A stretch of DNA of 64,000 bases, taken from assembly GCF_000091045.1 (NCBI RefSeq), contig NC_006693.1:186001-250000 (forward strand). Reading direction: 5' to 3'. The position numbers and the translations under genes are program-made. This DNA comes from Cryptococcus deneoformans JEC21 (taxonomy: Eukaryota > Basidiomycota > Tremellomycetes > Tremellales > Cryptococcaceae). The notes beneath the pieces are model-generated. The model made no database searches. It was given only the letters and a program-made list of their open reading frames with translations, and was not told the origin of the DNA. Below, in pieces: positions 1-64,000 of this stretch (position 1 is the stretch's first letter; each line of letters begins with the position of its first letter).

Positions 1-3000
1 TCCAATCTCGTTGCTAAACGTTCCCTCCAATGCGCCCATCTCTCACTCGTGCTATATCCCTGTGGATTAACAATAGCTCCAAAAGCTTCTTTGGCATATA
101 TCACCCAATCATCTGCCTGAAGCTGGGGTTTGAGAACGGCTGGTGATGTTGATGTTGGGAGTGAAGTAGACGGGCGCTGAAGACGTTTTTGAATCTTTCG
201 ACCTATAGCGATCGTTCGCGCATCCGCATCCGCACCCTGCTCTTCCCTCTCCCCCTCTTCTCCATCCACTTCGATAGAATCGTGATCGGCAGCTGAGAAC
301 ATTGCCGCATGCAAAAAATCGTATACCAGCAGGCTTCCTTCCAGCTCCAACTCCTCGCGCTCCATTCCATCTGTCTTATCTGCCTCGTATTTCACATTTC
401 TTATATCGTTCCCCCGTGCTCTTTCTTTCCCCTTCCCCTTCCTTTTTCCCTTTCCCTTCATATCTTCCCGGCTCTGTGCACTGTCCTCATCCAGAAGTGC
501 AAGTTCCCTCCATAAGGGCCATGGAACCCGCTCTTCAAACGGTTTGCGAATTAGATTCGACAAATATAGCAAAGCGGACGAGATGGTGGGGAAATCTTGC
601 AGGGTTGGGTTGGGTTTGGCCATGGGGATGTTGTCAGAGGTAATGAGGTTCGAGATGTGGGTGTTACTGACAGATGAAGATGACGAAGACGAGGACGTGG
701 ATGCCCCGATCCAATTCCTCTCACCAATCGCCCGTCTCATCGTCCCCTCAGCTTTCGTATGACCATGATGATTGAGATAATCAAGGACAAAAGCGGTCGT
801 CGTCTGGCGAAGGGGGTCGAGTGGGGCGGAGGGTGGGAGCTTCTGACTATTGCTTGAGGTGGGTCCGGGAGCCGTCGTCGACGTTGGGGTTGTAGCCGAA
901 GAAATACGATGGATCGGCGTACCAATCCGACTAGTGTCGATGGACTCTTTCATCTCTGACTCCTTTCCACCCTCACATTTTTCCTCGAATCCCTCCGCTT
1001 GTTCTGCGTTCGTACCCGCAATATCCTGATCATCGACTAGATCAACGACACTACTCACTCTCTTCACCTCCACCCGTCCCACTTCCTTGCTCATTCTCTC
1101 TTTCACCTCTCTGACGTGTGCTTCAATATCGTATTTGAACGGGCCGCACAAGTTGACTGCCACACTCTCTCCTTGAGAACGAAGTCCTACCGCCGGATAT
1201 AAAAGTGTGTCTGTCGATTTGGTGATCACTGGATGACGGTGTGAGGCAAACGGCGACGGCGAGAAGGAAGGGGGAGGAGGAGGGCAGCAAGATGGAAGGG
1301 AGGGGAATGTCTTTGAACCGACTAGTTTCCCGTTCTTGGTGAAAAACAACGTCGAGGTCGTTTGATCCAGCCCGAGTCCGACAATATCACCCTCTATCAT
1401 TTCCATCAAGATCAGCCACATGGCCCTCAAACGACTACGAAACAAAAAGCGGAAAAAAGATGAAAGAAGACCTACCGCCCCAAGTCTCACTGAACCGCTC
1501 ACCCATCCCCTGCCCAGCAAACAACCGCCCATCATCCCCATGCCATCCCCACGACCCTTTACTCCACCCTACGAGTCTGCGCATATTCCTCATCGGTACG
1601 CCCGCATGCCCTCCTGCACCGCCTGTATTCGGGATTGTATTCGCATTCAAGGTCCTGCTTCCACTTCCACTTCCACTTCCACTTGCGTTGACGTTTGCGT
1701 TGGTACTGTCTTTTTGTTCAGGAATGATGACGGGCGTTGGCAATCCAGCGATCCAGCCAACAGAGATGAACCCTTCCTCTCCCTTGGCTAACACTTCTGC
1801 TTCCCAGTAGAAGATACCTACCCCTCTTGGGACAGGGAGGGTGGTCATAAGACTGGTGGCATCACTATCCGTTCGAGTCGGGCGAGGGTGGGAGAAGGTT
1901 ATACGTGGACGGATGATAGGGTATCTAGGGTCCGATGGAGCGATATTTGGGCGCGGAGGTATGTTCTCTGACTCCCTTGCAACCCTCCTCCCACTTCCAG
2001 CCTTGCTCTCGGTTCCGGTCTCGGTCTCGGTGTTCGCTGCAAGGGAAGCAGGCGACAAAGTGGGGGACGGTCGATGGATGTGCGAAGATAGCGTGAGATG
2101 AGCAGAAGAAGGAGGTTGGGGGAAACCTAAATCCAAAGGAAGAAGAGTATCAATCGGAAGAGACGAGTAGGAGAGGTATGGGGGTCTAAAATGCCTTGCT
2201 GGCCCAGTGCGTGGTCGCGATTGCGCTTGTGCTGATGATGAGGCACCAGAAGAGGAAGAAGAGAGCGCCGAACCGGTATTGCCGTTTAAGGAAGACGATG
2301 CAGAGGGTGACGAAGATGCAGATGTTCTAGACCTCTTCCTCGCAGGACTATCCTCACTTAGCCCTCCTTCAGCCCCTTCCCTGCGTCCATCCACATCCAA
2401 ATCCGGACCTGCCGAACGTGCCCTCCTCCCTCTAGAAAGCCTCGAGCTCGAAGCGGAAGTAGAACTGACCAAGACAGGAGGTTCAACGCCAGCTTGAATG
2501 GGACCTAAGTTTGTTGGTGAAAGACCTGCAGCTCGAGACTCGGCGCGAGATGAAGAACGACTGATGTTGAGAGCGTATTCCAATGGCCGAGAGACTCCGT
2601 GCGCTTGCCCTTCCGCAATCGACCCGACGTTGGTGTTGGTGGTGGTGTTGCGGTTGGGGTCCGTGTTGAGATTGTCGTTGATGAGGTCCTGGACATGGGA
2701 ATGGGAATGGGTATGCAATGCCTGCGACCAACGGTTCGAATTCAAAGAATCCAAAACATTCTGAGTAAGGGTACGTACGCTCGGTATCGATGAATTATTT
2801 GGGAGGTTGACCATATGGTCGAGGAAATCAAGATAGTCCCGCCGCCTATTGAACCCTCCTCTCTGTAAGTCCGCTCCTTGGCCTGTTGGTCCATCTGCTT
2901 GTGCTGAACCAAGGCCCGGCCGTCGGAGGGGGAATGATCTCTCATTTCTTGCCCCAGCGCCGCCAGCGCCAACCCCAGCCCCGGACCCACTTGCATGATC

Positions 3001-4352
3001 ACCATCTAAAACTTCCCGCATCCACTCAACTTCGTCCCACAATTCCCTCCCATCCCCTCCATCTTCATACACCCGGTTGCTATCGTCCTCGTCGTCTGTC
3101 AAGGAATGGAGCGAATCGCCGTCTGAGTCGAACAACCTCGGAGGAGACGGAAGAAAGGAGACTATAACATCGTTGTCATCCCCTTCGCCTGCTGCTGTCA
3201 TATTACCACCGCTGTTGCCGTCGCGGTTGATATTGGTGTTGTTGGTGTTGCGTAAGGGAAGGGGATAAATCGGACCAAAATGATTTCTCTGCTGCTCCTG
3301 TCCTTGGGCCATAGGCGTAGACCCCAAAGCATACCGGTTACTTCCATCAGTGATGATAGGTGGACCCCTACGGGCTGCTGACGGCCGATTAAATGGCAGT
3401 GGGGGGTATGCACTTTGGTCATGGCTCTGAGTTTGTGCTCCAGTTTGACTTCGGTTTTGATTTTGATTTGGGCTCTGGTTCTGAGCCGTCGCCGATACAG
3501 AGGTGGAGTCGGAAGAATCAATCATCCGTGAGAGCACTGTGTTGAGGAACAGATAACAGTCAGTTTTCCTTTCTTTTGGGAGAATGGGAGTTGCGGACTG
3601 AGGATTGTTCTGTGTTGATCTGACTTACAACCTGAGACACTGGGCCGATCATCATTCTCTCTCATAATCATTCCCACATTTCTCCCATTCCCGTCTCTAA
3701 TAGGATGATTGAAATCATAATGACGAACATGCGGCAATCCGTTAATGCCGATACGCGACGTCGATCTCGATGCTGGCGCTTGGCTTGATCCTGGCGCTGA
3801 TGCCCATGCCGGGGAGGAAGTAGCAGGTGCCGGAGACGAAGCCTGGACATTCCTTAGCATCTCCCGAAGGGTGAATGGGGCAGAAGGATTATTTGTTTGT
3901 GAATTCGTGTCCGCGAGTGCGTCTGAGTGTGCGCTTGAGCTGCTGGTGGCGCTAATATTGGCGTTGATGCTTGTGTTGCCATCGACCCTACCACTCGCAT
4001 TGCCCATACCACCATCCATATCTCGCTGGTTTCCGTTGCCGCTGCTTTCCATTATTCTGTCGCGCCAAGGATGTATATTCTCCCTCCAGGGATGTACCCT
4101 CTCTCTCCCTGACAAACTTTCTCCAGAATATCTTTCCTCCGTGTCTCTCTCTACAGAGGACGCTCCCGTTGTATTCGTATCCGTATTCGTAAGGGCGGAC
4201 GGATCCGTGTTTGTGTTTATATTTGTGTTTGCGTTTGTATTTGTATTCCGTCTGACAACAGCAGCGTAAGATGCGGATCTAGATTCTACAGGCGAGAACG
4301 TAGGTCTGAGAGGCGGGAATGGATCGATCGGTGGATTTTCTGGCGGGGGCAT
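1..4352 (-). CDS. RanBPM/Gid1-like SPRY-LisH-CTLH protein (3' end off window)
   Basis: Exons read 3629-4352, 1476-3536 and <1-1393 on the minus strand; all phases agree and the frame stays open to base 1, so about 1,390 residues lie in the window. The first ~750 residues are disordered, with Asn/Thr runs (for example NTNANTNINTNTD) and Ser-rich tracts. A SPRY domain follows, around residues 780-950 (GVGIFYWEAEV, LVGWSKGSWGWHGDDG, GDIVGLGLDQTTSTLFFTKN), and is split by intron 2. Near residue 1130 is a LisH motif (FVLDYLNHHGHTKAEGTMRR), and the C-terminal part fits the CTLH/CRA region (KEAFGAIVNPQGY near the edge). This order is that of RanBP9/10 and yeast Gid1/Vid30, the scaffold of the GID/CTLH ubiquitin ligase. 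The fungal protein is unusually long because of its low-complexity N-terminus. The family call is firm; orthology to Gid1 is inferred. Confidence 0.85.
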
Positions 4353-4708
4353 GCGAGTAATCGCTGTGGGTGCTGTTGGCTGTATTATGTGAGAGGAGAA
4401 GCGGTCTGTCGTCGCAGTCGTTGTTGCAGAGGCAAGAAGAGGATCAGAACGAACAGAAGGGTCAAGAGGTATTTGTTATGTGGATATTGCACAAAAGAAC
4501 ATCCAGGCGGAGGCGGGGCAGATTTGTCCCACGCTCGTCTCCCCTCGGAAGCAATTACGATACCACGTGGCTCGCTTACGTCATGTGATTTAGCATGAAA
4601 TCGACTACTGACTGCTCTTCTGTTCGTCGGTCTTCAGGCTTGTACATCTGTTAACCATACCCTTTTTCTTTCCTCGCCAGTGCATTACGCCCCGTTCAGA
4701 CAATTCTC
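4353..4708. promoter_or_regulatory. Upstream region of the RanBPM-like gene
   Basis: Spacer between the start codon at 4352 (minus strand) and the helicase relic. It should hold the promoter and 5' UTR. I see no recognisable binding site; short open frames on the plus strand have no coding character. Confidence 0.4.
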
Positions 4709-5676
4709 GTGGTAAGACCTACATCGATTATGGCAACTCGCAACTTCACTCCTTCAAAATTCACCGCGACATTGGCCAGAGATTGCTAGTCCCGTCTCAA
4801 TCCTCTTTTCATCGCGCTTTATCCGTCATCTAAACGAAAGCAGCCGATAAATCCGCTCGCATTCTCTTCGGAGATCCAGATGAAGACACAGTCGAGGTCG
4901 TTCAGTTCCGCTCTCAAAATGAGGAGAATCGAAATCTTTTAAAAGTATGCCCTGTTGGGCGCTGCACAAATCATCTCTAGCGACAGAGAGGATGCACATG
5001 CACATAGTGCTTGATAAACTGAATCATTATTCTACGCTAGGCTGCCATATTTGACCTATATCAGATTATTCGGTTAAGGACATTGCCCCCCAAAAGACTA
5101 CCATCTTCATCGATGTCTGGGTAGGTTTCTTTTGACATCAGATATCATCGTAAAAGCTCTGATTGCTTGGCCCCGCCTCTGTGCAACATCTGTCCATGTA
5201 CAGAAGCTCAGTCTCTCGGCTCTATATCTCGCGAAGTGATCAGTTGGTTACAACGATCCCATTCACGCTGGCACAGAATGAACAAGGCAGGATTGTCTTT
5301 GGTTCCCATCACCTCAGCGAACTGTGAATGGAAATCCCAGGGAGTTGCATGTAGTCGCACCCAAATATCCCTAGTGTGTGCTGTCCACTACCGCAAACAG
5401 ATTCGACCCAAGGGAATAGCGCTTCGACTTTGCTCGACGTCAACTCAGCTCAAGCGGGATTCAGACCCCGGTGATCAGGCGCTATTCTCTCCAGCCGGAA
5501 GATGAAGAGGCCAATCGTAGTGTTTTGCAAGAGGAGAAGAGGGTTGAACAGGACATTGTCAAGTTCAGGGAGGGCGGTTACCGAGCCGCTGTGTCCACAG
5601 CCATCCTCAATGCTGGGGTAGATTTGCCTTTGGTTGAGGTCGTTCTCCACCTCGACGCACCATCAACCCCTACAGT
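4709..5676 (+). pseudogene. Decayed RecQ/telomere-linked-type helicase relic
   Basis: Scattered, frame-broken pieces read as one helicase-like protein on the plus strand. Near 4710-4930 a frame gives TYIDYGNSQLHSFKIHRDIG and then ARILFGDPDEDTVEVVQFRS, interrupted by a stop. Around 5210-5430 there are degenerate pieces with several stops. The clearest part, 5471-5676, is open and matches the C-terminal lobe of superfamily-2 helicases: YRAAVSTAILNAGVDLPLVE then VVLHLDAPSTP, equivalent to motif V (T-x-A-F/L-G-x-G-x-D) and the strand after it. Similar helicases are carried near telomeres and in mobile elements of fungi, including Cryptococcus. No full-length frame exists, so I call it a relic. 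The family is inferred from motif V and the flanking pattern only. Confidence 0.5.
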
Positions 5677-6537
5677 CTATGGATGACTACCTCGTGCACT
5701 ACCATCCGAAGCTCCGACTCTTAAGTGGGTGGGTTTGAGAAAATGGAGAAAAGGATTGGTGTGGAGTTGGTAAAGGTAAGGGCTAGGACGCTGGTCCTGT
5801 AGAGGAAGAGGAGTTAGCAGCGAGGAGAGCGGAGGTTGGATCATTTTTTGACTCTTCACGTTCTGGGTGAGTCTTTTTTTGGCATCAGGCATCATACTAG
5901 CTCTGCTTGAGCCGTAGCGCACAGGGAGCTTACAACTGCAATTTATAGTTGTGTTTATTGTGCAACCAGCGATTGCCACTATATCTGGTACGATGCCGTT
6001 TCCATGGGAAGAATGTTTCGGTCTGTCTGGCGGTTGCTAGGAAAACCGAAGGAGGGACAAAGTGATGTAAGAAACGAGCGTAGTGCCGGTGTTTTTGGTA
6101 ATCTCCCACTTGTTTTATAGCTATGCATAATGGTAATTCACCATTGACCATTGTTGTTTCAATCTTGTAGTCCCCCTTTTTCACTCTTTTTCCCATGTCA
6201 TGCATGTACGACACGTACCAAACTATCCTCCCCTCCCCAACTTTAGCTTCAACGCCAAAACACTAGACCGCCAAGAGCAAAGCGAAAGCGAAAGCAAAAG
6301 GGAAAGAATCCAAACCAAAAAAAAATAACGGAAAAGGAAAAAAAAAGGAAAAAGAAACAAAGCGTCGATAAAACGATTAAAGATTGCTGGAGGAGGTATT
6401 TAAAATAATAAAAAAGTCCACAGATACAATACAATATGGTATATTGATCGCGGTATCGATCTCCGGTTTCATCTCCAAGTTTTCATCTCGGCTTTCTTTT
6501 TTGTACCCCCCATTTCGCCAGTCTTGCTTGTTTTCTT
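5677..6537. other. Intergenic region with no recognised gene
   Basis: Lies between the helicase relic and the 3' end of the retropepsin-like gene. It includes A-rich tracts near 6290-6360 that probably belong to the 3' flank of the minus-strand neighbour. Open frames here are short and show no domain. Confidence 0.4.
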
Positions 6538-8299
6538 TCAAGTGATGGTGATGATATCCCCCTTTTCATCCTTGAGGACCACTACATCACACGCGATCGG
6601 TTCGCCTGTATCCATATAAGTGAGGATGGTCTGGTCGAGGGGATCGATCCTGTTTTTTTTTTTTTTTTTTTTTTTGAGGGGAATGGCCATGTCAGCGGGG
6701 GTTGGAAGAAAAGACCGAAAGATGAGAAGAATGAACACCCACTTTACACCCATCTTTTCAATCCACGCCCTTCCCAGAATCACATCAAACTTGTTCTCCT
6801 CCGTCACATACGCCTTGTGGGCCGATGTCCTTGACCCGATGGTCAACGTGATCGGCCCGGGAAGGGGCAAGATACCGGCGTAGGCGAAACCGCCGTTGGC
6901 GGCTCCGAATTTTTTGGGGAGGAAGCCGTGTTTGATGGCGAATTGGCGGGAGAGGTAGATCTGGCGATGGCCGGATTTGAGGAGCATTCGCACTGAGTTA
7001 TGTTGGTTTTCTGTCAGCAAATTTTCCCCAAGAGGCCGAAGAGGGAGGTTGCTTGGCGGGGAACAGGAAAAAAGAAAGGAGCTTACCGTTAGGCACATCG
7101 CCAACTTTTCCTATCACAGTCCTCACCCCGTTATTCCCATGAAACTCGTGCCATTCTCTCCTTTTCACATCTCCCAGAGGTTCCGCATCGGGATCACCGT
7201 ACTTTGATTTTCGGGAGACTGTCGAATAGACGCTTCGAGCTCTGGATTTCGGTCTGTCTGCGGCACCGCCTGCGACGTAGGCTGAGGCAGGGTAGCTCTG
7301 CCCGGGGGCGGAGGCGGAGGAAGCACCGTCGCGATCGGCGGGGTTGGCGGGAAGGTCGGAAGTGTAAGGAGGAACGGGAGAAGCGAGGTGGTATTCACCT
7401 TCCAATTTCTTCTTGGGCGCTGGTGCGAGGAAGGCGGTACCCTCTGAAAGCGTTTCGTCCTCGAGTCCGTGCCGCACAAAACCGGTATCGGAACCAGTAC
7501 CGGCACTAAGGTTCTGAGCGTTGGCGCGGGTGTTGCTGTCCAACACCGACTTGGCTCGCGCCTTTTCCGCTTGGGACTTGCTCTTTGCCTTGGTCTTGGC
7601 CTTGGGGGTAGTGGCAGCCGCAGCGGGGGTGGTGCTGGTAGCGGCGGTGGTCTTGGCGGTGGGAGAGGTGGCGTACGCAGGGGGGAGGACGTCCCCATCG
7701 TTGCTTTCATTCTGGCTCAAAGTCTGGTTCGTCCCGTTCATCCCGGTCGACTTGGTCGCCCGCGCCTGAGACGGCGCTTTACCCAGCGCTTTCCCCCGAG
7801 TCTGGCTCTGGCTCTGGATGTATGAATGACCGCTGGCATCACCACCAGACGGGTGGGTGAGATGGAGGGTGACTGATGGTGTCGAGGAGGGCGGGTACCG
7901 CGAAAGGAGAATGTGGAGATCTTCATCTGTTTATATTGAATCACATCGAGTCAGCTATGCCCTTTTCCAAGCGAACACGACCAGGGAAGAGAATCGGATG
8001 GCGGGACAGCGGGAAAGGCTCGATACGTACCGTCGTCCAAACTCCATCTCGATCCCTTGTACTCGTAAACCAATCCCGTCTTGGACTTGTCCTCTTCCTT
8101 TAGACCCGCTTTGGTATATATCCGATCGAAAAGTTTTTGGTGGGGTTCGTCCTCTATTCATGTGTATAGTCGATGCAATGGAGGTGAAGAAAAGGTCAGC
8201 TTGCACTCGAGTATGCTGCTGCGAGGAGTCAGGGCAGGACATACCTTTGTGTATGAGGGCAAACGTCTTTGAAGGGGTATGCACGTTGTAGATGAACAT
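6538..8299 (-). CDS. Beta-grasp (PB1/ubiquitin-like) plus retropepsin-like protein, catalytic Asp missing
   Basis: Five exons on the minus strand: 8245-8299, 8031-8153, 7087-7926, 6743-6992 and 6538-6649; phases agree and give 459 residues. Residues 1-85 look like a beta-grasp domain (PB1 or ubiquitin-like), with DEPHQKLFDRIYTKAGL, a basic/aromatic middle and DDDEDLHILLSRYPPSSTPS, an acidic OPCA-like loop. A long Ala/Lys/Ser-rich linker follows. The C-terminal 130 residues match the retroviral-type aspartic protease fold: RQIYLSRQFAIKHGFLP, a G-rich flap region, KFDVILGRAWIEKMGVKIDP and a final strand. In active enzymes the first strand ends D-S/T-G; here the aligned triplet is K-S-G (LLKSGHRQIYLS). 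The order resembles Ddi1 (Ubl plus retropepsin), but no specific Ddi1 signature was seen. It is probably a non-proteolytic scaffold derived from such a protease. It shares a 403-bp divergent promoter with the NIPSNAP gene. Confidence 0.72.
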
Positions 8300-8702
8300 T
8301 CCGGCTGAGGCGCGAGGTCACGATAGCTGAAGCAGAGAAGTCGGGAGTATCGCAGAGAAGTGGATGTATCGCAGCGATGGGCCGGGTTGGGAGCGAATAG
8401 TCAAGTTGCGAGGATTATTGGGCAGGTAGCTGAAAACGAGTGCCGCTTTGGGACAAGTGGGTGTAATCAAACGACGTCATATCCCGCAGACCAAGTACGT
8501 AATAATTGGTGGGCAAGGCGCGCGCTGTCCGAAAGGGGGAATCGGCGCCAGGCGCGCGTGACCCGTAATAAGGTGCGCGGTGTGATGTCCGGGTATCGCC
8601 GCGCGGACCGGTGGAGGGCGGGGCCCCACGGTGAGACGGCGCAACGTGACCGCTAGATCAGGCTCGCACCGTTCTTCTCTTCTCCATCTCCAGCGCTGCA
8701 CA
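8300..8702. promoter_or_regulatory. Divergent promoter between the retropepsin-like gene and the NIPSNAP gene
   Basis: 403 bp separate the two start codons (8299 minus, 8703 plus). The half next to NIPSNAP is GC-rich (8510-8640, many CGCG words). No TATA box or defined factor site could be assigned. Confidence 0.5.
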
Positions 8703-9997
8703 ATGCCATTCCTCCGCCCAGCCCTCCGCGCCCGCCCTCTCGCCGCCCTCCCCAGAGCCGCCCCCCCCGCTGCCCTCCACACCGCCCGCCCGCGCCTCCA
8801 CCCCGCCGGCAGCAAGCCCCCTGCCCCCGGCGGCGGGGAGCGCGCCCCCCTTTCCCCGGAGGACGACCCGAAGCAAGGCGGGAAAGGGTTCCTTGGTGTG
8901 AGTCTCTCATCCGTATCCGTCAAAAGGCAGACAGCCCTGACGTCACTCCCCCCACCCCGCACAGGCCCTCTTCTACGGATCCAAAGAAGCCAAGGCTGAA
9001 GGCCTCATCGACCCCGACCCCAGCAAACAGGCGCACTCCACCATCATCGGCCGGGGCAAGTACGTGCACGAAAAGATCACCCACGCCGTCGTCCCCGCCC
9101 ACCGGGCCCAGTACCTCGCGTCCGCCGAAAAGTACTTTACCTCCATGGTGCAGAGGAATGGCGAGCTCGGCGGCGTCAAGCTGATGGGCAGCTGGGAGAG
9201 TATCGTAGGCGATGTCGGCAGTTTTACCCATCTGTTGGAGTATGAAGGCTACAAGGGATTCGACGCCACCCGCCGAGCTATCGCCGCAGACAAGGAGATG
9301 TCGTCCCTCCAATCTGACATGCTCCCACACCTGATCTCGCGCCAAAGTCAACTCCTTTCCGAATTCTCCTTTTGGCCCTCGTCCCCGCCTCATGATTCTG
9401 GGTACCCTGATGGAGGGATTTTCGAGATGAGGAGTTATTTGTTACAGCCAGGCAAGCTGTTGGAGTGGGAGTACGCTTGGCGGAAAGGGCTGGAGGCGAG
9501 AAAGAGGTTTGTTGTGAGTGTTTCTTTTCTTTTCTTTTTTCCCTGCTTCCTCTGTGTACTTGGAAAACAATAATCTCCCAACTTGCACTCATCTCCACCA
9601 TCGTAGCAACCGGTAGGAGCATTCTTCTCCCAAGCGGGGCAATTACACGAAGTACATCATATTTGGCAATACCCGTGAGCCCTTTAGTCCTTCCCTCCCA
9701 TTGCGCCTTCTCACCCGATAAAACAATCCCTGCTGCGCAAACCCTAACACTGGTGAAAAAAATAGGGATATGGAAACACGTAAACGTACAAGAGACCAAG
9801 CTTGGTCTGTAGGCAGTTGGGCCGATACCGTCCGTGACGTAAGTCTTTCATTTTCTCATCTTTCCCACTTTTTCCTCCCTACCCGAATGACAACCAAATA
9901 ACCAACCAACCCCGCAAAAAAAATACAGACCGTCAAACTTGCCTATGGTATGAAATCTACCATCATGGTCCCTTGTTCCTGGAGTCCTATCCGATAG
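8703..9997 (+). CDS. NIPSNAP-family mitochondrial protein
   Basis: Five exons: 8703-8897, 8965-9513, 9607-9674, 9766-9838 and 9929-9997, giving 317 residues. The first ~45 residues are rich in Arg, Ala and Pro with no acidic residues, a typical mitochondrial presequence. The body carries the two NIPSNAP repeats: GSWESIVGDVGSFTHLLEYE in the first half and GGIFEMRSYLLQPGKLLEWE, then VGAFFSQAGQLHEVHHIWQY in the second. The C-terminus has the conserved end of the family (ETRKRTREQAW..., then MVPCSWSPIR). NIPSNAP proteins are mitochondrial and have been linked to vesicle traffic and mitophagy signalling in animals; their biochemical role in fungi is not settled. The start was chosen because it opens the presequence and lies just upstream of an intact frame. 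Confidence 0.9.
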
Positions 9998-10327
9998 GAC
10001 TGAATGGTTGAATGAAGAGGGATGGAGGGAGGAAAGTAAATGCCTGCATCCATAAACCCGGAATTCGAAATGGAGGTTGAAGATTAAAGATGAAGATGAA
10101 GCAGTTAAACATGCACGTCATATATATATATACATGTATCCTTTTTCGACGACCGACTTGATGTTAAAAATTGACTTGGCTTGACGTGACATGAATAACA
10201 ACTGATAACTATGCATAAATGCGTCTTCTTTTGATCCAACTATCTTCATCCATAACCCCTCCTATACCTATACCCAAACCCGAATCTACATCGCAATCGC
10301 CCCGCGCCGCGCCGCCGCGGAAGACTA
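9998..10327. other. Convergent 3' spacer between NIPSNAP and ARS2
   Basis: Tail-to-tail spacer of 330 bp with an alternating TA tract at about 10120-10132. It probably contains both 3' ends. No gene seen. Confidence 0.5.
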
Positions 10328-13300
10328 CTAATAAGGCAATCCGCCCCCACCCCCTGCTCCAGGCTCGTCCAAATCCTGATAGCTCACCCTCCCTCTCCTA
10401 GCTCGTGGATCTTCTCCTCCAGGCGGAGGAGGCGGCAGCGGCGCCAGATTCGCTGGACTGGGTGCGTATCCTCCCATCCTACCTGCCAACTGTCCTCCCC
10501 CTCTTGACGGAGTTGACATCGCTCCTCCTCCTCCTCCCACCCCGCCAGCACCGACACCGGCACCGGAACCAGCCGCCATCGGGCTCGCGTTTACGCCGCC
10601 GCCCGTCCCTCCACCCATTCCTGTGCCGATGCCCATCCCCATCTGACCCATCATCATCGCCTGCTGCATCTGAAGCATCATCATCATTTGCTGCTGCATC
10701 AGATTAAACTGTCCGTGCCCCTGGCCGCTCGGTGTACCGTGTCCGCCGCCGGGGTTCATACCCATACCCATACTCATGGGCATACCGTTCATCTGCGCGT
10801 GGTTAAACGCCGCGCCGGCGACAGAAGGATCAAATGGATTGAGGGGGAGAGATGAAGGGTGAGAAGGGTTGAGTGGGTTCGATGATGATGCAGGAAGCTT
10901 GTCGTCGATCGCAGCGAGGGTGGAGACGGAAGGCTGGATGTGTTGCGGGTCAAGCACAAAGTTGTTGAGATACAGCACCTGTTTTTTTTTTTCAGCCAAT
11001 CCGTTAGTTACCCCTTCAACACGAGCGCTTTCACGCAGAGAAACAAGATGCCAGAAAAGTGTTACAACAACTTACATCATCGATCCGTCCCTGTGTCACA
11101 TCCGTGTGCTTCGTCGTAATGTGCTTGATCACAAACTCGGGCGCCCTGAACAGCTTGTTACACTCCTTGCACCTATACTTGCTCTGCTCCTCCTGCTTAA
11201 TCAACGGCGCACACAGCTTCTTCAACTCCTCTTCCGGATCACGACCTCCATAATCGCCTAGACGTAAACCACCTTCCTCTTCTGGAAGGTTAAGAGCAGC
11301 AGACGGGATGAGAAGGGGTGCGATTCGAAGATCATGAGATTCGATCCATTTTTCCTCGGCTGTCTTTTGCGGGAAAGTGTTTTTCCGCGATTTGCGCTCC
11401 CTTTCACGGTCGGATCGGTCGTTGGCGGCGGCGTTGGAGGGATGAGCGGCGGGGAGAGTCTTGCTCTGATCTTGACCATCTTCACGCATCTCGCGATCGT
11501 CATCGTTCACTTCCTTTCCCACTTCCTCTCCCTCGGCCTCCTTTTCCTCCTCCTCCTTCTCGACCTCCACCTCGGCCTTGAGCTCGGTACCACCGTCCGC
11601 GCCGTCAACAACTTCAGACTTTACGACGTCCTCCACCTCTGCTCGGGCATGTTCCTCCGTATCATGCTCACGTTCATGCTCATGCTCGTGCTCGTGCTCA
11701 GCGGTGGACGACGAAGGGTGGGCTCGGACGTGGGCAATGCATTTACGTTGGAGCTCTTCCATAAACGCACATGGGGCGATGCAGTAGTAACATGTGGAGA
11801 GACCGTGTCGGAGGTAGGCGATCCATTGATCGAGAGTGATTTTGGCCTGCACAAGAGCTGGTTTTAGGTATACCCATTAGAGAAAAAATAGGTATCAACT
11901 CACCTTTTGAACTTTTTGTTCCTCGTCCAAGTCTTCCCCTGTTAACCCTCGTTCTTCGACCATTTTCATAATGATCTCTTCCACTACATCACTCCCCTTT
12001 TCACTGAGACCCAGAGACTTGGCCACTTTAGGCTTTTCTTCAGCCGCCTCGTCCTCCACCTTGACATCGCCTTCCGGCTTCGTCTTTTCACCTTCACCCT
12101 CAACAACCGACTCTTCATCATCGCCCAATAATTCTTCTTCCAGCTTGAGGGCAAGGGATTTGGCTCTTGTGCCGTCAAGTAAAAGTCGATCAAGATTACT
12201 GACACTGAGCGGAGCAATACGGACGCGGCCGATGGTGGGTGTGGTATTAATCGTGAGGTGGAATGTGAATCCTTCAATCTAAAAGCGTCAGCTCGGCAAA
12301 CAGTATATAGAAACACACCTTTGTAGAATCAAGCTGCTCAATTACTTTGGAAACGTCCGTATCTTCGGCATATTGTGCCCAGGCTACTCGATGAAAACTT
12401 CGCTTCTGAGATGGGTCACTGATCGCGAGCCACTGGAATCCAGGCACTCTGGAAAAAAGCTACGAAGAGTGAGTGAGTGATAGTCACATGGAGACAAAAC
12501 TCACATCTTCAAGGGCTTTGCGACTGCAATTAGGTGGAACAGTCTTGACAAAGACTTGCTTCGTCCTTGGTGCAATCTCTACTCTCACAGCGCCATCTTC
12601 TCCCCATTCTCCCTTATCACCCAGTGCTCTGTTCAAACCTTCTGGCTCGTCTTCGTCGAGCTTTACACCGGGGACATCCTCGATCTGATCGTATGATACG
12701 TGGTCGTGGGCACCCGACCGAAGTTCAGAAATGTATTGCGCGACTTGAGGGATACGACCTTGACGGTTAAGTCTGCGTCGGAGTGCAACGTATTCGGGAA
12801 AGTGAAGATATTTTTCTTTGAACCAGGCGGAATCGCGATGTGTAAGGAAAAGAGCATAAAGCTGGCGAGATGTAAACTCCTTTCGATACCTCTCATACCG
12901 CTTCGCCATGCCAACTTTTTCTTTTGCCTCTTGTTCCGTCGCTTGCCCACTCTCAATCATCTCTTTGTGCTTTCTTGTCTCCTCCTCATCCACCCTGGCC
13001 GTCTGCGGGTGACTTGTCCTGAACCACTCGGCAAAAGTCCTAAACGGGAGAAGCGTTTCGATTGACGCAGGGTCAGGAATGTTGAATCGCGGTGGAGGAG
13101 GCGAAGGAGAGTTGAGTCGGGGACGGTGAGAAGGCCCGAGAGGCGACGGTGACCGTCGGCGTTTTGGTCGGTCAAAGTCGTCTTCCCAGTGACCGCGGCT
13201 TTCCCTTCGGGGCGGGTACTCATCCCATTCCCGCCTTCGCTCCCTATCCTCAGGCTCCGGATCTAGTTCTCGTCGAGGTAGCTCTCGTTCTTTCCCTCTT

Positions 13301-13461
13301 CCCCTCTCCCATTCAACGCGTGAAGGTGAAAGCGCCATGGCTAGAGTCGGAGAAGTGGTGCTGGGAAGAGGCGCAATGTCGGAATGGCGGTGAGGGATAG
13401 GTGCAAAGCCACCGCGGGTAAAACCTGGCTTAGGTGATGTTTGTTCGGCGGGTTCAGACAT
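10328..13461 (-). CDS. ARS2: ARS2/Serrate RNA-processing zinc-finger protein
   Basis: Five exons on the minus strand: 12505-13461, 12319-12459, 11904-12278, 11076-11846 and 10328-10978; every exon is a multiple of three and the product is 964 residues. The N-terminus is Arg/Ser/Pro-rich. It is followed by the conserved ARS2 core (AKRYERYRKEFTSRQLYALF, AWFKEKYLHFPEY), an RRM-like middle (VPGFQWLAISDPSQKRSFHR) and an acidic Glu/Lys region. A single C2H2 finger (KYRCKECNKLFRAPEFVIKH, then H) and the trailing VLYLNNFVLDP segment match the family, and the tail is Gly/Met/Pro-rich. ARS2 bridges the nuclear cap-binding complex to processing or decay machinery for capped RNAs. The last intron has an A-run just before its acceptor. 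Domain order and length fit the family well. Confidence 0.9.
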
Positions 13462-14388
13462 GGCGACTGGATTGGAGCAAACGGATATGCTTGATGAGCG
13501 CTCGTTCGGACATGTTAAGAGTCAAAAAAGTACCTTTGTTTATAGAATGTACACCGGCAACGATGTATGGGTTGTGGAGAGAGTGCTTATACTCAAAAGA
13601 CAAATACGCGAACGAGCCAGTACTCGGATATTCGGCATTTCATTGTGTGGCGCGTAGTCGTCTCACTCAACCTACCTCTGCTCCCGATTGCTCTTCGTCG
13701 TATTTTACCCGCATGCAAGCCCCGTAGATGCTTATACTTCTTTATTATGCACAAGACTGAGTGTATTCTATCCATTCACCGCATGCTATCTGACTCTAAC
13801 ATTAAGCAGCTGTTATAAGGAACCTCTGCAAGTGGAAATCGACTCCGAAATGGTACAATCAAAAGAAAGCCGCGCGCGCGGAAATACAGTGGGAGACTTG
13901 TGAACTTTGACTATGCTCATTCCCTTTTTCTAATAGTGGCAAGTTGATTGTGAGCTATTCTCCAGCACTCCATGGGTATGCTGGTAGTGATGGGTTGCTT
14001 GTTATGACGTTCTTAAACTTCTATTAGGTTTTTCGAGAGAATGGTTAAATGCTTTATTTATTAGTATTAGTATTTCCCTTGCTTCTATCTTGGGCTGTAG
14101 ACAAAAATATAACATCAATTATATGATCCTAACTAAAAAGTGGTAAAGGTTTTATAGAACTGCAATAAATTCTTAAAAAAGTCTGCGGCTTCAAATAATG
14201 TCCGTATAACGTCCATATGCTCCAAGTATGATGTACAACAAGACCGCTACTCGTACACCCCCTAAACCGTATTTGACACCGAAAAGCTAGCGACCATAGA
14301 TCGGCATTATATCCATTCTCCTCTCTAACGACCTATTCCAACCGCCCCGAGCATCCCGGCAAATTATGGGTGGAGTTCCTCGCTCTTA
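13462..14388. promoter_or_regulatory. Spacer: ARS2 promoter and 3' flank of the glycoprotein gene
   Basis: 927 bp upstream of ARS2 (minus) and downstream of the next minus-strand gene. Bases 14030-14180 are AT-rich. Short open frames here have no detectable domain; nothing else recognised. Confidence 0.4.
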
Positions 14389-16138
14389 TCAAATAAAGAA
14401 CGAAAATGCGAACATTCCAGCTATGCAAACACTCGCGATCCCCATCCCCTCGATAGCCTTTGGATATCCGTTGGATTGGGCATTGTTGAGGGCTGTTGTT
14501 GTCGCAGCATTAGATGAAGATGAAGACGTGGACGAAAAGGACGGGACAGAAGATGAGGAGGCGGAAGTGATGATAGTGGTGGTGGTCGCTACAGTGCTCA
14601 AGTTTGAAAGGGTGGAGGTGGCAGATGCGAAGACGGTGGTGTTTGAAGGTGAGGTGTAGGACGTGTACGATGTAGTGGAATCTATTGCTGAAATTGAGCT
14701 CGGGCTGTTCGTCTCTTCTGCACTACTGGAGCTCCGCGTCGTTGTCGCTGCTGACACAACAGCGCCTTGGCCAATGTTGGCGTTACCCCCACCAACTGAC
14801 GAATAAACCTGACACTCGGAAGTTGCCCCAGCCGGATGAGGCGCCGGGGTCGTAGGGTCGCCTTGACGGAAAGTGGAACCAGAGTAGACACCTGGTGCTT
14901 CTTCAGTGGGTTCACCGAGACAAGAGTCGAAGCCGGGGGACATGTCGCCTGGGATTGTGAAGCTGCAGCTTACTATAGCATGAAATGGGTGAGATCTCAA
15001 TGAAGGGTAAAAGAGGAGAAAAGAGAACTCACAAACGTCGTAGATGTGTTGGCAATAAGCGGCAGCGTCTGGGGTAAACAGGGATCAGCGTCGAAAGCCA
15101 GGTGCCGTCACGGGGGAAAGCTTACTGTCTCCGTCCCGACATGCTCGTATGCAGAATTCATCTTCGAACAGAGCAGTAAGTCAGCACTAGAAGCTAAGGT
15201 GGGAAGATGGCACAATGGACTGGGGAAGAAAACATACCTGCAGACATGAAGCTAGTCCACTCGTGAGTTTGCTCATAAGATCCCGTGAAAGCATTGGTGA
15301 ATACTAAACCACCTTGCGGGTTACCGAGGCCGGTCCAAGCTGTTGGCGATTAAGTCAGTAAGCTGCCGTATCAACTGTGGACGAATGGGTAGGTGGGGCT
15401 AGTAGAATTATGTAGACATACAGTGCGGCTACGGAGCAAGTTATCAGCCAGCTATCCCCTAAAATGAACGAATAGACTTACGTCGAGTTCACCACCGTCA
15501 TCTCCTGCAGGAATCAAAAGTTTGGTAAGCTTAGGGGTTACAAGGTACCATTAGCATGCATCCATCATAAATATAACCTCCCTTTGTTGGATTCTAGAGC
15601 CCACTTACATCTCCGACGCCAGTGACTTGGACGTACGAGACCTTTTCGCTTAGGACTTTAACAAAATGGGCGCCTGTAATTGAACCGGGAGGAATGAGAC
15701 GTGTGCCATAACCGTCCTTCAAGCAATAGCTATAAAGGTGCGATATTTTTAGCGTGACTTCAATTTATCAGTCCCCACAATGGTCACGCGACTGCACTCC
15801 ATGCAGTTCCCGGTCCATCGCTCTTCCCCTTCACAGCGGTAATGGGAGAACATAACCCACCTAACGACTATCTGTTCCACATTCCCAATTTTACTAGTTC
15901 CATCTCCTTCATTACTTGTTGTCTCCGGGGGTCCCCAGAGACAGAAATCGTCTACTCCATTGACGTACACATTCTGACATTTTGAATCTTGGGAGGATGA
16001 TGTCCCGCAGGCATTGGTGCCATATTGGCCTTGTTCAGTTGTTTCTGGCAGCGAGTAAGGTGAATAGGTTGCAGTGTATTGAGAGAGGGCGGGAGCGATA
16101 AGAAAAAGAAGTGGGACGAGATGGTGGAGACTAGACAT
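14389..16138 (-). CDS. GPI-anchored secreted protein, macrophage-activating-glycoprotein type
   Basis: Eight exons on the minus strand: 15861-16138, 15609-15729, 15482-15529, 15422-15428, 15238-15339, 15126-15161, 15033-15068 and 14389-14972; phases agree and give 403 residues. Residues 1-19 are a signal peptide ending near ALSQ. The mature domain has the Cys pattern of the basidiomycete family annotated as macrophage-activating glycoprotein (YGTNACGTSSSQDSKCQNVY, VDDFCLWGPPE, DEFCIRACRDGD, YCQHIYDV, FDSCLGEPTEEAPGVYSG). A Ser/Thr-rich stretch of ~130 residues follows, typical of O-glycosylation. The C-terminus is hydrophobic (GIASVCIAGMFAFSFFI), a GPI-attachment signal. Expected location is plasma membrane or wall. 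Exon 4 is only 7 nt (CCGCACT); it is required to keep the conserved ELDPHS...GLGNP segment in frame. Two acceptors end AAG, so those junctions are slightly less certain. Confidence 0.82.
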
Positions 16139-18438
16139 GATCGTCGAATGATGACATGCAAGATAATGGGGAAGATAGATATAATTTGATTGAGAAAATG
16201 AAGCGGGTGTGGGGAAAAGATAACTATGGGATAGTAAACGAAGTAATTGATTATAAGTACATTATACAGCTGTGTCTACGATCATTTGGCAGACCGAGAG
16301 TTGAAGATATCGTTGCCGCACAATCGCTTCTCCGCCTCCATCTTCCACGGACAAAAACAAACAAACAAACAAACGTAACGTAGAGCGAACTAGCTCAGTC
16401 TGCGGACGTGCCTGCGTTCCTATTTCATATCGCCCTATAGCCGAACCTGATTTTCGGGACATTAAATATCCATTAGTCACCAAAGCGTTTCGAACTTGCG
16501 GCAATAAAACTGAGGATATGAAGCGGTAAGCTACTTTCAGATCTGGGAACATTTTGCCTCGTCCTTTTGTTGTGAATCCGAGTACGTACCATTAACCATG
16601 ATAAGCCGTCGTCGATAGCTCGTCACCAGTGTCTGACACCTGTACTAATTAATATAAAGTACATCAAAAAGTCTCGGTTATATCCGACGCGCTGCCAATC
16701 ATGTCTTCCATTGTTTTTGGAGCAAACTTCTCGATATGTAGCAAAGTTTTCTGCACGTATATGCAAACGTTAACTACACTGCCTCTAGGGGCATTACATA
16801 CTGTTATACATAGCGCAAGGGGACCGCGAGAAGACCGACGACGAGGAAGGGAGGGTCCTTATTCCTTACGTAACGAATCTAATCTGACTACTGTTCTCAC
16901 CATTCATAACCTTTTCCTTCGTTGACCCGTAACCGCCACCACCACAACCCTCCAACAAACGAGTGCAAGATAGGCTCATCTAGCTTCAGACTATGTGCCG
17001 TAATTTGGCGGCATGTATCAATAGCTCCAGATCTGATGTGCCCGATTGTCGATCGAATCCCTTACTTATTATCTTGCATACACTACTAAGCATGCGTCCT
17101 CCACTAGTACAGAGCCCAGCCAGTACAAATGGCTTGCGGTGATATCATATCCGATTTGCCTCCCTCGTCCCTTTAGAGTTAGGACTTAATTACCCTGCTC
17201 TGTTCGGTCTCTCCTCTTAGTCTTATGTTCGCTCTCGCTCTCCTTAGAACGCTGCTTGGTGAGTTTGAGTCCAAAGATCCACACAAATTAAAGTTATAAT
17301 TGATTTTCTCCTGTCGTTCAATAATGGCTCAGGGTATGAGTTATGCTACTTCAACCCGAAGCGTCTATAAACTCCTCTACTCACTTGCCACGCATTTGGA
17401 GAGCCTGAATGCCTAAACTGATCTGTCTGGTATGCTATTCATCGGAAACAAATGCAATGTTACATTTGAAAAGTTTGCTCCAAAGTTTTAAGGCTGGCCG
17501 AGCGTCGGATAAAACCGAGCCTTTTGATTGTACTGTATTTTTAAGTGTCGGAACCTGGTGTCAGAAGCTGCTGGCGTACTACCTTCTGCAGTAGTACTCG
17601 TAGTTACCACCCTCCACTTTTTGCCCGACGGTCGGTCCGTGCGTCCGTCAAAGATTGCGTCAACCGCGTTTGCCTTTCATTCATCCATCCATCCATCCAT
17701 CCTCCTTCCTTCGTTGTTGCATCACTTTCTCAACCTTCTTTCCATCTTCTCCATGGATTATCCCTTCCTTCGTACTTCCAAACTATACTCCATACGTCTT
17801 TCTGAGAGCTCGAAGGAAGCCTGGAAGACAAGACTTGTTAATTGTGGAGTTCGACTTAACAGTCTTGAGTACGTCTTCTTCATTCGTCATCTTGGTATAA
17901 TGCGGGGAGCAAGGAAGGCAAGTCTAATGGATTTGCCACCCATATCGAAAAATCCTCGGGTGAACTTGGATGTCGTAACCTTTGTTCTTTTACTTACCTA
18001 CTCAACATTGGTCACGTCGTATTGCACAGCTGATGAGCGCCTCGAAGCGAGATCGTATATAGTTCAATTTAGATCGGATTATAACCAGTTGAAGAAATCA
18101 CTTGTGAGTAGAATCGTTTGCTTTCCGACATCGATATTCTTCTGCCATTCTACACCCTTATGAAGCTCAGTCTGACTTTCCGTTCCGATAGGCCGCCCTA
18201 AGTCGGCAATCGTTACAGTCATTATTAAGCACCTTCTGTATAAGGGCACGGACATCCAAATAAGTAGGTTGTAGCCTCCCTGTCTTAGAACCTTCCTGTT
18301 GCTTTTCAATTGAGCTTGTTGGGCTCATGTTTACCCTGTCTGTTCATCCCCACCTGCCAATTCTCGTGGTTGTCGCTAACTCTGGGTTACTCAGGAAACC
18401 CCAGGAATTTAGAATTGCTGCCTTAATCCCTTTATAAG
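16139..18438. promoter_or_regulatory. Long divergent spacer between the glycoprotein and coiled-coil genes
   Basis: 2.3 kb between start codons at 16138 (minus) and 18439 (plus). It holds an AAAC microsatellite (16353-16374) and an ATCC microsatellite (about 17680-17702). A 211-codon frame at 17528-18163 has no domain or coding bias I can defend. An unseen non-coding transcript is possible, but I see no direct sign of one. Confidence 0.4.
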
Positions 18439-21400
18439 ATGGATCCTGACTTGGAAGACATCGGTTTCTCCTTCGCCAAGCCTGACTGTGCTCCCAAAAA
18501 TTCATTTGAATCCATACGATCTATGAAGCCCTTCCTTCCTTCCAACTCAAATGCGGCTAGCAACAATTACACCCGTCTTCCAGGCAGAAATACTGGGTCT
18601 GACTCGTCGTCATCTGCGGCAACGATTGCAGCAAGGCCTCATGGGATGTTCCCCTCCTTTCGTTTCCAGAACGCCCATCCTCTCTCACAAAGCATCTTAC
18701 CTGAAAATTCCCATTCACCGTCCTCAGTTTCGACGGGGGCAGTTACTGCGGCCTCCGCTGATGGGGTCGTGGCCTCAAAGTCACCCTCAGCTACCGCTCC
18801 AGAGACGCCGAATGTAAAGGGCAAGGCCTCTACACCTCAACTGCCTTTTGGTGGACCAGGAAGGCGGTTACTACCTACCGAATCCGCCCCTTTCCAAACT
18901 CCTACTTCATCCCGAACACCGTTTGCCTCAAAAGGCTTTAGTCCAGCTCAAACAAACCTTGCTCCCGAACACCAATCATATTCCTCCCTATCTTTACCTT
19001 TTTCCACTCCTAACCCAGCGAAGCAGGGGAACCAGATCATGAGCGGTGCGAATACCCATAAAGTGACGATGGCGACCGAGAATCCACATAGACATAGTCG
19101 TGGATGGGCGGAGCCGCCAATGAAAGATAGGGCCAAAGACGAGGAACTATTTCACCGAGAAGCGCGGGAAGAGGATAAGGAAGTCACCATGGAAGTCGAG
19201 GATGGGCAGACTTATGAACAAGATAATGAAGACGGAACGTTGGAGGTGGAGAAGCGAGAGACTTATGAGTCGACTATTAGACAGGACGAGATGGAAGAGG
19301 ATCGGAGAAACGCATACAATATGGGTCGCAGAGAAGAACGCACGGAAGTAGCAACTGGGCAGCAAAGCCACCCTTCCCACGAAAACAATGGACAAGACAT
19401 AAAGGCCACCTCCCGCCATGACCTATACCAAGACGAGTCCCATGAAGCCCTTTATCCCGAGTCTCTTCCATCCCAAATAGCTGACAGCGGCTTACCATCG
19501 TTTCGACGCGACGCTCACAACTCTTCGGAGCTGCTGGGTCATGGTCCTTCCCTCCCTCCTGCTCAACGACATTGTCACACTAAACATAGTTCTTATAAAA
19601 CTCCCGATCGACCGCCTCCTTCGTCCACTTTCTGTTCCTTGTCCAATCCTAAGCCAGTTCCTCGTTCGATGAGCTTTTTAGAAGGTGTATCCAACCATGA
19701 CATATCTGGCTGTGCAACGGCCATGTTCAAACCTTCGGTTCCGCCACTGACAAAACAGCAACAAAAAAAGGACAATGACGTCGATCAAGGTAGATCTACA
19801 TTGCCAAAAACAACGGCCGATCTGAGAGTTGAGTTGGAGAAGGGGGGCGGATCCGAACAAATGCTTTTGATGATGCTGCAGACGAAGAATGGAGAAATCG
19901 ATAACTTGGTACATTCAATCCATTTTTATTTCATTATATCCCCTTTTTGGCTGACCCTGTGCCGTAGAAAGACGAAATGTTTCGTTTGCAGGAGCTGATT
20001 GGGGCCAAACAATCCTTAAACGATGACCTCGCCCAAGAGACGAAACGTCTAGAAGATATTTACAAACAAAGCGAGCAAATCTGGAAGACTAGTATCGGCA
20101 ACGCTAAAAAATGGAGGGACACCATCAAGCAAAAGTAAACCTAGGACCATTTGGAGCTCTTAGATTTGCTAATTACTGCACGTAGAGAGATGTCTAAAAA
20201 TCAAGCGTTGAAGGAACTCAAAGATGGCTACGACGAACAGAGTCACACCTACTCTGAAGCGCTCGCCAGTCTTTCAAAAGAGTTCATCGCCTTTCGAGAA
20301 GAAAGTATGACGAAAACCAAAGAAGGTGAGTTAGTCGGTGGTTACTGTGTGGGCTTTCAGACGACTGCTTACTGAATAACAAAGATCTCGAGGTACATTC
20401 ATCCACCTTGGCAAATATCCGAACTGCATTGCAAAGCGTTAAAGAAGACCTCACAGCAAACAGTAATGCTGTCGAAGAACTTCAAAATAGTATGTGGCTT
20501 GTTTTCTATAATGATGACCTGTCCCTGAGTATTGTTTCTAGCCAAAAGCCTCAATGCTCATCTGGAAGACGAAATGAAAGCCAAGAACGAAGAGCTCAGT
20601 TTCGCGAGGAATCAGGCGTGAGTTGCTTGACATACTCATGACATCTTCATGTCTTCTATAGCTTACGTTGGATGTGTTAGCTCGGAGCTTCAGGATAAGC
20701 TTAAGACGTTTGAGGAAACACTTGCCCCCAATCTTGAGCGCATGATGGGTGATATGATCCAGTAAGTTGCGGCGCTCAGCCTTTAGAATTAGAAGCTGAA
20801 GTTAGGCCGAAGGGTTAAAGCGTCCGCTTCAACCAATTCACAAGCCTTGGAAGCCGCTTTACTGGCTCAAAAAGAGCTTTACGAGGAACTTTCTGAAAAA
20901 GAAAAGGAGTAAGCCTATCTTTTGCGCAATAGAAGCAATTGCAGCTCGATGTCAGCTGATTGAAATGTAGGAACGTAGCCCTTCGGCAAGAATCTCAAGA
21001 AATCAGATTTGTGAGAGATAACCTCGATAGCCAACTGCGAGAAGCTGCGAACTATTACCACGCCTTGGGTTGTGAAGCGAAAAATCTCAAAGACATGGTG
21101 CAGGAGCTCGAGAGGAAGCATAAAGAAGCTCTGCAGAAGGGTGTAGCGAAAACTGAGACGGTTGAAAGGGAGTGGAAACATAAACTGGAGTTAGCGGATA
21201 CTCATGTTTCGAAGTTAGTATTCTACTGATCTATCACCACCCATTGCACAAATGGCTAATGTCTACTAAGTCTCGAGAAATCACTATCTTCTATCAAAGC
21301 CGACGCCCATTTATTTGCTCAACGTGCTGTCCAGACTGAAACGGATCTCAAGGCTGACCTCGTTGCACGTAGCTCGGAGGGTCAAGCGAGGATACATAGT

Positions 21401-23369
21401 CTTGAGAAGGAGTTGAAGGTTGCTGTGACTGAGCGAGATAAGTTGATTAGGTCGCTTGATGAGACGAGAGCCAGAGAGCAGGTATGTTACTGTTTAAAGC
21501 GAGTGCTCTTCCGTCGAGCTGATAAACAAACAGACTTTGAAAGATAAAATCACCGGCCTGACGCAGTCGACAAAGGAGTCCCAGCTTCAGCTCCAGGGCG
21601 CCCAGGTTTGTTCGCTAAATCCATCGCATCCACCGACTCTGATCAAGCCGTTAATAGGCATCGTTGCAAGACGCTCGAAAACAAGGTCATATCCTAGAAG
21701 ACCAAGTTAAGAGTCTCATTAAGCAACTCGAATCTCGATCGCAGAAGAGCGAAAGTGCGATGGTAAGCTTGCTGTGTATACCTATGACTTCCTGCTTTAT
21801 GCTCTAATCGCTTGTCAAACAGAAGTTCGATGACCATTTTAAGCGCCTTCAAATTAAGCTCGAGGAACTGCAGTCGACGCAAGGTAATATTCTGGAGCTC
21901 GAACGGGCAAAGGCTGAGGTAGAGCTCCATAACGGCTGTATATGCGTCCATTGATGTTGATTATCTTTGTAGGTCATTCATAAGCAATCGCGTATTCAAG
22001 ACTTGCAGAAATCCCTTAACGAGTCTCATTCGACGATCGAAGACATCAATAACGATATTAGACGGCTTCGTCTCACCATAGATCAAATAACAGAGGAAAA
22101 TGGAAGGTTGAAAATTGAGATTGTGGGGCGAGGGCAGAGTGGGAAGGAGCTTGTTGAGCGATGGGAGAGGGATGAGCTTGTGAGTACGCGGGTGTACTAG
22201 TTGTATATACACTAAGTCCGCTTCTCAGAACGCTGAAGAGGTCGTATTGGTCCAGAAGATCACCCAGCAAATACGGCGTGGTGAGCAAGCTATCTGCCGA
22301 CAGGAGCTGGACGAGAAGAGTGGGTCAACCCGCTACGTCTTTCCTCGACCTACGCTGACCAATTTTTTAGGTAACGCCGTGAGGAAGGTATCATGTCTTT
22401 TATTGAATGGTCTGCTATTGAAAGGAGCTTTTACCTGATGGCCTCTTTAGCTCGAATCAAGGTGCAAAAAGCTCGAAGCCCAAATATCCGCGCTCTCGCA
22501 TGGCAGAATGACCAGCAACCTTACTACTCCTAGCGCGCTCAGTGTAAGTTGGTATATGCCGTACATCTCTTGATAGCTCAATAGTCATTTTTAGCGGATC
22601 ACCCATGAAGCGGCGTCTTTGTTGTCCTCACCACTCAGCAATCCCCCTACCTCTAGCACGGCTGCTTCCCACATTGTGAGCTTCCATCCGACAGGGTTGA
22701 CGCTAAATGCATCCAACAGACTGTTCATTCCTCGTCAGACTCACCCAATAGGCCCTCGGCAAAGTCAGCTTCCTCTCCCCTTGCTGCTATCGCCGTTTCG
22801 CACAAGCCATCTGTTGAATCAGCCGTCAACCTCGCACCAACAGCCAACTCCAATTCTACAGCTGCTAACAGCAAGAAACGCCGTTTACTCGACTCCCAGG
22901 ACGTGGACGATAGCGAAGAGTCATTTGGACACGAAGTCATGATCGATGAAATTTTTGCCAACGTAGATGAGGCCCTGTTGAATCACCCGTCATTAACACA
23001 GGGACCCGCGAAGCTCCAGAAGAAGGTGAATCATTGGCATAAGTTCTCGGAAGTGGCAAGTGAAGGCTGCTGACCGAATTAAAGACGCGCTTCGCCGAGA
23101 TCATTGAGCACTCCAGCCCTTCTCCAGACTCGCAACCCGAGGATGCCGACGACCCTATCGATCCCCCGACGTCTCAACCTCAACCCAACCTGCACCAATT
23201 GGCCCCGCCGCCCCCCTCGCAAGTTACTAAGACTTATGCTCGTAACAAGGGTGCTATGAGGGCGCGACCATCTCTGGAGAACGTCACGACGAATTCGGGC
23301 AACGCGAGTGGAGCCACAGGCTACGAAAAAGGAAATCGAAAGTTGAGAGGTGGGCGGAAGAGCTACTGA
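18439..23369 (+). CDS. Large 19-exon coiled-coil protein of unknown function
   Basis: Nineteen exons with consistent phases: 18439-19908, 19968-20134, 20186-20325, 20385-20489, 20542-20617, 20681-20761, 20813-20908, 20971-21213, 21271-21481, 21534-21605, 21658-21762, 21823-21918, 21973-22179, 22229-22319, 22371-22387, 22451-22543, 22595-22675, 22720-23025 and 23085-23369; 1,313 residues. Residues 1-480 are Ser/Pro/Thr-rich and probably disordered, with a Glu-rich patch around 240-310. Residues ~480-1110 are a nearly continuous coiled coil (LEKELKVAVTERDKLIRSLD, QDLQKSLNESHSTIEDINND). The tail is polar, with a basic KKRRLL site and an Arg/Lys-rich end suggesting a nuclear role. The layout (disordered ends, one long central rod) is like spindle-pole or synaptonemal-complex rod proteins, but no sequence motif supports either. 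Introns are as short as 44 nt (22676-22719). Confidence 0.75.
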
Positions 23370-23758
23370 CGTCTCGGTCACTGGGACCCGAAGGACTAAT
23401 TTTATTGTACTAATGTGTTGCTTCCTTTCAAGAACTGTAGCAAATGTTTCGGCGTACTTACTTTGTCCAATCTACTCGAAAATAATTATGTCGATAGCGA
23501 AGCACTAGTGATGTCGCGAGTAATCGGCGGTACCCATATGCAAGATGATGACTATGTGACCTTTGCGAGTGAAAGGAAATTGAAGAACCTTTGAGAATTG
23601 TATGTCACAACAGACCTGCATCTGCACACGCTCTGGGTATAAGGAAAACGACATAAGAGGCAAATCATCTTCTAATCGCAAATCGGTAAAGGTAAGAAGT
23701 GTAAAGGTGTTGGAAAATGAAACAAGAAAGGGAGATGAACGTGTGAAGTAGATACTGT
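23370..23758. other. Convergent 3' spacer
   Basis: 389 bp between the stop codons of the coiled-coil gene (+) and the ArfGAP gene (-). No gene or repeat seen. Confidence 0.5.
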
Positions 23759-25573
23759 TTAACGTCCCTCGAAAGAAGCCAGGTAATCGGAAAGCTACAT
23801 CTCACATTAGCGTCCCATCGCGCTACCAGAAGACACAACACAAAAGCAGAGATTCAAAACTCACCTTCAACGCACCAGCTCTGATCTGATCTCCAAACTG
23901 CTGCACCTCAGGATTGGCCAAAACTCTCTCTGCCATATCTCGAATTCCCCTCTCAAGTCCTGCAATGGCGTCGTCACCTCCCATTCCGCCGTCTCCACCC
24001 AAACCACCTTCCTCTTCGTTCTCTTCCTCACGGCCAAAGTAAGCGTTGGAGGAAATGGCAGTGGCACCTTGGAAATCGCGAAGACGGGTTTGAGCCTCGG
24101 CGGCGGCGCTGGGGTCGTATGTGCCTCGGCCGAAGTACATATCGGAAGAGATGCCTGGAGAACAAGGAAGTTAGGCACACTGATTGTAGGCGAAAGAAGG
24201 TGAAAGTGAACAGGAAAAAGGGCTTACCTTTTTGGTTGCCAAACTTGTCTCGGGCAGTGCGGACGTCGTCGGCTACAGCAGCACGACTATGCAAGATCCC
24301 GTTAGCCTATGGTTGATTGAATTGGGCTCAGAGATGCTGGACTCACGTCTTAGACTGGGCAGGAGCAGCCACGCCGACCGTCTGACCGAAACCCAGCCTG
24401 CCGGGCACAGGCGCTGAGTTAACCACACTCTTTTTTGCAGCCCCGTTCGCTGGTGTACCCGATCTGCTACTTCCTACACTGGCATTGGCACTAGCAGCAG
24501 CAGCGGCAGCAGCTTTAGCCTTCTTCGCCTCCTCTGCCTCTCTCTCCCTGGCGGCTTTGGCAGCTTCTTCCTCCTTCTTCTTATTCTCGGCTGAAAGCTG
24601 CTTGGCCCGCTCCTCTTCCTCGAGAGCCTTACGCTGAGCCTCTTCGAAGTCAATAGGGGCAGCAGCCTTCTTAGCGCCGAGCTTACTGGCACCGAGCTTG
24701 CTAACCTTCGGGGCGGCACCGGTGGTTGTGGTTGTGGAAGAAGAAAGACGAGAGGCGGACGCAGGGCGAGAGGAAGGGGCGGAGGTAGTGGAAGATCGGA
24801 GGGATGAGGAGGTTACCGTGCGAGGAGCGGGAGCACGGGTAAGTCCGATAGAGGGGACAGTGGCAGCTTGGGCAGAGGCGGCAGGGGTAGCAGGCTTAGA
24901 TGTTGGCTTATCCCATGATGAAAAGAAGTCGTCGTCTGTGGCGGCAGCCTTTGCGGGAGACGCGAGCGGGGTGAGCTCGAGGCCGTCGATGTGAATGCCA
25001 TGTGGGTATCTGCAAGTGAAATAAAGTCAGTCACGTCACAAAAAGGGAATACAGTCATGTGTCGGGTGATATGGCGAGGTAAAAATATGTTACGTACCGC
25101 GCAGCATCATCTTGAGTCCTCTTCGCAAGTTCCTCCTTATACAAACTGGCGATCCTGCTCGTATATCTTGCCCTCGCATCCGTGCTCTGCGGAGCCAGTA
25201 GATTACCTCCCCCATTTTTGTTGAAGAACTCCGCACAGCTGGCGTTACCTCCAACCTTCAATGTGCGAAGTTGTTGAATAGACCAAGAGTCAAGATTGGT
25301 GGAGCGTACGAAGGAGATGTGGACTCCCAGGTTACGATGGACCGAGGAACAGTCGAGACAGAGATAGATACCAAATGTGACGGATGACCAAGTCGGATTT
25401 TTAGCGTGACAGTCAAAGCATTGCTATTGAATACCACGAAGTCAGCGACCATGCCATGCATGATGAAGCTCGGATGTCAGCGAGAACGGGGTAAAATGGG
25501 AACGAACCTTGTTTGCTTTCTGAGCTTTGAGGTGGGCAAAAGTCGCTGTGGTCTGGGCTTTGGTCGGGTCCAT
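23759..25573 (-). CDS. GLO3: ArfGAP of the Glo3/ArfGAP2-3 class
   Basis: Six exons on the minus strand: 25508-25573, 25098-25423, 24347-25009, 24228-24286, 23865-24154 and 23759-23794; 479 residues. The N-terminal ArfGAP domain has the C-x2-C-x16-C-x2-C zinc finger ([18 protein letters not shown], then [20 protein letters not shown]) with the catalytic Arg after it (VRSTNLDSW). A low-complexity Ala/Lys/Glu middle follows. The C-terminal part carries the Glo3 motif pair that binds coatomer cargo complexes (ISSDMYFGR and ISSNAYFGR) and ends [11 protein letters not shown] in a 36-nt last exon. Glo3-type GAPs stimulate Arf1 GTP hydrolysis in COPI retrograde transport at the Golgi. Start: the Met at 25573 opens a frame leading straight into the GAP domain. 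Confidence 0.92.
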
Positions 25574-26257
25574 GGTGACGGGAGGATAAGGAGTAGTAGA
25601 TGTTTTTTGGGGAAGAGAAGGACAGGTTGTGAAGGGGAAAGTTGGATCTACGAAGCCAGCGACAATCACGACAGCAGCGAGATGTGGCAGAAGGACAAGG
25701 AACCGCCAGCGGAAGCAATTTGAATTGTAAATTACGTAAACTGTCATATTGGTGTTGACCTGCTTTGACCACATTGACGACATTTAAAATATTTCATTAT
25801 GCATTACTATGTGTGTGAGGAGATGGTGGGAAGACACTGGATTGTGAATTTGGAAGGCAAGTGGATATATTCGACGAGGGTTGAAAATTCAGGAGAAGAG
25901 CTTGTTTAAAAGCGCGGCAGAAAGCGTTTTCCTGGGGTAGGTTCGGTCGTAGACTAGAGGACTTTCGCCTTACCTGAAGCGGAGGAACCTATAAAAAGCA
26001 GCCATCTTCCGCTCATCGTTGTATGGGTCGTTCACCGTCATTAATCTCTCAATTTGAATTGACCGACTACAAATCAAACAGTGCCAAGGAACATGGCAGA
26101 ATGGTACATTCGACACACAAGAAGCATGCATTCGCACGTCTTCTTTTAATCTACAACTAAGGCAACCAATGTAAAACACCCGAAATCAAGCTTTGAACAA
26201 CGCGACATTCGCAGAAGGGGCATAGTCAGAATAGTAGGAATACTTCTCTCCATGGTA
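25574..26257. promoter_or_regulatory. ArfGAP promoter and 3' flank of the TauD-like gene
   Basis: 684 bp upstream of the minus-strand ArfGAP start and downstream of the next minus-strand gene. No defined element seen. Confidence 0.4.
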
Positions 26258-28113
26258 TCAATCATAGGAAGCTCCCTCTCCCTCCTTCTTTTCCTCCTCC
26301 GCAGACTCGGTGGGTAAGTAGGGGTTGGTGTCCCAAGCTTCCAAGGGCCAAGTCTTACCTTGTCCAGCGTTAATCTTGGCATACAGAGTGCGGAGTTGGG
26401 CAGGCAGGGGTTGGTCCTTGTTTTCGAGCCAGATGCGAATGAGGTGACGGGCATTTTTGTCGCTGTCTGTGGAGGCGGTCCGGGCTGGAAAAGAGTCAGC
26501 GCGGAACCTTGCTGTCAAAAGGAAAAGAGACGGGAGAAGGGGAACGCAATGGTGACGTATGCTCGCCCGAAGGCTAATGAAAGTGCCAAACAAATAAAGG
26601 AGATGAGAAGGACAGGATGTAAAACCACAGGAAGGGAGACGTACCATGGTACACAGTTAAGTTGTTAAAGTATTCAAGGTCGCCCTTCTGGAGATCCAAA
26701 TCCAAACTATACTTCTCCGCGGTGAAATGGACAGCGTCGAGCGCGAGGTGCTTTTCCTTGGTAAGAGTGGGAACGTCGGGGTCGGCTTCGTAAAAACCGA
26801 AGAAGGGACGACGGGAGTACGATGAGATGACTCGGTTCTCGTGCGCGAAGAAAAGGGGTTTGCCTATACCCAGTGCGAAGTGTTAATGTTAGTAAAAGGC
26901 AAGGTCGAAGAATTAGAGATGTGATGGGATAGGATGGCGTACCTTCGGGGAACTGCTTGGTAACCCAGTCGCCTTTGGCGAGCTCACGGATGATATCTCG
27001 ACGAGTGCGGGCGAGCTGGTTGTAGGTGTTGGCGACCGAGGAAAGCTGGGAAAGACCACCAGTCTCGGCAACGCCGACGGTAATAAGGCCAACAATACCG
27101 ACACTACCATCGTTATGGAAAACTGCAGAGGAAGATAAGTCAATGGAAGATCAGGAGGGGGAAGAAAAAAAGGGATGAAAGATATATACCTTGGTTACCG
27201 CTGGTTTGACCCTTGACGGCTAATCGAGAAAAGAAAAGGTTAATCGGACGGATGGGGGTAAAGGGAGGGATACGTACTGATAGCGGGTCGCTTGTCTACG
27301 TCAAGAGTAGTAATGTCACTACTCAAGAGTCAGCACAAGCTAGCCTTGTGACGCGCAACGTTTTAAGAAGGGTTACTTACCGAAGATGAACGACGTTCTG
27401 AATACCCTGCTTGATCCTTCTTTCCCCAACATAAGCAGAAACACCAGCAAAAATGATAAGCTGCTTCTCTCTCTCCCAGTCGTCGACAGGCAAACCTCTA
27501 AGGACTCTCAAGCCTACACCATTATTGATCTCGTATTCAGACTTGCGGAGTTCCTTGTAGAGAGTAGAATCGGTGGGGATGGGGAATGTCTCGCGGGAGA
27601 TGTCGTTCTTGGTGAGGGAAAGAGAGACAAAGTGCTGGTAGGCGGTTTCGAGGAGGGCGATGTCGTCGGCGGTGAAGCGATACAGCCATTTCTCAGCTAG
27701 TAGTTGCAAGTCAGTCAGAGTAATTAAAGAAGCAAAGCGAAGGACAGATGGGACAACGTACGTTGGTTGATCAAGATCTTGCCATCCCAAGCGCTAGAGG
27801 AGTTATCCTGCTCGGGGAAACCATCAGGCAAAGGATCATCGGCGGGCTTGATGTATGACTTGTTGTTAGCAGTCCACCACTCGATAGAGGGCTCGTAAGA
27901 AGTGCCGTAGATCTTTGCCTGTGTCAAAGGACTATTGGTTAACCAAAAACAGGATACGTACGGATAAAGTGAAAGAGAAGGACTTACCTGTTTCTCCTCC
28001 TCTGTGAGCTGACGCTTGGTGACAGTTCTAGGGCCGCCGGGAAGGCCAGAGTCGATAGTGAGAGAATTGAAGCTATCGTGAAGGGCGGATACTGGAGCTT
28101 GAACTGCAGTCAT
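26258..28113 (-). CDS. TauD/TfdA-family Fe(II)/2-oxoglutarate dioxygenase
   Basis: Eight exons on the minus strand: 27988-28113, 27762-27918, 27381-27696, 27278-27318, 27190-27219, 26943-27122, 26645-26863 and 26258-26484; 431 residues with all phases consistent. The iron ligands are visible: H-x-D in VFHNDGSVGIVGLITV and the distal His in DSDKNARHLIRIWLEN, whose Arg would bind 2-oxoglutarate. The TauD-like core (GVGLRVLRGLPVDDWEREKQ) lies between. Relatives oxidise taurine, other sulfonates, or unrelated small acids, so the substrate cannot be told. No targeting signal is seen. Two very small exons (41 and 30 nt) precede the H-x-D exon. It lies next to the polyol cluster but is separated from it by 2.6 kb, and I do not assume it is part of that pathway. 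Confidence 0.85.
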
Positions 28114-29782
28114 CTTAATGTCTTAATAAGGTTCGCAATTGAGATTTGTGACAATACGAAGTTGGGAAGAATGAGGGTTTGGTTGCTTTGGTTGCGCAAC
28201 ATGCTGGAAATTGGGCTATATATGTCTGAACGACAAGAATATGCGTTAGGTAAGCCGATTGCAGTATTACAATGCGTCGACTGCGACATGTGCTGAATGC
28301 TGGGAACGGAAATCCGACTCTCGTTACCAGAGAGGTATAGAATGAGAGAAAGAAGGATTTATGACTCTTGAGCTCGACATTCGTGCTCGAAATGGCGTGC
28401 ACATTTTCGGTCGAAGCCGACGGTCAAAGTGGAATTCTGTTCGAGTGGAGGATGTTCAGCTGAGGATATTCTTCGATGCTGCATGGTGGAGCTGAGCGAT
28501 TTTATCAAGGCTGAGGGAAATTGAGCAATGGAGGTTTGTTTATGAGATGAGAGGTATAGCATGCGAAAATATAGGATATCAGATGCACAGATAAGATATG
28601 ATGGCAGCGAATTCAGCAGCAGACAATACGTAATAATGCAAATGGCCCTACTACGGCCATGTCACATCACTTCGAGCACCCACTTATGAAATGGTTCCGT
28701 AATAAATATGGCTAATCAAGAAGCGTGCTCATTAATAAGGGATTAGTTTTACTAATCGTCGATTAGATGTTTTGTTTTATTACTCTTGCATGGAGTAGAA
28801 TCCAATGCATAGAGTACCACCGCTGGATAGTGCTGGCTTGGGGCTACATGTACATATAATTATCATCAAGGTCGAAGGTCATGCAGATGGACTTTTAATT
28901 ATGGAGGATAGCTTAGGATGCATCATTCAACAACGAACTTCACCCTGCTCGTCCCCACACCTTCCACGGCAATCGCCCACACGAAGACGTACGCGTGGAT
29001 GCAGATAGGTTGAGGTTGTACATGACTGAGCAATGATCACTGTTAATGTAGATAGCGCAAGGATTTTGGTGTCAAATAATTGGTCGGATCATGTATTCCA
29101 TCATCAGCATAGAAAAAACTTTTGAAGCGGCCGACGACAGCTACCGGACCGTCATATATGTACCTCCTCTCACATACAAATTGCAATTCCCATTTGACAT
29201 GAAAAAGCTATATAATTGAGTTTGGTTTGCTCACCTCTCATTAATTACTTCTTATTACAACATGCATGTATTTCACATTTCATTCATTATATACAAAACT
29301 AGTTCACATAAATCTTTTCCTTTTGCTTCAAATCTGCTAGATATGTATGTTTTCATGCACGTCTTGCTGCAGGTACTGGAAGTATGGAGGTTGATCTCGG
29401 AGCTTGAGGCGCATATTGACTATCGGCCTGCTTGCTGATTGAGAGCTTCGGCATTGGGCAACACGCAGTCGCCTTCCTTTTCACCATCGGTTACCGCGAC
29501 GCATCTGTGATTTGAGAAGTGCATATAGACGTCCTCTATCAAACAGTGCACCCCTTTATAACCCACGCAAACAGAGGAAAGACTTCCGTTCTTGCATCCA
29601 GAAATGCGCTGAGGTCTATTACTATATGACATTGGTTGCCGGCGACTTCGAGAGGCAGCATCTTTGCGCATCTTCGAAAGGCAACTGGGCGATTTCTACT
29701 CGTCATGCAATGTTCATGCTATCTGACTACTGAACCTCTCAGCGTGGTCTACAGGCTGAGGAGCGGAACGAAGATTGCATTA
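28114..29782. promoter_or_regulatory. TauD-like gene promoter and spacer left of the MITE
   Basis: About 1.7 kb of gene-free sequence, AT-rich between 28560 and 29340. It should contain the promoter of the minus-strand dioxygenase gene. Only short open frames are present and no repeat beyond the adjacent MITE is recognised. Confidence 0.4.
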
Positions 29783-30078
29783 GGGAAGCTCACGATGCGA
29801 TTTTTTTTCGAAAATCGCCGATTTTTCCAAAAATCGTCGATTTTTGGCGCTTAATTAACCATCGATTTTCTATCGATTTTTGCCTGATGTCATGACATGG
29901 AACTTCTCGCTTTTTCTGGAGATTTGAACCTCTGGTCATCTCTTTGTAGACGGAGATTTACCTAACTCCGAGGTCCAGAAATCGGTTTGAAATTATTAAC
30001 GTCACCTGGGCCACTCACAGCTAAATCGCCGGTTTTTCTAAAAATCGATTAGAAAAAAAATCGCACCGTGAGCTTCCC
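29783..30078. mobile_element. 296-bp MITE with 27-bp terminal inverted repeats and TA target duplication
   Basis: The left end (29783-29809) and the right end (30052-30078, reversed) match at 26 of 27 positions; both start GGGAAGCTCAC and end in eight T and a C. The element is flanked by TA on both sides (29781-29782 and 30079-30080), the target duplication of Tc1/mariner-type elements. The interior is rich in AAAATCG words and has no coding frame, so it would need a transposase supplied elsewhere. A tRNA-like segment is embedded at 29913-29981. Confidence 0.8.
29913..29981 (-). other. Degenerate tRNA-like segment inside the MITE
   Basis: On the minus strand the first seven bases (TTTCTGG) pair perfectly with the last seven (CCAGAAA), as in an acceptor stem. 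A GGAG/CTCC pair fits a D stem and GGTTCAAATCTCC resembles a B box and T loop. The anticodon stem pairs over only three bases and the T stem is imperfect, so this is not a functional tRNA gene by eye; it may be a captured pseudo-tRNA or chance. Confidence 0.35.
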
Positions 30079-30710
30079 TATTGTCATTGATGTGGCCGTC
30101 TCCCATGCCTATGCACGCCACTGACTTCGTTTGTCAATGCGCTATGATCTCCGACTGACGGATCCATCCCGGGTTTGGGCGTAGTGACGGCGAGGCTCTG
30201 GGCTTAGATAATCTGTGTCCCAGTCCGAGTCGGGCCCGTCGGGGAATTTTAATGACACTTACGTAACCACAGACTTGTAATAGACCTGTGTTTATTGATC
30301 AGATTAATTATCGTGCATATAGCAGCAGAAACAGACCGACGACGAGGCAAGTCGCACCGACAAATCAACGAATCAACGAGAGGATAATAAACAACCGAGC
30401 ACTATTTCGCTCCTCGGCCCCGTCCGGTCCCCATTACGGACATGATTATGATTATCCTCTGAACACGAAATCACCTCCTGTGCACGCTTCGGTCGGTTTT
30501 TCTTTACCTCACGGTAAACCGTCCGAAGATCGCTAAAACCTGTTATTCAACCGATGTTAACTCCCCGTGGCATCATGGAGTTTGGATCCTCCCAAAGGTA
30601 TTAAAGAGCAATGCTCGCTGTGGTCGAGAGGAGCGGCAAAGTAATCAAATCAACTCTACTCTGACTCTACTCTGACTTACACACAAGTTCAATCTACAAC
30701 CACCACCAAA
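30079..30710. promoter_or_regulatory. Upstream region of the MIOX gene
   Basis: 632 bp between the MITE and the MIOX start. Contains TCCGG-type words (about 30423-30440 and 30510-30525) of the kind bound by Zn(II)2Cys6 regulators, but no defined palindrome. The insertion of the MITE just upstream could influence expression. Confidence 0.4.
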
Positions 30711-31872
30711 ATGCCCGTTGCTGTTCAGGAATTCGTTCGCTCCGACGGTTAGTGCTGCCACGGCTACTTGGAAAGCATGGCTGACTCCATCCATAGACCC
30801 CGCCGGCACCAAGTTCGACACCATTTCTGACGCCGTTGATGATATCAACGTCGCCAAGCTCAAGGCTCAACACAAAGACAATGCATACGAGGAGTCCAAG
30901 TTCGACTCTGAAAAGGAAAAGGAGACCTTCCGCCAATTTGTTGACTCCAATGAGAGTTCCCGTAGGTTCTACATGTGAGTTGTGGAGCTTGGTTCGATTA
31001 TCTCTCGGCGGCCTACTAACATGCCGCGTAGCGAGCAACACACCAAGCAAACCGTTGAGTTCAACATCGAGGCCCGTCGCAAGGCTTTCGAAAAGCCCCG
31101 CGCTACAATGGGCGTTTGGGAAGCAATGGAGCTCTTAAACACCCTTGTCGACGCAAGTGACCCCGACACTAGCGCCACCCAAATTCAGCACCTTTTACAA
31201 ACCGCTGAGGCCATGAGGAAGGACGGCAAGCCGGAATGGATGCAGGTTACCGGTTTGGTCCACGACCTCGGCAAGCTACTCTACTTTTTCGGAAGTGACG
31301 GCCAATGGGTATGTGTGATTTCTCCAACCGCGGCAGCAATGCATCGCAATGCTTCGACGCTTACTTTATTGCAGGATGTCGTTGGAGACACCTTCGTTGT
31401 GGGCTGCGAAATTCCGACCGAGAAGATCGTCTATTCGGACACTTTTGGCGCCAACCCTGATGTCAACCACCCGGTCTACTCGACCAAGTACGGTATGTAC
31501 AAGCCCAACTGCGGTCTTGACAACGTCATGATCAGCTGGGGTCACGACGAGTATCTTGTGAGTTTCTTGTCATTCGTGAATCCATCCGCTATATGTTGAC
31601 GCCTTTCACAGTACATGGTTTGCAAGGAGCAGTCATCCCTCCCTAAGGCTGCGCTCCACATGATCCGATACCACTCTTTCTACCCCTGGCACCGCGAGCG
31701 TGCCTACACTTACCTTGAAAACGAGGCCGATAAGGAGGCATTGAAGGATGTTCTCGCTTTCAACCCCTACGACTTGTACTCCAAGTCCGACTCTCTGCCA
31801 GACCCTGTCGCACTTCGTCCCTACTACGAGGGTCTTATCGCCAAGTTCTTCCCGGAGAAAATCAATTGGTAA
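30711..31872 (+). CDS. MIOX: myo-Inositol oxygenase
   Basis: Five exons: 30711-30747, 30797-30974, 31032-31308, 31375-31557 and 31612-31872; 311 residues, the usual family length. The enzyme is a cytosolic di-iron oxygenase that cleaves myo-inositol with O2 to D-glucuronate. Diagnostic segments are visible: RRFYIEQHTKQTVEFN at the start of the domain, TGLVHDLGKLLYFFGSDGQW (HD metal ligands), ISWGHDEYLYMVCKE (second His-Asp), and MIRYHSFYPWHRERAYTYLE (His ligand), ending in FNPYDLYSKSD and the terminal W. All metal ligands expected from the family are present, so it should be active. It opens the catabolic cluster that runs to the right. Confidence 0.97.
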
Positions 31873-32998
31873 ACGATAATTGTAACATGTAGGCGTGATT
31901 GTAACAGTGAGATGCAAGCTTGTGACCATTGGCCATATGTGTGCTACAGTTCCATAAAATACGCTCTGCCAGACCGTCATGGGATTGAGAACAGTCTTGT
32001 CAAGTCAACTTGTCTTAATACAATTGAGTTATCTCTTTGCACGATGCAGGCATCCTCTTAGCCGTATGGGCATGGAGCTGAGAGCTGTGTCCTTCACTAA
32101 CGAAATTTAACCTGGCAGATCACTTTGACATCTGTTTAGCATGGCAAACTGATCGGAACATCAATCCCGCATTTCCCCCTTCCTGCACTTGTTTTTCTCT
32201 TTTTCTCGATCAATTTTTGTAATAACCAACTTTCGGAAAGGTCTGACAGGACCTACAATGGCGCAAGTTTTGTGCCCATTCTTATCTGAGTAATGGGCCG
32301 AACAAGGCTTTCTGGACCCTGAAATCCCTATTATCCATCTTCGGTGCCTACATTTCTGCTTCACCCTCAGATCACCGCTACCTTTGAACTGTTCGTTCGT
32401 CAATGGAATAAGACTCATTTTGTCGGGGAATAGAAGACATCAAGGTCTCATGATTGGATTATATATGAATGGATAGTATGAAGACCGATATTACCTTGGA
32501 CGTCCTACACAGTAACATCCTCTTTGCTGGATCGAGCGCAGAGCTGGACGGTCTGATAACGTTCGTCGACCGATGGCGATCAATGTTTTGGCCTTCTGGG
32601 GATGTAACTTTGACCAATGCACCCGGGTGCATAGGAATGCTTTAGTGTAACTTGCATTAAATAGTCCACGTACCAGGAAAATGTCAGATACATCTACTTT
32701 GGGTTACATTTTACATGCAACAAATAATAATAGCGTCAGATCAAGCGTTGAAAACAGCCTTGATTGAAAAGAGGCTTGCGTTAAAAAAATGCGAAAACCG
32801 ATGCGAAAACCATGAGATATTATTTTTCCGACCGGTTTCGCCATAGTATTGGGGTCGTTTCATACGACTCATGACAATCTTTAGTGATATGGGTAACATC
32901 GACCATCTCTTCAGTAGTCATTGGGCGTTGCATGCTATGAGCTCTCACACTTATACAGTGATACATAATTACAATCGACCGTACCCCAAGTTCACACC
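31873..32998. other. Convergent 3' spacer between MIOX and the PhyH-like gene
   Basis: 1.1 kb between the two stop codons. No domain-bearing frame or repeat seen. Confidence 0.45.
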
Positions 32999-34490
32999 CT
33001 AAGCCGCACGCTTGGCCGCCAATTCGTCCAGAGCTTGATTCAAGCTGTCGTCGGACCACTTCTCGGCAACGCCTCGCGTAACTCGATCGAGCTGGGTCTC
33101 GGGACAGTGCTGCCAAATCATCAGTTTCGTCTTTGCAAATGTGACCAAGTCGGAAACGTACACTATCGGCCGGGGGAGGATCCTTGTCCAAATTGGTGGG
33201 GAATGAGTACGCGTCGCAGATGGCTTTCAGTAATGCCTGCGAAGATGGAGAATCGATACCGCCTTGTGTGTTGGCGATATAGTCTTTGACATCTGACCAC
33301 GTGGCGCGGATGATGGCATTGCGATCAACTGTTTCCATGGGTTTCGACCAACAGGCCGAGACTTGCAACAAATTACCTATTCTGTGCAGATCTTTCGTTT
33401 TGTTATCCCCTGCGGCATGGAAGAGCGCCGGATTGAAAAATACGGCATCACCAATGTCGAGCGCGGTCTGCACCATATGCTTGTGGAAAAAGTCGACAAA
33501 TTCGGGTTGGCGGTAGGCTATATAGCCATGATCAAATTGCTGAGAGAATGGTAGGAGCTGTGTGGGGCCAGAAGCCAGAGGCATTGGTGTGTGGGCCACG
33601 GCCCCCTGCAATGTGAGCATTGCTGAGGCAATCTGGGAGACAATAGGAAACCTGGAAGCCGTTCGTTCGGATTGAAACCCGAGGTCTTCAAAGGATCAGT
33701 TCCAGATCTTGGATGGGCAGAGAGTTCTCACGATAGTCTCGGTGCGGCTCCTGTGCTTTACCCCCAGGACGTACGACGTTGACTTGCGCAGTGAGTTGGT
33801 ACCCGGGACCAAGCCATGCCTCCGAAACCATATCTCTGTCGTATCAGCCAGAGTCAACGAAGAGCGAACTTACAAGAGTACATTCGAGTAATACTCTACA
33901 AAACTCCTTGGATCTGCGATTGCGTGCTTTTGGAAGGAATTCCAAATTCGGTCATTGTTCCCCGCTGCGGAAAAGTGATCCCCTTTTGCTCCCTCGCGCT
34001 CCCGCTCGATGATCTTGCTCAACACACTGTTCGTTCTTTGTATGAGATCGGTGTCTTTCACGAATTTCCGTATCACTAGAACACCGGGTCCGGTCGCCAA
34101 ACATTTATGTATCTCCGCCATGATGTCGTCTCTCGACTGACTGCCATTGGTAATGAATTTTCGAAGTTGATCACCGGAGTACACCACGGCGTTGTGGGCG
34201 ATCTCGCTGGACAAAGGATAGTCGGATTGTTCAGTTACCTGACCACCTGGTGCCACTCAGTCAGCGATAGTAGTTCACAAGAGTCGTGTTGCCCGCTCAC
34301 ATATCTGGGTGAACCGATTCAGTTCCTCCGGCGAGAATGGGTCCATTAGCCTGCTCCTAGACTGGACCCGTACTGCCGCCTGTGGAGATGGGCCGACGGC
34401 AGGCGGGAAACCCGTCAGTGACCTGGACAGCGTCCATGGTCTAGATAGCGTTGGCCTTCTCGAAACGAGCCTTTGTAAGTGTGCCCTCAT
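32999..34490 (-). CDS. PhyH-type Fe(II)/2-oxoglutarate dioxygenase with mitochondrial presequence
   Basis: Five exons on the minus strand: 34301-34490, 33874-34255, 33732-33835, 33162-33685 and 32999-33109; 436 residues. The first ~48 residues are Arg/Ser-rich without acidic residues (MRAHLQRLVSRRPTLSRPW), which argues for mitochondrial import and for using this Met rather than the internal one before DPFSPEEL. The phytanoyl-CoA dioxygenase fold follows: H-x-D in AQEPHRDYHLGFQ, the substrate strand SAMLTLQGAVAHTPMPL, SGPTQLLPFSQQ, the distal His in FFNPALFHAAGDNK, and the 2-oxoglutarate Arg in LHRIGNLLQVS. The reaction is oxygenation of an unknown small molecule. It is divergent from the cytochrome b2-like gene with 411 bp between start codons, which suggests joint control. 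Substrate is not inferable from sequence. Confidence 0.85.
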
Positions 34491-34901
34491 TGTAACCAGA
34501 GCTGCAACATCGGGTGGTGGTGAGAGTTTGGGATAATGACAGTCGTGACTGCAACGGATAATAAGCCGTATGCTAGCAGTGTCGACGAGGGCACGGAACG
34601 CCGCACACCTAATCCTACATCCCCGCCGGGGGGCCTCGGTCCGGTAGATGCCGCAGAGTGCGGTCGGGAGGTTTTTATTTGCAGTTTAGCAGAGAAATCA
34701 CATCGTCACTCGGCAGTGCCCGTCGGGTGCTGTTAATACCAACACCAACACAGTTACCCATTATCGAATGAGAGAACTTCCATTGCATACTGATTTTGAG
34801 CAAAGCTGACTTTTTGTCGCTATTTGTAGCGACCAGCTTCGGGATGCGCTCGATTTTCGTTTCAGCAAATCTATCCATTTCACAAGTATCATCCACCAAT
34901 C
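34491..34901. promoter_or_regulatory. Shared divergent promoter of the PhyH-like and cytochrome b2-like genes
   Basis: 411 bp between the two start codons. A GC-rich block at 34615-34670 contains several CGG and CCGG words that could bind a Zn(II)2Cys6 factor such as the one encoded at 46-49 kb; no exact palindrome was assigned. Confidence 0.5.
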
Positions 34902-37182
34902 ATGCAATCTGGACTGCATGCTTTCCGCCGCACCCTTCTCCGCTCTTTGCGACCCTCTCACAAAGCGTATAGCACCCATGCACATGCAAAACGGTCTTGG
35001 GTCCTGGCAGGAACGACAGCTGTGGCGGTGTCCGGCCTTGTAAGTAACGTTTCGTTGCAAGAGACGGTTCTGATGACATATTTTATCACCTCCAACAGAC
35101 GCTTGTTTTCTCTGCAGGATTCGGAAATCTGACATTACTGGAGGATGAGACGCGCAACCCCGATCAGCCGAAAAGGACTGTGCTGGCGGGCGGCCAGGAG
35201 CTCATATCGTACGATGAGGTACAGAAACACGCGACAAGGGACGACTGCTGGGTGATCATCGACGTGAGAAGAGATTTCATACGCACAATATACTCGAGGA
35301 GGGCGGACACTGACAGAGTATTAGGGTATGGTGTATGATGTGACCGAATTCCTCAGCCAGCACCCTGGCGGGGCAGAGGTTATCCTGCGAAATGCTGGGA
35401 AAGACGCAACGTGCGTGACCAAGAGTGCTCATCCCACATCTGACATCGTCCTAACCTGACCTCATTGTTAGACGCATTTTTAAGCCGCTACACCCTCCCG
35501 ATGCCCTTGACATCCTTGACGAGTCTCAGCGCCTTGGTCCTATTGATCCATTAAGCGTCCCTGAGTTGGAGGAGGTTGAGACGGAGGAGGACAAGCGCAT
35601 AAAGGAAGCTCGGAAGTCCCTTCCTCCGGTAGATACCATGCTATTACTGCAAGACTTTGAGGACTGGGGGCAACAGGTTCTATCGGGGACTGCCTGGGCG
35701 TATTACCGTAGCGCTGGTGAGTTGAGAATGCGCCATTCTTTTGAGATTGCTGGCTCATAAGCTATTCCACAGCGGACTCTGAAAACAGTGAGGATATCTC
35801 TGTCGCCTGCGTGCACGCTTGCATAAATTGACGTATCACAGCATTCCACGAAAATACGGATGCTTTCAGGCGCTACTGGCTTCGACCACGCATCCTGCGC
35901 AAAGTCGCTCAAGGTGATACCAAAACTTCTTTCCTCGGCATAGACACGGAAACGCCAATATTCATCTCCCCGGCCGCCATGGCCAAACTGGGTCACCCAC
36001 TTGGAGAAGTGAACCTTACACGCGGCGCTGGAAGAGCGGGAATTGTCCAGGCCATCTCGGCGAACGCAAGCTGTGGTTTGGACGAGATCATGGAAGCGAG
36101 GGAGGAAGGACAGAAGGTCATCTATCAGGCAAGTTCTCTTGCTACGCCCCCCACAGAAGCTGATAACCATGCCAGATTTATCTCAATAAAGATCGCAAAG
36201 CGTCTGAGGTTCTTCTCCAAAAAGTGGAAAAGCTGAAGCCCGCGGCAGTCATGTTTACCGTGGACGTGCCTTGGCAGAGCAAACGAACCATGGATACGCG
36301 GGCAAAGAATACGGTCAATGTGAGTGGACTGTCACTTCCTGGGTTTGTTTGGAGCTGAATCCTACTCTTTAGCCCCCCATACAGGATACAGCGGGTAGTG
36401 AAAAGAAGTCCAGAGCACCGCTGGGCGTGAGTGAAGCAATTGGAGGATATCAAGATCGGGACCTGTCGTGGGAGGACATCGCCTTCATCAGGGTAAGTTA
36501 GGCTCTTGTCAGTCTGGCGGATCCGAGGCTGATACCCTACAGAAATACATTAGTGTTCCCATTATCGTCAAGGGGGTTCAAAGCGTCGAAGACATTGAGT
36601 TGTGCGTCAAGGCCGGTGCTGAAGGGGTCTTGATTGTTGGTGTCTTATCTATACTTCCTATCGTATGATCACGGCTAATTGCGCTGTAGTCAAATCACGG
36701 AGGGAGATCGTGTGACTAGTAAGTTGCCCTCATTCGATTTTATTGAGTATCCCTGACGTCCTGCGCAGTGCACCAGCGCCCATCGATATATTATACGAAT
36801 TGCGATGTCATCGTCCAGAACTGTTCAACCAGATAGACGTGTTAATTGACGGCGGCGTCCGTACTGGTGCAGACGTCGTGAAGGCCCTTGCGCTCGGGGC
36901 GAAAGCCGTAGGAGTTGGTCGCCCTTTCCTGTACGCCAACGGTACTCATGGGCAAGAAGGTGTTGAACGAGTCTGCGAGAGTGAGTAACTTTGAATGGCA
37001 TCGAAGGGCCCACGGTCTCAGAAGCTAATGTCGTCATTGCCGATGAAGTCTTGCAAGAAGAGATCACCAATACTATGCGAAATGCGGGAGCGACAAAAGT
37101 ATCGGAGCTCGTGCCGGAAATGTGTGGACTGGCTGGTCCATGGGTGGGTGGCAATCGCCCCCCGTACGCACCCAAAATTTAA
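34902..37182 (+). CDS. CYB2: Cytochrome b2-type FMN-dependent 2-hydroxyacid dehydrogenase
   Basis: Twelve exons: 34902-35039, 35099-35263, 35325-35410, 35472-35716, 35773-35787, 35842-36128, 36176-36319, 36373-36492, 36543-36635, 36690-36718, 36769-36980 and 37022-37182; 564 residues. An Arg/Ser-rich presequence and a hydrophobic segment ([14 protein letters not shown]) fit sorting to the intermembrane space. The cytochrome b5-like heme domain has [20 protein letters not shown]. The FMN TIM barrel follows ([50 protein letters not shown]), with the catalytic His in [11 protein letters not shown] and phosphate-binding [20 protein letters not shown]. Family members oxidise L-lactate and pass electrons to cytochrome c; related 2-hydroxyacids are possible. 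Intron 6 (36129-36175) is GC-AG and exon 5 is 15 nt. Confidence 0.92.
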
Positions 37183-38300
37183 TAGAATGGCGTTCAGAAA
37201 AAGGCTTGTACTCAGCTACACCGTGTAGTTAGTTGTTTACATAAGCACCAGTATGCCATTTGTCATTCTACACTTTCAACAACCGCCAACGACGGTAGCT
37301 CGACTTGTACTGATCTTGCGGCCCAAAAGGCAGAAAAGTAGGGTATTCTGACCATACAGCAGCCGGTAAGCCTCTGATCATAAGCTGCGTGTTTTACGAG
37401 CTGTAGACGGGACATTTTACTTCGTATGGGATGCTGAACGGTGTGGTATTTTCAGCCACCATCCCAAGGCCATCGGGCTGACAGACGACTTGTAAGTGTA
37501 TTATCTATACAGCTCAGTTAAAGAGATTTTGTTGGACCAAGTGCTATGCAACTGGGTGGGAATTCGATGGATGTGGAATTATGGCCCCCATCCAAACGAA
37601 AAGCCGATGGAGTAAGAAGAGATCGGAAATGCGAGCCTCTCGCATACAAGTGCATTGGACTGTGATGCGAGTCAAGGATGGATTAGCACCGACCACGACG
37701 AGAACTCCGCCGGCTATCGGGATTATGCCCAAAGCTGTTGTAGGTACAGTATGTGGTGGTAGATAGGTATAATAGACCGGTATACACTGCATAGTAGTAT
37801 GGGCCGTAGTCTATGGCTTGCTATGTATGATACCCTATTGAAGTTTTGATCCGAGATGTAATCTCCTAACTGAATTACAATTCAACTAGATTCAATCCTC
37901 CTTACTCGTTACTCCTAGTACTTCTTACGTAATATTCAACGACGGTACCAAACCTAGTGCTACAACCTGCAAGGTGATCCTACTAAATCCACCGAAGCTC
38001 TATTTGCTCGGTCGTCTTTTTTGGCATAAATTAACCGAACGCAGGATCACATCTGTGACCTGTGCTGGAGAACATTCGGGCCGAGTCGTTGACCTCGCCT
38101 CGGCACGCTGGCTGTGCTCGGTACGTTCTACCAAGTTGATTTCGCCGCAAGCAGGATCCCATTTATCTTGAAAAAGGCAGTGACTATGTATTTACCTCGA
38201 CGGACAAAAATCACTCTTGCAATCTGCACTTTGTCTTAGTGATTTCACCAGTTCTCCACATTGTCTTCCTTATTCTATCATCTTTCCCATTAAATCGAAC
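37183..38300. promoter_or_regulatory. Spacer and upstream region of the isomerase gene
   Basis: 1.1 kb without a recognisable gene. It contains the 3' flank of CYB2 and the promoter of the TIM-barrel isomerase gene. No defined site seen. Confidence 0.4.
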
Positions 38301-39677
38301 ATGACACCGGTACAAGTCACCGCCGAACGACTGGCGACGATTCCGATCGGGAACTGCATCCAGTGTCTTGGATCACACCCAAATCATACGCTTGAACGCA
38401 AGTTCGAAGCTCTGCAGAAAGGAGGATGGAAGCATACCGAGTTCTCGTTTGCGGAATACTTCAAATGGGTCAGGCAGAAGGAGCCTAACTCCGTGTGAGT
38501 ATTCTGCATCGCCAAATCCCAGAGTTTGGTTTTAGCTTATATTGTCGCCGTCTCAGGCCCAACGTCGATCCCGAAACCTATGGAGACGCCGAGGCCGAAG
38601 CTGGGGAAGAAGAGGCGTGGGAGGCGCTTTATCGGCACGCACCCGAGGCCAAGGCTTTGGCCACCAAGCACGGGGTGAAAATGTGGTCCTTGCAATGCCT
38701 TGGACAAGTTGACAGCTGGCCAGCGGGGAGCAAGAGGGAGATCCGAGGGCGGGAGAAAGCTGTTCACTGGCTGGAATTGTGTTCCCGCTTAGGCCTCGAG
38801 TTCTGCCAGGTAGGTCAAGGTCTCGCAATGTCGTCATTTCTGGTTGGTGCTGCTGACTAACATCTCCATAGATCGGTGTGAACGATCAATACGATGCAGT
38901 CGCGCCTTTCGAGAAGACCGTGCAGGATCTAGTTTGGATTGCCGACCAAGCGGCAGCACGGGGTGTCAAAGTCGCCTACGAATCCTGGAATTTTGCGCCG
39001 AAGAATAACCAGTGGGAGGCAACATGGGCAATTGTGCAGGCGGCGGTGAGTCTTGTATACCCGACGGATGTTGTCTAATGCATGCTTTCGGATAGAACCA
39101 TCCCAGCCTCGGTTTGTGTATCGACACTGCTCAATGTGCGTTGGCGCCCGCTTACGGCTTCGACCCTACTTCTGGACGTGGATTCACCCCGGTGGCAGTG
39201 CAAGCATTACTTGAGCGTCTTGCTTCAGTGCCCGGTGACAAGATCTTTTTTGTGGAAATCTCAGACGTCCTCGCGCCCCAACCTGCTCTTCTCTGCGGTA
39301 GCCCCTTCGATCAGTGGCATCTCGACCAAGGGCCCGGTTACCGAACCGGATTCACGTGGTGTCGATGTGCAAGGGTCATCCCCCACATTGGGAGGGGAAC
39401 GGGCAAACTAGTGCAGGGTGAAAAGGGTCTCGGAGCCGGTAGGACTGCCGAGATTGTCAAAGCCATTCTAAGCACAGGTTTCAACGGTGAGTTTCCCCAT
39501 CTTTTCTGTCTTCATTTCTCGATTACGTCCTAACATCGCAATTTCCACGTAGGCCCGATGTTCTACGAGTGTTTCGAGGTGGCGGAGCAGGAAAAGCCTG
39601 ACCTTTCAATCCCTGACGAACTTGTACAAGCTTCAGTCTTGTCATGGGAGCGCATGAGCAAGGCGATTCTCAGTTGA
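38301..39677 (+). CDS. Xylose-isomerase-like TIM-barrel sugar isomerase/epimerase (IolE/IolI/DHS-dehydratase superfamily)
   Basis: Five exons: 38301-38494, 38557-38809, 38872-39045, 39096-39486 and 39553-39677; 378 residues. The fold is the AP-endonuclease-2 or xylose-isomerase-like barrel: strand-1 region ATIPIGNCIQCLGSHPNHTL, a metal-ligand Glu in VKVAYESWNFAPKNNQWEAT, an Asp in HPSLGLCIDTAQCALAP, a further Glu in IFFVEISDVLAPQP, and the C-terminal GFNGPMFYECFEV. Superfamily members include inosose dehydratase and inosose isomerase of inositol breakdown and fungal 3-dehydroshikimate dehydratase of quinate breakdown. The motif order does not separate these. Location between MIOX and two inositol-dehydrogenase-like genes favours a polyol role, as inference. 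A broken relative lies at 56.9-57.4 kb. Confidence 0.85.
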
Positions 39678-40956
39678 TGTACTCAATAATTAAAGGAATC
39701 AAATGCATTCATCAATCACATGTACTGGGGCCGAGTGGTCTTGTTGAGATGTTCTCAGATCCATGGGACATACAGCTTAGACCGTCCAGGTGGTAGCCAA
39801 CTACTCGAGCTTCTGCACCAGCAATACTTGGCTATTGTACTCGTGCAAACCTAGAATAACTCATATTTAGTACTTTGGCCGATAAATCAGGAATGAGCCG
39901 GAGTTTGAAAGGAAATTGGCTGGCCGGTGACGTTGTGAAGTGGTTGGTTACTACATGATTGTTTTGTTTCAACATAGTTAGCCCGTTTCAGATATAAAAG
40001 TTAAGACCCCTGATTTACATAGCTAAGATAAGCCTCCGTTTCTGGTTTTTTGACTTTTAAATTCAAAAGAGGCCGATCGATATATTAGCTAACTAAGACT
40101 TAGATAGGTGCTCCTCACTCCTATTCACGTTCGAGTCGCGGCGCCCTCAGGCCTGGTATTTGATCGGAGATTTTACAGGGCTTATTATTGGTAGGGCTTA
40201 TAGTGTCATAAGCTGGTGACAAAATGCATGTTTCTGAGATATGCTTGAGTGCATTGCTGGCACATCGGGGCCGAGGACGGACGAAACCCGAAAGTCTCGA
40301 TTTTCTCCAGACATCTATGTGAGAAACGCGTGGAAATCGCGTGGAAATTAGATTTAGCAGACGTGAATAAGGTAAGAACGACCTCCTCGCAGGCTGCTAA
40401 TCTAATCCGCCTCCGCTAATTTTCCCCATACAAAATAAGGAAACGGAATCAAAATAAGATAAGCCGCGACAGGAAATAAGGTAAAAGGAAAATTAAGAAA
40501 ATTGATAGTTGAAACGTACTAATTTTATATTTAAAACTAGCGTATACACTCTAGTAAAATGCACTCGCTCCGTCATTCGATTTTAACCCGGTGACCTGCA
40601 TGTCAAAACGCCGGATTGTCCTGATGATGTCCGTCCCAGGCCTATCAAACAACTGCGGGGCTCGGTCGCAATATGTAACCGGGACATCGGCTCCGCTTGA
40701 TTTCTGTTTTACGCGAGCAGTGTTCGGTGACTTTTTGGTGCGATTCGCATACCGTTCGCTCTCTTTCGTTCGGGGCAGAGCTCGGCGACTTCGGTATTCC
40801 CCTATGTAGGAAGGAAGAATCGTTGAAACGACTACATATACAGACTGACGTTCTAGCTCTCCCACATCCTCAGCACAGCATATCATCGCACTAGTTACTT
40901 CAAGCATTTCGATCATCTCAAAAAAGTTCCATCAGACTCAACAACAATCTCTCACG
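39678..40956. promoter_or_regulatory. Spacer upstream of the first dehydrogenase gene
   Basis: 1.3 kb, AT-rich between 39960 and 40540. A GTTCGAGTC word at about 40130 resembles a tRNA T loop but has no supporting stems. Promoter of the plus-strand dehydrogenase gene is expected in the right part. Confidence 0.4.
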
Positions 40957-42461
40957 ATGACAATTGAAATCCCATCGTCTAACAGGAAGGCCCGAATTGG
41001 TGTGATGGGCGTGGGCCGAATGGGCAAACGACATGCCAGAAATGTGCGATAAATTTCATCTTGTAGGCCCTGTGCAATTGCTGACCAAGTGAATGCCTTA
41101 CAGATCGCCGAGTTCGCCCCTAGAGCCGAGCTTGTGGCGGTCTCCGACCCATACCCCGAGGCTCTGGAATGGGCCAAGGCCAACTTGCCTTCCACAGTTA
41201 AGTCAGTAGACTCTCGCGTCTTTCTTCAGTTGAGAGAGGCTGACATATTCTCGCAGGACGTACAGTTCCTCTGAGGAGTTGATCAACGATCCCGACATTG
41301 AGGGAATCCTGATTGCCACTGAGACCGCCTTCCACGCCGAGTACGCCATCAAGGTCATTGAGGCTGGCAAGGTAAGCAAATCGCTTATGCGTCAGCGTGC
41401 CTTGACTTCCACTAACGTGACCGTACTCTTAGCACGCACTTATTGAGAAGCCGATCTCGGTGGATATCGAGCTTACGAAGCCGGTCGTGGCAGCTGCAAA
41501 GAAGCGTCCTGATCTCAAGGTCATGGTGGCTTTCTCGAGGAGATGTGAGTGCCACTCGGCGAGATGCAATTTGTGCATTCCACTGACATTGTACGCGATT
41601 CTTAGTCGACGCATCCTACCAAGAAGCGGCTAAGCGGATTGAGGATGGACAACTCGGCTCAGCGTACCTTATCAAGTCTTGCACAAACGACCTTTACGAC
41701 CCTACTGGCTACTTCTTGAACTACGCCAAGAAGTCTGGCGGCATTTTCATGGACTGCGGCATCCATGACATCGACATTGGTCGATACCTTTTGAACGTTG
41801 GCAACACAGATGGGCTCAAGAATCCTGCCAAGCAGGTTTCCAAAGTCTTCGCAACGGGGCTGAACACTGTTTACCCCGAATTGGCAGAGATGGAGGATTG
41901 CGACAACGCTCTCGGCATAATTGAGTTCGAAAATGGCTCAAAGTTGAACATTCATCTCTCCAGGACTTCAATCCACGGGCACGACGTCGTGTGTGAGGTG
42001 TTTGGGACTAAGGGAAAGTTCGTGATCAACGCTGTAAGTCGTTTCAGCCTGCGTCTGGACCGAGAGGGTTATTAACACGAGCTTGTCCAGGTTCCCAACA
42101 TCTCCCGCGTCGAGATCCGCGACGAACACGGTGTCCGAACGGAGTCTCAGTGAGTCTACTTGATTCTCGCAGGCCTCAGATTGCTCCAATGCTAAAACTT
42201 GTCAAAATAGCCCCTCATATTATGAGCGATTTTTCGAGGCTTTTAAGACAGAAGTCCAAACTTTCTCAAGTTGTATCTTGGACGACACACGTAGGTCACT
42301 CGCTTTATTTGTGTCCTCAATACTGACGGTCCCATGCAGCTGTTCCCACTCCCCCCCACGACGCCCTCGAGGCCGCGCAAATCGCCACAGCGCTCACTCA
42401 TTCATTCCGCACTGGCAATCCTGTATACTTCGATGACAATGGAGAGCCTATTTTGAAGTAG
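40957..42461 (+). CDS. Gfo/Idh/MocA-family dehydrogenase, inositol 2-dehydrogenase-like (copy 1)
   Basis: Eight exons: 40957-41043, 41104-41201, 41257-41371, 41433-41544, 41606-42033, 42091-42149, 42211-42290 and 42340-42461; 366 residues. The Rossmann fold begins at IGVMGVGRMGKRHARN (G-x-G-x-x-G). Then come AELVAVSDPYPEAL, the E-K-P motif with the catalytic Lys (HALIEKPISVD) and the substrate-side helix SGGIFMDCGIHDIDIGRYLL, whose Asp and His match the catalytic pair of inositol 2-dehydrogenases. Members oxidise a ring or sugar hydroxyl with NAD(P). The IKSCTNDLYDPTGYF segment is typical of the inositol-dehydrogenase branch. No targeting signal, so cytosolic. A tandem paralogue follows 1.7 kb downstream with exactly the same exon lengths. 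Confidence 0.88.
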
Positions 42462-44188
42462 AACCGACGAGGAGGTCGTGCTTGAGATTACGTATGAGCT
42501 TGATTTTGGTGTCATCGGTTTTGGCCTTGTGAGAAAATATTGTATGCAGCATATGATGGGCATTTGTTCAATATATTCAGTTGAGAAGGACGTCTTCATT
42601 GCATCCTACCCCATTAAGTAATGATTATCTCTGAGCAAGCTTAAAATCGACGAGATTGATGAATGATTTTGCTTTACCTAACTGAGGTCTGACTTCACTG
42701 CAAACTTTACAACTGCATTCAAGCTTGGTCTGATCGGCAAAACGATTTTTCATAGTGCTGGACCTGATATGGACAGCTCTTCTTTTCTTTGATTCCAATG
42801 GAAATACATGATATTTGATTCAGACTGCTTGGTTGGTGAAGCGGGAAAGCTGCAACTAATCTCCACGTGAGGACTATCATGTCTTACAGTATTGTAAGTA
42901 GCGGTGCCACTGTCCTCATAGGGGTCGGAAAGCACCTGATGCTACTTTAGTTTCCTGTATCTCAGTCGTTTGTCTTCAGTCGTGTTAGAAACACAATGTC
43001 TAGACAATGTGGTGGTGGTGGCTGAGCTAGGGAGTTAGAGAAAACTACGTTGCTCGGAGAGAAGACTAAGATGCTTGGAGCGATGCATTTTTCTACTCGA
43101 AAGGCTACGCCTTTTATATCTTTTCTACGTCTGCAAACTGACCCATCTTTCCCATCCCTCGGACACCCTTTTCATCTCTCTTCCTCCGACTCTGATTTTC
43201 CGAGAGCCTCTTCTGATCCGGTTCCTTCTCCCCTTCTCACTTCCTCTGTTCTTCCTCTTCTCCTCGGCTAACCCCTATCACCCCAATTTTCCCGTTTTCT
43301 TCACCTCTCGTCTTCTTCTCTCCTTCTGCTAACTCTTCCTCCTCTCAGTTCCTTACACACATATATATATATTCTGACACTTCGTCACGCGTCGCCGCTG
43401 GAGTTGCCGTAGGTAACGAAATGGTCTGTCATGACCGTATGACTGATCGGACTCCTGTTCCAGTCTTCGGCGCTGAAGAAATTGATCTGCAGGTGAATGG
43501 AATTGGATGAGGGACCAACGAGATTGTAGGGATCCAACGAAGAGGACTAAATCGGTGATATCTTTGCATCTGGTCCCCGCCCTTGCTTCTTCTTCTTGCG
43601 TGTTCTTGGAATCTCTCGATCTGACAGACTGGCGGTAGGCGCCGAGCCTGTTACTAACATTAATTACTATAACAAGTCGGTAAATTGATCACCGGCAGAC
43701 AAACCGGGAAAGTCATGATGTTATCTACTGCGGATAGCAGTGGAACGGAATTATAAGTGAATTGCTTAACCGCTAGGAAGCTCGGAATGCTTCCGTACGA
43801 TTTGGGCCTATGAAGTTCGGTGAGTTCGGTCGATTCCTGAAAACAAAGTCATTCTGATTACATTTCGGGAGCGGTCTTCGGATCAAACTACTATCGGTCT
43901 TTCCGACGCTCCCTGAGACCTCTAAGACCTCTCCACTTTACTTCACTCTACTCTCTGGCCCGCACCCAAGTCTCTCTTCGGTCTATTTTCCAGCTTCTTG
44001 CAATTCCAGATCAAACAGATGGTTACATTGTATGGGATACATTTGAGTTTAGCAGGACGTACATTTAGCAGAAATTTGCAAGAGCATGGACTTAGGTATA
44101 TATATAACTGACCACGATAAATCGTCGTCGGCTCTGCACAATACCACCCACTTCGCATAACTATTACATCCAAAACAAGCACAACACA
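42462..44188. promoter_or_regulatory. Spacer between the tandem dehydrogenase genes with a long CT-rich tract
   Basis: 1.7 kb. Bases 43140-43360 are strongly pyrimidine-rich on the plus strand and include a GCTAACTC...CAG arrangement (about 43327-43349) like an intron branch point and acceptor. CT-rich blocks upstream of fungal start codons are common in highly expressed genes. No coding frame with a domain is seen. Confidence 0.45.
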
Positions 44189-45698
44189 ATGGCTATCTCT
44201 CAAGGCAATTCTAATGGCAAGCTTCGCATCGGTGTCCTCGGTGTTGGCCGGATGGGTCGACGACACGCGTCAAACGTGAGTTTTGTCGCTGTGAAATTGG
44301 TACGAACACAGTTGCTCACACATTGTTTGGTAGGTTGCTTACTCGGCACCACGGGCAGAGCTGGTGGCAGTAGCGGACCCCAGTCAGGAGGCACTGGCGT
44401 GGGCCAAAGCGAACCTGCCGTCCACAGTGCAGTGAGTGCTTTCTCCGTCCGGTTACAGAGAATGAGAAACATCGCTGACAGCATGTGAAAAGGTACTACT
44501 CCGATTCCGCGGACGTCATTCAATCGCCCAACGTCGATGCTGTCTTGATTTCTACTGAGACTTCGGAACATGCAAGGCTCGCTTTGGAGGCTGCCGCCGC
44601 GGGAAAGGTATGTAGACAGCAGGCGAGCCTTGGGAGTAATACAACTGACCCTTCCGACAGCACGTCCTTCTTGAGAAGCCCATCTCCGTTGATGTTGACC
44701 TTTCGCGGCCTGTCGTGGAAGCAGCCGGTAAGCACCCCGAACTGAAGATAATGGTTGGATTCTCTCGGCGATGTAGGTCTTCATTGACTATTTACATACA
44801 CGCGGCGTCGATGCTGATAGAAGGCCTACAGTCGATGCTTCCTACAGGGAGGCAAAGAGGAGGATTGATGAAGGTACCGTGGGCAAACCGTACTTGATCA
44901 AATCGTGCACCAACGATCAATACGACTCCACCGGCTTCTTCATTGCCTACTCTAAGGCATCTGGAGGCATCTTCATTGATTGCGGTATCCACGACATTGA
45001 TATCTCACGATGGCTATTGGACGTTGAAAACCCAGCCAACCTCAAGTATCCTAAGAAGCAAGTGACCTCTGTTTGGGCGACCGGCCTTAACGCTCAACAC
45101 CCAGAGCTCGCGTCGTACGGAGACTGTGACAATGCTATCTGCGTGGTCGAGTACGAGAATGGAACCAAGTGTACCTTCCACCTCTCGAGGACAGCCATCC
45201 ACGGTCATGACTGCTTCTGCGAGGTCTTTGGAACCGACAGCAAACTGATCATCAACGGCGTAAGTCATTGCCCGCTCTGACAATTCGTATGTGAGCCAAA
45301 ATTGATCCCTTTTTTTTTTTTTCAGAATCCAAACATGAACCGTGTAGAAATTAGAGACATCCACGGAGTTCGTATGGAGTCTACGTAAGTGTTTCAAACC
45401 ACCTTTTTGATAAAGAACGTCTTACTCATTGACTCGTCTACAGGCCTACTTACTACGAGCGATTCAGGGATGCATTCATCAGCGAGGTGCAAACTTTCTG
45501 TGACGTAGTTTTGGACGACAAACGTAAGCTGTTTTGCTTCAACATGTGTTGCCTCGTGCTGATCATGCCCTTTCAGCCGTCCCCACCACACCTCAATCCG
45601 CCCTGGAAGCTGCTAAGATAGCCATGGCCCTCACTCATTCTTTCCGAGCCGGCAAGCCAGTTTATTTTGACAATGAAGGCGAGGCAATTATTAACTAG
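44189..45698 (+). CDS. Gfo/Idh/MocA-family dehydrogenase, inositol 2-dehydrogenase-like (copy 2)
   Basis: Eight exons: 44189-44275, 44334-44431, 44493-44607, 44661-44772, 44832-45259, 45326-45384, 45444-45523 and 45577-45698; 366 residues. The exon lengths (87, 98, 115, 112, 428, 59, 80, 122) are identical to copy 1, so the two arose by tandem duplication. Motifs: IGVLGVGRMGRRHASN, HVLLEKPISVDVDL, SGGIFIDCGIHDIDISRWLL and TPTYYERFRDAFISEVQTF. Residues of the NAD(P) loop and the catalytic Lys, Asp and His are kept. Differences from copy 1 lie mainly in surface segments, so different substrates or regulation are possible. One acceptor (before 44493) ends AAG. Confidence 0.88.
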
Positions 45699-46305
45699 GC
45701 ATGAGTTTGATGGAGTATATGTGTGTAACCATTATGACCTTCATAAAGCAGCACGTACCAAAATGCATAGAATGACCAGCAAATGTTATGTTCCTGAAAG
45801 TCCATGCGTTGGTGGGCTAGCCCTATTCTGTGGCGTAACTTAGACTACTCGTCAAGGCGGACTGCGATGATGCCGTGTTGCCAGGGTCATTATGCTGAAG
45901 TACGCGCTGTGGATTGTCTTTGGTTGAATGATATAGCTCCGAGTGCAGGATGGTTTTACGTGGCTTCTCACGCAGCAATCGACTACCCTTTATCGACCGC
46001 TCCAAGCCATTTTCGAATATGAATACGTCGGTGAAAAGGTTAGATTGCATTTGGTAACAGTCAGAGTGGTCAGCTCTGTGACGGCGGCCGTCTGCCGGCA
46101 GCCGAAGCGGAAGCTGTAAATGGTAGTACCACGCAGGGCAACTGCCTCGCTGGCGGATGATTTGGACGATTTGCAAAACAAACGGTACCGGCAGAATGTG
46201 ACCTTTCTGTAGTTTGCATGCAACATTATTAATACAGTTCTCTATAAAAAGGATCGTCTCGTTTCCGGAGTGCCTGGCCGTGTTGGCACCGCCGATGCGG
46301 GACGA
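45699..46305. other. Convergent 3' spacer
   Basis: Between the second dehydrogenase (+) and the Zn(II)2Cys6 regulator (-). The regulator could extend a little into this stretch if its last intron is spliced (see that entry). Otherwise nothing recognised. Confidence 0.4.
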
Positions 46306-49082
46306 TCAGGGATGACCTGCAGACACAATACGCGAGAATACTGCAAATGATGAGATGGTGCGTTCGACATCAAGGACGTGAAAGTTCCTCACCATATTCC
46401 ACCAATTCCACAAGCTTTCGCCCATCTTTGAATCCTCTTGCGTTACAGATGTGTCCTGTGACGCGTCCAGCAAGCTAAGCACGACATGTGCCACCTTGCC
46501 ACGCTAATCAAAAGATCACTGTGAGCGCAGAGCGATATGAAGCCTGCTCGAGTACTCACCATGCTCTCGCCATTACGCGCGAGACATTCGATGGGTATAC
46601 TGTTGCTTGTTGGCTCATGGTCACTATTTTCAGTCACTCACCTTTGCAGCTGCTGGAAGACCCGCTGTGCTATTGACTGTCGATCTTGACGTATGTCCAC
46701 GTCTGGGGAGAAGCGCACTTTGAGATCGAGCTGGACGAGCTGTCCGTTAGTTCGTGAACTTTGTGAAGAAGCCTCTCTCATTACACACCAATGCCATTTC
46801 GACACATAGAGCCGTGATGCAAATGTTGGCCGCTTGCGTTTCATTGAATGAAGTCGAAGAATCCCCTCCAGATCCCGGTTCGGGACGAAGCTGAGGGGGA
46901 AGGTCCGCGAGGATCTGACGGAGCTCATTCATGGCCCCTTGAACCCACTCGCCGTGCGCCCAAACGTTAAACCCGAAAGAAGGAGTTGAATTCAACAGTC
47001 GTTGTCGCAGCATACACTGAGATAAGATCTGGAACAGTCGATTGACGCAATTGAAACCGACCATGTAAGAGTGTTGCTGTCCTGGTTGGACAAGCAGCAT
47101 ATCATCGCGTGTGATAAAATCGTCATCGACTTCAAGGGGCAAAGGGGGTACGCCATCAGAGTCTTGAATCGCCACAGGGTTGAGATACATCGCGTTTGTT
47201 CTTAGTAGACCATCAGTAGGCATCCATCAAACCTGAGCGGAGCACGACGAACTTATCAATATCATATGCCACCCAATACAACTTTCGGCACATTTCTACC
47301 TCGAGTAGGTCTTTCATTCCGCGTGGAGAAGCCTGGTTAAGCTTTAACGAGTAGACTAATCGCCTGACATCACTGATGAGGTTTTCGGGAAGGTTTTCAG
47401 CGCTCGCCGACTGGCTTGTGATCCAGTCTCTAGATGCAATTTTAGCTTTGCATTGTAGCACTCATTTGAGATACTGACAATATTGTCGAAGCAAGAATGA
47501 CAAGACTGGGTTTCATTTGGTGTCGGATCTGGATCATGCGACTGCCGCGTTGGCATCGTCGAAACAGCGTCTCCTGTCTAGCCCTATCCATCCTTTGTTC
47601 AAGCATGCTGGCATTGGTATGGCAGATACTAGTGTGTATGTTTTGGTTAGCCAAGATCAAAGACAAAACGATAGACTTACGTGTAAGCGACTGAGGCAGC
47701 AAGTCCGCAAACGTCAGCTCCTAATTGTCAGTTAGATGGGCAACCTACCGATACTGAGGAGGAGACCACGAAATGCTTCATCGATTCTATCTCTGCGGTG
47801 CAACACGTCCTGGGCAAACGTAGGCCTGTGTACAAGAGGTAGGAGCGGATGCTGGTATTTGAGGTAGAGTGACAGAAAGAACCCAACCTCGTCCCAAGAT
47901 GCAACAGACTCGATGGTGGGAATAACACGAGAATTACCAAGCCACTCTGTCCTACCATCACCAGATAACATTCCCTGCAGGTCGACAGAGGGTATGCCGG
48001 AGGAGCAAGAGCCAGCAAAGTCGAGACTCTGCAAGCCATTGGGTAGATGACTGTCATTGGTGAAAGGGGATTGCCCTATTCCGCTCCACGGGACTTGCGA
48101 CGGCGACGGTCCCAAGATTGACACTCCATCCCCTTCCAAGGACTGACCTACCGTCTGGCTGGTTGGACTTACTGACAGCCCTTGTGAGCCGAAAGGCAGA
48201 CCGGGAGGCTGGCTTATTGGAGGATCCGGGTCTTTTAAGGGGTCATTCTCTGTCACATCGCGCGTTTCAGGGAAGGCATGGGGGTGTTTAGATCCTGCCT
48301 GGGCAGTTGCTTGGCCAGACGATTGAGCTTCGGCCTCACTTGGTACTGTAAAGTCGAATGATAAGGGCAAAGGTGTACCTAAGAGGTGCCGAAAAGAGTC
48401 GTACAGAGATTCCACTACTGGGGGGTTTATGAAACTACGATCGTCGACGAGGAAATTAAAATCTTCGGGGGGGCCAGAATGATGGATATTGGGCGTAGAA
48501 TGGCGAACTCGGAGGGCTGCGGTCTGCGATGCCGTTGGAGGTGATTTTCGGAAGTGGTCCGGGTGCGACGCAAGCGACGGGGAGATGCGGGCACGAGGGG
48601 AAGGTATTTGTCGTGGGTTGAATGACCGGGCTTGAACCGAGTTCTGGCGCAAACCCGACGCAGACGGCGAGATGCTTCGGCGCGAGCGGGAAACATTGGA
48701 CGAAGTTGAGGGCGCCCTACGTGAAGATGTGCCCCTGCTGATTGCTGATGTAAGTCCAGATCACCTTCCCACGATACTTTTTGCACACTCTTTGGCATGC
48801 AACACGTACGCTCGGGGTCGCCCTGTCTTTTTGGGCGTGTAGTCATAAGTGCAGTCTTCTTTTCGACGGTCACAGTTAAGACATTTTGACCCTTGCCGGA
48901 GCCGGGTTCTATCACTGGATGGTCCCCCTGCTTCATTGGGAGGCATGCATCTGACCTGTATCAAGTTTCGTTAAACACCATTCACCGAATAGCAGAGTAA
49001 TCCACAGAGCTCTAGAAAGCAATAAAGAAGAAACGTAGCTCACTTTCCTGGCCCGACACTGGTCGCAGGTGAGGATGGGCAT
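46306..49082 (-). CDS. Zn(II)2Cys6 transcription factor
   Basis: Exons on the minus strand: 49044-49082, 48810-48955, 47749-48716, 47681-47720, 47479-47628, about 47253-47429, about 46789-47200, 46642-46739, 46560-46599 and about 46306-46503. The N-terminus is the binuclear zinc cluster, split by intron 1: CDQCRARK joined to VRCMPPNE, then KCLNCDRRKEDCTY and a basic KKTGRPRA. A disordered Ser/Pro linker follows, then the fungal-specific regulatory domain (WDEVGFFLSLYLKYQHPLLP, LYWVAYDIDK, DSDGVPPLPLEVDDDFI, LVQLDLKVRFSPDVDI). Two points are uncertain: the junction near 47200-47253 has two possible introns, one giving DKTNAMYLNPVAIQDSDG and one DKFVVLRSGDSDG, and the C-terminus may be spliced after WNWWNM. 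It is nuclear; its position inside the cluster suggests it controls it. Confidence 0.78.
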
Positions 49083-49655
49083 CGGTCCGTATTCTGGTTA
49101 TTTTGCGAGCTTTTCACAGGTCTCGGCGGCTTGCGATGGTTTGATCGGAGTGTTTATTCACCAGAATGTATGAGAAAATGAACATGAGAGAAGTGTTGAT
49201 GTTACGTTTCAGAACTAGTCCCGTCCATTCTCCATGTAATGAAAATGTTAGGGGATCACGTGTGCCATCCAATAAGAACGTCGCTGATCACGAGCGCTTT
49301 GTATACTCGCCGAGCCGCTCGGTGAGTTTACTGCCATTACGGCATTGCCCAGAACGAGTGAGACGGAGCCGCGATCTAGTGCAGCCGATTCAGGATTGTA
49401 CGTGGGGCTCCCCCGGGGCGACACTGGGGCCCTAGGTTACGTACTTCCATTGTAACCTTCCCTGTAACCCTCCGAGATAACAGATCAGAAATACTATTTA
49501 GCAAGACGGGCCAACAGACTCTTTTCTTTTGTCAAATCCAATCAAACGAAATCACTTCTTCGTCAGATCCAGCTCAATACGCGCTACTACCCTCCAGGTT
49601 TTTCTGAAGCTGAATATCCCAACGGGGAAATACTACCCACATCCATTACTGTACA
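49083..49655. promoter_or_regulatory. Divergent promoter between the regulator and the MFS transporter
   Basis: 573 bp between start codons at 49082 (minus) and 49656 (plus). A GC-rich segment at 49370-49440 and several CGG words are present. Shared control of a regulator and a permease is common in fungal catabolic clusters. Confidence 0.5.
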
Positions 49656-51838
49656 ATGGTCAAGACTCACGCCCCCGACCGAGAGCATATCCCGCCACTC
49701 TCAAACTTCGACATCGACCTTCACCCTGATACTGTCGGATACGTTCAGGACTCGCAGGCCTTGGCGGACGCCATTGGATCCAATGGCCTCAAAGATGTAT
49801 TCGCCAGTCCCATCGTCTTCATGGCTGCCTTCTCAGCATGCATGGGCGGTCTGCTATTCGGCTTCGACCAAGGTATTCTCTCCATCGTCTTGACTATCCC
49901 GCAATTCCTAAAGGTCTTCCCCGAGACTGATATCAGCGTCACTTCTTCTGCTGGTCTTAACAAAGGGTAGGCGCACTGGGTTTGAATTAATGACGTCGAT
50001 CGCTGATGATGGTCTCAAACAGCGTCATGACTGCCCTGCTTGAGCTTGGTGCTTTTCTCGGCGCTATGCAAGCTGGTTTCATTTCCGACAAAATCTCGCG
50101 AAAACGTACAATCATGGTTGGTGCTTGCTGGTTCGTTGTTGGAAGGTAAGTTTTTCTTTTTCCTTTTTCTTTCTTTTTTATTCTTGAGAAGGCAAGACAA
50201 TTGTAGCGCTTTTCTGAAACTAACGACTGCTGTTTCTAGCGCTCTGCAAGCGGGATCCAAGTCATTTGCAATGTTAGTCATTGGCCGTTTCATCGGTGGT
50301 ATTGGAGTCGGCGTTCTATCCTCCACCGCACCAACCTACATTTCAGAGATTGCCCCGCCCAACGTGAGAGGTGCTTTCCTCGCCCTAGAAGGCTCCAGCA
50401 TTGTGATCGGTATTGTCATCATGTTCTACATTGTGAGCCATAACATCCTAAAGGTCATCATGTTTATCTAATTGGTTGTTCGCTATAGACTTACGCCACC
50501 CGCCACATCTTGGACAGCTGGAGTTTCCGTTTGCCTTTCACCGTCCAGGTTGTTCCTTGTGAGTAGCAGATATATTGATATCGTGCTGGGTTCTGACGCT
50601 TCTTATCAAATAGGTATCGCTCTTGGGATTGGTTTGTGGCTGTTACCCTACTCCCCCCGTTGGCTGGCTACAGTTGGGCGCGATCAAGATGCCCTCGATT
50701 CGCTCGTCCGTCTCCGTCAACTTCCTTCCACGGATCCTCGTCTTCAGGCAGAGTGGATCACTATCCGCGCCGAGGCTATTCAGCAACGGGAAGTCGTCAT
50801 CAACGCTCACCCCCATCTGCAAGGAGAAAGCGGCTTCGTTCAAGACTTTAAGCTTGAGATGCACGCTTGGATCGACATGTTCAAGCCCAACATCATCGCC
50901 AGGACCATGATCGGTGTCATGCTCATGGTATTCCAGCAGCTCCAAGGCATCAACGCCGTGAGTCTCCTTGCATATAGAGCTGTTGAACTGATTTGCTGAC
51001 CTCGTTCAAAAGCTCATCTACTACTCGCCCACGTTATTCGAGCAACTGGGTTTGGACTACGAAATGCAGCTTACAATGAGCGGCGTGATCAACGTCTCGC
51101 AATGCGTCGCTACCATCGTGGCCTTCTTCCTGCTTGACAGGATTGGCAGAAAGCCCCCTCTCTTGATCGGCTCGGTCGTCAACGCCATCTGTCATTTCAC
51201 TGTAGCTGGTTTGATCGGTTGGTTTATTTATTTATTTCGGTGTTGTTTTCACCTCTGCGCTTTTCACTGATATGTTGCGTGATCGACAGCCAAATACTCC
51301 GATAACTGGGCGGCTCACCAGAGCGCCGCTTGGGCTGGTGTTGGCCTTTTGATAACCTTTATGTTCTTCTTCGGTATTGGTTGGTCTCCCGTCCCCTGGG
51401 CATTGCGTAAGTCTTATTCCTTTTCTTTGTTTCTGAAGACACGATTGATCCTTTTGTACAGCTGCTGAGATCCACTCGTCGAGCCGACGTGCGAAGGGTG
51501 TGGCCATCACCACCTGCTCCAACTGGTTCTTTAACTTTATCGTCGGCCTCATCACCCCTCCAATGCTCCAGAGCATCCGTTACGGAACGTTCATTTTCTT
51601 CGGCGCTTTTGCAGTCATGTCAGGTATCTGGGCTTGGTTCTTGTGCCCTGAGACCAAGGGCTTGACTCTCGAGGCCGTGGACCAGCTCTTCCACAACCAC
51701 GCGGCCCAGGAGGAGCTCAGGCAGAAGCACGACATTATCAGTCGTATGATCGGCATGGAGCTCACCACCACTCCCCAACCGGAGCTGGTGGACGACGAAA
51801 AGAAGATCTACACGGTCCAGCATTTGGAGTCAGTTTAG
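49656..51838 (+). CDS. MFS sugar porter (12-helix monosaccharide/polyol permease)
   Basis: Eight exons: 49656-49966, 50023-50145, 50240-50432, 50489-50558, 50614-50957, 51013-51217, 51290-51406 and 51462-51838; 579 residues. Signature motifs of the sugar porter family are present: GGLLFGFDQGILSIV in helix 1, GRFIGGIGVGVLSSTAPTYI, the central loop motif LPYSPRWLATVGRDQDAL, FQQLQGINALIYYSPTLFEQ in helix 7, the RIGRKPPLLIGS loop, and the exit motif CPETKGLTLEAVDQLF. The plasma-membrane proton symporter role is inferred from the family. The substrate is unknown; it differs from the Itr-type gene at 58-60 kb. The acceptor of exon 6 ends AAG. Confidence 0.9.
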
Positions 51839-52340
51839 AGTAATCAACTAATGAGTTGAGCAGCATAGGGTAAAGTGATTGTATGAGAAGAAGATAGCGG
51901 AGAAGTGACCCGCCCTTGAAAGTCACTTTCCGGCCGTTGTCGATTTGTTTTGTTGAAATACTGAAATTGGAAATGTATACAATAGCTTTTCGAGGGTTTA
52001 TAGTAGGCAATTATCATTGGATGAGATATGAATATTGTATATCCAAGAAGAATTGACTGTGGGAGCCTGAAATGAAGCCCTCGTGGATTGGTGAGGCGCC
52101 TTGGGCGCCACTGAACGGAAGGACGGTGGAAAGCTTGAAACGGCAATGTAAACAAAGGAGGAAAGGGGGGCGCCGAGCAGAGTAAAAACGGTCCAGGTAA
52201 GTAGAACTGTTTATTGACTCGGCAGAATATAGGAGAGATGTCATACATATCAAATACCGACTTAACCGCAATAAAGCCCACTTTTCATCATTCTAACCAT
52301 CTTCGGCTTTGCATCCCTGCCCGAGCACCGTCCTTCTCAG
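51839..52340. other. Convergent 3' spacer
   Basis: About 500 bp between the MFS gene (+) and a small minus-strand gene. No gene seen. Confidence 0.45.
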
Positions 52341-52838
52341 TTAGAGTGAGTACACAAAGTCCGGGTTTTTCAAGTCCGTCAGATCCTGCAAGCATCTCTC
52401 ATAATCAGCTACTGGAGGATAAAGTTCACCGAAGGAAGACAGCTGCACCCACCTCAAAAGCATGCAGATTTTCGTAGACTCCTCCCCTTCAGCAGCGCGA
52501 CGCGCCTCCTTCGCTGCGAGCGTCTTCTCGTTGCGCCGCCAGAGGAGGGTGCGCGAGAGCAGAGCGGTAATTATGAAGCAGCCGTCTGTAGCGGGTAGCA
52601 GGTTTAGCTATGAGAAAGGGAAAAAAAAGGAAGACGGGACTTACACAAAGCGATTTGGATATGCAGACTGTGCGGCAGGAAGGGGTGGAGAGCTGTTGAT
52701 AAGTTACAAGCAATGATTAGCGACGCTACAGTAAATGATAGTCGTAAAACTCACCATCAGTACAAGATCAGGGAAAGAACGCAATCGCCGATCGACCGGT
52801 ATCTCATCCCGCAAGCAATGCTGAGCTTCAAAACTCAT
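52341..52838 (-). CDS. Small hypothetical protein, 132 residues
   Basis: Three exons on the minus strand: 52755-52838, 52645-52692 and 52341-52607; each is a multiple of three. The product begins MSFEAQHCLRDEIPVDRRLR. Its last exon codes a hydrophobic stretch (ATDGCFIITALLSRTLLW) followed by a charged helix (RRNEKTLAAKEARRAAEGEE) and a compact C-terminus (SFGELYPPVADYERCLQDLT, then DFVYSL). I do not recognise the family. The regular C-terminal composition and clean splice sites suggest a real protein, perhaps membrane-associated. The 16-residue middle exon is the least certain part. It is divergent from the PD-(D/E)XK-like gene. Confidence 0.55.
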
Positions 52839-53166
52839 CCACAGTTTCCCTCAGGGCGTTCTAAAGTCGGATGCAGTCCGGAGGGTCACACGGACATCTT
52901 GGAGGGTATTGCGTGACACATATCTGCTAGGTTAGCCTGATAAGCGAGCGATAAGAAAGTGGTGTTCAGCGGATGGATGAGAGCGGTGAAAGCCGTGAGA
53001 GATTGGGAACGAGAAGTGCCGGGCGGAGCATAACCCAACGACTCTCTTCAACGAACCTTTCTTTTGCCTCCTTGCGTCAAACCTCTCCGCCCTTTATCCG
53101 CTTGCTCTCGTGCTCTGTCAGGAATACCCTCTCTATTTGACCTTGACTCACCGCCCAGCCACCAAT
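52839..53166. promoter_or_regulatory. Divergent promoter of the small gene and the PD-(D/E)XK-like gene
   Basis: 328 bp between the start codons. No specific element recognised. Confidence 0.4.
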
Positions 53167-55197
53167 ATGCCTCGTGAGCCGCAAGCCACCGAACGTCCAC
53201 CACCCTCTGCTCCCGAACATCGTGTTCAGCGTATCGGGGACCTGCTTGAACGGGAGTATATGCCGACGAGCGCTGGGTGGAAGAAACAGTCTTACGAGGA
53301 CCTTTTCGATGCCCTGTGCTATGATGCAACCAGAGAGGACGGATATAGAACACGGATGCTCCGTTTGTTCTCCATCGAATATTGTTGGGCAAGCGAATCT
53401 GGCTTTCCTTATGCCGAGATCACCCTTAAGTCGGAGGACATAGGTTATTTGAAGAGCCACGATATGTGAACGCCATTTTCGGACACGGACACAAGTAAGA
53501 TAATGAATTAGTTGATGCCCTCCAAGGCGAGAACAGACAACGGTAGGTTCAGAATCTTTTGAAACCGGTCTTCTCTGACATACCTTTTATAGCAACCGAG
53601 GAAAGCGAGTAGTCTTATGTTCTTCCAGAATTTTGCGTCATCGTTTTTGCGCTGACTTGATTATCCTATCATCTAAAGTCCCCTTTCATAGTCGACCAAG
53701 TTCGCTTACGGCCGGTATCCGAATTCCCGATATTGCGATAGTTTTCTCTTATAAACATCCGAAAGCCGGAGCGGGGGGTTCGGAATCCAAATCAACAGAA
53801 AAAGAAGCAGAAGATAAAAATAAATCGCAATCCATTTGGCTTGCTGCCGAATTCAAGATCTACCGACTTCGCAGCAATGGTCTTTCCTCCAATCCATCCA
53901 CAGCTAACAGTCTCAGTAAAGTTTGCCTAGGGCAATGTCTCATGTATTTGGATGCGGGGTATCAGATGTTCCACTTGCTCCGGGCTTTAGCAGTCTGTGG
54001 TACCAGATTTGCCAGAGTCTGGACACTTTCTGATCATCCTGAAGGTAGGACCTTCGCAGTTGAAACCAGTCGTCCTCTTGGCAATAGCGGCCCTATGGTT
54101 GCTGCCGACTTTTTTAGCCAAGTCAATCTCGACCTCTTTCCGCACAATCTCATCATTCCATCACCTTCCATGGACAGTTTTGCCGTCGACTACCGGAAAT
54201 GTGAACTTCTCGAGCGCACTTTATCTCGTGTTTGCGACAGTATCCTTTCGCATACTATCGAATCAGCTCTCCAACCCCGCTATGAGGGCACTTTTGACCA
54301 TGGCACAGAGGCTGATCCTTCTGCCTTCACAACCCAATTACTTCGCGATGTTGAAGAGTTTGCTTGCCAAGCTCGTCCCACACTCAAGAAGAGGAGAACG
54401 GGGAAAGAGGAAGTAGCCCAAGGCAGAACATTTCAACGTAGGGATAGATTCGGTGATGGTTCAAACCAAGGCAGAGACGGTGATAATGGAAAAGGTCCAA
54501 GGAGTGGTGGTGGAAAGCAGGCGAGACGGGGTGGCTCTGGCCAAAATAGCCAAACTAAGGGCCGAGTTCAAGGTGGCTCTGGCCAAAGTGGTCCAAACGA
54601 GGACCAAGTTGGTACAAAAGACAATGGTGGGTGGGAAGATGGTGTGGGAGAGAACGAGAGGAGTTTGGATCCATTGCTCAAGGTCGTCGAGAAGGAGGAT
54701 CAGAAACAATGTGAGTATATTACATCTACTTGTGGCTTAAATGTTAACTTTCATTCTGTAGATTTCGCCAAGTGGCAAAGCCAACTGCCTTCATCGCCTT
54801 CCTCTTACTATCCCTTGCCATCCGATGATGACCTGAACAAAGACAAGGAGGCTATATTTATCGATTATACCAATACTATAGGCCGTTTCAACTTATACTA
54901 TCAGGTCTCATTTATCACCAGGGCTGTAGAGATGCTCAAGATGGAGATTATCCCTATATCAACTGCAAGGATGGACAACCTTTATTCTGGACGGATTACC
55001 TCCCAGCATGTCCTCGCGGATCCTGGCTGGGACGCTGCCATCAGCGAACCGTTTTCCTCAAGGGCTCTGCAGACCCTACACTGTATACCAGCCTAGTTGC
55101 CGTACATTCTCCTTGCCAAGCGTACTGCTCCAGTCGTACAACGTTTCGACACCATCTACGCTCTCTCTTGCGATTCTATTCTTATGCCCGGTTCTAA
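53167..55197 (+). CDS. PD-(D/E)XK nuclease-like protein, ends uncertain
   Basis: A frame from 53167 starts MPREPQATERPPPSAPEH and continues to about 53465. After one or two short introns (about 53466-53592, exact borders unclear) the main exon runs to 54710. A 51-nt intron (54711-54761) has clean GTGAGT and TTCTGTAG ends. The core holds GIRIPDIAIVFSY and, ~45 residues later, WLAAEFKIYRL: the D and E-x-K spacing of a PD-(D/E)XK nuclease fold. A helix with VCLGQCLMYLDAGYQMFH follows, and a Gly/Gln/Lys-rich segment (54400-54650) is disordered and basic. At the 3' end two frames are open together: one stops at 55096, the other reads PLFWTDYLPACPRGSWLG and stops at 55197. A frame change may occur through a 65-nt intron (54906-54970) or a mutation. 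The fold call is motif-based; activity unknown. Confidence 0.55.
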
Positions 55198-56939
55198 TGC
55201 TTTCCATCAGGCGATCCGTTTTTCAGTGACTGTGCTTGAAATGTGTTTTTGGATTTGAGAACGACTTTTCCTCTGAGTAACAGTGTTCCGTAAGTTGCCG
55301 GCGACCCTCGCTCCTTTTCGTACTTTCTATTGTGACTAATTCCTCTCCAAATAGATTACCGTGCCCCCTTTACCATGACTAGCTTCCAGCTCTCCTCTTG
55401 TTATCTGCCAACCATAAGCTGCTCAGCTTCAATACGTGCTCAAAAGTTCTCGCATCTGCCATTCTTTCGACTTTTCCCTCATCATCTTGCATCACAAATC
55501 GGCTATTGTCCACCTTCCTTTTCATATTACCTTGACCTCATAATGTTCGCCCATCGTCGTATTTACTACTCGTACAAATAATCCGGTAAGGATTTATTTG
55601 CGTTTCATTCTAGTAAGGAGGATGGGTGAATCAGTTTTGGGTGGAGACCGAATGAAAGAAACGAGCTTTATTCCAGTCGCCATCATTAAACAAGCAAGTG
55701 CAAGAGTGCTCTGTTAATGAGTTTTGCTAATGTACATATAGGACGGCTTTGGGCCGATGACCTATTGAAAGACGTACATCGACAATTCTAGTCTCATTGC
55801 GTCAGTCGAAAGGAGCGCAAGATGAAAAGATGAAATTTAGCGAGAAGGGCTGCAAGATTGCAGCTGCGGTAGGGATGAATAGGGCAGGTGGGCATAGGGC
55901 CGAATTGAAGCTGGGTAAATAATAGTATATTACACTGCTGACAAATCAAAGCAGATACAATTCCCGAACACCATTCCCTTCCACTCCACTGTCCTTCCAT
56001 TCCCATCCATAATTGATTCTGTTGTTGTCCTACTCTCTATCCGCTCGCCATTCGCCCGTTTCCGAGCTGATCTCTTCCCCTTCCATCCCCATCTAGCGAC
56101 TTTCTCTCCTATTCTCGGAGTCTGTCTTGTGGCCTGCATTCGATAAAAATACTCTTGGCTCCAAGAACCCATCATCGAGCATCGAGAGGTAGGTGTTGGT
56201 GTGCAGGGTATACACTGTGGACGGAGGGGAATTTGCAGGTAGTCCATACTTATCCTCCTAGCAAGATAAAACGCTCACATATACGCAGTCTCTTCTATCG
56301 TGAATCTGATAGTTTATCTCTTCACTGGTTGCAATAATGCTAACGACTGTATAGGTTCACCGCTGTTCGTTCTCCACCTTCCACACTCCCTTGCCTATTC
56401 TCTCATCATCCTCACTACCATCTTTACTTTCGCCTACTTCACCGACTCATTTGTTCGACTTTCAATGGCGGCGCAAACGTTAGATATATGATGTTATAGA
56501 AGCACAGCGCAGTATAAGCATAATGGGTGGCATGATACCGAGTAGAAGGGCATGTGCGAGCTGGCTATGATAAAGGTAAGTCTGTTCCTTAGCGCTCTCT
56601 TTTGTAACCTATGCATTGCGTCCTGCTGCCACCTCTGCTCAGCGAGATGGGAGAATGTTGTGAGACTGTTACTCTTCTCGTTGGCATGACGCTATCTGTC
56701 ACATTGCATCTATGAGTCCACGTTCAAGAGAAGTAGAGAAAGGACATAGACCTACCATACCTGACCAACTATCGAGGCTCAGTAAGTCGGACAATATAAA
56801 AGATATCGGCACTTGGGGGAGCTGTGAGGATTCTTGGCCAACTCCGAGTCCACTTGAGAAGCTTGGCGTCTTTATCTTTGAAACCGAGGAGCAGTTTGCT
56901 AAACGTGAGTCGCATTGGCCGAGCATTGATCGGCCCTTC
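55198..56939. other. Gene-poor stretch
   Basis: 1.7 kb with only short open frames on both strands, such as a 105-codon minus frame at 55930-56247 and a 76-codon plus frame at 56712-56942, none with a domain. The right end may include decayed 5' exons of the isomerase relic that follows. No repeat recognised. Confidence 0.4.
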
Positions 56940-57384
56940 TGACAGTACTATTGGGGAAACACTCTACGCCAAGGCTGAAGGCTGCAAGAAGCTCGTCGCC
57001 AAGTATGGTATGACCTGTCTCGTCCTCCAGCCTCAACCAGTTTGACGGATGTCCCCAGGGCTCTAAATGTGCTGAGTGGGCCGGGCGAAAGGCTTAAAAT
57101 TGGTTGCTCTCTGTTCCGAGCTTGGTATCGACCAGCTCCAAGTACGTAATATCTTTCGGTCCGCAAGATATTGCGTGTTTGACCAGTTAGTGTACTTTAG
57201 GTTGGATCTAACGATTATGCCGAGGCCAACGCCGCGCCTGAAGAAAAGACTGCCGAGGACATGCGCTGACTCGCTGAGTTCATTGCGAAGCATAATTCTC
57301 CTGTGAAGATTGCTTACGAGTCTTGGTGTTTCTCCAAGCGAGTCATCGACTGGAAGCACACCTGGAGAATTGCCCAGCTCGGTG
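56940..57384 (+). pseudogene. Broken sugar-phosphate isomerase/epimerase relic
   Basis: Pieces of a xylose-isomerase-like TIM-barrel protein remain in order: GETLYAKAEGCKKLVAKYGM, a frame-shifted segment reading NQFDGCPQGSK and EWAGRKA followed by a stop, an intron-like gap, then SNDYAEANAAPEEKTAEDMR with an in-frame TGA, and AEFIAKHNSPVKIAYESWCF followed by SKRVIDWKHTWRIAQLG. The sequence stops at what was an intron donor (GTGTAAGT near 57381); the rest of the gene is absent. The AYESW motif with its metal-ligand Glu is shared with the intact gene at 38.3-39.7 kb, but the surrounding residues differ, so it descends from a different subfamily member, closer in pattern to 3-dehydroshikimate dehydratase-like proteins. 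Non-functional. Confidence 0.75.
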
Positions 57385-57900
57385 TAAGTCCTGTTTCTCC
57401 TCCACTTCATTTAACGCCTAATAAAGGGAGTGGCGGAGGAAAAGTGAGAAGCAACGTAACTTACGTAAGTCGGACGTTTAACCAGTAAGAGCGGAGGCAA
57501 AGAACGGAAGTATTATTATTTGCACAGAGTACTGGTACTGTACTCGTGTAGTTATACATCAACCTAATAAAATAGAACACAAAACTGATGTAACCTCATT
57601 AACCTCACATACCGCCTCGCCACAGTATCATAATTGCAGGAGTGCCCAAGCCTTAGACCGGACGCCATAGTAAATCAAGTTGTTTCCTCTCTAGACTCTA
57701 GAAATTGCCTTTCTTCACCTTCCTGGGGTTCATCTCCACGTAGTTGTCCCATCATACATCCTTCGTCCCATGTGTCAAGTGTCCTCACAGCTCATTAATA
57801 TCAAATATCAAACAAAGTATTGACATCAACTGGGCGCACCCAGGTTGTCACCAGATCCTCACAGTCAAAGGGGCCCTTCGGGGAACGACGTCACTACCAT
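57385..57900. other. Spacer after the isomerase relic
   Basis: About 500 bp with no gene or repeat recognised, ending at the tandem repeat. Confidence 0.4.
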
Positions 57901-58160
57901 ATCTCGGTCCCTTTTTACCTTCCAGAACAGCCGCAAAACAAGCCGCAAAACAGCCGGACCGAAGACATAGACTTTGAATTGTTCGTCCCCGGGTTCGTGG
58001 GCGTCCAAAAGATATGCACCATCTCGGTCCTTTTTTTTATCTTCAGAACAGAGCAAAAACAAGCTGCCAAGCGAGCCGCAAAACAATCCGCAAAGCAGCC
58101 GACTGAAGACATAAACTTTTGAACCGTTCGTCCGCCGGGTTCGCGGGGCTCGCAAAAAAT
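57901..58160. repeat. Imperfect tandem duplication of a 120-140 bp unit
   Basis: Two copies start with ATCTCGGTCC at 57901 and 58021. Both continue with a T-run, CTTCCAGAACAG or CTTCAGAACAG, a block of GCCGCAAAAC words, GAAGACATA.ACTTT and GTTCGTCC...GGGTTCG. The copies differ by many substitutions and small indels, so the duplication is old. No coding role is evident; it lies upstream of the Itr-like transporter gene. Confidence 0.75.
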
Positions 58161-58413
58161 ATGGGCCATATTGATGGACAACCGTTGCGTCATCAGTGCA
58201 ATCGACCAGCAACGTCCAAGATTAATTACTGAAGATCGTCTTGTTATCTTCGGCCAGACGGTGTCATCAGGGTAAGATTCTGGTCAAGAATAGTATATAA
58301 CTCAGGAAGAAAGAAGCACGGAACGTTTCTGCATGCTAAAGAACAACTATTCGCCTCCCAGTTAACAACATTCAACTTTCGATCAATTAACTATTCAACT
58401 AGCATAAACGTTT
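58161..58413. promoter_or_regulatory. Proximal promoter of the Itr-like transporter gene
   Basis: 250 bp upstream of the start at 58414; contains a TATATAA-like word at about 58293-58299. Distal elements may lie in the tandem duplication. Confidence 0.45.
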
Positions 58414-60642
58414 ATGAGTGCAACTCACATTGAGGATCGTGATAATAGCTTTCTGGAAAACAAGGCTATTGATCACACTGAGGAAGTTGAAAATGTTAAA
58501 GGCTCTCAAGAACCGTCTAATCTCTCTGGCTTTGGTGGTCATTTGATAGTGAGTTTATATTTATATTTTACATGACTGTGTAAAACAGGTGTTAACACCT
58601 GTTCCTAGGATGAAAATCTTGTGCGTGTAGAAGGTGAAGATAAAGTAACATGGTATCTTTGCTTTTTAGTTGCTGCCGTATGTGCATCATCCCGTATTTT
58701 TAGTATAAAGTGGCATTAATTGATTCCTAATAGTCGGCAATCGCTGGCTTCCTATTCGGCTATGACACTGGTGTCGTTGGTGTCGCATTGCCTTTGGTGG
58801 GAACCGACCTCGGTGGCAGCGCACTCAACTCTTCACAGCAAGAAATTATCACTGCAGGTACCACCATCGGGGCTATCTTTGGTTCTGCTATCCTTGGTGG
58901 ATGGGGTGATCGCCTTGGACGAAAGATGGCAATCTTGATTTCTGACGTCTTGTAAGTTATCTTTTCGACAGTGTTGTACACTCCCACTTACCTTCTTTAT
59001 AAAGCTTTACCCTCGGTGCCGTGATCATTGCATGCAGTTACTCTGTCCCGCAAATCATTGTCGGTCGAATTGTCCTTGGTGTTGGAGTCGGTGGCGCATC
59101 TGTCATTGCTCCTCTTTTCATCGCTGAGACAGCGCCTACCGCTGTGCGTGGTCGATGTATTGGTATCAAGTGAGCTTTATAGGTATTATATATGGGTGGA
59201 CTTCAGCTGACGCTGGAGCATAGTGCCTTCTTTATTCCCTTCGGTCAGGTGGTCGCCGACGCAATCGGTGCAGGTGTACAGAACCTGCATAATGGGTGGC
59301 GATTACTTTGTAAATATGCATCATACACCTATTTACTGGTCCGCTAACGCATCACCAGTTGCTTTGGGCGTTGTCCCTTCCGTTCTTCAACTGCTTCTCT
59401 TCCACTATCTTCCTGAGTCACCACGAATCCTTATCCTCAGGGGGGATACCGACGGTGCTCGTACCGTCTTCCAGCATATCTACCCTACTGCTACTCCTGA
59501 AATGATCGACTACAAGTTCCGCGTCGCTCAAGAGTACGTCACTGCCACAACCGCGCTTCAGTCTGATACCACTTTCTGGGAAAGAGTGAAGAAAGTATGG
59601 AAGACTGGATCTTACCGGCGATCTATCACTTGTGTCAGTGTTATTCAAGCCGCCTGTCAACTCTCTGGTTTCAACACCCTTCTCTATTATGCAGGCACTC
59701 TCTTCGGTCTCCTTGGTCTGTCTAATCCAGCCTTGGGTGGTCTTATCCCTGCCAGTACCAACGCCGTTTTTGTATTAATTGGAATGTCTCTTGTTGACAA
59801 AGTCGGAAGACGAGGGTTAATGTTATTTGGTGTGCCAATAATGGTATATTTTTTTCATCTACTCTGATGCGTGTTTTCTATGACTAACTCACATCCCTTC
59901 AGCTTCTTGGTCTTGTGTGGAACATCGTTGCTTTCTATTGTGAGTGGTACTATTTCGATTGACCTACCATCATCTCTAACCGTCATGCGAAGACATGTGC
60001 AAGCCGACAGGCGGATTCCTCGACACTTCTTACTCCTATGACACGACAAACGTCAGTGTTGTTATTGGTGGTATCGTCTTGTTCGTCCTCGGTTACGGTC
60101 TCAGCTACAGTCATATCGCTTGGTACCAGGCTGAATATTTGGCCCTCGAAGTACGGTCCATGGGTTGTGGTGTCGCCACCACTGCCAATTGGATTGCCAA
60201 CCTCGTTGTCTCCGTCTCCTATCTTTCGGAGCTCGAAACTATGACACCCTCTGGTACCTACGGTTTCTATCTCGGTCTCAGTGTGATCGGCTTTGTGTTC
60301 GTCGTGTTCTGCTTCCCAGAAGCCAGTAAGTACTCTTAATATGCTAGCTTTTATCTTTTTTGGCCGAATACTGATGGCCTCACCTTCCCATCGATAGAAG
60401 AACTGTCCATCGACGAGACGTCCATTTTATTTGAGAACGACTGGGGAGTTAAGCGATCTATTCAGATGCGCAAAGAGCGACGTGAGACTCAAAAACGATT
60501 CCATGATGCCGAACTCGCCGAAGCTGCCACAGCTCACATTGAAGCTCGTCAGCAAAAGTCGACTTCGGTCAGTCCTGCCGAGCTCTCCAAATTTATGGCG
60601 GGTTTGAAGGGTGGCAAAAGAAAACCTTCTGTCTCGGTTTAA
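58414..60642 (+). CDS. Itr-type myo-inositol/sugar transporter (MFS)
   Basis: Nine exons: 58414-58548, 58609-58677, 58734-58951, 59005-59169, 59224-59309, 59359-59843, 59903-59939, 59993-60325 and 60398-60642; 590 residues. Twelve-helix sugar-porter motifs are clear: GFLFGYDTGVVGVALPLVGT, GDRLGRKMAILISD, ETAPTAVRGRCIGINAFFIP, NGWRLLFALGVVPSVLQLLL, LPESPRILILRGD, CQLSGFNTLLYYAGTLFGLL and the exit motif CFPEAKELSIDET. The pattern GYDTG in helix 1, the NGWR loop and the exit motif are those of yeast Itr1/Itr2 and the expanded Cryptococcus inositol-transporter family. The role would be proton-coupled uptake of myo-inositol at the plasma membrane, feeding MIOX 26 kb away. The long basic C-terminal tail (KGGKRKPSVSV) may be regulatory. 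Acceptors of exons 4 and 8 end AAG. Confidence 0.88.
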
Positions 60643-61438
60643 GCCGCAGCTTGAGGACGTCCAGTGTGACAAGTGAACGTGGGGTCTTGATATGTGCTAG
60701 TGTTTTGGCTCTCAAAATGTTCCTAACTGAAGTTCTTGTATTTACATATATATGATCTGTATGCGTGTGATAGATATATATTGAATCTTCTTCTATGATA
60801 TGCATCAGCAGTTTACGTACGAGCAAGTGTGGGGCTTGGATAAAGTGGTCCTATTGCGTATGTTTGAGACAATAATCATGCTTGGGCATCGGTACCATTC
60901 GATAGCTATGCAACGTAGGAGTGTGTACATACCAACGTATGGAGTAACATGAGATGTACGTAGACGTTTCCCGTATATGGAGCGGAAGGAACAAAGTGTT
61001 GGAAGTGGAGGGTATCCGCCCTACGCACCCCTAAATTCGGCGATAGCCCGGCGTGCCTGTCTTTCTCTTTTGTTCTTCGTACCTTTCTATTCTCTTGTTC
61101 TTCGGCATTATTGCCCATATTCCTTATTGTTCTTCGGCACGATGTACGCTCAGAGCTCTTGTACTGCCTAATATATATATCAAGATCCCTACATCATACA
61201 TCATGCATCATTACTTCTTTTCTTGATCATACGATCGGATTCGCTCTCATTTACAAAGATGGAGACACTGATAACGATGATATGTTACGTAAGGTTTTAT
61301 AAGAAGGAGCCCTCGGCTGGAGCCGAAAGTCACCGAGGCCAGGAGATGGATATCTTCCCATCAAATTATTTATCATACCACTTCCCGTTGAGAATCTTAC
61401 TTTCATACGCCCATCTTATTTACACACAGACACGTACA
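60643..61438. promoter_or_regulatory. Spacer upstream of the dehydrogenase pseudogene
   Basis: 0.8 kb with AT-rich runs; no gene recognised. Confidence 0.4.
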
Positions 61439-62869
61439 ATGGCACCATTCACTCTCAACTTAGGTATCATCTCTACTGGTGGCATCTCCACTACCTTCGC
61501 CCACGACCTTGTCGTCGACCCGGCCTGCCATAACATTAAGAATGTCAACCACCCAAGATCGCCGCTGTCGGCTCCTGCTCCGTCTATTCCGCTCAATCGC
61601 TCCTTGACAAGCTCAATGAAAGCTGCGAGGGGAAATCATGGGCTTGGGGAGTGAGGAATGGTGTTCCCGGTAGTGCCAAACCGAGGGGCACTTACGAGGA
61701 AATATACAACGATCCTGTACGCAATCTGGGATCATCTTAAATGCTATGATAAGGCGTATTGACGTACTGCTCTCACAAGTAGGATGCTACAGCCGTCTAC
61801 GTAGGCACCCCACATGTCCTCCACCACCGTAACGCAAAAGGCGTTCTGTTGGCTGGTACACACGTCCTCGAGAAGCCTGCTTATTTCGAAGTCGAAGCGT
61901 TGGACGAGTTGATCAAGATTGCTAAGGAAAACAAAATCTTTATGGAGTGAGTCATTTGTTTGTCTCCTTCTCCTTTTACTCTCTTCCATCTTTTCCTTTG
62001 TAAGCATGTATGCTGATGAGCAACTTCGCAGAACTGTGTGGACTCGATTCCAACCCACCGCCTACGCCGTTGAAGAAGTCATCAAGTCCGGTATTCTCGG
62101 TAAACCCAAGCGTTTTTTTGCCGATTTCTCCATGGGCTGGGACATAGGCGGTACGCTTTCTTATCGCTGTCTAACAATCCATAATCATTACTAATTTGAT
62201 ACCATATCAGTTTCGGCCGACACCAGCCAAATGGTCAACCCAGCTCTCGGCGCTGGCTCGCTCCTTGATATGTCTGCCTACCCCTCTGTCTGGGCCATGC
62301 TCCTCCTCCACCGCCACCCTCTCAACCCCGATAAAGACCCCAAGGCGTTCGTCACCCATCAAACTGTTTACCCGCGCACTGGAGTGGACATCAACTGGAG
62401 GTGGTTGGTGGAATAGAAGGGGCTTATGCCAAGGAATGCCGATGACGGACTCGGATAATGGGGGACAGAAGGATTCGGCGGCGGCTTTGCAGTGTGAGGA
62501 AGGGGATTTGGTTATCACCTGTACGTCCCCTCATTCTCCCCCTTTTCCCTCGCGCTAACTTTTCTTTCCCTCGCCCCCTTTCTTCCTATGTAGACCCCCT
62601 TTACCAACCGGAGACATTCTACTCCACCCTCGTCCCTCCCGCTTCCCGGTACTATCACCTCTTCCACCACTCATCATCACCCTCTCCACGACGGGAACAA
62701 TGGGATGTCATACAAAGCAGATGAGGTTGCGAGGTGTATTAGGGATGGGAAGATTGAGAGTGAGAGGATGCCATGGGAGGAGAGCAGGGTGGGGCAGGGG
62801 TGGGTTGATAAGGTGAGGAAGGAAGGGCCGAGCGAGACTGCCAAGTTGGTGAGGACTGCTGGACAATAG
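61439..62869 (+). pseudogene. Frameshifted Gfo/Idh/MocA dehydrogenase (dimeric dihydrodiol dehydrogenase type)
   Basis: The start reads MAPFTLNLGIISTGGISTTF then AHDLVVDPACHNIKNVNH, a Rossmann start. The next segment (KIAAVGSCSVYSAQSLLDKL) is in a different frame, so a 1-base shift lies near 61553. Intact exons follow: DATAVYVGTPHVLHHRNAKG, AGTHVLEKPAYFEVEALDEL, then ETVWTRFQPTAYAVEEVIKS and GKPKRFFADFSMGWDIG, with the EKP catalytic Lys kept. After VYPRTGVD (near 62388) the frame is lost again; the continuation WWNRRGLCQGMPMTDSDN and KDSAAALQCEEGDLVIT is shifted. The end, GMSYKADEVARCIRDGKIES then ERMPWEESRVGQGWVDKVRK, is the conserved C-terminus, stop at 62869. At least two shifts therefore break the gene, unless they are assembly errors. 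The family oxidises sugars such as D-xylose or diols. Confidence 0.7.
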
Positions 62870-63606
62870 AGTAGGAAGCGGCAAGTGACAAGTGACGAAG
62901 GTCCTTGTGAGATATATCAAAAGCAGAAGGCGAAAACGAATATGCAGACATCAATGTTTACTGCCCCATCATCTAGGCTGTATATATGTTGTGACTTCCA
63001 GCTTTCAAATCATTGATTGCTTCGGCTTGATAAATCGATTAACAAAGAATGGCTTGTAACTTGTCTCGGAAACAAGTCTGACTTGTAACTTGAATCCAAT
63101 CTTTTTTTCTACCTTCTCCTGCGCCTAATCAACATTTACAACAAGGCAGGCAAGACATGAAGTTACAAAAAGAAGATAAACAAAAGAAGGAAGGATAACT
63201 ACGAAGTAATAATGTGATGGCGCAAAACGAATAACGAGTTACGTCGTATTACCATCTCGACTCCTTGTCGCCGCGTCTTTCTACAGTACGTACGTACAAT
63301 GTAGCACGCATGGAGGCGATATGTATGACTACTATTCAGCTATGATGTGAGGCCGTATCCATGCGAGACCACAATTCGGAACACGCCTTCTCTGGCTCTT
63401 CCCTTTGTCACTGTACACACTCTCCAGAATTCAGTATCCATCGTGGGGAATATGGCAACAGCCAGCGGCTGCTCTCGTGGACTGATCTGCTTGCCATTAA
63501 ACATCTATAACTGTAATTGTATCTACTCTTAGGATCGTCTTGGACATGTGATTGTATGGCATACAAGTAACATATCTTTACAAGATGATGCCTATTCCAA
63601 CTCCCA
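62870..63606. other. Spacer left of the minisatellite
   Basis: 0.7 kb; no gene or strong repeat seen. Confidence 0.4.
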
Positions 63607-63697
63607 ATATATACAACAGAAACCATATATACAACAGAAACCATATATACAACAGAAACCATATATACAACAGAAACCAATATGTACAACAAAAACC
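63607..63697. repeat. 18-bp minisatellite
   Basis: Four tandem copies of the unit ACAACAGAAACCATATAT plus a degenerate fifth copy. The array lies about 50 bp from the stop codon of the minus-strand gene at the edge. Confidence 0.85.
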
Positions 63698-63745
63698 GCT
63701 ATCCCCTCCTCTTTGTCCACCCACTCAACAGCCGAAGCTGTCCCT

Positions 63746-64000
63746 TCATCCCCGGGCCAACAAGACGCCCATCTGGTCCCGAGTGACCAGCTTCACCCGC
63801 ACCCCGAGCATCGTTAGGCGGTCCTTAAAGGCCGCCAACGTAAGCTCGCCCGACTCTGGGTCGATATCTTCAAGGTCGATATCGACAGGGTCGGGCTTGT
63901 TGACTATTGGGGGGGGATCGTGGCGGAGATCGTCAAGGATAAGACCTGCCTTATTGGAGCCGAAGGACGTGTCAAACGACGAGTCCAACTGTCCAGAGGA
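63746..64000 (-). CDS. 3' end of an unrecognised gene (5' part off window)
   Basis: A minus-strand frame is open from 64000 to a stop at 63746, giving at least 84 residues. The visible part contains SSFDTSFGSNKAGLILDDL, an acidic stretch (DPVDIDLEDIDPESGELTLA) and the C-terminus FKDRLTMLGVRVKLVTRDQM ending LLARG. I do not recognise it. It could be the last exon of an ordinary gene or a fragment of a mobile element. Confidence 0.45.
   Translation of the reverse strand, partial: SSGQLDSSFDTSFGSNKAGLILDDLRHDPPPIVNKPDPVDIDLEDIDPESGELTLAAFKDRLTMLGVRVKLVTRDQMGVLLARG

What the first reader, a model, noticed from the sequence alone, without database searches (positions are those of the whole stretch)
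30711..62869. A candidate myo-inositol/polyol catabolic gene cluster in a basidiomycete
Within 32 kb lie MIOX, an Itr-type inositol transporter, a second MFS sugar porter, two inositol-2-dehydrogenase-like Gfo/Idh proteins, a xylose-isomerase-like TIM-barrel protein of the inosose dehydratase superfamily, a PhyH dioxygenase, a cytochrome b2-type flavoprotein and a Zn(II)2Cys6 regulator, with two decayed members (isomerase, dehydrogenase) at the outer end. MIOX and Itr functions are established for their families. The combination suggests two routes for inositol, an oxygenase route (MIOX to glucuronate) and a dehydrogenase-isomerase route like bacterial IolG/IolE. That the genes act together is inference from proximity.
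Basis: partly seen in the sequence, partly recalled or inferred. Interest (0 to 1): 0.85.

Follow-up and report, generated by a model that had tools for sequence, protein, structure and literature searches.

The report
Subtelomere-derived inositol gene cluster in Cryptococcus
A block of about eight neighbouring genes in the yeast Cryptococcus looks like a real inositol-utilisation cluster lying on or beside DNA that once sat near a chromosome end, but the second, bacterial-style breakdown route proposed for it is not borne out by the genome or by published mutants.

Summary
The gene list is right. The window is chromosome 8 of C. neoformans var. neoformans (best fit JEC21); its MIOX is the published MIOX2/MIO3. 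Core, 30.7-51.8 kb: MIOX, PhyH, flavocytochrome-b2 type, PF01261 TIM barrel, two inositol-2-dehydrogenase-like Gfo/Idh genes, Zn2Cys6 regulator, sugar porter. From about 52.7 kb the DNA is shared with other chromosome ends (94% to the C10 end over 7 kb) and carries an ITR3-type transporter, one clearly and one probably broken gene. Beyond proximity: MIOX tail-to-tail with PhyH recurs on chromosome 7 beside a TIM barrel and an ITR2A-type transporter; PhyH was found only at these two places. H99 locus tags in papers suggest partly kept synteny. 'Two routes' is not supported: the mio1/2/3 triple mutant of H99 does not grow on inositol, the genome gave no IolE match and no IolD above cut-off, and the TIM barrel resembles 3-dehydroshikimate dehydratase, not IolE. 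I propose a funnel: dehydrogenases and TIM barrel convert other inositols or their ketones towards MIOX; the b2-type protein may act downstream on L-gulonate (inference). New member of a known kind, useful because Mio3's extra role is unexplained.

The parts
30711..31872 (+). MIOX, 311 aa, 5 exons; = MIOX2 of Mackenzie and Klig 2008 (chr 8), MIO3 (CNAG_05316) by elimination in later naming
   Evidence: Pfam MIOX 393 bits; 14 of 14 residue positions checked agree with the paper's MIOX2, and exon bounds 37, 264, 322 agree exactly, the others within 1-2 bases of its EST blocks; 235.8 bits to PDB inositol oxygenase 2huo
32999..34437 (-). PhyH-family dioxygenase, tail-to-tail with MIOX (N-terminus of model uncertain)
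   Evidence: Pfam PhyH; two loci found in the genome, both beside MIOX
34902..37182 (+). Flavocytochrome-b2-type FMN 2-hydroxyacid dehydrogenase with presequence-like N-terminus, cytochrome b5 domain and FMN domain
   Evidence: Yeast Cyb2 chains 1sze/1fcb at E about 4e-109; positions Y143, Y254, D282, R289, K349, H373, R376 kept, position 230 is Asn as in 113 of the 120 listed homologues; last exons spliced by hand
38301..39677 (+). PF01261 xylose-isomerase-like TIM barrel, 378 aa; E186/D217/E261/E343 at the expected metal-ligand positions (roles recalled)
40957..42461 (+). Gfo/Idh A, inositol-2-dehydrogenase-like, 366 aa, 8 exons
   Evidence: TIGR04380 iolG 282.6 bits (cut-off 355); best PDB match 'Inositol dehydrogenase' 4mkx, 187 bits
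44189..45698 (+). Gfo/Idh B, 64% identical to A, 8 exons
   Evidence: TIGR04380 287.6 bits
46200..49082 (-). Zn(II)2Cys6 / Fungal_trans regulator; zinc cluster within 48851-49082 (model approximate, low end not fixed)
49656..51838 (+). MFS sugar porter, 579 aa, not of the ITR3 branch
   Evidence: TIGR00879 372.5 bits; nearest paralogues C5:726k, C8:1175k, C12:199k, C3:1135k
40124..48574 (.). Segment that recurs at the extreme right end of C12 (898619-906666 of 906719; telomere repeats from 906669), with both Gfo/Idh genes and part of the regulator; the match ends before the zinc cluster
52674..64000 (.). Chromosome-end type block: 56955-64000 is 94% to C10:1074334-1081390 (contig length 1085720), other pieces shared with ends of C6, C3, C10 and C8 and with C14, some also with internal sites
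   Evidence: (contig lengths)
56935..57485 (+). Decayed second TIM barrel (in-frame stops, frame changes, C-terminal half missing)
58414..60642 (+). ITR3-type inositol-transporter-family MFS gene (my model drops a short piece near 59.3 kb)
   Evidence: best exon: 97% to C10:1076k, 86% to C4:19k, 83% to C8:1059k; 49-50% to the C7 ITR2A-type gene
61439..62869 (+). Probably decayed Gfo/Idh-type gene of a family often found near contig ends

Best explanation
The core (30.7-51.8 kb) is a genuine primary-metabolism cluster for using inositols, lying on and beside DNA of chromosome-end type. MIOX (activity shown in print for the H99 Mio proteins as a group) is the committed step, myo-inositol to D-glucuronate. 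The two Gfo/Idh enzymes and the TIM barrel act as a funnel: they interconvert other inositol stereoisomers or their ketones and deliver myo-inositol to MIOX, rather than forming a second, MIOX-independent route (inferred). The flavocytochrome-b2-type protein is a candidate for oxidising a polar 2-hydroxy acid downstream, L-gulonate to 2-keto-L-gulonate, a step called an unknown activity in A. niger (inferred, weaker). The PhyH enzyme's substrate is unassigned. The regulator would control the set (inferred from position only). The block right of 52.7 kb, with the ITR3 gene and two decayed genes, is shared subtelomeric-type DNA and probably not a built part of the unit.
For: Gene identities. Recurrence: C7:821.6-835.8 kb holds an ITR2A-type transporter, a TIM barrel, an SDR, PhyH and MIOX, with the same tail-to-tail MIOX/PhyH pair; PhyH was found at 2 loci, both beside MIOX. 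TIM barrels lie about 1 kb from ITR2A/ITR3-type genes at C7, at C8:1058-1062k and in the block shared by C8:243k and C10:1074k; at random placement, 2 or more of 4 TIM loci within 5 kb of 5 such transporters has P about 7e-5, duplicates counted once. Gfo/Idh A and B score best to iolG. H99 tags in papers: CNAG_05314 GLO3, 05316 MIO3, 05318 CYB2, 05328 Zn2Cys6, 05329 IDH3. Triple mio mutant does not grow on inositol. Six inositol transporters, four inositol 2-dehydrogenase copies and one inositol oxygenase are reported under selection in C. neoformans lineages (PMC5495072, section 8; which copies was not shown). L-gulonate oxidation unknown in A. niger.
Against: No co-expression or substrate data seen for any gene of the set but MIOX. 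Liu 2013 Table 1 lists Mio1, Mio2 and Idh1 (another locus) as induced, not Mio3, and its listed transporters change less than 2-fold (its full list was not seen); Wang 2021 reports all three MIO genes. The intact window TIM barrel is not next to an ITR3 gene (about 19 kb away), nor is the one at C8:1041k (about 16 kb). The C7 locus has no Gfo/Idh or b2-type gene among the matches, and the MIO1 locus has none of these neighbours. Both iolG scores are below NCBI's cut-off. The TIM barrel's nearest named family is a 3-dehydroshikimate dehydratase, so action on inososes is a guess. Asn at position 230 of the b2-type protein is common to its subfamily (113 of 120), including a 61% C. neoformans paralogue, so it does not single out gulonate. 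H99 tags point to extra genes (CNAG_05324 transporter, 05325 GH88-like) and another inner order, and IDH3 is given as 389 residues against 366 here, so synteny is partial and rests on tags, not DNA.
Confidence: 0.42

Rival explanations
1. One reading: two independent routes for myo-inositol, MIOX plus a bacterial-type dehydrogenase/IolE-like route.
For: Two iolG-like dehydrogenases and a PF01261 protein in a row.
Against: H99 triple mio mutant fails to grow on inositol; no IolE candidate at E<=10; IolD only 85.8 of 715 bits, on C1, not in the cluster; the TIM barrel matches QuiC and not IolE. Limits: an exon-by-exon search can miss a split gene and makes whole-protein cut-offs hard to reach, and H99 is not this strain.
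Confidence: 0.07
2. Subtelomeric aggregation: transporters, regulators and oxidoreductases collect and recombine near chromosome ends, and the neighbours share no pathway.
For: Much of the right half is shared with several chromosome ends and contains decayed genes; the Gfo/Idh pair recurs at the C12 telomere.
Against: MIOX/PhyH with TIM barrel and ITR-type gene recurs at C7:822-836 kb of 1348 kb, far from the contig ends; MIOX, PhyH, b2-type and the intact TIM barrel lie outside both shared blocks.
Confidence: 0.28
3. The Gfo/Idh pair and TIM barrel use cyclohexane acids (quinate/shikimate type), with the MIOX gene a mere neighbour.
For: TIM barrel nearest to QuiC-like fusions and PDB 5hmq (that 5hmq is QuiC-related is recalled).
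Against: Weak match (53.8 of 1200 bits; about 22-30% identity); Gfo/Idh A is nearest to inositol dehydrogenases in the PDB and A and B both to iolG; paralogous TIM barrels adjoin inositol-type transporters.
Confidence: 0.15

Closest known systems
Cryptococcus MIO1-3 / MIOX1-3 inositol oxygenases (PMC2584100 parts 1-2 of 4, PMC3617100 section 13 and passages, PMC8561382 section 6 and passages)
   Same: The window's MIOX is one of the three
   Different: In the parts seen, the neighbouring genes are not described as a cluster ('cluster' occurs 0 times in the main text of PMC3617100 and PMC8561382)
Dynamic primary metabolic gene clusters and subtelomeres of Cryptococcus (PMC8022950; search listing and start of abstract only)
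   Same: By title and term counts, the same kind of thing: metabolic clusters, transporters, subtelomeric regions
   Different: Not read; whether this cluster is treated there is unknown ('inositol' occurs twice)
Bacterial iol operon (IolG, IolE, IolD; TIGR04380, TIGR04379, TIGR04377)
   Same: Two dehydrogenases related to IolG
   Different: Below IolG cut-off; no IolE match; no IolD above cut-off; MIOX and PhyH are not iol genes (recalled)
A. niger D-glucuronate cluster gluD-gluE (PMC5306355, passages)
   Same: Fungal clustering of glucuronate-related steps; leaves L-gulonate oxidation unassigned
   Different: No b2-type gene or MIOX named in the passages seen
QuiC / 3-dehydroshikimate dehydratase (NF042435; PDB 5hmq)
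   Same: Closest named family of the TIM barrel
   Different: Partial, weak match; no HPPD-like domain; Glu where the QuiC-like relatives have Gln at one predicted metal-ligand position

Membership tests
Myo-inositol oxygenase (PF05153) | Family score and conserved iron-ligand stretches | tested here: met
   393 bits, cut-off 25; alignment to 2huo over residues 51-311 with the HD, WGHDE, HSFYPWH and DLY stretches kept (ligand roles recalled)
IolG inositol 2-dehydrogenase (TIGR04380) | Score above 355 bits | tested here: not met
   282.6 and 287.6 bits; still the best family for both, next 121.5 and 137 bits
IolE inosose dehydratase (TIGR04379) | Family score | tested here: not met
   TIM barrel has no IolE match at E<=0.01; no candidate in the genome at E<=10
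Bacterial iol pathway | IolD (TIGR04377) present | tested here: not met
   Best 85.8 bits against 715, at C1:673k; in the control 14 of 14 genomes ring and 3 pass the cut-off, so a sub-cut-off hit is unspecific
QuiC 3-dehydroshikimate dehydratase (NF042435) | Score above 1200 bits | tested here: not met
   53.8 bits over residues 124-265
Flavocytochrome b2 (yeast Cyb2) | b5 and FMN domains, catalytic residues | tested here: met
   (which residues are catalytic is recalled); substrate not testable here
Subtelomeric primary metabolic gene cluster | On chromosome-end type DNA, with transporter, regulator and enzymes | tested here: inconclusive
   40124-48574 and 52674-64000 recur at chromosome ends, but the region is now internal (217-249 kb of 1194 kb) and 30.7-40.1 kb was compared as DNA only with held loci
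Metabolic gene cluster in the functional sense | Co-regulation by one substrate | not testable with these tools
   No expression data for the neighbours

The most novel reading that the evidence does not exclude
A eukaryotic inositol-isomer funnel: a TIM-barrel enzyme seen so far only in Tremellales, with predicted metal ligands unlike those recalled for IolE and IolI, works with two dehydrogenases to turn tree-derived inositols into myo-inositol for a dedicated MIOX, while the clustered flavocytochrome-b2-type protein supplies the missing L-gulonate 2-dehydrogenase of fungal glucuronate catabolism; this would explain why mio3 mutants have phenotypes without a glucuronate defect.
Probability: 0.12. 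Interest if true: 0.7.

Novelty: new member of a known kind. Interest (0 to 1): 0.42.

Why it matters
Inositol use is a known trait of Cryptococcus, and the papers seen treat MIO and ITR genes as families rather than by neighbourhood. The finding gives MIO3 a set of specific neighbours (PhyH, TIM barrel, dehydrogenases, b2-type flavoprotein), and so concrete candidates both for the unexplained extra function of Mio3 and for an unassigned step of fungal glucuronate breakdown. It also shows that much of the region is chromosome-end type DNA now lying inside a chromosome, which bears on how such traits are gained and lost.

Tried and rejected
Considered and rejected: a bacterial-type second route (mutants). 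Asn at b2 position 230 as a sign of gulonate: dropped after (of 120 listed homologues Asn 113, gap 3, Asp 2, His 2). 30.7-62.9 kb as one unit: dropped. A telomere-like repeat inside the window: none; two units lie 2.2 kb to the right at C8:252190 at the edge of a LINE-type element, so a former chromosome end is likely, not proven. Not possible: synteny with other species' DNA (the genome has no relatives here), reading PMC8022950 (paper cap), structure prediction and hence fold search.

Limits: gene models come from a small gene finder of my own trained on the window and may be wrong at ends and some introns; for C7 the TIM-barrel model was incomplete and its exons were read by frame. JEC21 as the strain rests on 14 contigs, contig sizes recalled, and the MIOX match. 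The homologue searches scored about 8000 candidates each, and one search listed 120 of 895. In them the TIM barrel appears in C. neoformans, Kwoniella, Saitozyma and unnamed fragments, then bacterial fusions; for the b2-type protein the best C. gattii-complex entry listed is 61% (P0050), the level of the paralogue. Entries are 90% clusters, so a close C. gattii orthologue could hide inside a C. neoformans cluster; absence there is not shown. The P ignores general crowding of such genes.
Full report
Where it is. The window is C8:186001-250000 of a 14-contig, 19,051,922-base genome. MIOX was found on C6, C7 and C8 (8 exon matches at three loci), the same chromosomes as the three MIOX genes described for C. 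neoformans by Mackenzie and Klig 2008 (PMC2584100; parts 1 and 2 of 4 read). The window MIOX has their MIOX2 residue at 14 of 14 positions checked; exon bounds 37, 264 and 322 agree exactly with their EST blocks and the others within 1-2 bases. So the window gene is their chromosome 8 MIOX2, with EST support. In later naming (PMC3617100, section 13 read) MIO1 is CNF03950 and MIO2 is CNG03010, so the chromosome 8 gene is by elimination MIO3, CNAG_05316.

What is there. Gene models and Pfam confirm MIOX, PhyH, flavocytochrome-b2 type, PF01261 TIM barrel, two Gfo/Idh genes, a Fungal_trans regulator with a hand-spliced zinc-cluster exon (17.4 bits, under the cut-off of 21), and two sugar porters. 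The inositol-type porter is the outer one at 58.4 kb: its relatives include a gene at C4:18.5 kb and, more distantly, one at C7:822 kb, whose positions fit ITR3A (CND00070) and ITR2A (CNG02980) by gene number (the mapping is my inference). The porter at 49.7 kb belongs elsewhere in the family. Of the two outer members the TIM barrel is clearly broken and the dehydrogenase probably so.

Composite span. Window 40124-48574, with both dehydrogenases and most of the regulator, recurs at the end of C12 (main pieces about 88-94%; 42884-43360 absent there), and telomere repeats begin two bases after the match ends; the match stops before the zinc cluster. Of window 52674-64000, the part 56955-64000 is 94% to the C10 end, and further pieces are shared with C10 and with sites near the ends of C6, C3, C10 (left) and C8 and with C14:751-754 kb (length of C14 not seen); some pieces also match internal sites. 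Just right of the window two telomere-type units stand beside a LINE-type element at C8:252.2 kb. The region is now 217-249 kb from the contig start, so I read it as internalised chromosome-end DNA. The stretches 30.7-40.1 and 48.6-52.7 kb lie outside the shared blocks; the first was compared as DNA only with held loci, the second with the whole genome.

More than proximity. At C7:821.6-835.8 kb lie an ITR2A-type porter, a TIM barrel, an SDR, PhyH and MIOX. MIOX and PhyH stand tail to tail at both loci; the proteins are 89% and 70% identical between loci, and PhyH was found at no third place. The MIO1 locus on C6 is different: none of the TIM, PhyH, ITR3/ITR2A or Gfo/Idh matches falls in C6:1130-1170 kb (6200 of the 40000 bases fetched were withheld). 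TIM-barrel genes stand about 1 kb from ITR-type porters at C7, at C8:1058-1062 kb and in the block shared by C8:243k and C10:1074k; the intact window gene and the one at C8:1041k do not. With duplicates counted once, random placement gives about 7e-5, a rough figure.

Conservation. Papers using H99 tags give CNAG_05314 GLO3 on chromosome 4 (the ArfGAP gene at 23759-25774 fits), 05316 MIO3, 05318 CYB2 'l-mandelate dehydrogenase', 05324 a predicted xylose transporter, 05325 a GH88-like gene, 05328 Zn2Cys6 and 05329 IDH3, myo-inositol 2-dehydrogenase, 389 residues. Apart from section 13 of PMC3617100, only passages of these papers were seen. So the neighbourhood seems kept in H99 in the main, with additions and probably another inner order; tags were compared, not DNA. 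The TIM barrel has relatives of 96, 82 and 67% in C. neoformans, Kwoniella and Saitozyma and one of 41% in Saitozyma; the b2-type protein has 92% in C. neoformans and 70-77% in Kwoniella and one source whose name is cut off.

Which chemistry. Both Gfo/Idh proteins score best to IolG but below its cut-off; A aligns best to PDB inositol dehydrogenases with the EKP lysine and the D...HD stretch kept (catalytic roles recalled). The TIM barrel has Glu186, Asp217, Glu261 and Glu343 at the positions expected for metal ligands (roles recalled); the third is Gln in its bacterial QuiC-like relatives. It is not IolE by family score; its PDB match to IolI (1i60) is insignificant (E 0.6); the genome gave no IolE candidate and only a sub-cut-off IolD hit. 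Published mutants settle the main point for H99: without the three Mio proteins there is no glucuronate and no growth on inositol (PMC8561382, section 6 and passages). A dehydrogenase route able to support growth on myo-inositol is thus not operating there. The simplest reconciliation is that the dehydrogenases and TIM barrel feed MIOX from other isomers. The same paper reports that mio3 mutants are like wild type for glucuronate yet have other phenotypes, and says additional functions may exist; the neighbours are natural candidates.

The b2-type protein. The positions recalled as catalytic in yeast Cyb2 are kept (the yeast chain used, 1sze, carries a change at 230, recalled). In A. niger the conversion of L-gulonate to 2-keto-L-gulonate is called an unknown activity (PMC5306355, passages). 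A 2-hydroxyacid dehydrogenase near MIOX is a reasonable candidate, but the subfamily is broad, this genome has further relatives (C4:944k at 61-74% over its best exons, others lower), and a 61% C. neoformans paralogue has the same residues, so this remains a proposal.

Results against. Liu 2013 Table 1 lists Mio1, Mio2 and Idh1 at CNF04890 as induced and not Mio3 (its supplementary list was not seen), in tension with Wang 2021. The C7 locus has no Gfo/Idh gene or b2-type gene among the matches, so those parts of the cluster have no second instance beside a MIOX. No structure could be predicted. Subtelomeric crowding alone remains a serious rival.

Print status. Searches turned up no paper that, in what I saw, describes this set as an inositol cluster; PMC8022950, on primary metabolic clusters in Cryptococcus, was seen only as a listing and may cover it.

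Noticed in passing
C8:252190 (2.2 kb right of the window, L011:2190): Two telomere-type units TTAGGGGG at the end of a LINE-type reverse-transcriptase element, 252 kb from the contig start, beside chromosome-end type DNA: probable former chromosome end.
   Followed up: partly
C12:898619-906666: Copy of window 40124-48574 directly abutting the C12 telomere; the match stops before the regulator's zinc cluster, and the second dehydrogenase copy may be damaged in an early exon.
   Followed up: partly
window 61439-62869; also C6:1-2 kb, C3:5-6 kb, C10:6-7 kb, C14:752 kb, C6:1427 kb, C10:1079 kb: A Gfo/Idh-type gene family often found close to contig ends.
   Followed up: partly
C6:1425-1428 kb: An inositol-dehydrogenase-like gene (position fits CNF04890 Idh1, 5.45-fold up with inositol in PMC3617100; mapping inferred) beside a copy of the outer Gfo/Idh-type gene.
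   Followed up: partly
window 26258-28113: TauD-family dioxygenase (107 bits) between the GLO3-like gene and MIOX; relation to the cluster unknown.
   Followed up: no
window 53579-55096: Long open frame (505 codons); the 359-residue model has no Pfam match; inside the chromosome-end type block.
   Followed up: no
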